From Amphibalanus amphitrite (lineage: Eukaryota > Arthropoda > Thecostraca > Balanomorpha > Balanidae), in the NCBI RefSeq assembly GCF_019059575.1, contig NW_024882308.1, positions 267,915-331,914 on the forward strand: DNA of 64,000 nucleotides, in the 5' to 3' direction. A program made the translations under genes and the position numbers. The notes under the pieces were generated by a model that made no database searches, had not been told where the DNA came from, and worked only from the letters and a program-made list of their open reading frames with translations. Every line of letters starts with the position of its first letter. Position 1 is the stretch's first letter. Below are positions 1 to 64,000 of this stretch, piece after piece.

Positions 1-172
1 GGTCCGACGTCGGCCCGACGTCGGCTGGACCTCGGCTGGACGTCGGAACATGCGGGCATATCCGACATCCAGCCGACGTCGTGCCGAGGTTGGACCGACG
101 TCGGGCCGACGTCGGCATGCTGACGCCGAGTTGCCGACGTCACCCCGACGTCGGCCGACGTCGGGCCGACGT
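1..172. repeat. GACGTCGGC minisatellite, cut by the window start
   Basis: Short direct repeats built on GACGTCGGC, with variants such as GACCTCGGCTG, run from the window edge to about 172. The unit is partly self-complementary (GCCGACGTCGGC), so single strands could fold. The short frame that reads through it is a by-product of the repeat and is not a gene. The left limit lies outside the window. Confidence 0.8.
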
Positions 173-1847
173 CGGCATGTTTACTGGGTTGTTTACGTAG
201 GTCTCTATTTCCGGTTCTGCGTCTTGAGGAGCAGCGTGGGTAGGTGCTGATGTTGGTTTTGGGTGTTGTTTTTGTTGTTTTTACAGAAGATTCCTAAGAT
301 TTTGATGCCCTCTTTATATCACAGAACTTGCTATTGCGCACATCACTCAAAACTGCGTTTTATTGTCATTCTGTTGAATGTATTATGCTGCGGCGTTAGT
401 GGCGCGTTTTTTGTCAATATTTTGTTGACCGGAAATGGAGTGGATGGGGCAAGACGCCTACCCGATGCATGGGGCAAGACGCCCCCAGTTTTCTGAAAGG
501 GGGGCGTTTTGCACGGTGGTGAGAGCTTGGGTGAGAGTGCAGGGTAGCGCCCTGTAGGTCGGGGCCGAAAAGGCCTCTCCCTGTCCTTTTTTGCTGATAT
601 ATCCTAAACGACTGCGGATATCGTCACCAAACTTTCAGAACTCCTCCGGGCATCCATTTTACACATTGCAACAAAATTTTATCCCAAAGGCTATGATAGG
701 TTGACCACAAATGACGTCAGAATGACGTCAAGTTCTGCCATGTTCATCATTTTCTGTTGATGGATGGGGTGGGGGCGCTTTGCACATGGGTGTGGGCGTA
801 TTACTTAGGGTATGGGGCAAAACGCCCTTTTGTAAGGGTATGCGAAAACCTTTTTGGGGGGTTAAATACCACACGCAGGTGTCTTTTCTTGGTCTCAAAG
901 CGTAGTAAAAAGAATGAGCTACATGTTGGTGCCCAAAGGTTTGTTTGAGTGTCAGAAGGTTTCGCGCTTAAGGGGGGCGTTTTTGACCTATTCACCCTAC
1001 ATTGTTCGTCAAACACATACTTCGCTATCTGAGGTCACTGATACCAGGTCAGGTCACAGAGGTCAGGTCACTGGGGGTCACAATATGAAAGTGTCGTGTG
1101 ATAGGGGAGAGCGGGGCCAGTTGAAACACGGGGTCAGATGAAACATGGCTTTATTTTCAACAGTATGCAACATATGGCGTTGCCGACACCACTGCGCATC
1201 CGCGCTCGACCACTTCCTTTGTCAACGGCGTTTGGGCGACAAACGGACGGTAATTTTGATTTGACACTTGTTTTTGTGTTTTTAGGGGCGTTTGGGAGAA
1301 ATCGTTCTTATGAATATTTTGTGATATCTCATATACCTTTGTTTGCTGAAAGAAGAACTCCTGGCTCCGGACTAACACCTTATTTGGCCCTTCATTCAGC
1401 ATGATGCCGTCCCTCCAGCTCGTTTGACATGTGCTTTACGGCGTGTGCGAGATGGCGGGAGCGGATGGGTTCAATTGAAACGCTTCTCTGAGGGTCAGTT
1501 GAAACAGGGCCACAGGCCGTTTCAATGGACCCCGGTGACCTTTGCAATGGTTATTCTTCAGGGGCTGAAAACATTAAAGGAAATAGTCCACCTTTGAAAT
1601 GAGCTTTTAAACTGAAATAGTAGTTTAATAGAGCTCAATTTTTGACCCCTTTTTCTCCAGCCTTTTGCTTGAAAGCACACTATAGCCTGAGATATTTCTC
1701 ATTTTTCTCATCCGCCCATTTTACCATAGTCTATGTACTTTATGTCACCTATTATAAGGAACTTTGCACTTTTAGCTTTCCAACAACCTATTGAATGTAG
1801 CATTTGGAAAAGTAAACCGGACAAAATATATCCTTAAGAAAGTGGCC
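173..1847. other. No gene seen; fragments of transposon families
   Basis: No convincing coding exon is present. Around 430-530, 780-850 and 970-1290 there are several copies of a GGGGCAAAACGCCC-like motif in both orientations, suggesting eroded ends of an inverted-repeat element. The stretch at about 545-760 resembles 57690-57890, the left part of a TTAA-flanked element, so it is an old fragment of that family. AGGTCA motifs cluster at 1030-1080. Confidence 0.55.
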
Positions 1848-1851
1848 TTAA

Positions 1852-3028
1852 CCCGCGCCCCACTGGGGTCTGTGTATAACACGCCCTACTGGGGGGGGGG
1901 GGGCTATTCATAGCCCCCCCTCCTAACTCCGAAACTACTGGGCCGATCGTCAAAATTCAAACGGCGTCTGATAGCCCCGGAAAAACTGTCGAGCGAAACC
2001 TAATTTCATTGACCTCGAGGTCACCGATGACGTCACAGGTCAGGTCAAAGTAAAAATTATTAGCACTTTGGCTTGTTCACATTTTGGGCTCTGGCCGCCG
2101 TCTTACAAGTCAGATCAGGCTCATTTTTGGTTTCCACACTCGTGAACAGATGCTCTAGATACCTTGAGGGTACCAAACTTGTACTTTGATTTTCAGGTCA
2201 GGGTCAGGTCATCACAGGTCACGAAAATATTATATCATGCGTCGGTCACGTGACACATGTTTTATGGTCCATTTAGGCCATAGATTTCGAATTTGATGTC
2301 GTCTGTGTCATTCGAGGTCATTTTGAGTCGAATTTAGCTTAGGTCAGGTCACTTTCAGGTCAAAAAAGGTCAAATTTTGAAGTTAAAATTTTCAACAAAA
2401 AAGGTGTCTATTGGATGCAGTTTGAGCTCAGGAACACGATGGTCCCATTTATATTGGTGTACGATGTCAAATACGTACTGAAAAAGTGATTTGAAAAATT
2501 AATAATTGTGAATTGTTTGCAATAATGCGTATAACTTGGCCATATTTGAAGATATTTAGCTAAAACTTGCTAGAGTTAGTCATAATCATGCGTTCTGTCA
2601 CATATGTTCCGGTTTTTTCGAAAAGTCAAAAACTTTTTGAAAAAAATATAAAAATATAAATTTTGAATATTATTATATAAAATTTTCGCAATTTTCAAAA
2701 TTTTGAAAATCCGAGATAGCAGTTTGATAGCGCGGTCAATTCTGAGTCCTTTCATGCAAAGAAATTGGATCTAGCTTAAAAACTGAGCTCTTGGGAGCGA
2801 TTGCCGTGGTTCAATGTTTTGCGTCGAAATCGGACGAACATGACGTCACTCTGACGTCATTTCCGGCCGACCTATGGTAGCTACGAAGTTCAAATTTTGA
2901 CACAAGGTGTCAAATTGATGCAGCCGAAGGTACTGAAAGTTTGGCGTTGATACGTCAAGCGGTTTGGAAGTTATTGCAGAAAAACGGGAGGGGGGGCTAT
3001 AAATAGCCCCCCCCCAGTGGGGCGCGGG
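1852..3028. mobile_element. TTAA-flanked non-autonomous element, CTATTCATAG subfamily
   Basis: The TIRs begin CCCGCGCCCCACTGGGG on the left and end with the complement on the right. TTAA is directly duplicated at 1848-1851 and 3029-3032. Just inside the TIRs are palindromes: a G run, CTATTCATAG and a C run at about 1890-1920, and a G run, CTATAAATAG and a C run at about 2990-3016. The interior has no ORF and many AGGTCA motifs. TTAA duplication with CCC-starting TIRs is typical of piggyBac-type elements, but Kolobok-type also uses TTAA, so the superfamily is an inference. Confidence 0.8.
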
Positions 3029-3032
3029 TTAA

Positions 3033-4810
3033 AGAGGAAAACATCCCATTCAGGGCTGGGAAATCTCTCATACTTTCATACTCCAGTAGGTAGCAGATAT
3101 CGCTTTATTGTTCCATCAATTGTAGCAAAATGAACATTTCTCTCTTCCGTACATCATAAAGAAAAATACAATAAAAACATCAAAATTCGCACATTTTCAA
3201 AATAGAGGTACTACCAGCCAGTGATCTCGTCGGCGAATAAGAGCAAAACATCTCTGTAAGACTAACACAAGTTCAAAACGTCAGCTTTGTGCTCCATTTT
3301 ATGACGAATCTGGCGGCTCTTTGTAGCAGTTTCAATTGTAGCATCACTAATTCTTCATACTCTGAGTCGTGTAACAAAAGGTATCTGCTACGCCTTTTTA
3401 TGCGCTATCTTTTTTATGAATATTGCAAAAAGGAGTTTCATTATTTGTGAAATATTCAAATTACATATTTACGAAACAAAACAAATTGTTTTTAAAGGGG
3501 CATTGTTCAATGATCAATAAAAATACGAAAAGAATCAACTCATTCTGCCCATGGCATCTCTAAAAAGCCATCTTTTATGATACAGTGCCCTGTAACGTCT
3601 TTTATCCTTTTTGATGACGTCATATACAATTTTATTCAGTTTTTAATGTATAATATTGTTAAAATCATACTTATTTGAACCAAATTAGAGTTTGAAAGAA
3701 CTAATGAACATTTTTTGTAAGTTTTATTGAGAAATTGTGTCAAAAATATGCAAATTACGTCATTGCTGCTTGTGTATTTTGTTGATGCATTGTTTCTGGC
3801 GCATTAGAGACAATTCTAGTTGTCGTTTCGCGTGGATAGTTCAGTTGAGTTTGATGAGTGTTTCTGGGTGTTTTTGAATTATTTCAGCTATTTTAGCTTT
3901 TATTTTGCCTCTATTTTGGGGAAGTGGGATATTCCAGGCCTAATTTCAAGTGTTGCAATGACAACTGTCCCTAAAGCGGCGTGCAGTACACAGTTAAAGA
4001 GCAAGGTAGCCGCCCAGCACGCAAAGCAAGATGTGTGAAGATATAGGGAGATACCTAAGATCGATTGGCGCAGAAGGTGAGATCTGATTTAAATATTGAT
4101 CAAGTAACGCCCAGAAAAGAATTTTTTATTTACTTTTTTACATGTTCAATTAATTATTGTATTAACGCTAAACCTTGATTGGTGGCAACTGGCAACTTTT
4201 GTACAGCGGGCTCGGCATGCACAATGATTGTAAATTGTTGACCAGACTGAGCAGCCAAATCAACCTGATTTCTTTCAAATACTTTCTGCCTGAGTAGGCT
4301 GATACAATCTGAATCCTGAAGTTGCTGGAATGCTGATAGGAAAATTCTAGGGATCACTGGAGCTCTCTGGTGCTCTCAGGTGGTGCTGGAACTTGCCCTG
4401 AGAAAGCCCTACAGCACCTTATTTTGATATTTGTATGCTTTTTCTAAACCTGAGTAGTGAGTACCTACAAAGAGTAAAAAATAAGAAAAAGGACATTCAC
4501 AGGGGACATAAGCAAGACACTATCTGTTTTTGTTTGTGCAACCAACTAAATAAAAACATTCAAAGCTCAATTTGAGAATAGATAGAAAATGAAAGTGGAA
4601 AGCTCTGTCCAGAATTTTGATTACTTGTAAAATCATTTTCTCTAGCAGAAATGATGTGAGGAACATTTGTGGCAATGTAGCTAATAAAGAGTTTCTTGTA
4701 TTATCTGGTATGTAGCAGATTCAGCATTTTTCCCAGCCCTGATCCCATTGTTAAAGGATATATGGTGCAATTGACCCCATGGGCTGGTTCAATTGACCCT
4801 CGCATCGGGG
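3033..4810. other. AT-rich stretch, no gene recognised
   Basis: Low-GC DNA with only short frames. No splice-bounded frame resembles a known family and there is no clear repeat structure. Around 4750-4830 are short motifs like those flanking the G/C-tract elements, just before the 153-bp array. Confidence 0.5.
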
Positions 4811-4817
4811 TCATTTG

Positions 4818-5590
4818 AAACGGGCGTAGAGCTGCAATAGGCGAAAACGTAAAGTTGACCTTTTGAGGTCACCGAGGTCACATGAGGTCACCATATTCGA
4901 AACGGCTGATGAAATCGCATACGCTGAATCGACTGGTGGTGTTTTCGTCACGATCGGCCCAGTAGTTCCTGAGTTATAGAATGGCTGCAATAGGCGAAAA
5001 CGTAAAGTTGACCGTTTGAGGTCACCGAGGTCACATGAGGTCACCATATTCAAAACGGCTGTTGAAATCGCATACGCTGATTCGACTGGTGGTGTTTTCG
5101 TCGCGATCGGCCCAGTAGTTCCTGAGTTATAGAATGGCTGCCACAGGCCACATTGGTCATGTGACCTCCCAAGGTCACCGAGGTCACCTGGGGTCACCAT
5201 ATTCGAAACGGCTGATGAAATCGCATACGCTGAATCGACTGGTGGTGTTTTCGTCACGATCGGCCCAATAGTTCCTGAGTTATAGAATGGCTGCAATAGT
5301 CGAGAACGTAAAGTTGACCTTTTGAGGTCACCGAGGTCACCTGAGGTCACCATATTCGAAACGGCTGATGAAACCGCATACGCTGAATCGACTGGTGGTG
5401 TTTTCGTCACGATCGGCCTAGTAGTTCCTGAGTTATAGAATGGCTGCAATAGGCGAAAACGTAAAGTTGACCTTTCGAGGTCACCGAGGTCACCTGAGGT
5501 CACCATATTCGAATCGGCTGATGAAATTGCATACGTTGAATCGACTGGTGGTGTTTTCGTCACGATCGGTCCAGTAGTTCCTGAGTTATA
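4818..5590. repeat. 153-bp tandem satellite, five copies
   Basis: The marker GAGTTATAGA recurs at 4971, 5124, 5277, 5430 and 5583, an exact period of 153 bp. Each unit holds a cluster of AGGTCA-type motifs and a block ending in CGGCCCAGTAGTTCCTGAG. A related block (CTACTGGGCCGATCG) lies near the ends of TTAA-flanked elements elsewhere in the window, so the satellite probably grew from such an element. Because 153 is 51 codons, one minus-strand frame stays open for 286 codons (5671-4811). No signal peptide, known domain or splice site supports that frame as a gene. Confidence 0.85.
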
Positions 5591-5671
5591 GAATGGCTGC
5601 AAGGGTGGCGGTCGAATAGTGTTGTCCAAAAAGAGCGCTAGCAGCGCGCCACTCGACGCCGCAATTGTCAA

Positions 5672-7441
5672 AAGCGGCGTGTTAGTATGCTTTATTATGA
5701 ATGATGCAAGGAATGATGTGTGTAAAAGTGAGTTTTATGTTGGAATAATTAATAATAATGGAGGAATTGGTTGGAATAAAATAAGTTATTTTTATTCTAT
5801 TGGTTGAAGTTTTTATTCAAAAGATTTCGGTCTATAGCATTGATATTTACTGAAAATACCTTCGTTTGAATAAATTGCAGATATTTGGCAACTGAAGTGT
5901 TAGGTAGCCCAAATTGAAATGATACGTAAAAAGGTAAGAGACACCCTGATTATCATTTGAGGAACGAAAATATATGAATTTCCCTTATAAGACTCGCTCA
6001 ATATGCTATTCCGCGGTTTATGCCCCGAGGGTGTCCGAGGGTTTCCGTTAGTTTGTTGTTGGAGTCCGCTCGCCGGCGAGCCGACGTCACCACCTGTGAC
6101 GTCGGCTTGCGAAATGAGTCATACCCTGCACACAAAGTAGCCGGCTGCCGAACAGCGCCCTGAGAAAATCATATGCACTGTGAGAAAATTGAATGTTGAT
6201 TTTTAAACATGTGATATCTTCCTGATAATTTCTATATCAATATGCAGTGGTGGATCCAGGGGGGCAAAATGGGCATTTGCCCCCCCCCCCAAACGGCATA
6301 ATTTTAGCATTACGCCTATGGACGAGGCATGGAAAGAATCGATAAATTGTTATGGTTTGCCCCTCAAAAAACTCTGAGCTGGATAGCCTCTGTCAATATG
6401 TACATTTTTGGACGAAATTAGAACAGTGGTGACGTCATGCTGTCAAACTTGTATTACAATGTAACATATAAACTATGGACGGAACCGCTTACTTGAATAT
6501 AACCTCGGCAACAGCGAAAAACAAATTTTCCCCCAAATTTGTTGACACTGTCCCATTGTACCGACATTGGGTGCCTGCTGCCTCCAGTGACGTCATCATC
6601 ATAGTATGTTAATTTTTTCAATGAACAATTTCTGGGTAGGTACTTATTGTGCACAATTTAAAATCAAATATTCTTTTCAGTAAGAAATTATTGGCCAGGC
6701 GCTGAAGCTGCCAAGTGCCAAAACTCTGTGAGAGCTCAGAGCTTCGATAATGAACTTGGAGCCAGCACCTTTTGAAAAAAACTGTAGTGGCTGCATGCTT
6801 CTGTTAGATGTGTTGTTACACAAATCGTGTATACTGCTAAATGCTAATTAGAAATGACAGGTATGCTCTTTTATGTGTTTTTAGGTTGTTGAGTTTTTAG
6901 GTTGGTATGTAACGTTAATGTTATATGCCGTACAACTGATTAATTAGTTCAGACATAATTCTTGAGAAGTCGGCTATGACCGTGGAGCTCAAGCTGTAGC
7001 TATGGGCAAATACAAGCTATGAGTCTGTGAAATAGAAGGTAAACAAATTTGATGAAATTGATCGTCTGTGAATTCTTGTGAAATCAATGTGCGCCAACCA
7101 GTTTTCTCAGTAATTCAGCTAGCAATTTTTGTGCTGTGTTCAAAAAGACGTTTACAGTGAAGGGCAAACTTAAAATAAACGAACTATATCTAATTTGTTT
7201 TGTTTTGGGTGTTCTTATTGACACAGCCTTGGATATCTGTATTGGAGACTGGAGTAGGTATTTTTTCCTCATTATGGTAGGCATGATCCCTGACTAAAAT
7301 GACTTTGGTTTGGATGTTTTGTGTGGCTGTTTGAACTTTTAAAAGGCATATGTTCTGTGTTGATCTCATTACCTTTGTTTTGCTCATTCAAATGGTAGTT
7401 CTACCCAGTACCCTTACATGCCAAAATTTGTGCCTTTGCAG
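5672..7441. other. No gene seen; old MITE copies upstream of TIM22
   Basis: About 6420-6790 is an eroded relative of the inverted-repeat element at 59246-59772; it shares blocks around GTGACGTCA and a GAGCCAGC...TTTTGAAAAAAA end. About 7085-7195 matches one end of the elements at 19465-20530 (TTCAAAAAGA, TTACAGTGA). Near 6250-6290 there is a GGATCCAGGGGGGCAAAATGGGC block with a C run, like transposon ends elsewhere. No promoter motif for TIM22 could be picked with confidence. Confidence 0.5.
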
Positions 7442-7446
7442 CTACA

Positions 7447-7708
7447 ATGATTTCAGACATCAGAGAAGCTCCTGGTCAACATCATTACACTAGTACAGAT
7501 GCAAGAGTTTTTGAATCAGTGTATGGACTTTCATTGGAAAAGATGGATGATGTTTGTAAATACATGATGCTGAATCCAAGAAGATATAGAGAGAATATTC
7601 AAGTACCTACTATTCTGACTCCTCCATACATCAAAACAAGAGAAGAAAAGATGGTGCAAGCTTTCTTTGAAAGCTGTCCGTTCAAGGCTGGCATCAGTGG
7701 CATTGCAG
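7447..7708 (+). CDS. TIMM22: TIM22 coding exon 1
   Basis: This exon encodes residues 1-87 and one base of codon 88. It ends at a CAG/GTCAGG donor. It carries the variable matrix-side N-terminus and the conserved ESCPFKAG block that opens the first membrane segment. A possible acceptor at 7440-7441 would place only 5 bases of 5' UTR before the ATG in this exon. Confidence 0.9.
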
Positions 7709-10700
7709 GTCAGGTTAAAGTGCTAACATTGATTTAATACTAGGCACCTACTTACCACCTATCCCTGACAATGTAGAAGGTTATTGTCACTCATTTCAAC
7801 ATTGTTTTGAACTCAGGTTAAGATTAAACCTTTACCTATCTAATTGGGTATAAGGGTGTGTCATTTCAATATTTTTCCTCCAATGCTTTTCTACAGTACT
7901 TTCAATACTTTTTGTGTTAGGGACCTTGACTTTTTCTCTCAGATCAAGCGCTCCCACTGATTTGTCTTTTGCTTATGAGGGTGTGTATCATTATGCTACA
8001 TCGCCAACGTCTCACGATTCGTTGCATATGTCTTTTCACGGCAAACATAGAACGAAACATACCCCGCGTTCGATGTCTCTAGGACGACGAAGATTCTACG
8101 TCGCCCGGCCAATCACGTTCCATAACATTAACCTCTATAGTAACCTTATAGAGGGCTTTTATTAATGTCAGTGGTCCATAACCGCAGCCGGGCCCCCGCT
8201 GACCTTGAACGGGATGGCCGGACGGCGTAGAATCTTCGTCGTCTAAGAGACATCGAACGTGGGGAAAATCAGAGGCCGGTTTTACCCGTTTTACCAACAG
8301 AAAAAAGTCGCCTGCTGGATTTTCCTCAACCCGCGCCCCACTGGGGTCTGTATAACAGGCCTCCTGGGGGGGGGGGGGGGGGGCTATTCATACCACCCTC
8401 CCAACTCCGAAACTACTGGGCCGATCGTCAAAATTCAAACTGCGTCTAATAGCCCCGGAAAAACTGTCTGGCGCAACCTACTTTCATTGACCTTGAGGTC
8501 ACTGATGACGTCACAGGTCAGGTCAAATAAAAATTATCGTTGTTTGGCTTGTTCACAATTTGGGCTCTGGCCGCCGTCTTACAAGTCAGATCAGGCTCAT
8601 TTTTGGTTTACACGCTCGTGAACAGCTGCTTTAGATACCCTGAGGGTACCAAACTTGGGGGAGACTAAATGCTTACTTCGAAATCCAAGCTGCGTTGCGG
8701 CATTGGCGGTTATGTGCGGCGTGTATGCCGCATGATTAGTAAGCGGCGACCACTAAATTAAAAACTCAATAGCTTTGACCTGTTTTCAATGGATAACACT
8801 GCATACCAAAAATGACCATCGCTCTCGTCATTACGGAGCGAGCGAAGCGAGCGTAGTCTTTCCTTAGATTAACGGAAATTTCTGAGTATGAGCGGCCGGC
8901 CGGCCGTGGTCACGCTTTTGCGAGGCTTATATCTCAGCAACCACTTGACCGATTTACATGCGGTAATTTTTGTAGGGTAGCTTCATTCCTTCTACCAAGT
9001 ATTGGACTATTCCCGATGCATGTGGGTGACCCCTTATGCACGTGCCACGTGCAAAACGAAGAGGTGTCACTTTTGCAATTGTTGCAATATCTCGGTAACT
9101 ACTTGGCCGATTGCGCTGAAAGTTGGCATGTAGGTAGGCACCCACTATGCAATGCATATCCATGTGCCAGAGTTGGGGTGCTGCTGCACGTGCGCACGTG
9201 CAGGGGTCGATTCCAGATCTCGAGAACGGCTGGACCGATTGCGCTCAAATTTGGTACACGGTTACGGAGCAGTTAGTAGGGTGCCGTGCAAAAGTCAGTT
9301 GGGACCCATTTTGCACGTGCGCACGTGCAGGGTGCCGCTTCCAGATCTCGAGAACGGCTGAGCCGATTGTGCTCAAATTCGGCACATCGCTAGAGACCGG
9401 TTAGTAGGGTGCCGTGCACAAGTCAGTTGGAGGTACCCCCTCGAAATTTTGCACGTGCAAGGGTCACCCTCTCGCCCGCTCCGTTAGTCGCCCCAAAAGG
9501 CGTTATACTGGTAGGATATTTAGATTTAAATAACTAACTTATCTACATCATCGTTTTGAGCCAAATTAATACTTTCAACTTGACCCTCGCCCGTATTGGT
9601 GTTTTTCCAGCCGCGAACGTATAAGGTATAACCCCTTGCCGTTTCGCTCCTGATCAAGCTAGAGCTTCGCGGAAAAACGAGCGTGTTGCCCGTGACGAGA
9701 GGAAGCCGATGATACCCAATTTTAAGGTCCTAGGTCATCGGTTGACCTTCCAGGTCAGGTCAGGGAAAATTGGGACCTGTTAGAACGTCGTAGTGTGGCT
9801 GCTATGGGTTTTTTTCGGGGTGCTGATCACGAATATCATGCTAGTTTTGATCACAGATGTTTTCATTCATTTAGGCCTGGTCGGGTCAGGTCAGGTCAGG
9901 TCAACCAGTAGAGGTCCTGCCGGGTATTTGTAGTAGGTGTCAACCGCCTCTGACAGCCTCGTAACATGTTACGAAGGCACCAGAACTACTTTGTAAACGT
10001 TCATGTGGCTGCTAAATTCGAATTCAGTTCGAAAAACTGGCCTAGAAACATGTCAAACTCGAAAAAGTGAACCGAGGTCACCAAAGGTCAGTGACCTGAC
10101 CTGACCTTCAGGTGACCTTGACACCCACCCTAATGCATGGGGCAACATCATTACGGAGCGAGCGAAGCGAGCGTAGTCTTTCCTTAGATTAACGGAAATT
10201 TCTGAGTATGAGCGGCCGGCCGGCCGGCCGGCCGGCCGGCCGTGGTCACGCTTTTGCGAGGCTTATATCTCAGCAACCACTTGACCGATTTACACGGGGT
10301 AATTTTTGTAGGGTAGCTTCATTCCTTCTTCCAAGTATTGGACTATTCCCGATGCATGTGGGTTACCCCTTATGCACGTGCCACGTGCAAAACGAAGAGG
10401 TGTCAGTTTTGTAATTGTTGCAATATCTCGGTAATTACTTGGCCGATTGCGCTGAAAGTTGGCATGTAGGTAGGCACCCACTAGGCACTGCATATACATG
10501 TGCCAGAAATGGGGTGCTGCTGCACGTGCGCACGTGCAGGGGTCGTTTCCAGATCTCGAGAACGGCTGGACCGATTGCGCTCAAATTTGGTACACGGTTA
10601 GGGACCGGTTAGTAGGGTGCCGTGCACAAGTCAGTTGGGACCCATTTTGCACGTGCGCACGTGCAGGGTGCCGCTTCCAGATCTCGAGAACGGCTGGGCC

Positions 10701-13700
10701 GATTGTGCCCAAATTTGGCACATCGCTAGAGACCAGTTAGTAGGGTGCCGTGCACAAGTCAGTTGGAGGTACCCCCTCGCAATTTCGCACGTGCAAGGCC
10801 CACCCTCTCGCTCGCTCCGTTAGTCGCCCCAAAAGGCGTTATACTGGTATCACATGTTTGAACGCTTGAAACTACGAAAAGACTGCAAACGCGCTGCTAA
10901 TGCGAGCCGACATACGCTGAATCGCGGTTCCGGCCAAACATGGTCTCGAAAAGTAGGTCACAGGTCAAAGGTTATTTGCGTCAGGGTCATGAAATTTTCA
11001 GGGTAGGTGTAAAATTGATCAACGCGAGGGTACTAAAAGTAACGTCGTGATCGGCCGCTTTTTACGCGAGTTATTCGCGAAAAACCGAGGGGAGTCCGTT
11101 CGACCCCCCCCCTTAAAGGGCGAGGGTTAACTGACAGTCAGAACTCCGAACAAGTTCGGTCTTGTTTGTGAATTTGTCGGAGCATTACCTAAATCTAGTA
11201 GAGATGATGGAGGGAAACTAGGCTTTTAAGGAAGGAAGGGGGTCGGTGACGGTCAGGGGCACTACAAGCAGAGCAGTCATAAGCTGGTGACAGGGCTGAC
11301 ATACCATGTTTTGATAGCATGACTGAAACAGACTTTTTGGGTAGCCAGGAAATCGCATGCGAGAGCCTATTGAAATTCTTACATCGGCCTTTATATGCAC
11401 CAGTCGTATACAGGTGCGGGATTTGGCATACGATTTCCAGACAATCGAAAGACTGTTTGGAGCCAACGAAGGAAGGAATGAGTGAGTACTAAGTTGAAAG
11501 CATTAATTTGGTTCAAAATGATGATGCAGATAACTTAGTTATTTAAATCTAAATATCTTACGACGAGAGCGATTGGCATTTTTGGTATGCAGTGTTATTC
11601 ATTGAAAACAGGTTGGAGCGTTTAAGTCTTTAATTTAGTGGTCGCCGCCTACTAATCATGCGGCATACACGCCGCACATAACCGCCAATGCCGCAACACA
11701 GCTTAGATTTCGAAGTAAGCATTTAGTCTCACCCCCAAACTTGTACTTTGATTTTCAAGGAAGCGCCCCCTGCACGTGCGCACGTGCAGTAGCACCTTAA
11801 CCGCAACACATGGGATTGTATTGCCTGGTGGGTGCCACCTGTATGCCAAGTTTCAGCGAAATCGCCCCAGTAATTACCGAGTTATTGAAATGGGAACAAA
11901 TTTGGCACCTCTTCTTTTTGCATTTTGCACGTGCAGTGGGGGTAGACAATCGCCCAAGCGGCTGCTGAGATATGAGCCTCTCAAAACCACTGCTTTTGCA
12001 AAACAGCTTGAACACCCTTGACTTTTCACGTGGCACGTGCCACGACGGTCATTGAGACGTATCAAAAGTAGTTAATTACGGGGTGGAAGGGATGGGGCTA
12101 CCCAGCAAAAAAGACCGCAGGCCAATCGGTCTAGCGGTTGCTGAGATATAAGCCTCTCAAAAGCGTTACAGGCCGGGCGTGGCCGGGCCGCTCATACTGA
12201 TATTTTTTCGTTATATTGAAAAGAATCACTTCGCTCGCTGCGCTCGCTCGCTCGTAATCATGTGACGTCATTGAAGGTCACCAAATATTTTTTTTTTGCT
12301 TATAACTCCTTACAGGTTCGAGATACAGATGCGCGGATGGGCTCATTGTGCTCAGCTCGTCAAGGCGCATCGAATGATATATGATGACCTTAGGTCACGT
12401 GACCTAAGATCAACTTTTGACTCTGACCTTTTGAGGTCAACATACATATGTTTCGATGCGGATCGACGAGAGGATCGCGATGGTGTTATTAGTTTGTTCC
12501 TAGCTGAGATACTGTTAAACTTATTCGAGAAAAATTCATATATATGTAGTGCGCTATTTCGACTTCCTTTTTACCCCTGTGACGTCATCTTTGACCTGAC
12601 CTGAAAATGACCTCAGTAAAAATTGTAGACCTATCCGTGTGTACCCTGTGCCGTTTACCGCTTGTCGCTATATCGCTTTGTTCTCGAGATCTCGCTGTCG
12701 CACCCGCTCGTAATAATGGACAAGTCAAATAATGACCTGACCTGAGGTCAACGCAGGGCGATAGCCACTTTTATTATCGCATATAAATGACAAGTGATAA
12801 GGCTTTAATAGTCAACAGACGAAATTGCAACTTTCAGTGGGGAAACTGTCAAGGTCACTCTTCGAACAATAGGTCAAAAGGTCACGTGATCAAAATTTTA
12901 AAATTGAACATCCGAGCTAGCCAAAATGTTCGTTTGTTGATTGAGATTTGAACCATATACAGTTGTCAGTTTTTATCATAGAAAACCAATAGTTTCTGAG
13001 TTATAAGCTGCCAAACATAGGGTTGCAGCGTGACCTCCAGGAATTGCCCGAGGCTATATATCGGAAACCGTTGTTCGAAGAAAAAAAAATCTTGCCACAG
13101 TTGGTTTTCCCGCCCATCACAACCCCTTGGACCAGTTTTAAACGAAAAATAAAATACGTGGGTGCAGATTTAGGTTTTTATTTGTCGATCTGTCGTGGAA
13201 CGCCCCCTAGGAGTATGCGTGTTAGTTAGGAAGTTATAAATTGAGCAGATGAAGTAGGAGACAGATACTTTTTAGATGCTTGTTTCCTAGAAATACTGTC
13301 ACTGCTGTCTCATTTTTTACTCTCTTTGTTTTTTCTCTCCAGGGTTTGGCCTAGGTGGAGCTCTGGGTCTCTTCACATCCAGTGTGAACCCATCAATAAC
13401 TGGAGCTGAATTGAAGAGTCAGACTGCAAGAGAGGTATCCAGTATCCTGGAATAGTTTGGAGCTAATGCATTAGATCAATTATGGATTAAAGAATGTCAG
13501 GTCAAAATGGCGGTTCTGCATGTTAGCGCACATTTTCCATGCGTTCCCAGACTTTCTTGTGATTAGAAACGTGCCAGCATGTGAAATTATGCTTGCCCCA
13601 TCAGACTGGTGTTTGATTCATCTGTGATTGAATCGATTGGATTGAATCAAACAAAATTTGTTGAATCAAAAAGGTTTGATTCACCGTCAGGATTGTTTGA

Positions 13701-16700
13701 TTCACAAGCCCTGATTGAATCAAACGCATTGGGAATCAGGGTTGATTGAATCAAAAAAATTAATGATTCATGAACTTAAAAAAAATTAAAGTGAGCGAAC
13801 ATAGTTCATTATCAACAAATATTAACACTTGTTCAATTACATGACAACAAAACGAACACAACAAATACAATACTATCCCTGATATTTTGTATATTTTATT
13901 TTTTAATTGAATCAAAAAAGAATCATTCAAAAAAAAAAATTGGCTGAATCAAACGCGAATCATTCTTTTATTGTTTTTTGATTCTCTGAATCAAAAGGAA
14001 TCGATTCACCAATTTTTTTAAGGAATGAAACGGTGATTGAATCAAACAAAAATCAAATGAATCAATGATTGAATCGATCCAAAAAAGGTGAATCAAAAAC
14101 CAGTCTGTGCTCCATATGTTATGATGGATATCAATGTCACTTTAAGGCAGGGCTGCGGAGTCGATGGATTTTCGGCGACTCCGACTCCGACTCCGGCTTT
14201 CAAAAACCAGCTCGGACTCCGACTCCGACTCCGGGCAGAATTGTCGACTCCGACCGACTCCAACTCCGACTCCGCAGACCTAGCAGGGCTGCAGAGTCGA
14301 CAGATTTTCGGTGACTCCGACTCCGACTCCGGCTCGGGTTTCTAAAATCGACTCCGACTCCAACTCCGACTCCGGTCACAACTGTCGACTCCGACCGACT
14401 CCGACTCCGACTCCGACTCCGACTCCGCAGCCCTGCTTTAACCCGCGCCCTGCTGGGGGTCCTGGATTTCCACGCCCTGCTGGGGGGGGGGGTGTTTGAA
14501 CACCCCCCCTTGTAACTCGGCTCCTGGGCCACGTAGCGATACGCGGAAGGCGGCGTTCGAAAGAGCGTAAAAAATAATGACGAAATCACTTCGGTCAATT
14601 TTTTGGTCAGGTCAAAGGTCAGGTCACCAGAGGTCATTGAAGGCAAAATTTCGCCGATTTCCAGGTCGAATGTCGAAAATTTCCAAGAAGCCAACGCATA
14701 ACTCGGGAACCAATAGAGCTACAGCGCCGCGGAAAAGCGCATTCGATAGCCCTATTAACGCCCTTTCTGAGTAATTCTCTCAGATTTGACCTAACGTCAA
14801 CGGTTTTGCCTGCAGGGGGCAAAAACTGCAAAAATAACCGATTTTTTCGAAAACAGTTTTTCTGCAATTACTTTTGACCCAAGCCTTGTACGAGCTTACT
14901 TTTACCGGCATCGTGTTCCTCTCGTCAAGACGCATCGAATAAACTATAACTTGACCTTGAAAGGTCAACTTGAAAATTTGACCTCAGGTCAAGGTCATGA
15001 CCTGACCGGAAAGGGTCATGTTGCATATCAGTCGATCCGTATCGTCGAGCTGAACACATCTAAGTCGTTTTCATCGCTCTAGCATGCCTCTATCAAAAGT
15101 TATTTGCGAAAAACTGTTAGATACCATTCGTGACCTAAGATGACCTCAGGGCATAAACAAGGGTCACGGACACCATTTTCAAGTTCAGTGTGTCTAAACC
15201 ACTTGTAATTCGGTGTTTGGGAGTGTTTATAATGTCAATCATCCAAAAGAGGCGCATTTCAATTTTCTCCCATTGACTTATAATGGGGAGGTCGCAAAAT
15301 TGACCTGACCTTAGGTCATCGATATCAAAATTCTGAGATATACATTTTGTACATGCTATTGCTCTTAGCTATCGCTGAAAGTTTCAAAGCGATCGGTCAC
15401 TCGGTGTAGCTATGACAGACATTGAAATTTTTTATGAGGTGAGGTCACTTCAAGTGACCTGGTGACCTGACCTTGAATGACCTTGGTCTGAAATTTTCAC
15501 AACATGTGTAGAATTGATGTATGATAAGGTGTACCAAAAACGGCGGCGCTCCGCGCCGCCGTTTTTGAGATATTCGCGAAAAACCACAAGGGGGGGTGTT
15601 CAAACACCCCCCCCCCAGCAGGGCGCGGGTTAAGGTCAGGTCAATGTAGTTGACCATAGCTAACCTCAGTCAACTTTTTCTAGTTTAACAACTTTTTAGG
15701 GTAGGTATGTTTTGGAGCTACCTGATTTTAAATTTCGCACTCATTTGAACGTCTGGAAAAACTAGTTTGGGGCGCCAATGCAAAATGCTGCGTAGTGAAA
15801 ATACAGATTTACCTACTATGGGTACTAAGCTGGCGGGATGCATGATATTTGACCGACTCGACTCACCTGACCGGACCAGACGAGATAGCCGTTGGCAGTT
15901 TCCAAAATGTTGAAATAGTGAACATTTTACCTTTGGTGACCTATGGTGACCTGACCTTTGACCTGACCCAAAAAATGACCGAAGTATTTTCGTCCTTATT
16001 TTGGGCGTTCTTTCGATTGCCGCTTACCGCGTGTCCCTACGTGGCCCAGGAGCCGAGTTAGAAGGGGGGGGGGGGTGTTCAGACACCCCCCCCCCCGGCC
16101 CGGCGCGGAATCTCAGAGCACCGGCCCGGCGCGGGTTAAGATTAGGTATCCTCGGATTCCTGTCGTCACGGACAAAACGCCCGTTTTTGCTGCGAAATTC
16201 CAGCGCGATCAGGGGTCGATCGATTGGATGGTGGTGGGTTTGGGAGGGGGGGGGGGGTGGACGGTCCAACGCTGGGCTGCGGAGTCGATGGATTTTCGTC
16301 GACTCCGACTCCGTCTCCGGGGTCTAAAATCGACACTGACTTCGATTCCGTCTCCGGTCAGAAATGTCGACTCCGACTTACTCCGACTCCGCAGCCCTGG
16401 TCCAACTGGCCCCCTCCCCCTCTCCCCCATCCGGTAATGGCAGGGGTCGACAGCCTACGTCCCGCGGGCCGAATCCGGCCCACGAACCATCGGACATCCG
16501 GCCCGCGGCCGGTATCAGCAATCAACATCGTGTTCTGGCCCACGGTTCTCTAAAAAATAAACTTTCTCCGTACCAAAGTGACTACATATAAGTGTGTGTT
16601 GGCACAATATTTCTTCCTACACACATTTCATATGCCTAGAAACAGAATGATAATATAGAGGCGAGCTGGTATATGATCACATTATAAAATAGATGCAAAC

Positions 16701-19700
16701 ATTCCTTCTATTTTTAAACTCGCCTCTTCCTTCGTCAGAGTCCGTCTTAACCCTATAATTAGTGGCAGGCTCCTGGCTACCCCTATTAGTGGCAGGGGGG
16801 GGGGCTGTTTACGACCCCCCTTGATATCTCGAGATCTAACCGGCCGATTTTCAAAATTCAAACGGCATTCGATTTCGCTCAACGTGATCTACATTTCTAA
16901 AAAATAAAAATTAAAAAATGTCAATAGGGGGGTAGAGGGGGGTAAAAACGGGCAAATTGCAGATACATTTTAGACTGTTTATCACGGCCAGGTTTCTGAA
17001 CCAATCTTAACGCAACTTTTGCCGATCGATAGAGAATGAACCAGGAATTCACATGGATCCTAAAAATATGCATTTTCAAAAATCATAGGCGGATACAGAT
17101 CATTGAGATTGGGGGTACACAAAAAGTATAGTAAATAAGGTTTTTGTTGGTACTGTTTCTAAAAAGGGTGGTAATGGTCTTATTATGTTACAATTTTCTT
17201 ATGAGAGAACGACTACAATTGTATTGGTCATCCATAGGCGGTGTCAGGGCACCTATGTTGGGAGGTAAAACATAACCCCCTTTTTGGACGCCTGGATCCG
17301 CCTATTATAGCAAAAACGTGTCAAAAGAGGATGCACAATAACTGTATATGTTATCACATGATACCTTTCATTCACTGTTCGTAAAACTGGTGCAGCATCG
17401 TGATCTTCGCCCAAATGACTCGCTTCACGAATAGGACCCCCCAATTCCCAGTGCTCTGGAGCCGCCCCTGGTAAAGTTATGAACTTGCGGACTGCCGACT
17501 GCTTCCAAATCTCATATCCGGCGCGCACCCAAAAAAAAGGTAACCGACCCTTGGTTAATGGCAAAAACGCCGATAGGGCCGAGTGTTAAAAATGGAGGTT
17601 TTGTTCTCTCTTTATAAGTGCATCCATCGTTCACATACCGGGTGGCCCAGAAAAAACGTTCCCAATTTTAAATGAACATTTCTCAGAAAGTGATAAAGAT
17701 ACAACATTGAAACTTCCAATAGTCAATGTGACATATATTTTCAGTGAATGGTATGATTTTCATGTTATTCGGTCAATTACTTTTTAAACGGTTCTTGTTT
17801 CTAGCATGCCATGTAAAAATCACTTTTTTGCTCTGATGTTTACCAAAAATGTGAGTGAACGGGCCACTTCCATCTCGGCACCACGGCCTACAGCCATGAC
17901 TGCTACTGGCAACTAGTCTCATTGGTGGTTAAGGCCTCAGGGTGACACATTCCCTCTAGCTTTTTTCCTTATTCGGTCGATTTACTATTTGATCTTCTTG
18001 AAGGGAGGGCGATCAGCAGTAACCCATGCACCGTGCCACTCGGCTTCGCCTCGAAACAGGACTTGTGTTGATTGTTGAAACGAATGGCATCCATTAACAC
18101 GACTTTGGCTTAGTATTTGAATATTTGGCACATAAGTGTGACAAATTAAAATATCTAAAATAGCAACACGCGCGCTGGTATCATTCACGTTGTTCTATTT
18201 TTTGTATTTTTCTAACATGGTACGTCTAAGCCAATCATTACTTCCGTTCAACAACGGCAAAAAAAGCAAAAACGTCTTACTTAATTCAACATAAGATTGC
18301 TGGCTTGAAAATGATGGTACAGTGTTATAATTTGGCATACCAATGCGCAAAGAAGTGACGCAAACCTGATGAAAATTTTGGCTCGTTATGTGCACTCGAA
18401 TTTGAGATATAGGCCTCCAAAGTTCGGAACGTTTTTTTTGGGCCACCCGGTATATACGTAATGTCTGCATTATACAGTTTCTCAGTGGCTGCTCCATTTG
18501 AGACTAGTGCAATCATTTAATGATTTTGATCAGATGTGCATGAATGCGAGTGATAGAAATATGATTCAATGGATCTCAAAGAATCGACAAAGTTTTCTGA
18601 TCCTATTGGGTCCCATGTGGAAAACATGTTATGGATGTATGATTTCATAGAATCTGACTACATACCATGTATGGGGATCTGTGATTCGAGTGTATCCCAA
18701 CACACATAACTTGTGAAGCCATGTTTTCAGGTTGTTCTTTGTCCGTAAGTGCCACAAAATTATGAATAACGATGTGCGATCACATAAGGTCCCTAGAACG
18801 GCACTATTGCGAATTAATAGTTCCTTGAGGACTTCTGTCGACGAAAATTAAGTAACAATCCATGATCTCATCGGATCTCTTGACAAAAATAGATCTCAAT
18901 ATATGATGCTAAACAGATATCACGACAAAAGAGAGAACTGGATCTTTGATCACACTAGATCTGATGTGAATATGCGAGGGATCAGATCCCAGATCCATTT
19001 TCACGGTTCTGTCCACATGGCTGATTTAGAGTTAACCTGTCTTGTCGGTCCCCCTATTCATTCAGTGCAGCATATTTTTGAATTATGGCTTATGCGTTAT
19101 TCACTGGCACTGTTACCATGGAGCTCGTGTGCGCACTGTACAGTGTACAATGTGCCTGGTGAATGGTGATATAGCTGAATCGCTGCCACCAGGTTCTGGT
19201 AGAAATGCGAACAGCCATGCTGCAGTATGCCAAGAACTTTGGCATGATCGGTCTCATGTTTGCTGGTGTGGAGTGTTGTATAGAATCGGTGAGTATGGTT
19301 ATTGTGACTGCACAGTGCACAGTATGGTGGCATGTGTACTGTGAGTGTGTTGGTTGTTTTAAAGGGATTGCCAGGGTTTGACGAACTGAAAGGCATGGGC
19401 CTGTTTCCGCTATTGTTGGATTGCTCAAGCACTGCTGATTCTAATGATATGTAATAAAAACTTCTATAGTTCGTTTTTTTTTAGTTCGACCCTCACTGTA
19501 ATCGTCTTTTTGAACACAGCACGGGAATTGCTAGCGTCGGCGCACATCGATGTCACAGACGATTAACTTTATTCAAAATTATTTCTTCCTAGCTTCTATT
19601 TCCCAGACTCGTAGCTTGTATTTGCCTATATATACAACCCCACAGGGATAGACAACTTGTCAGGGGTGGTAACTGAACTAATTCATAAATCGCATTTCGT

Positions 19701-22700
19701 TTACAGAAAGGTAGTATCATTGGCGTTCAAAACTTGTTTTGGAAAATATCATTCATATCTCCAATACAATGTGCGCTAACCAGTTTTTAAGCAATTCAGG
19801 GAGCAATTCTCGCGCTATGTTCAAAAAGATATTTACAGTGAGGGTCGAACTAAAGTAAAATATAGTTGTCTGTAGTATTTTATTTTAAGTTCGACCCTCA
19901 CTGTAAAAGTGTCTTTGAACACAGCACGAGAATTGCTAGCTGAATTACTGAGAAAAAGTGGTTGGCGCATATTGAATTTCACTGACGATCAACTTTATCA
20001 AAATTATGTTTTCCTGGCTCCTAGTTCCCAGACTGTCTGCCCGTATTTGCCCATATTTACAACCCCACAGGGGCCACAGGGATAGACGATTTGTCAGGAA
20101 TGATAACTGAACTGAATAAATCGCACCGCGTTTAACATAACGGTACATCATCGGTGCTCAAATTTTGGAAAATATTAACATCTGCAATACAATGGCTACG
20201 TTTCCATGACACAAGTTAAGCCGATTTTGCAAAATGGATTTGCTCCATCATAATATTAAGGCAGCATTTAAAAATGTAAATATAGGATTAGGTGCTAGCT
20301 AAAACCACGCTAAAACCATATCTACGCTCGTTTTTTTGCATAAGGTGAATAGTACCTATCCGAGAAAAACGCACGTGACATTTCTCTAAATCGATTTAGA
20401 CATGTCATGGAAACGTAGTGATTGTGCGGCTGACCAGTTTTCTCTGTACCTAATTCAGGCAGTAATTCTCGTGCTGTGTTAAAAAAAGATGCTTACAGTG
20501 TGGGTCAAACTTAAAACAAACCAACTATAGGTTGTTTAAGTACCGTAAAGTGGGGCTATTTGAGACAGTATTGCAGTGGTTTAGTGAAATCGCTGTGCCA
20601 TGAAAACCGTTTGATTTTTTTCATTTTTTGCTCAGGCTGATGTGGAATTGAACGATGAATGCCATTGGTAACGTTTTTTGAAAATTTTGAAAAGTTTTGA
20701 AAGAAATTTGGCATTAAATGTGAAATACAGCAAAAACACAATTTCAGTTATACAGAAAGCACCCCTACCTGCAGCTTAACATGGAGGAAGTTTTAAAAAA
20801 CTGCAACGGAATATATCGTAACTAACGTTATACTTATGGGCTAAGTACGGCCCTCCAGGTATTTAGTGGTTGGTTGCCAACATCACAATAAGCGATCTGC
20901 ATTGATGAGTACGTCTAATGGCTGTTGAAAACCATTGCCGAAGTGTGTGCACGAACCCTCTTCTCATTTCTATTGACTCTTTTTACAGGAGCGTCTCTGT
21001 CATTCAAAGTTATTAGGTACATCAAAAGCAAATAGGCTAACCAACCACTCTTTTGCTGGAGGGCCGTACATTTTTCATGAAGACATTGTGTATTGTTAAG
21101 GGTAGTGACGATTGTGTAACCCAATGTCTCAGAGTATCAATGATACCCAACTCGTCAAACCTCAACATATGCCAAATACAGCTGATGATTGTGATGCCAA
21201 GGCCCTAAAATAGGTGATATGATGCATCCGAGAAGACTTACCGCTATCTGCTAAAATCGTATCAAACGTTCGACCTAATAAACAGCTGTGAATCTGCCAT
21301 GGGTTCATGGTACTTTAAAACAGCAAGCAATATTAACCCGCGCCCCACTGGGGTCTGCGTATAACACGCCCTACGGGGGGGAGGGGGGTATGATTACTGC
21401 CTTGAGCTGTCTTTTGGTGGAGTCCCTTTTACTTCTACGACCAAAACATGAACGACTTTTCGATAGTTCGTTTCAGGGGGTGCGCTCCGGGCTTTTAACA
21501 TTACGAAAATTGGAGACACCTTCGTTAGCGCTGTCAGCACCGTGAGCATTCTAACAACAAATGCAGTAATCCCACCAATCAGCGTACGTCAATACTCGAC
21601 GCTCATTGGCTGATAAGCCAGTGACGACTTTTGGGGCCAGAGCGTAACATATAGCAGCACGGGCCGTTCAGTTTAGGACTTGATTTTGACATTATGTAGG
21701 CCAGTCTGATTAAAACTCGGATCGTTTATAAAAACTGCAATTCATTTTAGTAGTGGTCCGACAAGTCTTTTGCTTTTTAAAATAATTTGTTGAAAAATGA
21801 GCTATTAGATGCGTACTCATGCCAAATTTGCCCCGTTACCATGGCAACCTGAATCAACGGCGCTGAAGAAGTCAATAGACGAAACCGGTACGCCTTTAAA
21901 GGAAAAGGGCCACCTTTAACATGGGGATTGAAACTGAGATAGCCATCTTGTAGCCCGTGTCCGAAAACCTGTCTGTCTACCTCCTTACGGCCGATTTCGG
22001 CCTCCATTCGTAGTTATCGGCAATTTTAAAAGAAAATACGCCAGGAATGCGTCCTTATCCCAGGAATGCGTTCTTATCCGACAATACAGCCACCCGCGGC
22101 GAGGCTTTGGTTTTTTACCAATCAGCTCCAACCAGCTCAGCTTTAACCAATCAGCTTATCTGACACAATCCGACGAGTCTGTCTTCTGAACGCTGATTGG
22201 CTTGAGTGTGACGTCATCGCTATGCCATCATACAGTAGGTGCCGTAGAGAGTATCAACATAGTACCAATATGTTAAATAGTTTTAAATACTTTTTCGCGA
22301 ATTGTGCACTTCTGGCACCAGTTTTAAAAAGAAAATGAAAAATAATAATGTCAAAATGAAAAACAACGATATCTTCATATTTCACGAAGGTGGCCCTTTT
22401 CCTTTAATGTAACTGTTTTAATAGTTTGATTCGTGGAGCCTGGAGGTTCATTTACTCTCGATACAATACTTGTCCATTTATAACTACAAGCACAACCCAA
22501 TCTCCCAAAACCGTGATCGAAACCGAAAACCCTGGAGCCCCAATTGCAACCACAATGAGGCACCCTCCCGTCGCGTCCGGAGGACAATAGCAGCCTAGTG
22601 TGCTCAGCGTTACGATCGACCTGCTCGTCGTCCTCCGAGGGTCGCGGCCGGGCGCCGTCTGGCCCCTCCTCCCCCACCCCGGCCTGTGCCCAGGGTTGTT

Positions 22701-25700
22701 ACGAGCAAAAACCCAACCCACTGGGTTTTTGGGTTTTTGGGTGGGTAATTGAAAGCAAAAACCCAGGGTGGGTTTTTGCCTTAACTTTGAATTGTTTCGA
22801 TCACCACAATCACTTCTACATTTCAGTATTTCATGCTTTGGGCCTAATTCAATGTTTAATTTATGCTAGCATCTTAAAGTGTGTTACAGAGACGCTGAAT
22901 CAATGCCTGTTATAAGTAAAAACCCAACCTGGTGGGTTTTTGGGTTTCTAAGCTGCTTTTATATTTAGAATGGGAACTGAAGCAAGCAACTAATAGGAAA
23001 CAATAGTAAAATGTTTCGTTGTCCATGTGCACCAGTACGTGGACTGGATGAGGTCGACCACTCCTCTGGATTGGCGGGAATCTGCAATTATGTGGTGTGG
23101 TGTCAGCGCTGCTCTCGGCGGAGGCTGCCGGGCGCGCCTCGTGTTATAGACGCCCTGCAACATAAGGCGCGAGATGCAGCGGGCCGCCGGCTAGGCTGGG
23201 GCAGGGGGGGGGGGACAAAGTTTAGTTCATACCTACCAGTCTGGCTGCTCCCGTACCTACGTCGCCAAACCAAGAGAACACCCGAGGGCATTTACGTGCT
23301 GAAGATCGGGAACATCCGCGATATTCAAGAACGCCTGTGGCCTGATCTGCGCATAGCTTCGTGGAAAACTGGACACCGACACATTCATCAATGTCTCCTG
23401 TAGCGATTTCCGTGTCCAAAATATGCATAAGTAGTCAAAATTTCGGATGGCAGGGCAAGAAAGGCGACTCTGAAACTCGGTTAAAACAGCGTTTATACTG
23501 TGGTTTCGGCGGCATTATCACTTTTACGCATCCGTGCGCTCCCTCCCAGCGCGGCGGAAGTGCGACCGACGAAGAGGTTGCTAGGCAACGGTATTTGCTT
23601 GGGCTGTTCTATGAACTCAGGTTTCTATAGCAACCCCGTAACAAACCAATGAAACTGAACAGGTCTCCATGGCAACCACGGTACAAACATTGCTATAGAA
23701 CACGTCTGGTAAAATTAGTTGCAACTATCTTTAGCCACCGTGGTTGCAACGATCATAGGGCCTAATGAAACATCACAGCTAAAACAACCAAAGTGTGAAC
23801 AAAAATATCAAAAAGCCTCCAGTAATATCAAAAACCCACCAAAAAAAAAACACGAAAAACCCACCAAAAATACCAAAAACCCACCAAAACCCATGAAAAA
23901 CCCTGGGTTTTTAACAACCCTGCCTGTGCCCAGTGCCGACGCCGCCCAGCTCAATGACTGGCATGCGCTGTCGTTGCAGTACCGCGCCAAGGATGACCTA
24001 CGAAACGGCACCTACGCCGGCGCCGTCACCGGCGGCCTTATAGGACTGCGAGGTGAGTGAGAAAGAGCCGGCGAGGGATGTGACTCTTCAAGCGGTCTAT
24101 CCTCTGGGCCATTGAAGTCATGAAAGGTGAAGAAACTCTGGAGAAGAAAAAAAAAACTTGAAATTAAAGATCCTGCCTTGAAACTTGATTGGACATGATG
24201 GCTGTTATGCATGGTGATTGGTGACGCTGTTGTTAACGAACAAACAAGCAACAATTGTGCTCATATCAGGGCCTCGGCTAACATGTTAACTACTGGGGCA
24301 AATGCCCCAGTAGCGTCAAGGAATGCCCCAGTAGTGGTCAGATTTTGCCCAACCTCCACAAAATAAGAATATATCAATATAAACGTAATTAAAGCAACTT
24401 TACGTTTCACCATGTCTATTCATGGCTTCATCAGAAAATACAGGCCTCTCCGCTGCGCCGAATAATACGACATATAAACATAAAAATCACCAGAAGATAA
24501 AAAAGTACGTGCTCTAATTCCACTCCACTTCCTACCTAACTAAAATCTCTAGCCGAAGCACTGAAAATGATTAAACTAACATTTTTACATACAGCAACAT
24601 ACTTAAGAATTAGGCATATGCACTCGAGTTGTGCGGTGCAGCATACCACACAGGCATACTGGCATTGGAGCCGTGCGGCACAGCCTACCACCCAGGTGAC
24701 TGCACAGTATACTCGTACATGGATACACTGATTTGGGCCACAGTTACAAGTCCGCGCTTCGGGGGGGGGGGGCATGTGCACCCCATCTAGCCGAATCTTT
24801 TGTTAAGACCGGCCGTTCCATCATACGTGCCTAGAAGATGCATCCATCTCTTCTCTCTTACACGCCTGTAGTCCACGTTCTGCATCCACACTCTTTCCAG
24901 TCCCACCACGCGTAAATCGTCCACACTGTGGTCCGGAGTGCAGAAGTGGTGCCTCACCGGAAGCGCCACGGTCGGGTTGCTCACCCGTACGGATGATAGG
25001 TGGTTCTGTATACGGCCGTACAGATTTCCACCTGTCTCTCCCACGTAGCACACGCACTCACATACATTACACCATATTCCGTAAATAACATTTACACTTT
25101 TACACCCTATCGTCCTATCGCACGTCGTCACGCGCCCCTCCCCCGGTCCCCTCACGCGATCACTGCTTGAGCACATCCTTCTGCAAATGACACACTGTTT
25201 GCCGCAGCTCTCTGGTTTGCTATCGCCCTTCTTAGAAACAATACGCCTAGTTTTTGCATGTACTAAAATGTCACGTAGGTTCCTACCTCGTTTGTATGCT
25301 ACCATAGGCTGACCTGGAAAGACTTCGCGTAGCCTATGCGATCTGTGGAGTAGGTGCTGCTTCTTTGTGAGTACCGTCCTGATATTCGGTAGGAATTTGG
25401 AGTACGTGACCGCCATAGGTACTCTCCCCTCAGTTTTGTTGGACGGTCGGTCAGAAAGAAGCTGTTCCCTATTTACTGAATCAAGCTTTTTAAACTCCCT
25501 ATCTACTACTGTTTGAGGATATTCTCTCTCAAGAAGACGTTTCTTGAGGTTATCTTTGTGTTTGCTAAAATCTGTCTCGTTCGTGCAGATTCTCTTTATC
25601 CTAAGACCCAAGCCATAAGGGACTGCCTTTTTTGTGTGAATCGGGTGGTCAGAATCAAAGTGTAAGTACGATTTCGAGTCTGTTGACTTCACATGCAAAT

Positions 25701-28700
25701 CTGTGGACAAACGGCCATCCGTCCCTAATTGGACCAGCACATCAAGGAACTCTATTTGCGAGTGAGAGGTCCTGAGGTCCACTTGGATTCTGGGATGGAT
25801 TTGGTTAGCCCGCTCATGAAAACGGACTAATTCTTGTTCACCATGGAGCCAGATGCCAAATATGTCGTCTATATAGCGCCTCAAACTTTTGAGGCGCTTT
25901 TGAGTAACTCAAACTTTTGAGTCACGCTTCTCTCAAACCATTGATATATTGGCGCTATATAGACGACATATTTGGCATCTGGCTCCATGGTGAACAAGAA
26001 TTAGTCCGTTTTCATGAGCGGGCTAACCAAATCCATCCCAGAATCCAAGTGGACCTCAGGACCTCTCACTCGCAAATAGAGTTCCTTGATGTGCTGGTCC
26101 AATTAGGGACGGATGGCCGTTTGTCCACAGATTTGCATGTGAAGTCAACAGACTCGAAATCGTACTTACACTTTGATTCTGACCACCCGATTCACACAAA
26201 AAAGGCAGTCCCTTATGGCTTGGGTCTTAGGATAAAGAGAATCTGCACGAACGAGACAGATTTTAGCAAACACAAAGATAACCTCAAGAAACGTCTTCTT
26301 GAGAGAGAATATCCTCAAACAGTAGTAGATAGGGAGTTTAAAAAGCTTGATTCAGTAAATAGGGAACAGCTTCTTTCTGACCGACCGTCCAACAAAACTG
26401 AGGGGAGAGTACCTATGGCGGTCACGTACTCCAAATTCCTACCGAATATCAGGACGGTACTCGCAAAGAAGCAGCACCTACTCCACAGATCGCATAGGCT
26501 ACGCGAAGTCTTTCCAGGTCAGCCTATGGTAGCATACAAACGAGGTAGGAACCTACGTGACATTTTAGTACATGCAAAAACTAGGCGTATTGTTTCTAAG
26601 AAGGGCGATAGCAAACCAGAGAGCTGCGGCAAACAGTGTGTCATTTGCAGAAGGATGTACTCAAGCAGTGATCGCGTGAGGGGACCGGGGGAGGGGCGCG
26701 TGACGACGTACGATAGGACGATAGGGTGTAAAAGTGTAAATGTTATTTACGGAATATGGTGTAATGTATGTGAGTGCGTGTGCTACGTGGGAGAGACAGG
26801 TGGAAATCTGTACGGCCGTATACAGAACCACCTATCATCCGTACGGGTGAGCAACCCGACCGTGGCGCTTCCGGTGAGGCACCACTTCTGCACTCCGGAC
26901 CACAGTGTGGACGATTTACGCGTGGTGGGACTGGAAAGAGTGTGGATGCAGAACGTGGACTACAGGCGTGTAAGAGAGAAGAGATGGATGCATCTTCTAG
27001 GCACGTATGATGGAACGGCCGGTCTTAACAAAAGATTCGGCTAGATGGGGTGCACATGCCCCCCCCCCCCCGGAGCGCGGACTTGTAACTGTGGCCCAAA
27101 TCAGTGTATCGATGTACGAGTATACTGTGCAGTCACCTGGGTGGTAGGCTGTGCCGCACGGCTCCAATGCCAGTATGCCTGTGTGGTATGCTGCACCGCA
27201 CAACTCGAGTGCATATGCCTAATTCTTAAGTATGTTGCTGTATGTAAAAATGTTAGTTTAATCATTTTCAGTGCTTCGGCTAGAGATTTTAGTTAGGTAG
27301 GAAGTGGAGTGGAATTAGAGCACGTACTTTTTTATCTTCTGGTGATTTTTATGTTTATATGTCGTATTATTCGGCGCAGCGGAGAGGCCTGTATTTTCTG
27401 ATGAAGCCATGAATACACATGGTGAAACGTAAAGTTGCTTTAATTTCTATTCAAAAATGGCCAATTGCTGATCTACAATATAAACGTACATACATTTTTT
27501 TCACTCGGGAGCGGTAGAACACGTTTGTGGCAAGAAACCAGGGGCGGTGGAAGAGGGATGCATGGTGAGCAGCTGCATCCTCAATTTCCATCCAAAAACA
27601 TAGGCGTGCATTGCATTTACAAACATATCTTATTGCACCCCCATAACCCTTGCTTGTATTAGGGGGGGGGGGTCGAACGGACCCCCCCCCCCGATTTTCG
27701 CAAATAACTCGCGTAGAAAGCGGCCGATTAAGACGAAACTTTCAGTACCTTCGTGATAATTAATTTTACACCTACCCTGAAAATCTAATGACCCTGACCT
27801 TTAGACCTTTGACCTGTGACCTACTTTTCGAGACCATGTTTGGCCGGAATCGCGATTCAGTATGTCGGCTCGCATTATCCGCACGTTTGCAGTCTTTTCG
27901 TGGTTTCAAGCGTTCAAACATGGGATTTGATGTTGCTCCCATGGATTAGGGTCAAGGGTGGGTGTCAAGGTCACCGGAAGGTCAGGTCAGGTCACTGACT
28001 TTTGATGACCTTGGTTTACTTTTTCGAGTTTTACATGTTTCTAGGCTAGTTTTTCGAGCTGAATTCGAATTTAGCAACCATTTGAACATTTAAGATGTAG
28101 TTTTGGTGCCTTCGTAACATGTTACGAAGCTGTAAGGGCGGTTGCCACCTACTACCTACGAATACCCGGCAAAACCCTTACTGGTTGACCTGACCCGACC
28201 TGGCCTAAATACACGAAGACATCATCTATGATCATAACTAACATTATATTCGTGATCAGCACTTCGAAAAACCTCATAACGACCACCCTTTACGACGCTC
28301 TAACAGGTCCCGATTTTGCCGACCTTGGGTAATTGACCTCACCTGGACCTAGGTCCCTAAAGTTGGTTATCATCGGTTTCCTCTCGTCACGGGCAACACG
28401 CTCGTTATTTTTCCGCGAAGCTCTAGCTCGATCATGGGCGAAACGGCAAGGGGGGAGTCCAACGGACCCCCCCCCCCCCGATACTTTCGCGGCTGAAAAA
28501 AAAAAAAACACCAATACGGGCGAGGGATAATCCATAAGCTGCCCTTCGTTCGAAAGAGCGTCAAAAATAATGAAATTACTTCGACCACTTTTTGGTCGGG
28601 TCAAAGTTCAGGTCATTGGGTTCATTGAAAGCCAAATTTCGCCGATTTTCAGGTCGAATATCGACAGTTTGCAAGTTGCCGACGCATAACTCGGGAACCA

Positions 28701-31700
28701 ATAGAGCTACAGCGCCGCGGAGAAGCGCATTTAGTAGCTATATTAGCGTTCTTTCTGGTTATTTTCTCAAATTTGACCTAAGGTCAACAGTTTTGCCTGC
28801 AGGGAGCAAACACTGCCAAATAAAATATTTTTCGAGAAGTATTTCTGCAATAAAATTATACTCAAGCCTTGCACGAGCTTTCTTTTACCGACATCGTGTT
28901 CCTCTTGTCAAGACGCACCGAATGAACTATAATTTGACCTTGAAAGGTCAACTTGGAAATTTGACCTCAGGTCAAAGTCATGATCTGACCGGATATTGTC
29001 ATATTGCATCTCAGTGGATCCGTATCGTCAAGCTGAAAGCATATTTTCATCGGTGACCTGACCTTGAATGTCCTTGGTCTGAAAGTTTTACAAAAAAAAA
29101 GACAGAACATTGGAATGTCGCGAGTAATTGAGGCTGCTGAAAGTTTTACAACATGTGTAGAATTGATAGACCTGATAAGGTGCGCCGAGAGGCGCGGTCC
29201 GCGCCGCCGTTTTTTGAGATATCGGCGAACACCGCACGGGTGTTCAAACACCCCCAGGCAGTGTGCATTGTGACCATTTGCCCCAGTAGTCAAAATTCCT
29301 TAGCCGAGGCCCTGGCTCATATGGAAATAAGTCAGCGCTTCTGACGTTTGATGTTTGATGCTTGATGTCTGGTGCTTCGGGGGCACCAGGCACACTTTTC
29401 CTTTCTTTATGTTAGCCATTTAGCTTTGCTAGACCGATAGCTTTTCATTTGCTACGTAACTGACGATAAACAATTTTCTCAGTTTCCACCAATCATATTT
29501 TTTTAAAGTCTGCCAGTGATAACGCTTAACCCGGCAGGCGGTGGGCATCCCGGCCACCTTCCGCGCGGTGGGGGAGGGCATTTTTGCCCCCCCCCCCCGT
29601 ATCTCCGAAACTACTAGACGGATCCGTAAAATTCAAACGGCCTTCGATAGCTCTGTCGAATTTGCTGAGGGGAACCAAATTTCATTGACCTCGGGGTCAC
29701 TGATGACGACACAGGTCAGGTCAAAGATAACATTTTTCACCGTTCACGGGTCTTCTGGGGAATGCGTTATAACACCGAGTAAAACGCATTTTGTCGAAAA
29801 TCAGCGATAGGGCGTCAGTTGCCTAGTACACGTGTTGCTATTAGAGGTCACTGATAATACCAGGTCAGGTCACAGGTCAGGTCACCAAGGGTCAACACAT
29901 GAACCCAACTTTACTTAGATTGTGCGATGCATGTTTTATGGCCAATTTCTCATTTCCAACCCAATGGTGTTGGTTATAAGACCATCATGTACGGTTTAGG
30001 TCACTTTGTGGTTGAGGTCAGGTCAAGGTCAGGTCAAAAGAGGTCAAATTTAAAAGTTGATAGTTTTGCATAAAATGGATATTGATTCGATGCAGCTCGT
30101 CACGGGGAGTCTAATGGTGGTCTTTGTTTTGCGCTACGAGGTCTAACATTGCTAAAAATTGAGTTTGAAAATTTGACGTCATCAATTTTGAAGTTTCTTC
30201 GCTATAACTTGGCCAAAAAAAGAGGTATCGATCTAACATTCGGTATGCGGATAAAAGGTGGTAGCGACTATCACATATATTCCGTTTTTTTTCGAAATTC
30301 AAAACACTTTGGATTTTTGGGCTATTATATTAAAAAACAAATTGGGTCAAATTCCAAAAATTTCAAATATCCGATTCCGAGATAACAGTTTTGTAGCCCT
30401 GTTGATTCTACACCTATTATGTTCGAAACATTTTTCTGTGTTTCTAAAGCTGTAGGCCTGACGGCTCTTCCCGCGTAACCTTTTTTGGGTCGAAAATGGC
30501 AGAAATGACGTCACTCCGACGTCATTAGCGGCCAACCTATCATAGCCTTTGCAAAAAAATTTGGTCACAATGCGCAAAAGCTATTCACGGGGGGTACTGA
30601 AAGTTCGGTGACGATCGGCGCAGCGGTTCTGGAGATATATAAAAAAAAACTAAAGGGGGGGGGGAATGCCTCCCCCCACCGCCTGGAAGGTGAAAGTCCC
30701 CATCCCACCTTAACATTAGTTTTGAGTTGCTATAACGAAATTGGGGTCCCTAGGTTGCATTTACCGGTTTTGGTAATTCACAACATCGAGAAATGTTTTA
30801 ATTTCGAGATATTTAGATTCGAGTTTTTGGTGAATAACTGTAAAAAAAAAAACGGACGTTGAGCCGCGATTTTGGCAGCATCGTGTTCGCCTCGCTCAGA
30901 CCTCACCCAAACAAAAAGTATATTATTCGACGCGCCTGAGCGAGGCGAACACGATGCTGCCAAAATCGCGGCTCTGCGGCCGTTTTTTTTTTTGCGAATT
31001 TATTCACCAAAAACGGAACGGTACCTTGGGGCACTTGACCTGACTTCAGAGGTCACCGGTTGACCTAGGACCCTAAAATCGGGTATCAATCTCTGCGTCT
31101 CGTAACGGCGCACACGCTCGTTTTTTCCGCGACGCGCTAGCTCCACCAGGGGCGAAGCGGGGAGGGAGGTAGTACCCCCCCCCCCTCGGTCGACGCGTAT
31201 GTAGAAAACCAATAGGTCTGGCGAGGGTTAACCCGGAGCATGGCACGAGGATAACCAGCGGAAAATAGTGAGACAAAACCGGTGTCCACGGAGCGCAGCT
31301 GGTCGGCGGTCCGCAAGGGGTGCATAATTTTGGCACCTCCTCTAAGCTGGCTATTGACTTTGAGGACTGAATGAGTGTTCCAGATAGAATGTCTAACCGT
31401 GTGTGTTCGGTAGGTGTATCTGTTTTTTTTTTATCCAGCTTAATCCTCGTCCCGCTGGGGGGGGGGGGGACAAATTGCACCCCTGTGTTTTCCTGAATAG
31501 CAAGAAAACGGTTGCGCGCCACCAAATTTTCAGTGCCTTCCCGGGCATCAATTTGACACCTTCACACAAAATTTCAAGTCTTAGGTCACCTTAGGTCAGA
31601 AGTTATTGAGGTCAAACTGAGGTCATGTTCGAGCAAAAATTTCAACATTGGATGGTGGACTGACTTGTGATAACCTGGCGTACGAGGGGGTATCGAAAAG

Positions 31701-33306
31701 TTCTGATCATCACATAGAAGATATAGACCGATTTTGATGATTTTTGGTTGGTATTATATTTGGTTCTTAAGAACAATGTTCCCGCAAAGAGAACCCTGAG
31801 AAGTGGTTCTATCTTATGTAGGAGAGACTTAGAAGTAAAAAAGATGAGTATTGGGCCCATTGAGGACCGAACCGTCCTCCAACTAATGCATTTGAAACGG
31901 TATCTCACTGAGAAAATACATCAAGAACGTGAAATTAGTTTATGGCGAGGAAAGCCCATCTCATGCTCTTACCGAAAATGAAGAAATAATTTTCAACTTG
32001 GTTGCATGGCCCTTGCAGGGGAGTCAAGAAGTGAGTGACTACCAGTGACTGACAAGGTGGTGACTGTGAAGGAAGTGGAGGACCACATCCTTACAGATCG
32101 TCTTGTGACCTTTCATATGATTGTGCAACAGAAAGGTCTCAATGCTGGCAGTGCCTGAAAATATTATCAGCGAAGAACTACAGACGATAAAGGAGTCAGC
32201 CCGCTTAGAAGTTCGTGTGTCTACTTTGTTCAAGAGAAAAATGCGTCTTGCCCTTTCCAAAGGAAAACTAGGCCTTTTTTAGGAAATTGAAGACATCTTC
32301 GATCATTTGATGACTTGTGACGAATGCTGGGTCTATGTGTATGATCCAGAGACAAAAAGATGATCAAGAAGTTTAAGCACGGCACATCTGTCCTTCTTAA
32401 AAGGCGAAGATGCAGAAGCCGATATGGAAGGTCAATGCTATCAGTGTTCTGGATCTGGCGTAGGATAGTCATTACCGACTGTCTTGATGATGGTCGGAAT
32501 TGATAAGCAAGCACTACTGCACACTTTTGAAGAAGTTGCGAGATGGCCTCAAGTAGAATCGCCGCAAAAAAAGCCAAGAAAGATGTTTTATCCGCACCGA
32601 CAGCGCCCCCGCCCATTCGTCCTGAGCTGCGATTGAAGAAACTACATGATGTGGACATTAAATCCTACTGCATCTAAGAAATTCACCTGACCGGGTATTA
32701 ACTGACTCTTGATAGTTACGGGAGATGAAGAATCCATAGTATGGCCGGTGATTTAAGGACAGAAATGACGTCATTGATGAGGTGGAGCAGTGATTTACGG
32801 GACAGTGCGAATGTCCTACAATGACCGCCTGAGGCAGCTCAAGAAACGATGCAATAAGTTTGCGGTCGTGTGTGGTGACTTATTAAGAAGTAATGAACAT
32901 CATGTAAAAAAATCAAATTTCTATCACATCTAATTCATGGTGATGATCAGAACTTTTCGATACCCCCTCGTATGAATTTACCTATAAAAAGAACCGAAGT
33001 ACGTGATTTTGTGACTTTTCAACAGCCGCTAACGGCTTGTCGCTGCGAGGTCCAGGAGCAGAGCTAGGGGGTTGGGGCGCCCAAATATCCCTCTCGCCTC
33101 GATGCGTGATGATGCGATCAGTGCCCTGGTGTGGGCTAGCACGTAGGAATCGCGGAGTCGCGTAATCCTCGTATTATTTAATTATGGCTGTTCGCCCCCG
33201 TGACGGCCGCCTGGTCCGTGTTCCAGCCGGCGTCAAGGCGGGTCTGCTCGGCGGCGCGGGGTTCGCCGTCTTCTCCGCCGCCATCGAGTACTACATGCGC
33301 AGCTGA
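7447..33306 (+). CDS. TIMM22: TIM22, mitochondrial inner-membrane carrier translocase subunit (5 coding exons)
   Basis: TIM22 forms the core channel of the complex that inserts carrier proteins and other multi-spanning proteins into the mitochondrial inner membrane. Coding exons are 7447-7708, 13343-13434, 19193-19288, 23980-24052 and 33227-33306; their phases join without a stop into 200 aa, close to the usual family length of about 195. The Tim17/22/23 fold shows as four glycine-rich hydrophobic segments. Recognisable blocks are ESCPFKAG (Cys77), the [13 protein letters not shown] stretch, [35 protein letters not shown] and [14 protein letters not shown] at the C-terminus. Cys77 and Cys146 or Cys147 are candidates for the disulfide known in Tim22. 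The start ATG lies 5 bases after a TTTGCAG acceptor-like site, so a 5' UTR exon upstream is likely but was not located. Introns of 4.7-9.2 kb are filled with transposons. Confidence 0.93.
7709..8326. other. TIM22 intron 1, first part: no gene
   Basis: Intronic sequence following the exon 1 donor. Two TCTACGTCGCC...GGCGTAGA-like blocks at about 8060-8120 and 8220-8260 face each other, forming a loose inverted repeat (GTCTCTAGGACGACGAAGATTC against GAATCTTCGTCGTCTAAGAGAC, each read in pieces). This is probably a small foldback element. Nothing else is recognisable. Confidence 0.4.
8330..8657. mobile_element. Left part of a TTAA-family element, cut by a later insertion
   Basis: It starts CCCGCGCCCCACTGGGGTCT and follows the 1852-3028 element closely through its G/C palindrome and the block ending TACCAAACTTG. 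It breaks at 8657, where another transposon has inserted. A short continuation (TACTTTGATTTTCA) reappears at 11744-11757, so the two pieces were once joined. The TTAA before the TIR has become TCAA. Confidence 0.75.
8828..9511 (+). mobile_element. Helitron-like non-autonomous element, copy A
   Basis: It starts TCATTACGGAGCGAGCG and ends with a small hairpin (CGCC-CCAAAA-GGCG), TTATA and CTGG, followed by T. The TC start, 3' hairpin and CTRR end are hallmarks of Helitrons. It lies in the left TIR of the 8658-11735 element, whose right TIR keeps the unoccupied version of the site at about 11560. Inside, a roughly 127-bp unit is repeated and GCACGTGCGCACGTGC occurs at 9186 and 9313. It has no coding capacity. 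Confidence 0.65.
9584..11126. mobile_element. TTAA-type element, CCCTCGCCC subfamily, hosting Helitron-like copy B
   Basis: The termini are CCCTCGCCC at 9584 and GGGCGAGGG at 11126, followed by TTAA (11127-11130); the left target has decayed to TTGA. Near the right end is a palindromic GTCCGTTCGACC core leading into a C run. The interior resembles 27660-28527 (blocks CTAGAGCTTCGCGG and GTGTTGCCCGTGACGAGAGG) and holds many AGGTCA motifs. There is no ORF. Confidence 0.65.
10148..10847 (+). mobile_element. Helitron-like non-autonomous element, copy B
   Basis: A sister of copy A, with the same TCATTACGGAGCGAGCG start and the same 3' hairpin plus CTGG end. It sits between A (10147) and T (10848), the insertion preference of Helitrons. 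A GGCC tract near the 5' end is expanded compared with copy A. GCACGTGCGCACGTGC occurs at 10522 and 10649, the same 127-bp spacing as in copy A. Confidence 0.65.
11757..12260 (-). mobile_element. Helitron-like element, truncated copy D
   Basis: Read on the minus strand, it starts TGATTACGAGCGAGCGAGCG at about 12260 and matches the 54924-56745 element, including the block around GTGGCACGTGCCACG and the GCACGTGCGCACGTGC palindrome (11772-11787). It is truncated at 11757, before the 3' hairpin. Confidence 0.6.
12261..13342. other. TIM22 intron 1, last part: transposon fragments
   Basis: No gene is present. The block at about 12258-12640, rich in AGGTCA and containing TATAACTCC and GAGATACAGA, resembles 34790-34900, so both derive from one element family. 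A polypyrimidine tract (TTTTTTCTCTCC) and AG at 13341-13342 form the exon 2 acceptor. Confidence 0.5.
13343..13434 (+). CDS. TIMM22: TIM22 coding exon 2
   Basis: Encodes the end of codon 88 and residues 89-118: the glycine-rich first membrane segment ([13 protein letters not shown]) and the start of the intermembrane-space loop up to TARE. The exon is bounded by CTCTCCAG and a GAG/GTATCC donor and ends in phase 0. Confidence 0.9.
13600..14098. repeat. TTGATTCA / TGAATCAA simple repeat in both orientations
   Basis: About 500 bp crowded with TTGATTCA and its complement TGAATCAA in irregular order, mixed with A-rich stretches. Because the units alternate in orientation, the region could form many small hairpins. 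There is no coding potential. It lies in TIM22 intron 2, just before a hAT-type element. Confidence 0.75.
14148..14435. mobile_element. hAT-type MITE with GACTCC core; target copy later split by another element
   Basis: Inverted ends CAGGGCTGCGGAGTCG and CGACTCCGCAGCCCTG enclose repeats of GACTCC. The 8-bp target CTTTAAGG lies at 14140-14147. On the right side the copy CTTTAA.. is interrupted exactly at its TTAA by the element 14442-15629, and the remaining GG follows that element at 15634-15635. The 8-bp duplication and CAGGG terminus fit hAT. The Arg/Ser-rich frames through the repeat are artefacts. Confidence 0.75.
14442..15629. mobile_element. TTAA-flanked element, TGTTTGAACA subfamily (1188 bp)
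   Basis: TTAA lies at 14438-14441 and 15630-15633. The TIRs begin CCCGCGCCCTGCTGGGGG and end with the complement. A G run, TGTTTGAACA and a C run lie inside the left end, and the same palindrome lies inside the right end. Another notable block is GGCGGCGCTCCGCGCCGCC at 15541-15559. It has the same length as, and is nearly identical to, 36620-37807. Dense AGGTCA motifs, no ORF. Confidence 0.85.
15880..16133. mobile_element. Fragment of a TTAA-family element (right end)
   Basis: It ends CCCGGCGCGGG followed by TTAA (16134-16137), with a G run, TGTTCAGACA and a C run at about 16065-16095. This is the core of the 14442 subfamily with changes. The left half is missing. AGGTCA motifs occur around 15940. 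Confidence 0.6.
16272..16399. mobile_element. Short GACTCC hAT-type MITE
   Basis: Ends CTGGGCTGCGGAGTCG and CGACTCCGCAGCCCTG enclose GACTCC repeats. The flanking 8-mers GTCCAACG (16264-16271) and GTCCAACT (16400-16407) match at seven of eight positions, as expected for a hAT target duplication. It belongs to the same family as 14148-14435 and 33600-33813. Confidence 0.65.
16440..16530. mobile_element. hAT-like terminal fragment (CAGGGGTCGACAGCCTACG)
   Basis: CAGGGGTCGACAGCCTACG followed by GGGCCGAATCCGGCCC and CATCCGGCCCGCGG is very like the end of widespread animal hAT elements that start CAGGGGTCGGCAACC. The opposite end was not found nearby, so it is treated as a remnant. Confidence 0.5.
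16531..17637. other. TIM22 intron 2: remnants of further small elements
   Basis: No gene. At 16746 a TTAACCCTATAATTAGTGGC end precedes a G run, CTGTTTACG and a C run, which fits another member of the G/C-tract family; its right end was not located. Around 17085-17310, CATAGGCGGAT faces ATCCGCCTAT, suggesting a small inverted-repeat element of about 220 bp. Confidence 0.4.
17638..18450. mobile_element. Mariner-type MITE, 813 bp
   Basis: The left end is CCGGGTGGCCCAGAAAAAAC and the right end is the complement of CCGGGTGGCCCAAAAAAAAC. Each is bordered by TA (17636-17637 and 18451-18452), the target of Tc1/mariner elements. The interior has no transposase frame, so it is an internally unrelated or deleted derivative. 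Confidence 0.75.
18453..19192. other. TIM22 intron 2, last part: nothing recognised
   Basis: AT-rich, with many GATC-containing words (AGATCT, GATCTCA) between 18590 and 19000. No gene or clear repeat boundary was found. The intron ends with CTGCCACCAG, which is the exon 3 acceptor. Confidence 0.5.
19193..19288 (+). CDS. TIMM22: TIM22 coding exon 3
   Basis: Encodes residues 119-150 in phase 0: [11 protein letters not shown], then the second conserved segment [21 protein letters not shown]. The cysteine pair at 146-147 is the region that holds the second conserved cysteine of Tim22. The donor is TCG/GTGAGT. Confidence 0.92.
19465..19864. mobile_element. TA-bordered MITE with TTCGACCCTCACTGTAA ends
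   Basis: The left end reads TATAGTTCG, a T run, then AGTTCGACCCTCACTGTAA and TTGAACACAGCACG. The right end is the complement (ATGTTCAAAAAGATATTTAC, AGTGAGGGTCGAACT). TIRs are at least 70 bp. It has no coding capacity and is a tandem neighbour of a second copy at 19865-20530. Confidence 0.65.
19865..20530. mobile_element. Second MITE of the same family, with a nested small element
   Basis: The left end (AAGTTCGACCCTCACTGTAAA, read in pieces) and the right end (TTACAGTGTGGGTCAAACTT) match the neighbour at 19465-19864. A further element at about 20196-20421 lies inside, with ends CTACGTTTCCATGACAC and TGTCATGGAAACGTAG. Confidence 0.6.
20531..22690. other. TIM22 intron 3: no gene; one TTAA-family end
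   Basis: Mostly unassigned DNA. At 21333 a TTAACCCGCGCCCCACTGGGG end with a G run appears for only about 60 bp, then homology stops, so it is a truncated member of the TTAA family. The segment just before 22691 is GC-rich and continues, after the hAT at 22691-23922, directly into the exon 4 acceptor region. Confidence 0.45.
22691..23922. mobile_element. hAT-type element, 1232 bp, perfect 8-bp target duplication
   Basis: CCTGTGCC is duplicated at 22683-22690 and 23923-23930. The ends are CAGGGTTGTTACGAGC and AACAACCCTG, with GGGTTTTT / AAAAACCC repeats just inside. It lies about 50 bp upstream of the exon 4 acceptor, inside intron 3. No transposase ORF is seen, so it is non-autonomous. Confidence 0.8.
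23980..24052 (+). CDS. TIMM22: TIM22 coding exon 4
   Basis: Encodes residues 151-174 and one base of codon 175: YRAKDDLRN, then [14 protein letters not shown], the third membrane segment with the GxxxG-type pattern of the family. The acceptor is TCGTTGCAG and the donor is GAG/GTGAGT. Its phase (1) fits exon 5. Confidence 0.93.
24375..24387. repeat. Direct repeat flanking the Penelope palindrome, left copy
   Basis: CAATATAAACGTA abuts the left arm. The same 13 bases occur at 27476-27488, 30 bp beyond the right arm. This is a candidate target-site duplication; Penelope-like elements make duplications of variable length. Confidence 0.5.
24402..24434 (-). ncRNA. Hammerhead-ribozyme-like motif, left arm
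   Basis: On the minus strand the core CTGATGA is followed by a short stem (GCCATG/CATGGT with one G-T pair, loop AATAGA) and GAAAC. CUGANGA-stem-GAAA is the conserved core of hammerhead ribozymes, which are known in the terminal repeats of Penelope-like elements. A minimal stem III and the cleavage triplet could not be fixed with certainty, and stem I pairing is weak. Confidence 0.5.
24787..25884 (-). CDS. Penelope-like element: C-terminal reverse transcriptase plus GIY-YIG endonuclease (left arm)
   Basis: A 365-aa open frame. It opens at the catalytic YIDDIF motif of the reverse transcriptase (residues 4-9), so the upstream RT fingers and palm are missing. The thumb region follows ([20 protein letters not shown]). 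Near residue 230 is a Cys-rich knot ([11 protein letters not shown]). The C-terminal GIY-YIG nuclease shows [18 protein letters not shown] and GRIQNH. Penelope-like elements use this pair for target-primed reverse transcription. The frame is intact but N-terminally truncated at the palindrome centre, so autonomous activity is unlikely. It differs from the right arm at a few residues (for example T for A in VLTKKQ and C for Y in RMCSSS). Confidence 0.88.
   Translation of the reverse strand: MRRYIDDIFGIWLHGEQELVRFHERANQIHPRIQVDLRTSHSQIEFLDVLVQLGTDGRLSTDLHVKSTDSKSYLHFDSDHPIHTKKAVPYGLGLRIKRICTNETDFSKHKDNLKKRLLEREYPQTVVDREFKKLDSVNREQLLSDRPSNKTEGRVPMAVTYSKFLPNIRTVLTKKQHLLHRSHRLREVFPGQPMVAYKRGRNLRDILVHAKTRRIVSKKGDSKPESCGKQCVICRRMCSSSDRVRGPGEGRVTTCDRTIGCKSVNVIYGIWCNVCECVCYVGETGGNLYGRIQNHLSSVRVSNPTVALPVRHHFCTPDHSVDDLRVVGLERVWMQNVDYRRVREKRWMHLLGTYDGTAGLNKRFG
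25917..27044 (+). CDS. Penelope-like element: C-terminal reverse transcriptase plus GIY-YIG endonuclease (right arm)
   Basis: A mirror copy of the left-arm frame. It is open for 375 codons because it keeps a few more RT residues ([13 protein letters not shown]) before the catalytic aspartates. Everything after YIDDIF matches the left arm except scattered changes. The first residues before KPL come from the spacer, so the annotated ATG is probably not a natural start. The stop is followed by a C run and about 400 bp of 3' region with the hammerhead-like motif. Confidence 0.88.
   Translation: MSHASLKPLIYWRYIDDIFGIWLHGEQELVRFHERANQIHPRIQVDLRTSHSQIEFLDVLVQLGTDGRLSTDLHVKSTDSKSYLHFDSDHPIHTKKAVPYGLGLRIKRICTNETDFSKHKDNLKKRLLEREYPQTVVDREFKKLDSVNREQLLSDRPSNKTEGRVPMAVTYSKFLPNIRTVLAKKQHLLHRSHRLREVFPGQPMVAYKRGRNLRDILVHAKTRRIVSKKGDSKPESCGKQCVICRRMYSSSDRVRGPGEGRVTTYDRTIGCKSVNVIYGIWCNVCECVCYVGETGGNLYGRIQNHLSSVRVSNPTVALPVRHHFCTPDHSVDDLRVVGLERVWMQNVDYRRVREKRWMHLLGTYDGTAGLNKRFG
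27398..27430 (+). ncRNA. Hammerhead-ribozyme-like motif, right arm
   Basis: CTGATGA, the stem GCCATG/CATGGT with loop AATACA, then GAAACGT. It is the mirror copy of 24402-24434 and differs only in the loop. It lies downstream of the endonuclease frame, as in other Penelope-like elements. Confidence 0.5.
27476..27488. repeat. Direct repeat flanking the Penelope palindrome, right copy
   Basis: CAATATAAACGTA, identical to 24375-24387. Thirty bases of non-palindromic DNA separate it from the right arm, perhaps an end of the element that is missing from the left arm. Confidence 0.5.
27660..28527. mobile_element. TTAA-type element, CCCTCGCCC subfamily, copy inside the hAT
   Basis: The left end is a G run, TCGAACGGA and a C run (27661-27693). 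The right end is GAGTCCAACGGAC with a C run, then GGGCGAGGG at about 28518-28526. The interior (CTAGCTCGATCATGGGCG, CGAGACCATGTTTGGCCGG) matches 9584-11126 in the opposite orientation. AGGTCA motifs are frequent at 27790-28010. The flanking TTAA copies are not clean. Confidence 0.55.
28531..29259. mobile_element. Truncated TGTTTGAACA-subfamily element
   Basis: Sequence from GCGTTCGAAAGAGCGT-like words through CAGCGCCGCGGAGAAGCGC to GGGTGTTCAAACACCCCC follows the 14442-15629 element with more divergence and internal loss. Both TIR tips are gone. It ends close to the hAT right terminus. Confidence 0.6.
29530..30686. mobile_element. TTAA-type element, CCCGGCAGGCGGTGGG subfamily
   Basis: TTAA (29526-29529) is followed by CCCGGCAGGCGGTGGG. 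A G run, GGGCATTTTTGCC and a C run lie at about 29575-29600; near the right end is a G run, GAATGCC and a C run at about 30657-30678, followed by CCCACCGCCTGG. The last bases of the right TIR and the second TTAA are lost. AGGTCA motifs occur at 29690-30040. There is no ORF. Confidence 0.6.
30861..30974. repeat. Perfect 39-bp inverted repeat with 36-base loop
   Basis: GAGCCGCGATTTTGGCAGCA... (30861-30899) is exactly complementary to 30936-30974. The outer A run and T run (30842-30852 and about 30982-30991) extend the arms imperfectly. A degraded relative is visible at about 60935-61010. The region lies in TIM22 intron 4 and its transcript would form a strong hairpin. Confidence 0.85.
31000..31680. 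mobile_element. Fragments of two G/C-tract elements
   Basis: 31000-31227 resembles the right part of the CCCTCGCCC subfamily and ends GGCGAGGG followed by TTAA (31227-31230). At 31440 a TTAATCCTCGTCCCGCTGGGG end with a long G run begins another fragment that runs to the mariner insertion. Neither has a matching opposite end. Confidence 0.5.
31683..32970 (+). mobile_element. Mariner element, 1288 bp, TA-flanked
   Basis: The left end CGAGGGGGTATCGAAAAG (continuing TTCTGATCATCAC) is matched by the complement at 32940-32970. TA lies at 31681-31682 and 32971-32972. The length of about 1.3 kb is normal for full-size mariner. The transposase inside is broken (see the pseudogene entry). Confidence 0.85.
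31840..32690 (+). pseudogene. Decayed mariner transposase
   Basis: Plus-strand segments in shifting frames resemble mariner transposase: [20 protein letters not shown] near 31865 (N-terminal helix-turn-helix region) and [18 protein letters not shown] near 32305, the block around one catalytic aspartate. Frameshifts and stops separate them, so no active enzyme is made. The long minus-strand frame at 32230-32658 is antisense to this and is ignored. Confidence 0.7.
32973..33226. other. End of TIM22 intron 4
   Basis: A short remnant of a G/C-tract element (CCGCTAACGGCTTGTCGC... GGCGCCC) is followed by unique sequence. The acceptor is GTGTTCCAG at 33218-33226. Confidence 0.5.
33227..33306 (+). 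CDS. TIMM22: TIM22 coding exon 5, with stop
   Basis: Completes codon 175 (Ala) and encodes residues 176-200: [20 protein letters not shown] and YYMRS, then TGA. This is the fourth membrane segment and the conserved C-terminus of Tim22 (family consensus ends near YYLR). No canonical AATAAA was found in the next 170 bp. Confidence 0.93.
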
Positions 33307-33599
33307 GTCCCGGTGACTCGGGGGCCGGCCGCGCCTGGGAACTGGGTGGGCCAGGCGACCAGCGGAACGCCAGCGCTCCGCTACCGCCAATCGGATATGT
33401 GAAGTGTGACACGTCGTTATGTTAAGAGCGGAATGACTCAGTGATAAAGATAGGCATTGTTAGTGTTCTGTGCCACATGTGCAAATACAGTGCAAGTAAA
33501 AAAAAAAAAAGGTTTATCCGTTGTATCCTCGCTTCAGAGGGGTGGAGGATGATTCGCCATGATAGGCAGGTAACCTGCCTTAGGATCAGGGATGGCCAG
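33307..33599. other. Probable TIM22 3' UTR and spacer
   Basis: GC-rich for about 80 bp after the stop, then neutral, with an A run at about 33500-33511. No gene seen. The true polyadenylation site is not evident. Confidence 0.4.
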
Positions 33600-33813
33600 C
33601 AGGGCTGCGGAGCGGAGTCGGTGGATTTTCGGTGACTCCAACTCCGACTCTGGCTTCCAAAAACCAACTCCGACTCCGACTCCGGGCAGAACTGTCGACT
33701 CCGACTCCGACTACAACTCAGACTCCGGCTCCGATTTCCAAAATCAACTCCGACTCCGATGCCGGTCAGAACTGTCGACTCCGACCGACTCCGACTCCGA
33801 CTCCGCAGTCCTG
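33600..33813. mobile_element. GACTCC hAT-type MITE
   Basis: Ends CAGGGCTGCGGAGCGG and CGACTCCGCAGTCCTG enclose GACTCC repeats. The flanking 8-mers ATGGCCAG and GTAGCCAG match at six of eight positions, a weathered target duplication. Arg/Ser-rich and Thr/Pro-rich frames over it are repeat artefacts. Confidence 0.65.
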
Positions 33814-33917
33814 GTAGCCAGTAACAATTGGTAGCACTATACCAAATGGGCGCCGGCTCAAAAACTACTTCCCCTAGGATTCCCATGTTAAATTGCCTTT
33901 TTTCTAACAAGGCTCAC

Positions 33918-35340
33918 GCTTAACACGCGCAGTGGAAGGGGGGGGGGGGATTTCGCCCACCCCTCCTGCTTTTCGCCAATAACTCGCGCTCAAGGGCGGA
34001 TCCAGGGTCAGCTGAAAGGTGGGGGGGGGGGGGGGGGCAAATGCCCATTAGGTTTTTCGCTAGGATAGGGCCCGCGGAACCTAACCTACCCCCAAATCCT
34101 ATTTTCTCCCCGGATTTCGGCCACTTCATTTTGTAAAGCTGCCAAAAATAAATTTCTTAAAAAATCACGTATCACTGACCATCAAGGCCGGGGGGGGGGA
34201 GGGAGGACCAACCTGGCTGCGCCCGTGCAAACACCAATCTGTGACATCATCCTAGGCTCTGCCCAACCGAACATCAAGTAGCGCCTTTTTTAACCCGCGC
34301 ACCGACGGGGGGGGGGGCGGATATCCGCCCCCTGAGGTTTTTCGCAAATAGCGGGAAAACCGCGGCGCTACGCGCCGCAAAATTTAGTACGACTATTCCC
34401 TCATCAATTTTACACATGGTGTGCAAGTTTGAACCTCCTACCTTTCAAGGTCAGGTCACCAGGTCACTTTGAATGACCCAACCTCAAGTCACTTTTTTGC
34501 AACTTTGTCACCGTGCCAGAGCTACAGTAGATGTCGGAGGCCTTTGAAAGTCGCAGGATGTTATTAGGTCATTAGTAGCTACAATTTGTATATCTCGGAA
34601 TTTTGATATCGGTGACCTAAGGTCAGGTCAATTTCGCGACCTCCCCATTATAAGTCAATGGGGGAAAAATCAACTCCCTGTTTTTACCACTAAAACGGGT
34701 CGGAATGGCCCCATATACCATACATGACTTCATATACGATCAACCTTCACTACCTTGAGGTCTGTTTTGCTGTTGGGCAGCTGTGAGGTCATGTGACGTC
34801 ATCAAAGGTCACCAGCGGTTTTTGGCCAATAACTCCGTACAGGAACAAGATACAGACGCGTGGATGGTCTCACTTAGTTCAGCTCGTCAAGACGCATCGA
34901 ATGATATACATGATGGGCTCAGCAAAATCTGTCGCCTCAAAAGCTCGGCTGAGCTATCAGAGGCCTAAGGTTCTCAAAAAATTTTGAAAGTATCCTCAAA
35001 GATCCGTGTGGCCCTTCAGAGGTCTACGCATGTGTAAGGTCCTCAAAGATCCCTGTGTGGGCCCACAGAGAATATGAACACCAGTGGGACTCTCAGAGGC
35101 CGGTTTGGGCCCTCTGAAGGCTTCTTGGAGCTCAGTGGAGCTCCTTCGGAGCCTGTGTGAAAAGTAAGCGGTCATGAGCCCTGTGGCACTTGAACGGTAC
35201 TTGAGTCTGTCGCAGGCATTTGACGAGAGTTGAGGAAGGCCCGAAGATTTAGTGTCACGCTTTGAACGCAAATTTTGTATCAGCACTTCAAAACTTATGA
35301 AAATCAGCTATAAAATGTAATAAAGAACCAACTAGGAACA
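33918..35340. mobile_element. Stack of truncated G/C-tract elements
   Basis: Three element ends follow each other: TTAACACGCGCAGTGG with a G run at 33918, a GGCGGATCCAGGG end with a long G run at 34005-34040, and TTAACCCGCGCACCGACGGGG with GCGGATATCCGC between G and C runs at 34290-34335. The last runs to about 34800 and resembles the right part of the TGTTTGAACA subfamily in reverse. From 34980 to 35250 short CTCAGAGG / CCTCTGAGAG words recur. No gene. Confidence 0.5.
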
Positions 35341-35929
35341 TGAAATGAATCACAGTATTGACATTTCCGAGTCTGGAGTCGGCGTCATTGACAATGTTGG
35401 CTTCTGCGACTCCGACTCTGGCTTGAACGAGTCTGACCTCACAGGCATTCTCAGAAAGGTACCCCCATTTTTCCCCGACTCCAAAATCTCATCGGATATG
35501 TATCGATCTCAGGGGGTGCCCGGTCCGAGGTTGGGGGGGGGGGCAAGCTGCCCCGCTTGCCCCCCCCCCCCCCCCCCCGTGGCGACTCTAATGGGGTCCA
35601 GTCAAAGCGTGCCTACTGAATTCAATTTTAAGGTCCCCTTTTTGAAGTGTGGTGACCCCCTGTCTAAGTTTCTTCCGCTGTCCGTTTGTAAGCTAGGAAG
35701 TTGACAGTCTGCCTCGTCCGAGCAGTTCGCGTTGTGCTGGGAACCCACCGAGGTGTAGGAACTATCAATTATTGCTTACAAACAATTATTAATTCATGCA
35801 GCATTACCGCTTGCATGGTATATTTAATCTCGCAGTATTTACTGGGGTTATTTAGAGCCGAAAAGTATGTACCATCAGGAAGTTGTGAAATGTTAGCTGA
35901 TTGTTTCGCGTGTGACGCGACTGTGACCC
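35341..35929. other. No gene; GACTCC remnant, C run and kinase 3' flank
   Basis: At 35370-35480 GAGTCTGGAGTCGG and CGACTCCGACTC are remnants of the GACTCC family. A G run and C run palindrome (GGGCAAGCTGCCCCGCTTGCCC) lies at 35533-35578. On the minus strand ATTAAA at 35823-35828 could be the polyadenylation signal of the kinase, about 100 bp after its stop. Confidence 0.4.
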
Positions 35930-36505
35930 TCAAGATCTGTTCATCCACTCGCACTGCTGCACCTGATCGGCCGTGAAGCGCTTGGTGAGGTCCGGCTCGA
36001 TCATTCTGGTGATCATGGTCTTAAGGTCGGGCGACATTTTGTCGCGCACCTTGCTGCGGAAGCTCCAGTTGCGGTTCAACTGGTCGCGCAGCATCTTATT
36101 GAGATTGCTGTCGTCGAACGGCATGGACGCGTTCACCATGATGTATACGATGACGCCCATGGACCAGACGTCGGCCATCTTCGGGTTGTAGGGCGTGCCC
36201 TTGACCACCTCCGGGGCGGCGTAGGCGGCCGAGCCGCAGTAGGTGTGACTCAGCACCCGCTTTCCCTCGGCGTCCACCACGTAGCGTGCAAAGCCCAGGT
36301 CGGCGATCTTGAGGTTGTGGTTCTTAGTGATGAGCACGTTCTCGCACTTGAGGTCGCGGTGGCAGATGTTGAGGTTATGCAGATAGATAAGTCCGCTGAT
36401 CATCTGCTGGACCCAGGCACGAGTTCGCGCCTCAGGGATCACGCCGTTCTTTTGAATATGTTCTAGCAGGTCGCCGTTCTCGGCGCACTGCATGAATATG
36501 TACAC
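35930..36505 (-). CDS. TSSK-type kinase exon 2 (catalytic core and stop)
   Basis: Encodes residues 94-284 from VYIFMQCAENGDLL to the stop. The acceptor is CATTTCAG on the minus strand. It carries HRDLKCEN, DLGFAR, the APE motif and the helical C-lobe. Confidence 0.9.
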   Translation of the reverse strand: MYIFMQCAENGDLLEHIQKNGVIPEARTRAWVQQMISGLIYLHNLNICHRDLKCENVLITKNHNLKIADLGFARYVVDAEGKRVLSHTYCGSAAYAAPEVVKGTPYNPKMADVWSMGVIVYIMVNASMPFDDSNLNKMLRDQLNRNWSFRSKVRDKMSPDLKTMITRMIEPDLTKRFTADQVQQCEWMNRS

Positions 36506-38642
36506 CTGAAATGAGGGAGGGCGACATTTGCCGTTATGGAGAGCTATCCTCTTTCCCAAATTATGTTTACTACCTATATCAATATTTGTGTTTTGTTAGG
36601 CAGGTTGAACGTCAATTAACCCGCGCCCGGCTGGGGGTCCTGGATTTCCACGCCCTGCTGGGGGGGGGGGGGTGTTTGAACACCCCCCCTTCTAACTCGG
36701 CTCCTGAGCCACGTAGCGATACGCGGAAGGCGGCGTTCGAAAGAGCGTCAAAAATAATGACGAAATCAGTTCGGTCAATTTTTTGGTCAGGTCAAAGGTC
36801 AGGTCACCAGAGGTCATTGAAGGCAAAATTTCGCCGATTTCCAGGTCGAATATCGAAAATTTCCAAGAAGCCAACGCATAACTCGGGAACCAATAGAGCT
36901 ACAGCGCCGCGGAAAAGCGCATTCGATAGCCCTATTAACGCCCTTTCTGAGTAATTCTCTCAGATTTGACCTAACGTCAACGGTTTTGCCTGCAGGGGGC
37001 AAAAACTGCAAAAATAGCCGATTTTTTCGGAAACGGGTTTTCTGCAATAACTTTTGACCCAAGCCTTGTACGAGCTTACTTTTACCGGCATCGTGTTCCT
37101 CTCGTCAAGACGCATCGAATGAACTATAACTTGACCTTGAAAGGTCAACTTGAAAATTTGACCTCAGGTCAAGGTCATGACCTGACCGGAAAGGGTCATG
37201 TTGCATATCAGTCGATCCGTATCGTCGAGCTGAACACATCTAAGGTGTTTTCATCGCTCTAGCATGCCTCTATCAAAAGTTATTTGCGAAAAACTGTTAG
37301 ATACCATTCGTGACCTAAGATGACCTCAGGGCATAAACAGGGGTCACGGACACCATTTTCATGTTCAGTGTGTCTAAACTACTTGTAATTCAGTGTTTGG
37401 GAGTGTTTATAATGTCTTTCGTCCGAAAGAGACGCATTTCAATTTTCTCCCATTGACTTATAATGGGGAGGTCGCAAAATTGACCTGACCTTAGGTCATC
37501 GATATCAAAATTCTGAGATATACATTTTGTACATGCTATTGCTCTTAGCAATCGCTGAAAGTTTCAAAGCGATCGGTCACTCGGTGTAGCTATGACAGAC
37601 ATTGAAACTTTTTATGAGGTGAGGTCACTTCAAGTGACCTGGTGACCTGACCTTGAATGACCTCGGTCTGAAATTTTCACAACATGTGTAGAATTGATGT
37701 ATGATAAGGTGTACCAAAAACGGCGGCGCTCCGCGCCGCCATTTTTGAGATATTCGCGAAAAACCACAAGGGGGGGGTGTTCAAACACCCCCCCAGCAGG
37801 GCGCGGGTTAAGATAACTTACATAACGAATCTTGATGCGAGGTACTTATTTTCGGTACATTATGAGGCGTCCACTGATAAATACCAAGCGGACAAGTCGA
37901 AATTCTCTGGTTGGCCGATTAAAGGGACCCTCTCACCTTAAAAAAGTTGATGAATTGGCATGGCGCTCGGTTCAGAAAGAGCGAAAACGAATATCTACCA
38001 AATTTCATCAAACCATTTTCACCGATTTTCAAGATTTTACACTTTTACGTTTGTTTACTTATTGGGATCTCCGCTGTTCCTAGCGACTTTATTTGAAAGT
38101 GCGGCACTTGTTGCGCGCAAAGCATAATATACCAACGCATGCTACCAAACGTTTTAGTAAAAGATTTAATAATCGTTAGATCTGCGCTGACGTCACACAT
38201 TCAGAGGGGCATTCTAATGCATTAGCCCCCCCCCCCCCTCCTTGGTAGCATCATAGTGCCGGGCTCGTTAAACTCGCCCGTTTTGTGATGCTTGCGCCTT
38301 TTTGCCCGTGTCTTTGGAGTGCTCTTAGCTGCTACCTGAGACAATGACCTGCTTCACACTTACCTTCATGTTTCTTTCCAGTATGCTGTGGACTCTAATC
38401 ACGCTCGGATGGTCCATTTTTGGAATTATATCCAGTTCTCGAGGAAAGAATTTCGCTAGAAAGTCTTTGGGAGCCACATTTTTATCCACGATCTTACAAG
38501 CCAATTTTTCAACCTTATCGCCAGCTCTATACTCAGCCATTCGAACCTTAGCATAAGAGCCTTGACCCAGTTTTTTACCCAGCGTATAACCTCTTGATTC
38601 CAGTGCTGTGTCTTCGGATTCTTTTGATGTCAATGCTGCCAT
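35930..38642 (-). CDS. Testis-specific-type serine/threonine protein kinase (TSSK family), 2 exons
   Basis: Exons 38642-38364 and 36505-35930 join in phase 0 into 284 aa, the size of the short TSSK kinases (about 270). The family phosphorylates sperm proteins late in spermatogenesis. Visible parts are the glycine loop LGQGSYAKV (25-33), catalytic Lys50 in LACK, the alpha-C glutamate in PRELDII (Glu69), the catalytic loop HRDLKCEN (142-149), the metal-binding motif DLG (162-164) instead of the usual DFG, the activation segment ending APE (190-192), and DVWSMGVIVY (205-214). Phe to Leu in DFG is tolerated in many active kinases, and all catalytic residues are present. The C-terminus stops right after the kinase domain. 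The ATG is in good context (AAAATGG). The single 1.86-kb intron contains a 1188-bp TTAA element and another MITE. Family assignment is from overall pattern; the exact member is uncertain. Confidence 0.88.
36620..37807. mobile_element. TTAA-flanked element, TGTTTGAACA subfamily, in the kinase intron (1188 bp)
   Basis: TTAA lies at 36616-36619 and 37808-37811. TIRs, paired palindromes (G run, TGTTTGAACA, C run) and interior are nearly identical to 14442-15629, and the total length is the same, 1188 bp. This points to recent movement of a non-autonomous element. No ORF; many AGGTCA motifs. Confidence 0.88.
37923..38218. mobile_element. TTAA-type MITE with AGGGACCCTC end, truncated
   Basis: TTAA (37919-37922) is followed by AGGGACCCTCTCACC. 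The body matches the element 41503-41981 in reverse (CTCGGTTCAGAAAGAGCGAAAACG, GACGTCACACATTCAGAGGGG, read in pieces). It stops at a C run near 38230. Confidence 0.6.
38364..38642 (-). CDS. TSSK-type kinase exon 1 (N-lobe)
   Basis: Encodes residues 1-93: a short N-terminal leader, the glycine loop, Lys50, Glu69 and the end of the N-lobe (SVIRVHSILERNMK). The donor is AAG/GTAAGT, a near-consensus site. Confidence 0.9.
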
Positions 38643-39268
38643 TTTTAGCCTCTTTCAGTGCTATGAATTTAGCAATTTCGAAAATGCATTTAATTGTGCT
38701 TGAACTTATTCCACTAAATATTCGTATGAGATTGTAATGTTTTTTGTTATGATATTTATTTTATCTCTTTAAAAAATGATATTCATAATTACATGCTTTT
38801 GATAAATTTAAGCCCGAAAAATGCACTGAAAATTTGAAGCGTACAAGAATTTGTCTTCTTGCCAAATTTGTCTTCGCCGGCGAACTTTCCGCTCCGAGTC
38901 TTCTTGCCAATCGTCTTTGATTTCGTTATTTAAACATGTGTGTGCTTTAAATGCGTGCTACTTTTTAGGAAGAACTCCGAGTGTCGTAACTTAATGTCTA
39001 GTGAGAGAAGGGCATATTTACCTTTTTTAGAAACTGACGCATTTCAAAATTCCAGAAAGAACTTACTTTTTCCGGGAAGAAAGGTTAAGGAGCTGTTGAA
39101 TGCGCCTTTTGCTGTCGATGCTATAGTGGGTGTGGGCGATAAATTAGGACAAACGTGCATGTCTTACAAAAAACGTCATATCTTCTACAAAAATGAATAT
39201 ATTGACTCCAAATTTGGCACACTTCCTCCTTGCTATGTCCACATCCTGTCTCACTCGATGAATCCCCT
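38643..39268. other. Kinase upstream region; no gene
   Basis: AT-rich DNA upstream of the kinase start. The words TCTTCTTGCC and GTCTTCGCCGGCGAACTTTCC at 38855-38910 look repetitive. No exon or promoter element could be assigned. Confidence 0.4.
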
Positions 39269-39935
39269 TTAAGCCTCCATGACACGTTCGATTCGGTTGC
39301 AGAACCGCTTGTACGCGCTGGCCACCATGGCCTTGTCCAGGAAAGCCATCACCTCGGTCATCTTGATCTTCAGGGAGGATTTAGTGATGTGAAAGTGATC
39401 GTTTACTTCGTCAGGGGAGCTGCCTATGGGGCCAGATGTTTTTTTGGCCGGAGCTCCTTCATGTTTTCCTCCCGCCCTGCGGTGTGGGCTGTTGCTCCGT
39501 CTTGCTGGAAGGCGTAGTGACGGCTTCCAATAACGCCCTTCATAATGGCTTTACCACTGTGTCCATCAAATATTTGTACGCATCAGCATTGACCCTCAGG
39601 CCCTCCTTAAAGAAGAAAGACGGCATAGTTAAATGCACGCTCATTGGAGACGACTGTCAGCACCATCACAGTGGCTGGAGTCCTGAAGGAATCCCATCTT
39701 CTCTTATGGGCCTTCTTTTGCACAGAAACTTCATTGTGGCTCTCTCCGCCCACCACCCTTCCATCAAACTCCTTATTAATCCGATAACACAGGATTCTGG
39801 GGCTTTTGTTAAACTCTACTATTTTGCCAAATGCCAGCGGTCCTCCCAGCGCGGAGCCCAACGACAAGGGCGCCCTTTTTCTCTTCTCTTGTGCTTCAAA
39901 ACGCACAGATCATTGCAAAATTCAGGTTAAAGACC
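39269..39935 (-). pseudogene. Broken Tc1/mariner-like transposase, C-terminal half
   Basis: On the minus strand several frames together resemble the catalytic half of a Tc1/mariner-type transposase: ESHNEVSVQKK and SFRTPATVMVLTVVSNE (39700s), FFKEGLRVNADAYKYLMDTV (about 39600), a QQDGA-like catalytic stretch near 39500 seen only across frameshifts, and FLDKAMVASAYKRFCNRIER before a TAA at 39269-39271. At least three frame disruptions are present. No TIRs were found around it. Confidence 0.6.
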
Positions 39936-39968
39936 GAGAACGAACAGCTAATGAAGCTCACACCTTAA

Positions 39969-41035
39969 CCCGCGACCGCCTGGTGGGGGGGGGGGGGGGG
40001 GGTCGGATCCGACCCTCCCTCCGTTTTTTTCCTGAATAACTCATGAACCGCTTCCGCTATCAACTTGAAACTTGGCATACCTTCTCCCCCATCAATTTGA
40101 CGTCTTTTGTGCAATTTTTAAGAAAAATTTCCAATTTTTTTTTAGATATATCGATTTTAGTGATGTAACTACATGGCGTTTTCAGTCAAGAAAGGTAAAT
40201 GTTTAAAAAATCGCCAAAAATCAAGGTTTAAAGCAAATTGCAAATTAAGAACATGAATAGACGCAGCTCAACGAGTTCTTTAAAATGGCTATCTCGGATT
40301 TTCCATAAAATGCGTTTTTTACCCCTGAAAATTCAAAAAACTATATTTCTTTTGGAAAACACCTAATAAAATTCAAAATATTGAGATTTAAAAAAAAACG
40401 GAATATATGTTATAGAGCTCTATTAGAACATTATATGTCCCAAATTACAACTTAAAAAAGCATTTTTTATATCAAAAATAAAAAGTTGAAAATTGACTTT
40501 TTTCTTAGCCCTCGTTTAGTTATGTATGGTATTAAACGATTCTTGATGCTTTCAATGCACACTTATCACCAGCACAGTGACTTGGGGTCACATATAACCA
40601 TATCGGATTCGGCGTGAAAAATAAGCCATAAAACATGTGTCGCACGCCCATGTAGCAGAAAGTGAAAACCGTGACCTTTCGTGACCTGACCTGACCTTGC
40701 TTGACCCGTACTTAGTTTGACCCCTCTACGCACATGGTACATTCACTAGGTCTTTGAGGTCATTTTTGGTGAGTTTCGAGCAGCAGCTATCGATTCCGCT
40801 GTCCGTAAGCCTAATCATGCAAAACCCCAGAATTTGACCTTTCACCTGACCTTGATCCGAAAGTTGACCTCAATCTTAAAATCTTAAGAGTGCTTTGGGA
40901 AGGTCTCGTAGAGACCTTTCGAACGCCGCCTCGCGGGGCTCGATACGACCATTGGTTCTCGAGATAGCAGGGGGGGTCGGATCCGACCCCCTCCCAGGCT
41001 GTCGTGGGTACGGAAATAGCCCAGGCAGTGCCGGG
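39969..41035. mobile_element. TTAA-flanked element, TCGGATCCGA subfamily
   Basis: TTAA lies at 39965-39968 and 41036-41039. The left TIR is CCCGCGACCGCCTGG and the right ends CCAGGCAGTGCCGGG. A G run, TCGGATCCGA and a C run lie inside the left end, and the identical core lies inside the right end (40970-40992). AGGTCA motifs are seen near the right end only. No ORF. Confidence 0.8.
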
Positions 41036-41039
41036 TTAA

Positions 41040-41502
41040 AATATCTACTCGCTCACCAGTTTATTTGCCAAATAGCGTTCTCAAAGTTGTCCTAATTTAT
41101 CGACCGCACCCTGTAGTGCCCTGAACCCTGAAATTGGACTGTTGATGACCTCTGGTGACTTGATTTTCCCCCAACCTAAAAAATGGCCGAGGTACTTCCT
41201 CATTATTTTTGACGCTCTCTCTAAAGTCGAGGTAGAGGGGTTTCAAGCTCCCTTCCCCCCCCCCCCCCCTCCTACGATCCGGCGCGGTGGGCGCCGATCA
41301 CCGGCCTGGCACGCTTTTGTGTGTGTTTCTTACTTAGCTACATTAGGTACCTACTGTAAAGAGAAAAAGACTGGCTGTTAGCGGCGAATGATTTTTAGAG
41401 CGGAATTTTGACGAAAACATGCTCCCGATAAATTGGCATTAGATATATTTTTGCGCAAAAAAGAAGATAACATTTTGGCACAATACTCCCAATGAATTTT
41501 AA
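41040..41502. other. No gene; transposon end fragment
   Basis: Around 41140-41300 the words AGGTACTTCCTCATTATTTTTGACGC and a C run followed by GGCGCGGTGGGCGCC are a remnant of a G/C-tract element end. The rest is unassigned. Confidence 0.4.
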
Positions 41503-41981
41503 AGGGACCCTCCCACCTTAACATTAGATTTGAGTTGAGATAGCCAAAATGGGGTCCCTGGCTCACAATTACCGGTTTCGGCACTCACAACATCGAGAAA
41601 TGCCTTAAATCGGAAATATTGAATTTCAAAATTGCAGCATTTTGATTCAGAGGGGCTAATGCTTAGGAATACCCCTCTGAATGTGTGACGTCAGCGCAGA
41701 TATCTAACGATTTTTAAATGTTTGACTAAAACGTTTTGTAGCACGCGGTGGTATATGCTATTTGCGCGCAACATCTGCCGCAAACGCCGCACTTCTAAAA
41801 TAAAGTCGCTAGAAACAGCGGAGATCCCAAAAAAAGTAAACAAAAGTAAAAGTCTAATATCTTGAAAACCGGTGAATATTTTTCGGTGAAATTTGGTAGA
41901 TATTCGTTTTCGCTCTTTCTGAACCGAGCGACATCACTTTCATGCCAATTCATAAACTTTTTTGGAGGTGGGAGGGTCCCT
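41503..41981. mobile_element. TTAA-flanked MITE with AGGGACCCTCCCACC ends
   Basis: TTAA lies at 41499-41502 and 41982-41985. The ends are AGGGACCCTCCCACC and GGTGGGAGGGTCCCT. The 479-bp body contains GACGTCAGCGCAGAT. Relatives are at 37923-38218 and about 30705-30830. It has no AGGTCA arrays, so this is a separate TTAA-using family. Confidence 0.75.
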
Positions 41982-42059
41982 TTAAGGAAATACCAAATTT
42001 CCCGTCGTTAGCTCAAATCGTTTTTCGTGCCAAACGAAGTGGAGGATTTAGCGACTTAT

Positions 42060-42961
42060 CCCGCGAGTTACTGGGGGGGGGGGGCGTTAAACGCCCCCAC
42101 TTTTTTCGCCGAGCCATAGCATAAAAACAACGCTTGGTACCTGTAGGGAATTGATGGAAGTCTATTGTGACAAAGTTTCAAAAAAAATCGGTCCGAAAAT
42201 TTTTGAGATATCGAAGTTTTAATGACGTCATGATTTCTGAGTTTTCGACGAAAAACGGCATATGTTCAAAAAATCATATAAAATCACAGAATAGACATAC
42301 AGACATGCCGTAAACGCCATTAGACTGCCAATACCATGAACAATCAAATGGCTATCTTCGATTATTGATTATCGTTCCGCATTTTCCAAAATCTTGAACT
42401 AAATCTGGGCAATTTCTCGTGACTTCTTCACCACCATGACACATGCATTTCTTAAATTCAAGTTTTTGAGCCAAACACGTACACATATGATAAAATGAAT
42501 GTCACCATCGTGTTCTACGCCCCAAATTACCCATAAAACATGTGTCACAGGCTGCGAATATCAGTTTTGATTTTCGAGGATATGTGCCTACCAGGTTGAC
42601 CTGACCTTGACCCTGACCTATGCTTGATTGACCCCTACATGGAGCTGACACTCTTGTAGGCCTTATATGATGGATTGTGCACCGTTTTGACAGAGTTTAT
42701 GACGAGAGGCACCCATTGCGAAGTCCTGAAATCCATGCTACTGAAAGCCCGATTTCAGGTGTTTGACCTGACCTTGACCCGACCTGTTACCTCAAAATTC
42801 AATTTTAAAGTACTCATCTGAAGCGTCTCGTCGCGTTCTTTCGTTTGCCGCCTCGTGCGTTTCGCTGCGCCTATTGGTTCTCGGGTTATCGGCTGGGGGC
42901 GTTTAATGCCCCCCCCCCCCCAGCAAACGGTGGGTGGCGAAATACCCCAGCAACTGCCGGG
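42060..42961. mobile_element. G/C-tract element flanked by TTAT, CGTTAAACG subfamily
   Basis: TTAT lies at 42056-42059 and 42962-42965. The left end CCCGCGAGTTACTGGGG is followed by a G run, CGTTAAACG and a C run; the right end has GCGTTTAATGCC with a C run and CAGCAACTGCCGGG. It fits the TTAA family but with the same one-base-changed target on both sides. No ORF. Confidence 0.65.
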
Positions 42962-42965
42962 TTAT

Positions 42966-43771
42966 ATAGTGGAGGATTAGGCGATTTAGCCCTAATGGGA
43001 TTTAAATGGCATAAATGTACGTACACTGATTACTTCGCTTAGCAGTGCACAACCATAACAATGGTTTCATCGCTTTTCAAATGCTTAACAAATATGACGC
43101 ATCATTTCTTCTAATGCGATGAGAAGTTTGTGGGGGTGAATGTGTTCCAACTTTGAAATTTATTTCCAATACTCCTTTGAGTTTTAGAGTAAAATGTTCT
43201 TTTTCAAACATCCCGATCCTTTGTCGCCTTTTATTGGACCACGTTTCACCTCGTGGAATGAAGCCAAAGCAGCTACAGTCTTTGATTGCACACAACACCT
43301 GATGCTGGCTAACCGTCGCTAATTGATGCACAGTTTGGAGGAATGGCGCTAAGGGAATGGTTCATCTCTGGCGGAAGATCGTCCACCCCGAACCGTGTAC
43401 CACTGGAAGATGTACTTGGAGACAGTGCTGTCTCCCACTGGCGGACAGGGACACGGGGCCGCGGTACTGGCCGGCCTGGCAGCCGCGTTGTTCGGACGCA
43501 TTCCCAAGTGGTGGGCGACCGCAGTGGCTCTCCTAAGCCGCCGAAGGCCTTGCGCGACTCACAAAAATAAATATTAGCTTTAGTGTGTCAACGCCCATGC
43601 AACGCACGTGAAATAGCGGACATGTATGTATCACAAACCGACCGGACGCGCGTGTAATGCCACAGTTTTGTGTCTCCTGATTGGACCGGGGGCGCGGCGG
43701 CTCGGGCAAGTCTGCCCACCGGCCGGACGGCTCACTCCGGTGAAGGCTGGTGCCGACCGACTGGCGCGCAT
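42966..43771. other. No confident gene; one small candidate exon
   Basis: Downstream flank of the proteoglycan-like gene. The plus-strand frame 43395-43577 is described separately. No polyadenylation signal for the minus-strand gene was recognised. Confidence 0.4.
43395..43577 (+). CDS. Possible small protein or terminal exon
   Basis: A 60-aa frame with a hydrophobic, Ala/Leu-rich middle (HGAAVLAGLAAALFGRIPKW) and basic end. It finishes at a TAA overlapping AATAAATATT, which contains a canonical polyadenylation signal at 43566. The other two frames are also open here because the DNA is GC-rich, and no homolog is recognised. It could be the last exon of an unseen plus-strand gene or chance. 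Confidence 0.2.
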   Translation: MYHWKMYLETVLSPTGGQGHGAAVLAGLAAALFGRIPKWWATAVALLSRRRPCATHKNKY

Positions 43772-44427
43772 CTACTTGCTGCTCAGCAGGTCCTCGCCCT
43801 CGATTCCCAGCTCGGGCTCGTGCGAGATGCCCGAACCCTCGGCGTCGTCGAGTGCCGCCTCACCGGACGCTTCCAGCAGCAGCGGCTCAGAGGTCTCGTC
43901 TAGACTGACCCGTCGACCAGATCCCTCCACCGCGTCAAAGGCCACTTCGCCAGACCCCTCCAGGGCGAAGCGCAGCTGCTCGCTCGCGGCTCCGTCGAAC
44001 TGGTAGTCGGCGCCGGATCCCTCGACAGCCTCGGCGTCGTCCTGTGCCGGCGCGCCGGACGCCTCGATCGGCTCCTGGAGCGCCGCGGTGCGGGCAAAGT
44101 CGGCCACGACGCCGGAGCCCTCCACGTGCTCGGCGTCGTCGGCGACCACGCCGCTGGCCTCGATGGCGTCCTCGTCGAACACCAGCTGCGCAGCAAACGA
44201 GTCGTCGTCAGCCTCGTCGGACTCGTCAGCCTCGAGCCCGCTGCCCTCCGAGTCGGCCTCCTCCTCTTCAGACTCGGCCTTGGCCTCCTCGGCGGCCTCA
44301 TCAGCGGCCTCTTCGGCCTCGTCAGCGGCCTCTTCGGCAGCGGCCTTCACCTCCTCGGCGGCCGCGACTACTTCCGGGTCGTCGTCCTCGGGTTGGTACG
44401 GCTCGGCCGCACCCTGCGGGAACTTGC
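43772..44427 (-). CDS. VWC/Ser-Gly protein exon 4 (acidic tail and stop)
   Basis: Encodes the last base pair of Gly118 and residues 119-335. The acceptor is GCGTTTCAG. It contains all nine E-(G/A)-S-G sites and ends LGIEGEDLLSSK. Codon use is strongly GC-rich, so antisense and shifted frames also stay open; those are ignored. Confidence 0.82.
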
Positions 44428-47033
44428 CTGAAACGCGCCAGGGCAGACGTCAGGCATTGCGGTTTAGAACGGTTGTGGAATGCGGATGACACGTAATGGA
44501 CAGTAAAGATGCAGGCGCACAGTGTGCGCCTGCACTAGTGCTCGTGTGTTTGTTGAATAAGATTCTACGCCCGCTGAGCTGGACGCTAGTCCACGAGCTC
44601 AGCACGGTGAGACAGTGGGCTTTCGGAGAGTGGAACTGCGGGGACATGGTTCGGGCGGTTGTGGCGCCCAGGACGGCCCACCGGCAGGCCGACTAACCGA
44701 GCGAGGCGCAGTGGTCGTAGCTGGGACAGCAGAGGCCCGCCAGGTGGCGCGGCTCACAGTCGTCCCGCACGATGCACTGCAGCGCCGTGCTGCGAACGCT
44801 GCCGCCCACGCAGAAGCGCACTGCGCACGGATCGCTCGGGTCCTCGATCCGACTGCCATCCTCGTACGTTTCGCCGTTGTGATAACAGGCTGAAACGACC
44901 GCGACAATGGAGACGTCTGGTACACCGTCTTGGAACTACGTCTCGCCACCTAGCGGGCGCCGTTCGAAACACGACAGCTACGACGATATATATTGATTTC
45001 GACAGGTTCTCAAAATGTTCTTCTTTTCCTTTCGGCTTCACGCAAAAACTAATAATCCTCCAGATTCTATTAGCAACATAAGCAAAATTTTCGTCGAAAA
45101 TTAAAAATTTAAAACCTTTACACATACCTACCTAAATGCTGTTTAGTCCTCTCGTCGCCAATGGAAAATCATTATATATAATATAAACGGGCCATTCTTA
45201 GTGTCCGGATGCTAGCAAAGATTATGAAGTTCCAAAGAATTCCAAAGCATTTTGGGATGGTTGTTATGTCATATGGCATTTCGGCAGAGAAGAAGTGCTC
45301 TATATCGTCTCTCCTCCGCATTATACATATGTACATGGGTGTGGTAGTGGGTACCGCTGAGCTCCTTCGCTCCAATGACCAATGCCGTCATTCCGATGCC
45401 CAATCAAAGATCCGCGGCTGTTAGGTGTTGCTGGCAACGGCAGTCGGATGTCGTGGTCATGCGCGATGCTCGCCGGATTCCACACACCCGGTGTATCTTC
45501 TCCAAGCCATGTTACATGCAGACCTCCACAACCAAGCTGTAGGGTGCATGCGGATCTTGCTGGGCGTGCGTTTCAGACTTTGGCCTCCCAGAAGCGCCTT
45601 CTACCAAAATGCCCCATTTCGAATGCTTATTCCTACAAAATATCTCGCGTGGGTGGCTGCTTTTTGCTTTTTGCGCGGGGAATAAGGGCAAGTCAGGGAT
45701 GCCTTCAGTATGGTCGCATACAATAGTTGAGGGATCAATGTAGCTACCTACGCGAATTGGGGGCTCAGTAGCGCCACCTACACCAGTTGAGGGATCAACT
45801 TGTCGCTACCTACACTAGTTGGGGGTTCAGTGTCGCCACCTACACCAGTTGAGGGCTTAGTAGCGACACCTACAGCAACAGTGCTGAGAAATTCATATGC
45901 CCATGGCTCAGTTGCGCCACCTTAACTATCCGAGTTTTCAGTGGTGCCATTTGCATGGTCTCATGGTATTCATGGTATTGTCAGCGTGTCCCGCAGAAAA
46001 CCGCCAGCCGACCCTTGGGTGGACGGCGCGGATAGCTCGTGCTGCTGCTGGCCAACCCGAGCTACGGGCATGGGTGCATAGTTTAGTACGTGTCAGTGGG
46101 CGCCGTCGGAGCGCGCTCACGGCGACCGGCGCGCGCCGCTCGGCCGCAGCCCGCCGCGCCAACGGTGGCTCGGCTCACCCGGTGACCGCGGTCGGAATCA
46201 GTGTGACAGGAGGTCACTGGTCAGTTGGGAGAGAAGAGACAGCAGTGATCACAACAGCCATGGGATTCGGCGTTGGAAAGTGTTAATCTGTTCCTGTTTA
46301 TGTTTACTACCGTACATGTTAAAAAGCACACATTTCTTATGTCTGTACAGTTGTTAGTATGCCGACATTTGTTTACCATTGTACCGCAGCAGGCATTGTG
46401 ATTTTTACATGGTGAGTAGGAGGATGCGGGAAGGTGATGCTAAGAACAAACCTAACTGCCTGGTCGGCAGGGCGGTGGGCAGGGAGGGTCGGCCGCGGCG
46501 CGTGCTCTCTCACCTTCTGCGCTGTCCGTGACGTCATGAACGGTGGCCTCGATGGTCGACGGGCGCGCCATCGGAACTGGAACCGAGTCGGAAACGACGG
46601 TCAGCGGGGCAGTCGACACTCGGACAACCATCCTCGTGCAGCAGCTCACGGGACAAGACCTCTTCGGTTCCTAATTACTAGTGAAAACACACTCGCGGGG
46701 GGGGGGAGTGCCCTGGCGCCCATTAAGGCGGCCGACTTCAGCCACTTGGAAAATGAACTAAGTAAGTCTCTTGAGTCTTAAGACTGTACTACTTTAATTA
46801 AAAATATATGAAAACTTTGAAACCTAAGTTTTCGGAAATATATTTACTAAAGCGGCCAACCACCTGTTTGAGTAGGATATATTTATTTAGACCTCATTTT
46901 TGCCATTATCGAACTGATATCGGCCGAGCAACTTAACACCAAGATGAGCCGCGGCCCACCTGGGGCTGAGGTCGTTACCTGCGAGGGTCGTGGCGGCCAG
47001 CGCCAGCACGAACAGAACTCTGAAGGAGGCCAT
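43772..47033 (-). CDS. Secreted VWC-domain protein with nine acidic Ser-Gly sites (candidate proteoglycan core), 4 exons
   Basis: Exons 47033-46979, 46618-46514, 44889-44698 and 44427-43772 join in matching phase (all phase 1) into 335 aa. Residues 1-18 form a signal peptide (MASFRVLFVLALAATTLA). Residues 55-114 form a VWC-like domain starting CYHNGETYEDGS, with eight cysteines (55, 75, 80, 92, 98, 107, 108, 114); two of the usual ten are missing after GGSV. The tail is very acidic: an Ala/Glu-rich stretch (139-175), then nine E-(G/A)-S-G motifs with serines at 180, 209, 222, 241, 255, 276, 287, 305 and 316. Acidic residues before Ser-Gly are the known signal for xylosylation and glycosaminoglycan attachment, so a chondroitin or heparan sulfate proteoglycan is inferred. 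VWC domains often bind BMP-type ligands or matrix. No orthologue name is recognised. No transmembrane segment or GPI signal is visible. Confidence 0.8.
44698..44889 (-). CDS. VWC/Ser-Gly protein exon 3 (VWC-like domain)
   Basis: Encodes residues 54-117, the whole cysteine domain from CYHNG to CASL. Acceptor CGTTTCAG, donor CTCG/GTTAGT. Being a single phase 1-1 exon, it is a classic shuffling module. Confidence 0.82.
44890..46513. other. Intron 3 of the VWC/Ser-Gly gene
   Basis: No exon recognised. It contains a tandem repeat at 45722-45880 (listed separately). The region 45980-46260 is GC-rich with several open frames, but without splice-supported coding sense. Confidence 0.45.
45722..45880. 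repeat. Tandem repeat, unit about 36 bp, four copies
   Basis: Copies of CACCAGTTGAGGG / CTAGTTGGGGG-type units with GCGCCACCTACA spacers. Units are diverged and the period varies by a few bases. Confidence 0.65.
46514..46618 (-). CDS. VWC/Ser-Gly protein exon 2
   Basis: Encodes residues 19-53, the first part of the mature chain (VSTAPLTVVSDSVPVPMARP onward), which is Ser/Thr/Pro-rich and might be O-glycosylated. The acceptor (TTGTCCGAG) is weak, but it is the only nearby one that keeps the frame from exon 1. The donor is GAAG/GTGAGA. Confidence 0.65.
46979..47033 (-). CDS. VWC/Ser-Gly protein exon 1 (signal peptide)
   Basis: ATG followed by ASFRVLFVLALAATTLA, a clear signal peptide with a short basic start, a Leu/Val/Ala core and Ala before the cut. 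The donor is GCAG/GTAACG in phase 1. Confidence 0.8.
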
Positions 47034-47079
47034 AGTTGTATCGATGTGTCACGGCGGCTGCGGCTGAAACAGACAGAGG

Positions 47080-47345
47080 TCCGTGATCAGGTCATCAGAG
47101 GTCCGAGGGCCGTGGTCAGGTCACTTAAGGTCCGAGGTCCGTGGTCAGGTCATCAGAGGTCCGAGGGCCGTGGTCAGGTCATCAGAGGTCCGAGGGCCGT
47201 GGTCAGGTCACTTGAGGTCCGAGGGCCGTGGTCAGGTCACTAAAGGTCCGAGGGCTGCGGTCAGGTCACGGAAGGTCAGAGGGCTGCGATCGGGTCACGT
47301 AAGGTCAGAGGGCTGCGGTCAGGTCACGGAAGTTCAGAGGGCTAA
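47080..47345. repeat. Minisatellite GAGGTCCGAGGGCCGTGGTCAGGTCA, about nine copies
   Basis: A unit of about 29 bp with AGGTCA-like halves repeats just upstream of the start of the VWC/Ser-Gly gene. The last copies drift to AGAGGGCTGCGGTCAGG. Its promoter-proximal position makes it worth testing for an effect on expression. Confidence 0.8.
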
Positions 47346-47855
47346 TATTTATATTTTACATGTTATGTCACTTAATGCATATGTTTTTATGAAGGCCAGA
47401 TAAGGCAGATCTGTTTTATAGCCTGCGGACGCAGGCCCTGCCTTATCGGCCATACTGTTCGCCCATTGCCTCAAACTCCATCACACGTCATCAAAGTCTC
47501 TTCGGCTACCCCGGCTAACGGAACGGATGCGTACAGACGGAACTTCCCACCTATGTAGACGGGAGCCCGAGCCTGACTACCGGCTCATGAGTTCGGCCGG
47601 CGGGGTTCATCAGCCGGCGCTCGGTGATGGGCCGTCGCGCCGGCCTGCCGCCCCGTAACCGGCCTCGGCGCCGCCGACCGGCCCGGCCCGACCCCGAGCG
47701 GGGCGGGGCGGGGCGGGCGGGGCGCGGACAGACGCGGAAGTGGACGCGACATGAGATGCGGTCGGCAGAGTAGCGGCGCGCCGACCTCTGCTATTTATGG
47801 CCGGGAGTGCGCGCGGCCATTTGTTGGAGTCGACCGGCGCCGGTACGGCGGTACA
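47346..47855. other. GC-rich, CpG-rich DNA, possible promoter region
   Basis: It becomes strongly GC- and CpG-rich from about 47590, with GGGGCGGGGCGGGGCGGGC (Sp1-like boxes) at about 47698-47717 and TATTTATGGCC at 47790. It resembles a CpG-island promoter upstream of the candidate exon at 47856. Confidence 0.4.
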
Positions 47856-47930
47856 ATGACCTGTCCCGTGACGGCCGCCATAGATCTGGCGCCGGAGACG
47901 GAGACCGGCGCGGCGCCGAGGGGCGGCCCG
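47856..47930 (+). CDS. Possible first coding exon of an unknown gene
   Basis: ATG followed by 24 codons (TCPVTAAIDLAPETETGAAP, RGGP), ending at CCCG/GTGAGG in phase 0 and preceded by GC boxes. The peptide is not recognised. No following exon with fitting phase was found with confidence. In such GC-rich DNA, chance frames are common. Confidence 0.25.
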
Positions 47931-50900
47931 GTGAGGACGCGCCGAGACCGGGCAGCGCCGGGCCGGGTCGCCGCCCAACTGTCGGTATCGCTCCACTCTG
48001 GCTCCAACCACTCGGCCGGGTGAAGTGGGGCTCGGGTGTTGAGCGGCCTGTAGAAGCGCTGACGTACCGGTCAGGTTCTGTCGCAGACCCCTGGAATCCA
48101 TCGCTACGTCTCACTGCTGCTGTGTCAAAGGGTGGCCGCGGGGTTGCCGTCTGCCCATTCTGGCCGCCGAACTGTGACGGAACCGGCCACAGAAGACACG
48201 TGAGTGGCCAGTTCCGGCCATGGGCCGCCGGTGGTCATTGGCCGGTGACAGTAAGGGGGCCCCTCCAGAGTGACCGGTCAGGGCTGCCAGGGGCCGCCAC
48301 CCTCCCACGTGACGTGCACAGCGTCTCTAACGCCCGTGTTCCGCCGCGGGCTCATTGTAATGGGGCCTGCAGACCCTGTGACTGGCTGGTTGTATTATAT
48401 CCTGTCCAGCGGACGGACATTTAGACGGCATGACTAACCGTCTGATGCATCGGTTCATGGCCGCCTGACGGACACGGAAGGGTGAATACAGCCAGGGAGG
48501 CTAACGCCGTACCGTCGGCCGAACGAGACGTTCAAAGGCCCAGCGCAGCTCAGTTGAATGAACTGTTTGTACAAGAATGCGTAGGAAATATGTTAGAGGA
48601 TTTTTTCCGGTGTCGTCGATTTGTTAGAGTTACTTCGGAGGGGATATCTGAACGAATATCGAATATCTGAACCAGTGGCTGCTATGAGTCGTCGCATGTC
48701 TGGAAGAATGCGGTGTCCTGGTATTGGCGCCATCAGGTGCTGACTGTGCCGTAACCGTGCTCCAGTTCAGCATCAGTCGGCGCATCATGCTGCTCCCACT
48801 GACACTGTGACTTGGACCGAGCTGTGTAAGCGGCGGCGGTCTGTGCGGCGGACAATGGGGTGCACCGACACCGCGTCGGCCGCGGCCCAGCCTCGCCGCG
48901 CGGACGGGTCAGGTCAGCTGCTGACAATGCCGCTCCGGGGGCGGCGACCCACAAACAGAGCTCGGGCCGGCTGTCGGCGAATTGTGATGGTAAAATGGTG
49001 CCGGGTCGCAGCACGTTGCCGGCCGTGCCGCGCCTCCGTTCGTCGGCCGGCCGCCGTGCTGCGCGCGCGCCGGCCCTCGTGTGGACCCGCGGCCGGCGCG
49101 ACAGTCTGTCTACGCTTTGGCGGCTGACCGGGCAGAGGGCCGGGCCGAGACGCCCCTGCTGCGCGGACGGTGTGGCGCGCGGTGTCAGCACGACCCGGTG
49201 ACAGGCCCCCCTCCACTGCCGGATGGCACGGGCGGTCGCCGCCACCCAGTACGGCGGCCGGTGCCATTACCATTCGAGTCCATCGGCCGGGGCGCTCTGG
49301 GGCCCGGGTAGGTGTGAACAGGGCCCGTTTCAGAACAGTGGCGCGGCACCACCCGTCCATACAGCGGTGAAACGGAGCCGAACAAATGAAACGAATGGCG
49401 GCAATGGATCCACACGGCATCCCGGTGCTACCGTCCTATAGAGGCACTGCTGACCCGACACCGCCGTCCCATAGAGGCACTGCTGACCTGACCCGCGCCC
49501 AGTCGCACCTCTGAAATTCTGAATGGCCTGTGTACTGATACTTTTTGCGGGATGATTGACAACCTGACACCGTCAGCAATGAAGCATTGAATGAAAATCC
49601 CGCCAATCAGTACAAAAGACGCTTTTTCGCCGCATACACCGTGCATGCTGCCAGTAATTGGCTTTGACAATGAATGCCTTCTGGCGACATCGGGATGGGG
49701 CCGCCCGTATCGGCCGCGTTTTCGCCGTCGCCTGAGGGAGGCAGGTGTCCCAGTAAACGGTTTAACCTTCAGTCAAACGGGCAGATCCGAAATCCTTGTC
49801 ACGTCACCGCCGGTTTCGTGTATGTCAACAAAGGTCGGCCCTAAATTACGTCGACTTCTCGAGCTGCGCCGAGCCCCAATAATTAGCCGAGACGGTCGGC
49901 TATATTTCTGGTGTCCTTGAGCGGTCGCCTGTCCGCGGCGCGGCGGTGCCGATACCGCGCGGTGGCTCGAGGCGGGTCTGTCATGCGGCGAACGGCTAAT
50001 GGGCTCAGCCGGCCAGCAGCGTCTGCGTCACCACCAGCCACCAGCCGGCCAGCAGCGCCTGCGTCACCACCAGCCGGCCAGCAGCATCTGCGTCACCACC
50101 AGCCGGCCAGCAGCGTCTGCGTCACCACCAGCCGGCCAGCAGCGTCTGCGTCACCACCAGCCACCAGCCGGCCAGCAGCGTCTGCGACCTGCGTCACCAC
50201 CAGCCGGCCAGCGGAGGCCGTGGGAGCGCGCCGCGACACAGCCGCAGCGCCGGTCCACCCTCGGACCGGGGCGGCGCGGCTGGCTGAGATACGGCGCTGC
50301 GTCAGACCAGGGCGGCGCGGCCGTCTCCAGCCGTGGGTCAGTTGACTCACCGGCTGCACAGCTCGGGTGTGTATTTGAAATGGAGAGTGTCTGGCAGGTG
50401 CACGGCCGCCGGCGCCGAGCCGGCGCTGATTTGGCGTCTGGACGCTGCTTTACGATGAGCGGTGCCAGTCGGTGTCGGCACCATCAGGACAGCCATCTCC
50501 GCCGCGCGCGGCAGCAGGGCTATGTGCCCCGGCGCCCCAACAAGGTCACGGCTAGCCGGCCTTGGGCCGAGCGGCCCGCCAATCTCAAATCCGGCCAGGT
50601 CCGGCCCTGTCCGGCCCCTTCGCACGGGTGCATGGAGTTGTGGGACTCATAGTTATTCAGTGCTGAATAAAGAAGCGGAAAATGGCTACAGCAAGAAAAA
50701 TGTATGAGTATCTCATTAAAAGAAAAAGAATATACTGGCCCCACTGCTGATCAGGTGAGGGATGGGATCGGGCAGCCGGTCACCGAGGTCGGCGTCCGTC
50801 GGGCTCAGCGGCGGCCGCCGGACTCTCGCCGTCCCAGTGAACCGGCTGGGTCGGATTCGTCGTGTCTGGTCAGGTCGGTCCACTCGTCTCCTTCCGACGC

Positions 50901-50962
50901 GACCTGACCGGGTCCCGGTGATTTGAGCCGGTCCGTGGACGGTGTCCGGTGCTGACACCCAG
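47931..50962. other. GC-rich stretch with long overlapping frames, no gene proven
   Basis: Several frames over 100 codons overlap on both strands because stop codons are rare in this composition; none shows a domain. A 36-bp duplication (ATAGAGGCACTGCTGACC) lies at 49438-49490. On the minus strand a frame ending HLPDTLHFKYTPELCS at a CCG/GTGAGT donor (50351) looks exon-like but remains unassigned. Confidence 0.35.
50008..50215. repeat. Minisatellite CCAGCCGGCCAGCAGCGTCTG
   Basis: About seven copies of a 27- or 37-bp unit, AGCCGGCCAGCAGCGTCTGC plus GTCACCACC, with an extra AGCCACC in some copies. Frames over it read as Ala/Ser/Pro repeats and are artefacts. Confidence 0.75.
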
Positions 50963-51114
50963 GGTCGCCGGGGAGCGGGCGGCCGAGTCAGCCGAGCAGC
51001 TGGCGCGGCCGCGGCCCCGGAAGGCCAGTGACGCCGCCCCGGTCCGGCCGGTGTCGCGCCTTCCCACAGCCGGCACAGCAGATGACGGGGCGACCAACAA
51101 CGAACGGCTCAGCG
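50963..51114 (+). CDS. Possible internal coding exon of an unknown gene
   Basis: It is bounded by GACACCCAG and CAGCG/GTGAGC and open for 50 codons (VAGERAAESAEQLARPRPRK ... DDGATNNERLS). Its phase needs two bases from the previous exon, which does not fit the 47856 exon directly. The peptide looks like a disordered segment. No family recognised. Confidence 0.25.
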
Positions 51115-53043
51115 GTGAGCACACGAGGCAGGCACGTGGAGCGTTATCGGGGCCCAGGCGAGGGGACGGCCGGGTCGCCGGCACCAGGCGGGCCTCCGGG
51201 GTCTCCGTCGCTGCCGCCGACATGACCGGCACTAACCCGACGCTTGTTAAAGAAACCGGCCACCGGCGGCTGCCCCTGGATTTTTGTCATATCTGACCTG
51301 ATTGTCGTGACTAGTTTGACCAGTTGGAATCGGGAATCATGGCATGATTAGATATTGATGTCCTTTTTCATATTGTAGACTAAAGAAGATGTCCCTTTTC
51401 ACACTGTAGATTAAAGATGACAGGTCATTGCTGAGGCTTGTAGAAAATAACGCTTTGCTATGCGCTCGGGCCTCTCGCCCGCTCCCGATCGCTCAATGTC
51501 TAATGTTCACTGCTGCTACACCATTTGACGTGAGTCCCTCTTGAAAGTACCGCGTATCGGTGCGTCGGATCCATCAAGCCCAAATGAGGGAAGGCTGCTA
51601 GAATAATTTGAGAGTCTTGGAACCAATTGACCCAGAAAACCCATTTGATTCGGCAACTCTCAATTTTGACAGCCTTCATTTGGTTGGGCTTGATGGATCT
51701 GACGCACTGATGCGCGGTAGGTAGGTACTTTCAAGAGAGACGTGCTAGCTCGACGGTTTTCTGTTTTTGCCGTCGTATTGTTGGAACCCGATATTTATTA
51801 AGTAGGTTATATGATTTATTTTATATAGCAATGGCTATGATCCGTTCCAAACGGACTTCTCTATTTGAGATTGCAGATTTAGTCATGGCACGCACACCAT
51901 TTTGAAGAATATCTACCCCAAATGATATCTTATGTGAAAAAAATGAATACAAAATTAAAAATTAAACATAAAAGCATAAAAAAGAAACAAAATGAGTCTA
52001 ACAAACTTAGTGACTCGTACAAAGGTTGGCTGGTCTGCAGTGTCTAATGTGGGCCCGAGTGATGGTGTGTCTGAAACCTAAATAATCAATTTCCCTTTGG
52101 AATCACCTGCAATGCATTCACGGAAAATATAACGTGTGTCGCCCGCGCGAAATCCACGTAATTCTAGCCGTGCACATGGTTTTACTGGGTATTTTTCAGC
52201 ACACTTTTTTCGGCTCAATGTGGCCACAGCTGCATGCGGATGAGTTATTTGAAGCAAGCGACAAGCTGTTTTTAAGCCACTGGTTTTACTCCAGTGCTAG
52301 GTATAGCATGGGGTGTAGGGTTGCGAATACCTATCCATAATAATCGTATGTGTGATGAGCGTTAGAAGCTGCATAACATGAATTTGAACATTTTTCTGCC
52401 TCCATTCAATGAATATGTACGTTGATGAACATTTTTCTTTCTTTCTTTTACTGTGAATTGTGCCTTCAAGGGCGTTTACCTGAATATGGACCGAGTAAAA
52501 CAGCAATGGTTTCCATATTTTTTTGTAGATACGCTATGCTGACTGGTGTTGTTGATGAAAATTAAAAACATAAACTGTTTTGGTGCAGGAATAGGTACTC
52601 TAGACACATAAAAAACAAGCATACATTTCTTTTTAAATAGGCACGCGGGCGCTAGCTGGCAGCTTGGGCCTGACGCGCTGCCCCTTACCGCCGCACTAGC
52701 AGTCCTTGTCATATAGAGGGTCCGCCCCGCGTCTGAGGGAAGTGTTCACTGTTCATGTCAGTCGGCGCACACGTGTATGACTTCGGTAGCAGTAGGGAGG
52801 TCGCGGGGAAGGGGGTCGATCCCCGCTGATGAGGTCACCGGTCAATCCGGTGCGGCGTCGCTGTTGCTGTGAAAGGTCCGCGAGCCTGAAGAGTTCCTGT
52901 GAGGACATGGAGGGGCCCACGGAGACCTGATGTCGGCGGTAGGGCTAGGTGGGAGGAGTGGGCTGGGGAGCCCACGGAGACCTTATCTGAGGGGCAGGGG
53001 AGCCCGCAGAGCTGGAACCGGCATGAACGCACGGGAAGGTGCC
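51115..53043. other. No gene recognised; one foldback element
   Basis: After 51300 the sequence becomes AT-richer. A 33-bp near-duplication (GATGTCCTTTTTCA / GATGTCCCTTTTCA) lies at 51357-51415. The foldback at 51534-51741 is listed separately. From 51760 to 52700 nothing could be assigned. Confidence 0.4.
51534..51741. repeat. Foldback element, arms about 65-70 bp
   Basis: GTCCCTCTTGAAAGTACCGC...GGATCCATCAAGCCCAAAT (51534-51598) faces its approximate complement at 51668-51741 (ATTTGGTTGGGCTTGATGGATC...GTACTTTCAAGAGAGAC, read in pieces). A short loop separates them. Probably a tiny MITE. Confidence 0.65.
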
Positions 53044-53990
53044 GGGGAGCCTCCACAGCTACTCTGTGGGGAGGCAGCCTGCCGAGCTACTCTGAGGAGG
53101 GTGGCGGCCTGCCGAGCTACTCTGGGGGAAGGCGGCCTGCTGAGCTACTCTGGGGGAGGGAGGCGGCCTGCCGAGCTACTCTGTAGGGAGGCGGCCTGCT
53201 GAGCTACTCTGAGGAGGGTGGCGGCCTGCCGAGCTACTCTGGGGGAAGGCGGCCTGCTGAGTTACTCTGGGGGAGGGAGGCGGCCTGCCGAGCTACTCTG
53301 GGGGGGGGGAGGCGGCCTGCTGAGCTACTCTGTGGGAGGGAGGCGGCCTGCTGAGCTACTCTGGGGAGGGTGGCGGCCTGCTGAGCTACTCTGGGGGAGG
53401 GAGGCGGCCTGCCGAGCTACTCTGGGGGAGGGAGGCGGCCTGCTGAGCTACTCTGGGGGGAGGCGGCCTGCTGAGCTACTCTGGGGAGGGTGGCGGCCTG
53501 CTGAGCTACTCTGGGGGAGGGCGGCCTGCTGAGCTACTCTGGGGGAGGGAGGCGGCCTGCCGAGCTACTCTGGGGGGGGGGAGGCGGCCCGTCGAGCTAC
53601 TCTGGGGGGAGGCGGCCTGCTGAGCTACTCTGGGGGAGGGAGGCGGCCCGTCGAGCTACTCTGGGGGGAGGCGGCCTGCTGAGCTACTCTGGGGGAGGGA
53701 GGCGGCCCGTCGAGCTACTCTGGGGAGGGAGGCGGCCTGCTGAGCTACTCTGGGGGAGGGAGGCGGCCTGCTGAGCTACTCTGGGGGAGGGAGGCGGCCT
53801 GCCGAGCTACTCTGGGGAGGGTGGCGGCCTGCTGAGCTACTCTGGGGGAGGGTAGCGGCCTGCCGAGCTACTCTGGGGAGGGAGGCGGCCCGTCGAGCTA
53901 CTCTGGGGAGGGAGGCGGCCTGCCGAGCTACTCTGGGGGAAGGCGGCCTGCTGAGCTACTCTGGGGGAGGGAGGCGGCCTGCCGAGCTAC
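53044..53990. repeat. 33-bp minisatellite GAGGCGGCCTGCTGAGCTACTCTGGGGGAGG, roughly 28 copies
   Basis: Units of 28-35 bp with core GCCTGCYGAGCTACTC and a variable G/A tract. It ends at CCGAGCTACTCAC, where the complement reads GTGAGTAGCTCGG, a splice-donor-like sequence next to a possible minus-strand exon. Frames across the array are artefacts. Confidence 0.85.
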
Positions 53991-54200
53991 TCACCGAGGA
54001 GGAGGTGGCCGGTGCACAGGAGCTCGGATGGACACCAACTGCGCCCACTTGCCGGCGAGCCCGCCCAGATGAAGCGTCTGGCGGGCGCGTGCCCGCAGCT
54101 TGGGCCGCCGGCCGCCAGGTGGCCGGTTTCCGTACCGGCCTCCGCGAGCTGCGGCTCCCATCCACGCACGGTCCGGTCGGGGCGGTACATACTTACAGCC
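53991..54200 (-). other. Possible exon next to the minisatellite
   Basis: On the minus strand the sequence between GGCTGTAAG (about 54190) and CTCCTCG/GTGAGT (53997) is open in three frames and looks exon-like only because of its splice-site-like borders. No family is recognised and the correct frame cannot be chosen. Confidence 0.2.
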
Positions 54201-54923
54201 CCGGGTTTATTGGCCGGTCGGTGGAGCTCGGCCGGCCCGGGCCGTGTGTGCTATGTGTGCGTCCGTCCGCACTGGCGGCGGTGTCGCAATGTGGCCCGGT
54301 GGCACTGCAGTGGCACGTAGCGGAGACGGACCGTCGCTCGTCCTTCATGCTGCCGGCCTGTGCCACTCGGGCCAGCCCGGTGCAGAGAGGCGCCCCTGGC
54401 ACGTGGAGGGGCGGTCTGCCGGCTCACCGGCGCCAGCAGCACCCGGCGATCGAGCGGAGCGGAGGAGGGCCGGCGCTCGGTACTCCGCCCCTTCACAGAG
54501 CACATTTCAGAGAAAGACGCTCTGGGGTACGAACTGACAAATTACTTGGCACATGCTTGCTAATACCATGAATATCGTATGCGTTGCGAAGGCATCCCTC
54601 CTATCATTCTTATATTTTTTATTGACGAGTTAGATCTGGAATTGAAGGTTCCAGGTAGTTAGTCCGCGTGGTCTGAACTAAAACTCTTGAACACTTTCTA
54701 TCATTGAGTAAAGGCAAAACAGCTTGCAGTGAAAGCAACTAGCGTCAAGACATGCTAATTCGCCTACATCAAAGTGTGCGGACAAGTGAGTTCTCGACAA
54801 ACGGGATGTATTCGTTCCGGGTCCTTCACAAGGTGTTGAGAGCGTTTGCTCCGATTGAGACTGAGACAGAGCCTGGGCGTGCTGAATGGTTGGCAGTATG
54901 ATGGTGCCGCAAATTTGGCTTTC
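54201..54923. other. GC-rich then neutral DNA, no gene
   Basis: GC-rich until about 54530, with overlapping chance frames, then ordinary composition up to the Helitron-like element. Nothing recognised. Confidence 0.4.
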
Positions 54924-56745
54924 TGATTACGAGCGAGCGAGCGCAGCGAGTGAAGCGAACTCTTTTCAATATAACGGGAACATCTCAGTGTGAGCGGCAC
55001 GGCCCGGCCCGGCCTGTAGCGCTTTTGAGAGGTTAATACATATCTCAGCAACCGCTGGACCGATTGGCCTGTGGTCTTTTTTTGTGGGGTAGTCCTTATA
55101 TTCATTGGCTTCTATACCCTTAAATGACTAGGTAGGGGAAACCCGGGAGGTATGGGCCCCCTGGAGGTATGGGCCATCGCAGTTTTGAAGAAGTGTTGCG
55201 TATTTTTACACATTTGACCGCGCAAACTGGTAGCAGCCATTCCGTTATACAACCCACGTGATTTCCAAAAAATTCCTCAGTCTTCTTTGGCAATGAGCGG
55301 TGATGAAACGTTTTTACCCTCTTCGAGTAAAATACGGTACGTACAGAAAATTCGTGATAAATTTGACCCAGGCTCGTTTTATGGTATCAGACCATCGGTA
55401 ATATAAAGTTTAAAGCATGCAAATTAAGACTGGATAGACAATTTGAAGTTTTCTTGCAAGATTATGAGCTGAGACGCTCCGCACATTCTGGCGTCCTAAC
55501 CGGGAGGTTCGGGCCACCCACCCCCGTGGATCCTAAATCAATGAAATGATGCTTTCATTGAATGCCCTCTTCAATAAGTTTTATTTTTGTCGCGCAAGGT
55601 CGAAAATATAACTACAAATTTCATTCGAGCAGAAAAATATTATTTATCTTATTTCATGGAGCATGAATGCGTTTACCAAAATACATATGTGCCCACGTGA
55701 CCCCCATGAAGTAAGCTGTTGGCCACTTATGCGGTTCCTGGGCTCTAAGAGAGATCAAGGTAGATAACAGCTACAAGTATTGTTCTCATTATCGAGAGAA
55801 GAATATGAAACATGGCACTGGCCCATACCTCCCGGGCCATGGCCCATACCTCCCGGTGCATTTTGATGGATCGAAAAAGCGCATGATTTATTTAAAGTTA
55901 TCTCGAGACAAAATAGTTGATCCCAGATGCCTAATATCGGGCACACTTTGCAGGCGAAAGGCAATTTCACGTACACAGAGTGAAAAACCGGGTCTAACCA
56001 CTTCCCACTGGAAGAAAACTGCCTTTTCACAAAACCGGCCCATACCTCCCGGGTCTCCCCTACTCTTGATACTTTTCAGGGACGATCATGTCACGTGCCA
56101 CGTGAAAAGTCAAGGGTGCTCAAGCTGTTTTGCAAAGTATATTTTTGAGAGGCTCATATATCAGCAGCCGCCTGGGTGATGGTCTTGCGGTAATTTTTGT
56201 AGGATAGCAGCATCCCTTCCACCAAACGTCGGATACTCTTGATCTATGTGAGAGACCCCACTGCACGTGCAAAATGCAAAAAGACGAGGTGTCAAATGTG
56301 TTCCCATTTCAGTAACTCGGTAATTACTGGGGCGATTTCGCTGAAACTTGGCATACCTACAGTAGGCACCCACCAGGCAATACATTCCCATATGTTGCGG
56401 TTAGGGTGCTACTGCACGTACGTACGCACGTGCAGAGGGCGTTTCCAGATCTCGAGAACGGCTGGGCCGATCGCGCTCAAATTTGGTACACGGTTGGGGA
56501 CCGGTTAGTAGGGTGCCGTGCAAAAGTCAGTTGGGACCCATTTTGTACGTGCGCACGTGCAGAATGCCGCTTGCAGATCTCAGGAACGGCTGGGCCGATT
56601 GCATTCAAATTTGGCACACCGCTAGCAACCGGTTAGAAGGGTGCTTTGCACAAGCCCGTTGGAAGTAAGTATCCTCTCGCCCTTCCGCACGTGCAGAGCT
56701 CACTATCTCGCTCGCTCGTTCTTCGCCCAAAAGGTGTTTTACTGG
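54924..56745 (+). mobile_element. Helitron-like element, copy C, with a nested insertion
   Basis: It starts TGATTACGAGCGAGCGAGCG and ends with CGCCCAAAAGGTG, TTTTA and CTGG before T. It shares with copies A and B the blocks CAGATCTCGAGAACGGCTGG and GGGTGCCGTGCAAAAGTCAG, and contains CACGTGCCACGTG at 56096 and GTACGTGCGCACGTGC at 56545. The nested element 55134-56060 enlarges it; without that it would be about 0.9 kb. Non-coding. Confidence 0.65.
55134..56060. mobile_element. TA-bordered inverted-repeat element, GAGGTATGGGCC family
   Basis: The left end is GGTAGGGGAAACCCGGGAGG and the right is the complement of TAGGGGAGACCCGGGAGG; TATGGGCC follows in both. Comparison with copy D of the Helitron-like family (about 12060) shows the empty site without this sequence. 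GGAGGTATGGGCC words recur several times near both ends. No ORF. Confidence 0.65.
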
Positions 56746-57661
56746 TACTATTTGAGATCGAGCTGCCTCCTTTTTCTACGCTTCAATGTTGGTGGTGAAT
56801 TGCCTGTTAAAAAAAAAGAGAAAAAAACACACACAATCCATGCCATTTGCCTCGCTATTCTGCCTTGCCACGCCGCTTTTTATGTCAGTCTCCGGGAATC
56901 GCTCCTCCATAATTTTAACTGAAACAAGCATAAAAAGAGCGGGCTTTGGGCGGGTTTTAGTCCCTCGAGAAAAAGCCGATGCCTTTATAGCCAACTACTG
57001 TGTCCTCCCATTACCTCAGAAGCCGAATGGCTGGGCAGCTATTTATTGCCATAGCGGGTTTAACGCCCCGACAAAACCACCATCGGATGCGTAGAAGCCT
57101 TTCTGGAGTGTGATCCAGGGTCGAGGAAAAACGCGGGGTGCCCTGGTGGGAGGCGGCACGTCCAAATACCTGCGATATGTCGCCCTGCCGACGCCGTAGG
57201 CTGCCGCTGCCACCATATCTGACGGAAAGCAGTCTAACGAAGTTCCGCCATCATTTTGACCGTTTGATCCCATTGTTATAATCTGAACTGGCAGCGGTTC
57301 GTCTGCCGAGCTTTAGCATTCTCGGGTCCTTTGTTATGTGTACTACTTGGGCTCTCGTTGAGTTTTGATACGAGTCTGTGATAATTTGTGATTTCAAGAC
57401 TTTTCAGATGTTATCAGTTATCACCTACCTATCAGCGTTGATATGAGTCTCTGGACTTTCTTTTTTGTTGGAGTTAATGCTAAGCTATTTAAAAGCTACC
57501 GGAAAATGCTAACTACAAATGCTGAATGGTGCTGTATTCACCATTCACCTACCTAAAAACAGGCTTTAGGAGCTTGTAGTCTTTAATCAGCTGGGTTCGT
57601 TGTTTGCACATTTGTTAATGATCAATTCGTAAAAAAAGTTTGTTTGTTTGTTCAGTTATAA
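56746..57661. other. No gene recognised
   Basis: Unassigned DNA with short frames only. The segment 56880-57060 is open in two frames but shows no domain or splice support. Confidence 0.4.
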
Positions 57662-58839
57662 CCCGCGCCCCGTAAGGGAGGCCGAGACGCCCCCCCCCCC
57701 CCCTGTCCTTCTCCGTCCATATCTCCTAAATGACTGCAGATATCGTCGCCAAACTTGCAGGAACCCTCCGGGCATCAATTTTACATATTGTGACCAAACA
57801 TTTTCCCAGAGACTATGATAGGTTGGCCGCAAATGACGTCAAAATGGCGTCATGTTCTGCCATTTCCGACCCAAAAAAGGTTTCACGGGAAGAGCTGTCA
57901 GGCCTACAGCTTTGAAGATACAGAAAAATGATGAAATATAAAAGGTGTAGAATTAACAGGGCTATAAAACTGCTGTCTCGGATTTTTGAAGTTTTTGAAT
58001 TTTGACCCCCAAAAATCTTTTTGGATATAATAGCTGGAACATTCCTAAAGTTTTTCGAATTTCCGAAAAACCGGAATATATATGATAGTCCCTCCCACCT
58101 TCTATCCACATACCAAATTTGAGATTGATACTTCTTCTTTTTGGCCAAGTGATAGCGAAAAAAAAAACTTCAAAAATGATGACGTCAAATTTTCAAACTC
58201 AATTTTTGGCAATTCTAGACCACGTAGCGCAAAACAAAGACAACCCTTAGACTCCCCGTGACGAGCTGCATCGAATCGATACCAATTTTATGCAAATATA
58301 TCAACTTCGAAATGTGACCTAATTTGACCTGACCTTGACCTGACCTTCGCCAGAACATAATCTTAACTGGCCCCAAAGGCTGCCTGACCCACATAATCCC
58401 ATTTGTCATGCAAAATGGACCCTAAAACATGTGTCACACGACATTTTCGGTATTGTGACCCTCAGTGACCGGACCTCAGTGACCTGACCTCAGTGACCTG
58501 ACTTGGTATCAAATGTCAATGACCCCAAATAGCAAAATATGTGTCTTACGAACAATTCCCCCGTCGATGATTTTCAATAACATGCCTTTTACTTGATTTT
58601 ACGACACATTTTTTGAAATGCCTGTAAACGGTGAAAATTCGATCTTTGACTTGATTTGTGACGTCATCGATTGGACCGAGGTCAATGAAATTGGGTCACA
58701 AGGTAGCTCCGTAGTAGGGCTATCCAACGTCTTTTGAATTTTAAAAATCGGACGGTAACTTTCTGAGATCTTAGGGGGGGGGCCAAAACGGCCCCCCATA
58801 CGGCTGGCAGGGTCCGCCAATAGCCCTACGGGGCGCGGG
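57662..58839. mobile_element. TTAA-type element, CCCGCGCCCCGTAAGGG subfamily
   Basis: The left TIR CCCGCGCCCCGTAAGGG and the right CCCTACGGGGCGCGGG are complementary with small changes. TTAA follows on the right (58840-58843); the left target is ATAA. Near the ends are GGCCGAGACGCC with a C run and GGCCAAAACGGCC between G and C runs. AGGTCA motifs (as TGACCT) cluster at 58315-58510. A fragment of the same subfamily lies at 545-760. Confidence 0.75.
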
Positions 58840-58843
58840 TTAA

Positions 58844-59091
58844 TAGTGTACGAATCCCTCCAATCAAGGTCATCTGTTCATGAACAGTTCATGAAAGTTT
58901 ATGAACAAGTCGTCATTTATATCGTTTACGCTATGACTCTGATGCAGCCACATTTGCGGTCGCAGGACTGTTTTGAGATGTGCAAAATGCATTTTAAGGC
59001 CCTATATCCCATATCCTAAGCACTTTGACTTGTGATTTTTACATTCCTAGCAAGGTTCGGCGCATAAATTCTGCATTTTGGACCCTGCATG
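58844..59091. other. Short unassigned spacer
   Basis: No gene. It contains TTCATGAACAGTTCATGAA at 58877-58895, a small palindromic repeat. Confidence 0.4.
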
Positions 59092-60710
59092 CATGGGTGG
59101 AGAACCTGCCCCGGCCACCCCGGCCGTGGCCGGGGTAACTTTCAGCCGACCCCGGCGCGGCCGGGGTAACTTTTTCAACTTTTGCAAATCCTAAACGCTG
59201 TCTCCATACGAAAAAAAACTGCCATCTATAAAAGCGTCTCTAATTATAGTTCGTTTTTTTTCAAAAGGACGCTGGCTCAAAGTTCAATATCGAAGCTCTC
59301 ACGTGAGTTTTGGCAGCTTCAGTGTCTGGCGAAGAATTTCTTACCGAAAAAATAACCGATTTCAAATTGTGCACGGTAAGTAGCTGGAAATTATTTCTTA
59401 AAAATGAACATACTATGATGACGTCACTGGTGGCAGTAGGCACCCAAATGTCCGTGCAATAGGACAAGTGTCAACGAATTTGGGTGAAACTTAGTTTTTC
59501 ACTGTTGCCGAGCTTCTAATCGAGTAAGCAGTTCCGTCCATGATGGCTATAAGTTACATTGCAATACATGTTCAACAGTATGACGTCACCACTGTTCTCA
59601 CATATGGTTCCAAAACGCACATATGGAAATTATCGGGAAGAAATCACATGTTAAAATTAGTCGACGTTCGATTTTCTCAGGTTCAGTTTTTGCTCGTTTT
59701 GCTCGCTAAAACACGTGCTTGTTCGAAAAACATACTTGGAGCCAGCGTCCTTTTGAAAAAAAACGAACTATAATCTCATCTACCTTGAAAAGTTCTTGAA
59801 AATTTACTTTATTTTCATTTTGGAGCTTCTATGTTTTTAAGTCTTTTCATCGCGGAGCCCGACATGTTTCATCAAACAGAAGTAAATCTTATTTAAGGGC
59901 CGTTATCGTAAGATGGCACTGTAATAACATCACAAGACAGGACGAGGGTAATAGTGAGATAGAAGGACGAGCTGCTGGGGCTCAAGGCTCCCCCAACTTA
60001 ACCCGCGCCAGGTTGGTGGCCTTATCGTAACACGTTGAGTCGAGAGGTGGGCTTACACACTCCTTCTAACTCGGCTACTTGGCTACGAGGCGAGAAGCGA
60101 AACGACGTTTGAAAGAGCGACAAACGTGATCAGAGAAATCTGGTCATGTTTTAGGCAAGCTCAATAATAAAATCACCATAGATCATCAAAAGTCAAATTT
60201 CTCTGATGCGTTCTCCGACAACTTTTCTCACAGTTCATGAACATATCGGAGCTTAAACACTGCAAACAACACATTCGATTACTCGTTTAAGGCTCGGTCG
60301 CGAATAATATTTCAGGTGCGAGCTCAAATCAATAAGAGGGTCAAAACGGTCAAGTTTGACATTTTGTTTTGTGTGGGAAGGTTGCAATTTCCACGGAATA
60401 AGCTTTGCAAAGGGCATGATGGCATTTTTAGCACGACCATCCAGCAAATTTGACCTGATGACCTGATCTAGCACTAGGTGACATGCGTCCGAAATTTTAA
60501 GGCGTGTAGCAAAATTGTTGTTACAATTACGAAATCTTCCGCACCTGCGTGCAGCAGTTTTCCCTAAAAACGTACAAATGGCAGACATCCATTATTCTAT
60601 GCCACAGAATAGGGGTTTGTTGATAACCGTTGACAAATATTTGAGCATCATCGTCTTTCTGACTTTCGGTCGCCGGCCGGGGTAACTTTTTCAAACATTC
60701 TCCACCCGTG
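59092..60710. mobile_element. hAT-type element, 1619 bp, perfect 8-bp target duplication
   Basis: CCTGCATG is duplicated at 59084-59091 and 60711-60718. The ends are CATGGGTGGAGAA and TTCTCCACCCGTG, followed inside by GGCCGGGGTAACTTT on both sides. It contains a nested MITE (59246-59772) and a TTAACCCGCGCCAGGTTGG fragment at 59999. No transposase. Confidence 0.75.
59246..59772. mobile_element. MITE with TATAGTTCG ... GGACGCTGGCTC ends
   Basis: TATAGTTCG, a T run, CAAAAGGACGCTGGCTC at the left is mirrored at 59739-59772. TIRs are about 33 bp. An eroded relative is at about 6420-6790. No ORF. Confidence 0.75.
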
Positions 60711-61990
60711 CCTGCATGATGTCATAAAACGACACCAAGGTTGCTTGGTGCAATCGGCGTTGCTCGTCAATAACTTCCGATCAAGTTGAGCTAGCCAGTC
60801 GTGAAAGCTACCAATGGGACCCAGATAGACCTGCCGAATCGAATGATGTGCAGTTTGACCTCGTCAGACTAACTTTGTGACCAGAGGGGGCTTGACCTGA
60901 CCAAAACCTGAGGTCAACAGCCTAAGCTGACCTCATCCAAGCAAAAAGTATATCATTCGGCGCGCCTGACCATGACGAACACGATGATGCTCAACTCGCG
61001 ACTCTGCAATCACGTGTATTTACGTTGAGTTATAATCACGTTGGACTTTTTACCAATAATCAAACCCCTCCTTTGGAACATTTGACTTGACCTCAGTGGT
61101 CAACAATTGACCCGAGACATTGAAATCGGTTGCTAGTCGCTGTATCTCGTAACAGAGCTCAATTACGTTAGCTCAATTACGGGCGAAACCGATCGATCCG
61201 GTCACGGGGCGGCCGCGGCCGGATGGTCAGTTTCGAGCAGCGCCGGCTGGTGAGTGACGCCGCCACGGAGGCGGTGACCGGTTGGCCCGCTGCGGCCCCG
61301 GTGATCCGCCGCCGAGGCCGGTTCAGAGGGAGTCCTTTCACCGGTCGGAGGACAGCGCGACCCGGCCCGCCCCGCCGCGCCGCCCCGGAGACAGGTTATA
61401 CATTCACGGTCATCTTATACCGCAATACCCGTGTCAGCCATCCACTGATTTCGCTCCGTTTTCGGTCAACTATGCAAACATTTAGTATAAGATAGGTGAA
61501 TTCGAGAATGTTTGGAGGAACGTTTACGTGCCCCGCAGCGTTATGAATCACCTTTCTGCTAATGGCTATTAGACAATGTTATTGGTAAAGAGCCGAAATT
61601 TAGAATGATAATGCAGCCGGAAACAATCCATCTCACTGACGTTTAACTGGCGCTGACTGACACTGACACTGATTTCACTGACTCGGAGTTCAGCTGGCTG
61701 CAGCTGCTCCCATAAACTGCACACAGTCTATTCTTATAGATAAATTCTGTCCGAACCTTTTGAATGGAAGGATTCACAAGGACAGAGCCCCCGCTAAAAC
61801 TAAGGACAGACAGAGCTTGTTGCGTCGACCCTGCCCTTTACCTTTCGATCACGCAATTCCTGGTCTATGGCAGAATTTAGAGTAAAAAGTTTGGTACGCA
61901 CAAAACTGCGCACGGCGGTCCCCTCATTGAATTTGACTGGCTACGGCCTGCCACCAAGCGGAACCATACCCGCCAGAAGGCTCATAAATG
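60711..61990. other. No gene; transposon remnants
   Basis: The block 60890-61200 contains AGGTCA motifs and GAACACGATGATGC / TCGGCGCGCCTGA words that are a degraded form of the hairpin region at 30861-30974 and of the CCCTCGCCC subfamily. 61200-61390 is GC-rich. The rest is unassigned. Confidence 0.4.
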
Positions 61991-62087
61991 TCAAGCACCC
62001 GTCGCGCTTCGAACCCGGACTGTTGTAACCGGGATGCGTGCTCTCACCATGGAAGTCCAGCGCTCTACCGACTGAGCCACGGTACCG
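61991..62087 (-). mobile_element. tRNA-derived SINE head or tRNA pseudogene
   Basis: On the minus strand TGGCTCAGTCGG (62079-62068) fits the RNA polymerase III A box and GGGTTCGAAGC (about 62017-62007) resembles a B box. The D-arm GCTCAGTCGGTAGAGC folds, but the anticodon arm and the second half of the T-arm do not pair, and the A-B spacing is long. This fits a tRNA-like SINE head or a decayed tRNA, not a functional tRNA. Confidence 0.5.
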
Positions 62088-63284
62088 TCATATTGTCGGT
62101 ATATGTCAGCGCGTCAAACTGTGGACGAACGTTTCGAACTCCTACTCATGCCGATGAGAATTCGATGCATGCTCATTTGCCCTTGGTCACAGGGCGAATA
62201 GCGACACTTCTTGTGGCATATTCAGCTAAACCTCTGCAACGATTATTGACCAGGTCGTTTTCACCAGCTGAGGACCTGCTTCATGGCAGCCTGGGACCAC
62301 TTAAATTTGAACTTTTTTCTGCTGTGACGGGATGGGGTCTTCTCTAGAAGCTTTGTTTTGACGTTATACACTCCCTGTGGTAGTACCGCCCTACGTGAAT
62401 GGCACTTACATTCCAGCGCATTGGGTATCACTTCAAACGAAATAATCGCTTCCGCTGATATTCAGACTGACGCTATTTCGAAAACGCCTATTCATCACGG
62501 TTTCATGAAAGGAAGCGTGCTAATTGACCCAATTGTCCCTGCTGCCGCCTGCAGTAGGTATTCTACACCGAGCCTGCTAGTCTGTCGCGTACCACTGGAC
62601 GCATAACTCCATACCCGATCGTAGCGTCAGACTCTAGCGCTATGGGACGGGGACGAAGGTGCGGTGGAGGCCCTTGGACACGGAGGACACCCTCATCGGA
62701 CGGGTAAAAACGAGCCCGGTTCATCCGTGGGTCGAGTGACTGCGGTGGAGACCGCACTGTGCCAGTGCTCCGGAGGAAGGGGCTGCCGGCGCGGCGTTGA
62801 CCTCAGAGTCCTGGGGAGAGCCGTCAGTGGCCTCCTGGGACTCTGGGGCCTGCCTTACGGGGACCCGGGGAGGTCCGTAAGGGGCCACTGGGGACCCTCG
62901 CTGAGTGTGCCAGTGGCCTCCGGGCAGCGGCCGGTGAGGCGCGGGCCGCGGCCTGGCACGGCGCGGCACCCTGCGCCCCCTCCAAGGCCGTCTGGCGGGC
63001 CGTCCGAGCGTTGACCGGAGCTGGCGCTCTTTGTCTGGCGGCGGCGCCCCGCAGTGGCGTCTGATGCCGTCCCGGTCCCGCTACGGGCCGCCGGCACGCC
63101 GCCCCGCTTCACGCAGAATGATAAATGGCCCGCTTAACGGACACACATGCACCTCCCTCTCCGGGCACTTCGAAGCTGACCGAAGCTGGATATCAGTCTC
63201 GCCGTGCGCCAGTGTATTCGAGTGCCAGGCAGCCCACTATTTGTATTACACCTCACTGCGGAACCGACCCTGCTGCTGGATTCC
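62088..63284. other. No gene recognised
   Basis: Neutral DNA to 62640, then GC-rich to 63120 with overlapping chance frames on both strands. No domain or exon could be supported. Confidence 0.4.
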
Positions 63285-63465
63285 CGACTCCGACTCCGCC
63301 GGGGTGACTCCGACTCCGCCGGGGGGTGACTCCGACTGCGCCGGGGGTGACTCCGACTCCGCCGGGGGTGACTCCGACTGCGCTGGGGTGACTCCGACTG
63401 CGCTGGGGATGACTCCGACTCCGCCGGTGGTGACTCCGACGGGGGTGACTCCGACTCCGCCGAGA
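63285..63465. repeat. GACTCCGACTCCGCCGGGGGT tandem repeat
   Basis: About ten copies of an 18-21-bp unit, GACTCCGACTSCGCCGGGGG. The GACTCC word is shared with the hAT-type MITEs at 14148, 16272 and 33600, but here there are no CAGGGCTG ends. Confidence 0.75.
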
Positions 63466-63527
63466 GCGCCCGTCAGTCGGGCGGCCAGTGAGCAGGCCAA
63501 ACGTTGACCCTTAGTGGCCTTCGTGGC

Positions 63528-63994
63528 TCAAGTTCGTCTGCAAGGTTGGACGTGATTTGTGCTTCCCCCGAGTTCGATAGCATCGCGGTATGTTAACGAT
63601 CGACCTCCTATCCCTCCGGAGACGTTTTCGCAGAGCTCATGAATACCAATGTTTCTAGTAGAGAACGACTTGGACTTTCTTGAAGCTGAAAGTTTATTGA
63701 CTAGTTCGAATACCCTCACCATCTGAAATAGGTATGGAGGATCTTGCCATCATTAACGAGAATTGCACAGTCAAGAAACGTTGATGCGCTCAGGGCTGCA
63801 TCTTTGCAAACAGAGACTTCAAAAAAGCAAAGCCATTGAAGTGATTGATGGCCTGTTCGCACTAATGCCCATGTCCGAATAAGTGAGCTAGCCAGCAGCA
63901 GGGACGCGCTTATGTCGTTACGATGGCTGATCCGTCCGACCATTGAATGCCAAAACGGGTCGCGTCCCGATGCGGGCGCTGCTTTGGTTTGCAA
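63528..63994 (-). pseudogene. Possible reverse-transcriptase remnant
   Basis: Two minus-strand frames abut near 63720. The stretch STFLDCAILVNDGKILHTYF resembles the segment after YIDD in Penelope-type enzymes (compare [20 protein letters not shown] in the elements at 24787 and 25917). The match is short and the frame is broken, so this is only a suggestion. The region continues beyond the window. Confidence 0.25.
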
Positions 63995-64000
63995 TTTTGA

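Follow-up and report, generated by a model that had tools for sequence, protein, structure and literature searches.

Non-autonomous elements with piggyBac-like asymmetric ends and subfamily-specific, end-matched G/C palindromes in Amphibalanus amphitrite

Non-coding, TTAA-type elements are present in the window (the whole 64,000-nt stretch analysed) as eight copies with both ends and roughly a dozen partial ones. Element size is 0.9-1.2 kb, and the longest ATG ORF spans 38-103 aa in the 11 elements of known length. Of the 85 stop-to-stop ORFs that reach 105 aa, 33 were compared with Pfam; no transposase was found among these 33, protein kinase was matched in two, and GIY-YIG and Tim17 matches fell below the cut-off. 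Nothing in the window reached Rfam gathering scores.

Every end carries a palindrome made of a G-run, a core and a C-run, and the core varies by subfamily and is the same at both ends. Two kinds of end, long and short, were distinguished. E1 (1848-3032) has its long end at 1848 (core CTATTCATAG) and its short end at 3032 (CTATTTATAG). A1 (14438-15633) and A2 (36616-37811; 97% identical to A1) both carry the TGTTTGAACA core at each end. Near-identical copies of A1 are spread through the genome (40 scored copies at 98-100%, the window A1 counted among the 40). A2 sits between two kinase coding stretches. The short end is on the left and the long end on the right in C1 (27643-28530; TCGAACGGA and TCCGTTGGA, which are near reverse complements), in D1 (39965-41039; TCGGATCCGA at both ends) and in B2 (57658-58843; short end decayed, CCGAGACG; long end CCGTTTTGG). 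D2 (42056-42965) has the cores CGTTAAACG and CATTAAACG. The eighth two-ended copy, B1 (29526-30701), is decayed; its body is 84% identical to the CTATTTTTTG element L060, and neither tip nor target is recognisable at its short end.

Among the partial copies, the long-end fragment E2 (8326-8657) is 90% identical to E1, with core CTATTCATA and the following base altered, and the long-end tip fragment G (21333-21395) has an E-type motif and a decayed core. Type A is represented by a long-end fragment, A3 (15924-16139; motif CGGGCC, core TGTCTGAACA), a body with short end and without long end, A4 (28547-29266; core TGTTTGAACA), a short end, A5 (34290-34668; core CGGATATCCG), a long-end remnant, A6 (41103-41317; core AAGGGAGCTT), and a long end with decayed hairpin, A7 (59998-60234). 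Across about 380 bp, A5 shares 73% identity with the short-end region of A1, but its motif and core have been replaced. C2 (9580-11130) has its short end at 11130 (core TCGAACGGA) and a decayed long end near 9580, and an unrelated repeat of ~700 bp (~10148-10849) splits its body. Also present are the long ends C3 (30995-31231; C-type tip CCCTCGCC) and F (16747-16979; core CTGTTTACGA, tip CCCTATAATTAGTGGCAGG; no partner end found within the window), the short end H (31440-31640; core ACAAATTGCA, of poor symmetry), the short-end fragment I (33920-34001; tip CACGCG) and a remnant at 547-1101 with homology to a short-end flank. Ends at 8326, 9580-11130, 16139, 16747, 21333, 31231, 31440, 33920, 34290, 41317 and 59998 were absent from the preliminary description of this DNA. 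Every core that it named is present in the window. The positions at which it placed them (1852, 14442, 36620, 39969, 42060 and 57662) mark the tips of elements, and the cores themselves are found deeper inside, at 1904, 14493, 36673, 40003, 42085 and, for the right end of 57658-58843, at 58781. Position 27660 adjoins a hairpin start.

The pattern G5+ N6-13 C5+ occurs 17 times in the window, compared with a mean of 0.3 and a maximum of 2 in 100 dinucleotide shuffles, which argues against a chance origin of the palindromes. All 17 occurrences are mapped element ends. Dyad symmetry in 15 core strings exceeds that of shuffled strings (42 of 68 pairs, versus 17.6). When long-end and short-end cores of seven two-ended window elements were permuted (cores excised by hand; A2 left out as nearly identical to A1), the true pairing was the best of 5,040, with the two cores of decayed B1 not matching each other. 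The claim that cores are subfamily-specific and matched at both ends therefore holds in general, but two of the cores originally listed, those of C1 and B2, match imperfectly.

On its forward strand, the host genome (807 Mb) has 8,035 matches to a strict short-end pattern (control 0); exact end patterns searched in viral_contigs and genome_contigs gave 0 loci. We traced 29 short ends inward, and 26 had a recognisable partner end. Core type was identical at both ends in all 26, which comprise six types; left and right cores thus covary, as had been suggested for checking. A short motif, single at the short end and doubled at the long end, belongs to the matched unit as well. For nine subfamilies, long-short identity inside one element is 0.79 for the motif and 0.92 for the core, compared with 0.45-0.51 across subfamilies, which is near shuffled values (0.44 and 0.50); for motif and core alike, none of 20,000 permutations matched as well. 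Inner flanks of long and short ends are 0.59 identical (0.57 when shuffled). The core TGTTTGAACA occurs with three different motifs.

For twelve strands of these palindromes, predicted folding energies lie between -10.3 and -19.1 kcal/mol (z between -1.7 and -3.8), and up to 11 of 200 shuffles fold equally well. The hairpins proposed earlier are thus predicted as single-strand folds, but such a prediction shows no use. Predicted folding and dyad symmetry would both suit palindromes that act as hairpins, cruciforms or G-quadruplex/i-motifs, with core sequence irrelevant. Such a role, however, needs neither the same core at both ends nor an accompanying motif outside the hairpin, and some other piggyBac families in this genome (L009, L035, C531) carry a palindrome in a similar position that lacks G-runs. 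We consider a purely structural function improbable.

The long and short ends differ in layout, an asymmetry missing from the preliminary description. The long end carries the short motif again 27 bp further in. In the summed self-match of 12 long ends, the peak at offset 27 is 84, whereas the highest value among 400 shuffles is 65. Single long ends gave a best offset of 26-28 in 12 of 16 cases (P ≤ 0.02 in 7 of 16); the other four peaked at 23, 31, 33 and 33. Core centres lie at bp 24.5-31.5 in seven of eight short ends and at bp 53-59.5 in eight of nine long ends.

Target flanks were compared for the eight two-ended elements and C2. The TTAA target claimed for the whole family is present on both sides of E1, A1, A2 and D1, but C1 is flanked by ATAA/ATAA and D2 by TTAT/TTAT. 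These are non-palindromic direct repeats, so insertion involves a 4-bp target duplication. B2 has ATAA/TTAA, and in B1 and C2 one of the two flanks shows no recognisable target. Nearly all tips begin with CCC; most subfamilies have CCCG, and the CCCT form is seen in C, in F and in the autonomous element described below. The terminal hallmark given for piggyBac in the published text available is CC[C/T]T.

In D1 and D2 the tips are end-specific (CCCGGCA at the long end, CCCGCGA at the short end, the same in both elements) and lie beside a core that is element-specific. The motif of these two elements is not clear-cut. The tips bear on the possibility that end matching arises from gene conversion between the inverted ends of one element, or from template switching, with cassettes of motif and palindrome drifting in each lineage. 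Conversion would homogenise ends without selection, and the cassette, as the main stretch common to both ends, is where it could act. Given the end-specific tips next to an element-specific core, though, conversion tracts would have to be short, and the CGGATATCCG subfamily maintains a stable long/short difference, with CGGATGACCG at the long end in four of four copies. Conversion is a possible, if somewhat doubtful, source of the matching.

The preliminary description had called for a search for an autonomous piggyBac- or Kolobok-like relative, and C527 (290214-294184) proved to contain an intact piggyBac element whose ends are built in the same way. It is 3,971 bp long, has TTAA on both sides and encodes a 674-codon open frame. 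The motif is at bp 8 and 35, and G/C palindromes are centred at bp 29 and 58, with the same 27-bp offset; the cores match in part only (TTGTATCAA and TTGTTACGA). A 589-aa part of the transposase matches the DDE_Tnp_1_7 family PF13843 (1.8e-69), and alignment to Trichoplusia ni piggyBac (1e-76) pairs the three catalytic Asp residues. A second copy, on C44, is known from two ends with TTAA and a PF13843 match; the C527 copy was read through whole, and a transposase inside G/C-palindrome ends was seen for the TTGTTACGA cassette only. Similarity of the C527 element to window subfamilies is short and mostly inside the palindrome (the 74% match to window C1 covers the palindrome as well as the flank).

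The flanks of 37 of 116 transposase matches in the genome were examined. G/C palindromes were present as own ends in three, C527, C44 and C171 (one end). No autonomous partner of the commonest cassettes (TGTTTGAACA, TAAATTTTA and CGGATATCCG) was seen in these flanks, and in several of the 37 no end was recognised at all. Own ends were inspected for 12 of the first 30 loci, nine of them with both ends and three with a single end; these had other piggyBac tips and no G/C hairpin. The remaining 18 were scanned for hairpins and TTAACC only. No convincing end pair was recognised in L011, L012, L020, L033, L034 and L036. G/C hairpins in L020, L022, L028 and L031 were considered as own ends and rejected, as they look like neighbouring or host MITEs.

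The TTAA target would also suit Kolobok, Sola3 or another TTAA-targeting superfamily as the mover. Kolobok termini, however, begin RR in the accounts available, and none of the mapped tips opens with a purine pair; moreover, the sole transposase seen inside such ends is a piggyBac. A mover of this kind is thus very improbable.

A 948-bp MITE abuts the C527 element and matches the ends of that element at 90.6% identity across 392 bp and 91.2% across 317 bp. By sequence, this MITE appears to have arisen by deletion from the 3,971-bp element, the non-coding termini of which (about 1.3 kb and 0.6 kb) are long enough to supply a MITE. Each MITE subfamily could likewise be a separate internal deletion of a different autonomous piggyBac, with cassettes that record the parents, and it is in keeping with this that 30 of 36 subfamily pairs share no whole body. 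The other six pairs have whole-body homology: their bodies, which lack a long ORF, align colinearly across 60-86% of the query (1,017 of 1,186 bp, 926 of 1,187 and 780 of 1,009, for example), so separate deletions would need like endpoints. As a general origin of the subfamilies, we therefore find separate deletion rather unlikely.

What is new here is that homologous bodies carry different cassettes, each matched at both ends. In the six body-sharing pairs, motif and core differ between the members and match at both ends, and inner flanks remain end-specific. One body group has four cassettes and another has two. Tentatively, non-autonomous lineages may have kept their bodies and switched transposase several times by rewriting the whole recognition code, with at least nine orthogonal end codes coexisting. 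The code to be rewritten would consist of three motif copies and four palindrome half-sites.

Taken together, the piggyBac-like asymmetric ends and the intact piggyBac relative indicate that the elements are very probably non-autonomous piggyBac-superfamily MITEs, with motif and palindrome as the transposase recognition cassette. Because cores are matched within elements, differ between subfamilies and share their end architecture with an autonomous piggyBac in the same genome, they fit the end-recognition sites proposed earlier; the alternative wording, pairing tags, found no support. Cleavage would take place at the short conserved tip (mostly CCC...) beside TTAA. The putative cassette comprises a motif of about 7-9 bp and the G-run/core/C-run palindrome; the short end would use it a single time, and at the long end a second copy of the motif lies 27 bp deeper, in the layout of piggyBac LE35/RE63. 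If the solved piggyBac complex is a guide, the transposase core may contact the motif, and two C-terminal cysteine-rich domains (CRD), acting as a dimer, may contact the palindrome, with the palindrome core as the likely CRD site. If motif and palindrome are read by the transposase, all motif copies and both palindromes must carry the sequence of the transposase in use. Subfamilies would then be lineages with different cassettes, each changing at both ends together. We infer that this coordinated change is driven by selection for transposase matching, and that the other subfamilies were mobilised by transposases of the C527 clade.

piggyBac is widely used in genome engineering. One genome here offers many related cassettes with constant 27-bp geometry and varying motif and palindrome, a natural mutagenesis of the recognition code. 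With thousands of ends and codes matched per group, it is also a natural experiment on transposon-enzyme matching, and MITE following or switching of transposases becomes directly testable. If the codes are orthogonal, they would be a source of non-cross-reacting transposon ends. In the available text, piggyBac end asymmetry is called puzzling by the solvers of its structure (PMC7351741), and the two solved piggyBac-superfamily elements are described as recognising unrelated palindromes.

In the titles and abstract openings of the limited open-access literature searched, G/C-framed palindromic piggyBac MITEs are undescribed. Xenopus T2 MITEs of the Kolobok type resemble the elements here in being TTAA MITEs with many long-lived subfamilies, but from the available text differ in termini (AGGRR) and transposase superfamily (PMC6004289). 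Acropora coral CMITEs are piggyBac-type TTAA MITEs in which, as here, the TIRs vary more from family to family than the interior does; they differ in being about 100 bp long and in that one family has a TIR in common with an autonomous element, and subterminal palindromes and long/short ends go unmentioned in the accessible parts of that report (PMC2872659). piggyBat of Myotis lucifugus belongs to the piggyBac superfamily and has a motif followed by a palindrome on one end; its right end, unlike those here, is without a palindrome in the portions available (PMC11707139, PMC13405395). The C527 transposase is nearer to T. ni piggyBac than to piggyBat (2.9e-30), and the first of these likenesses extends over most of its length, including the aligned Asp triad. 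According to the available text on T. ni piggyBac, RE bp 34-63 nearly repeat LE bp 7-35, with an LE palindrome at bp 17-33 (PMC7351741), and identical palindromes are placed asymmetrically in LE and RE (PMC11707139). Like the elements described here, it has a TTAA target and CCC tips, and one end consists of motif and palindrome and the other of motif, insertion, motif and palindrome, at an offset of 27-28 bp (PMC7351741). Unlike in T. ni piggyBac, G and C runs frame the palindrome here, each subfamily has its own core, and one genome contains nine or more cassettes.

Within the window we identified 17 sites at which a G-run and a C-run (runs of at least five bases) enclose a core of 6-13 bases, versus 0.3 on average over 100 dinucleotide shuffles of the window; the reverse polarity, with the C-run first, occurs once. 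All 17 coincide with element ends mapped by reading, self-comparison and profile search, the profiles being derived from the same window ends so that most profile matches arise by construction. Eight copies have two ends (1848-3032, 14438-15633, 27643-28530, 29526-30701, 36616-37811, 39965-41039, 42056-42965 and 57658-58843), and a ninth, C2 (9580-11130), has one decayed end. TTAA flanks both sides of four copies, two carry other tetranucleotides as direct repeats (ATAA...ATAA and TTAT...TTAT) and one has a mixed target (ATAA/TTAA); the target is unrecognisable on one side of element B1 and on one side of C2. TTAA is its own reverse complement and could belong to an inverted repeat, but the direct repeats ATAA/ATAA and TTAT/TTAT cannot. 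Thus, the four flanking bases are a target duplication.

Besides these elements, the window holds a testis-specific-kinase-like gene, a long inverted repeat and many other repeats, contents from which it is judged to be animal DNA. One of about 700 bp occurs at 8828-9513, 10148-10849 and 56143-56747; its copy at 10148-10849 interrupts C2 relative to window element C1, so that the empty site of the repeat is visible. The inverted repeat, at 24387-27445, is nearly perfect (98% over 3 kb, with 70 bp separating 1.1-kb arms), has a long ORF in each arm with a weak, below-cut-off GIY-YIG match, and may be Penelope-like. Also present is an acidic ORF at 43772-44449 (minus strand) with repeated EGSG/EASG motifs and no Pfam match. 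The MITE A2 (36616-37811) is flanked by two minus-strand stretches of protein kinase gene, at 35930-36595 (testis-specific-kinase-like) and 38328-38654, and probably sits in an intron of that gene.

The two ends of an element differ in layout. Short ends run from the target through a tip (mostly CCCGCG) and a motif of about seven bases to the G-run, core and C-run; at long ends the tip and motif are followed by a spacer and a second motif copy before the G-run, core and C-run. We refer to the motif and the palindrome together as a cassette. Self-matches summed over 12 long ends (E2, A2, G and C2 omitted; four of the 12 are A-type) peak sharply at an offset of 27 bp (84; the highest value reached by 400 shuffles is 65). 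For individual long ends, the best offset lies at 26-28 bp in 12 of 16, and P is ≤0.02 in seven of the 16; the off-peak ends are those of E2 (23), A7 (31), B1 (33) and window element C1 (33), whose spacer contains a T-run. Short-end cores are centred at bp 24.5-31.5 (seven of eight) and long-end cores at bp 53-59.5 (eight of nine); the two exceptions have an extra-long G-run or T-run.

Cores are matched between the ends of an element. For seven two-ended window elements the true long/short pairing ranks best among 5,040 permutations, with the decayed B1 pair unmatched and B2 adding little. In 15 core strings from the window, excised by hand and with near-variants counted separately, complementary bases face each other in 42 of 68 pairs (17.6 when shuffled), a dyad symmetry beyond chance, with at least three facing pairs in eight strings and at most two in seven. 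We read most intact cores as palindromic sites. Hairpin folding of single strands was found in 12 strands, in one of which the core is unused; it stems from the same dyad symmetry and hence is no evidence of use.

Across the host assembly (807.55 Mb, 2,644 contigs), a strict short-end pattern has 8,035 forward-strand matches, versus none for the same pattern written in reverse. On the reverse strand, overlapping matches within the C-run inflate the count (23,546). Among the 62 distinct short ends listed first, all from assembly contig C1, there are eight intact and three odd core types. None of the motifs in these 62 is paired with two intact core types, but the TGTTTGAACA core is accompanied by three motifs (at 19, 4 and 1 ends), so a change of motif need not involve the core. 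We followed 29 of the 62 inward and found a partner long end for 26 (25 by script and one, L063, from its hairpin); for the other three (L051, L073 and L077) none was recognised within the inward sequence examined. The core type is identical at both ends in all 26: 12 with TGTTTGAACA, five TAAATTTTA, four CGGATATCCG, two CTATTTTTTG, two CTATTTATAG and one CCATTTTGG. The long-end core is CGGATGACCG in all four CGGATATCCG elements, and the short-end core of one CTATTTATAG element is shortened to CATAG. Free shuffling of cores between the two ends, named in the preliminary description as a refuting outcome, was not observed. Forty copies of element A1, scored among 2,424 first-look candidates, are all near full length and 98-100% identical (window copy included), so A1 has moved recently. 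At eight of the scored A1 loci (the window copy among them), both ends carry TGTTTGAACA, in one case beside an additional GT.

Nine subfamilies were compared, using one element each. Identity between the long and short ends of an element is 0.79 for the motif and 0.92 for the core, versus 0.45-0.51 for both across subfamilies, about the shuffled level; tips (0.88-0.91) are common to all nine and thus uninformative. The 100 bases inside the C-run show the opposite trend, less sharply, and are end-specific rather than element-specific (same end in different subfamilies, 0.65; opposite ends within an element, 0.59; shuffled, 0.57). In elements D1 and D2, tips are end-specific and common to both, cores are element-specific and the motif is not clear-cut; their inner flanks are alike only at the long end (0.70, versus 0.56 at the short end). 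Colinear whole bodies (at least 60% of the query) occur in six of 36 subfamily pairs and form two groups, CCATTTTGG, CTATTTTTTG, CTATTTATAG and TAAATTTTA (e.g., 1,017 of 1,186 bp and 926 of 1,187) and CGGATATCCG with TGTTTGAACA (780 of 1,009); the remaining pairs align partially, either close to the ends or over short internal stretches, or show no alignment. Thus, in both body groups, elements whose non-coding sequence is otherwise continuous differ in the cassette at both ends. We consider this matched difference to be the new part. It may reflect selection for matching a changing transposase, gene conversion from end to end, or descent from different autonomous parents.

The host genome has 116 piggyBac transposase matches (PF13843). 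Own ends were read for 12 of the first 30 loci, the others being scanned only; these 12 have CCCATTAGTGCC-, CCCTTTACCGGG- or CCCAGATCTGCC-like tips and no G/C hairpin at their own ends. Among seven further matches (three viewed on one side each), G/C palindromes form the own ends beside three, on contigs C527, C44 and C171. The C44 copy has both ends, with TTAA; that on C171 has a long end only, with a mutated target and no other end in 351 bases at the expected place. No G/C palindrome end was found on the one side examined on contig C42. The search for an autonomous relative proposed in the preliminary description yielded, for one cassette, an intact element of like end design (C527:290214-294184), with TTAA on both sides and an uninterrupted frame of 674 codons. 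In its long end the motif ACGACCAGG occurs twice, at bp 8 and bp 35, with TTGTTACGA as the core; the short-end core is TTGTATCAA. A 589-aa part of the protein matches T. ni piggyBac (1e-76) and piggyBat (2.9e-30), and the three catalytic aspartates of T. ni piggyBac, at the residue numbering we assume for them, are aligned. Abutting this element is a 948-bp MITE with the same cassette, whose identity to the autonomous ends is 90.6% over 392 bp and 91.2% over 317 bp. Transposase and MITE are thereby linked for one cassette; for the other cassettes the link rests on shared architecture. The short ends of the MITE and the autonomous element adjoin, with a single TTAA common to both (C527:290214). 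Direct similarity of the autonomous element to elements with other cassettes, for example 74% over 74 bp (E 4e-4) to window element C1, spans the palindrome and a few dozen flanking bases.

The window and genome tests confirm and enlarge the original observation of TTAA elements with end-matched, subfamily-specific cores. The elements are very probably MITEs of the piggyBac superfamily, whose palindromic internal repeat offers the best reading of the matched cores. What stands out is how many cassettes coexist and that, on homologous bodies, their replacement is matched between the ends.

Six other piggyBac families of the host genome were compared by their ends. Strong palindromes lie near bp 24.5 in L009 (20 bp, perfect) and on one end of L035, which has another at bp 55.5; the palindrome of L022, near bp 26, is weaker, and a near-tip palindrome is absent from L010, L013 and L019. 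The ends of L022 share a 10-of-12 segment at a 27-bp offset; in the other five families the best segment common to both ends falls at a different offset. A further piggyBac, on contig C531, has GGACATTTTTGTCC near its tip. The tip of window long end F (16747), CCCTATAATTAGTGGCAGG, resembles the CCCATTAGTGCC tip of piggyBac families lacking G/C hairpins (L013/L022). At another locus, L028, a piggyBac of the 604-aa family is apparently inserted inside a MITE with a GGCCATTTTGGCC palindrome at both ends. Framing by G- and C-runs distinguishes the present lineage from the six families and the C531 piggyBac. In T. ni piggyBac, the right end differs from the left by an insertion and a motif duplication, with left-end bp 7-35 nearly repeated by right-end bp 34-63 (PMC7351741), and an identical 19-bp palindrome at both ends serves as the cysteine-rich domain's site (PMC7351741; PMC11707139). 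This layout and spacing agree with those of the ends of the window elements.
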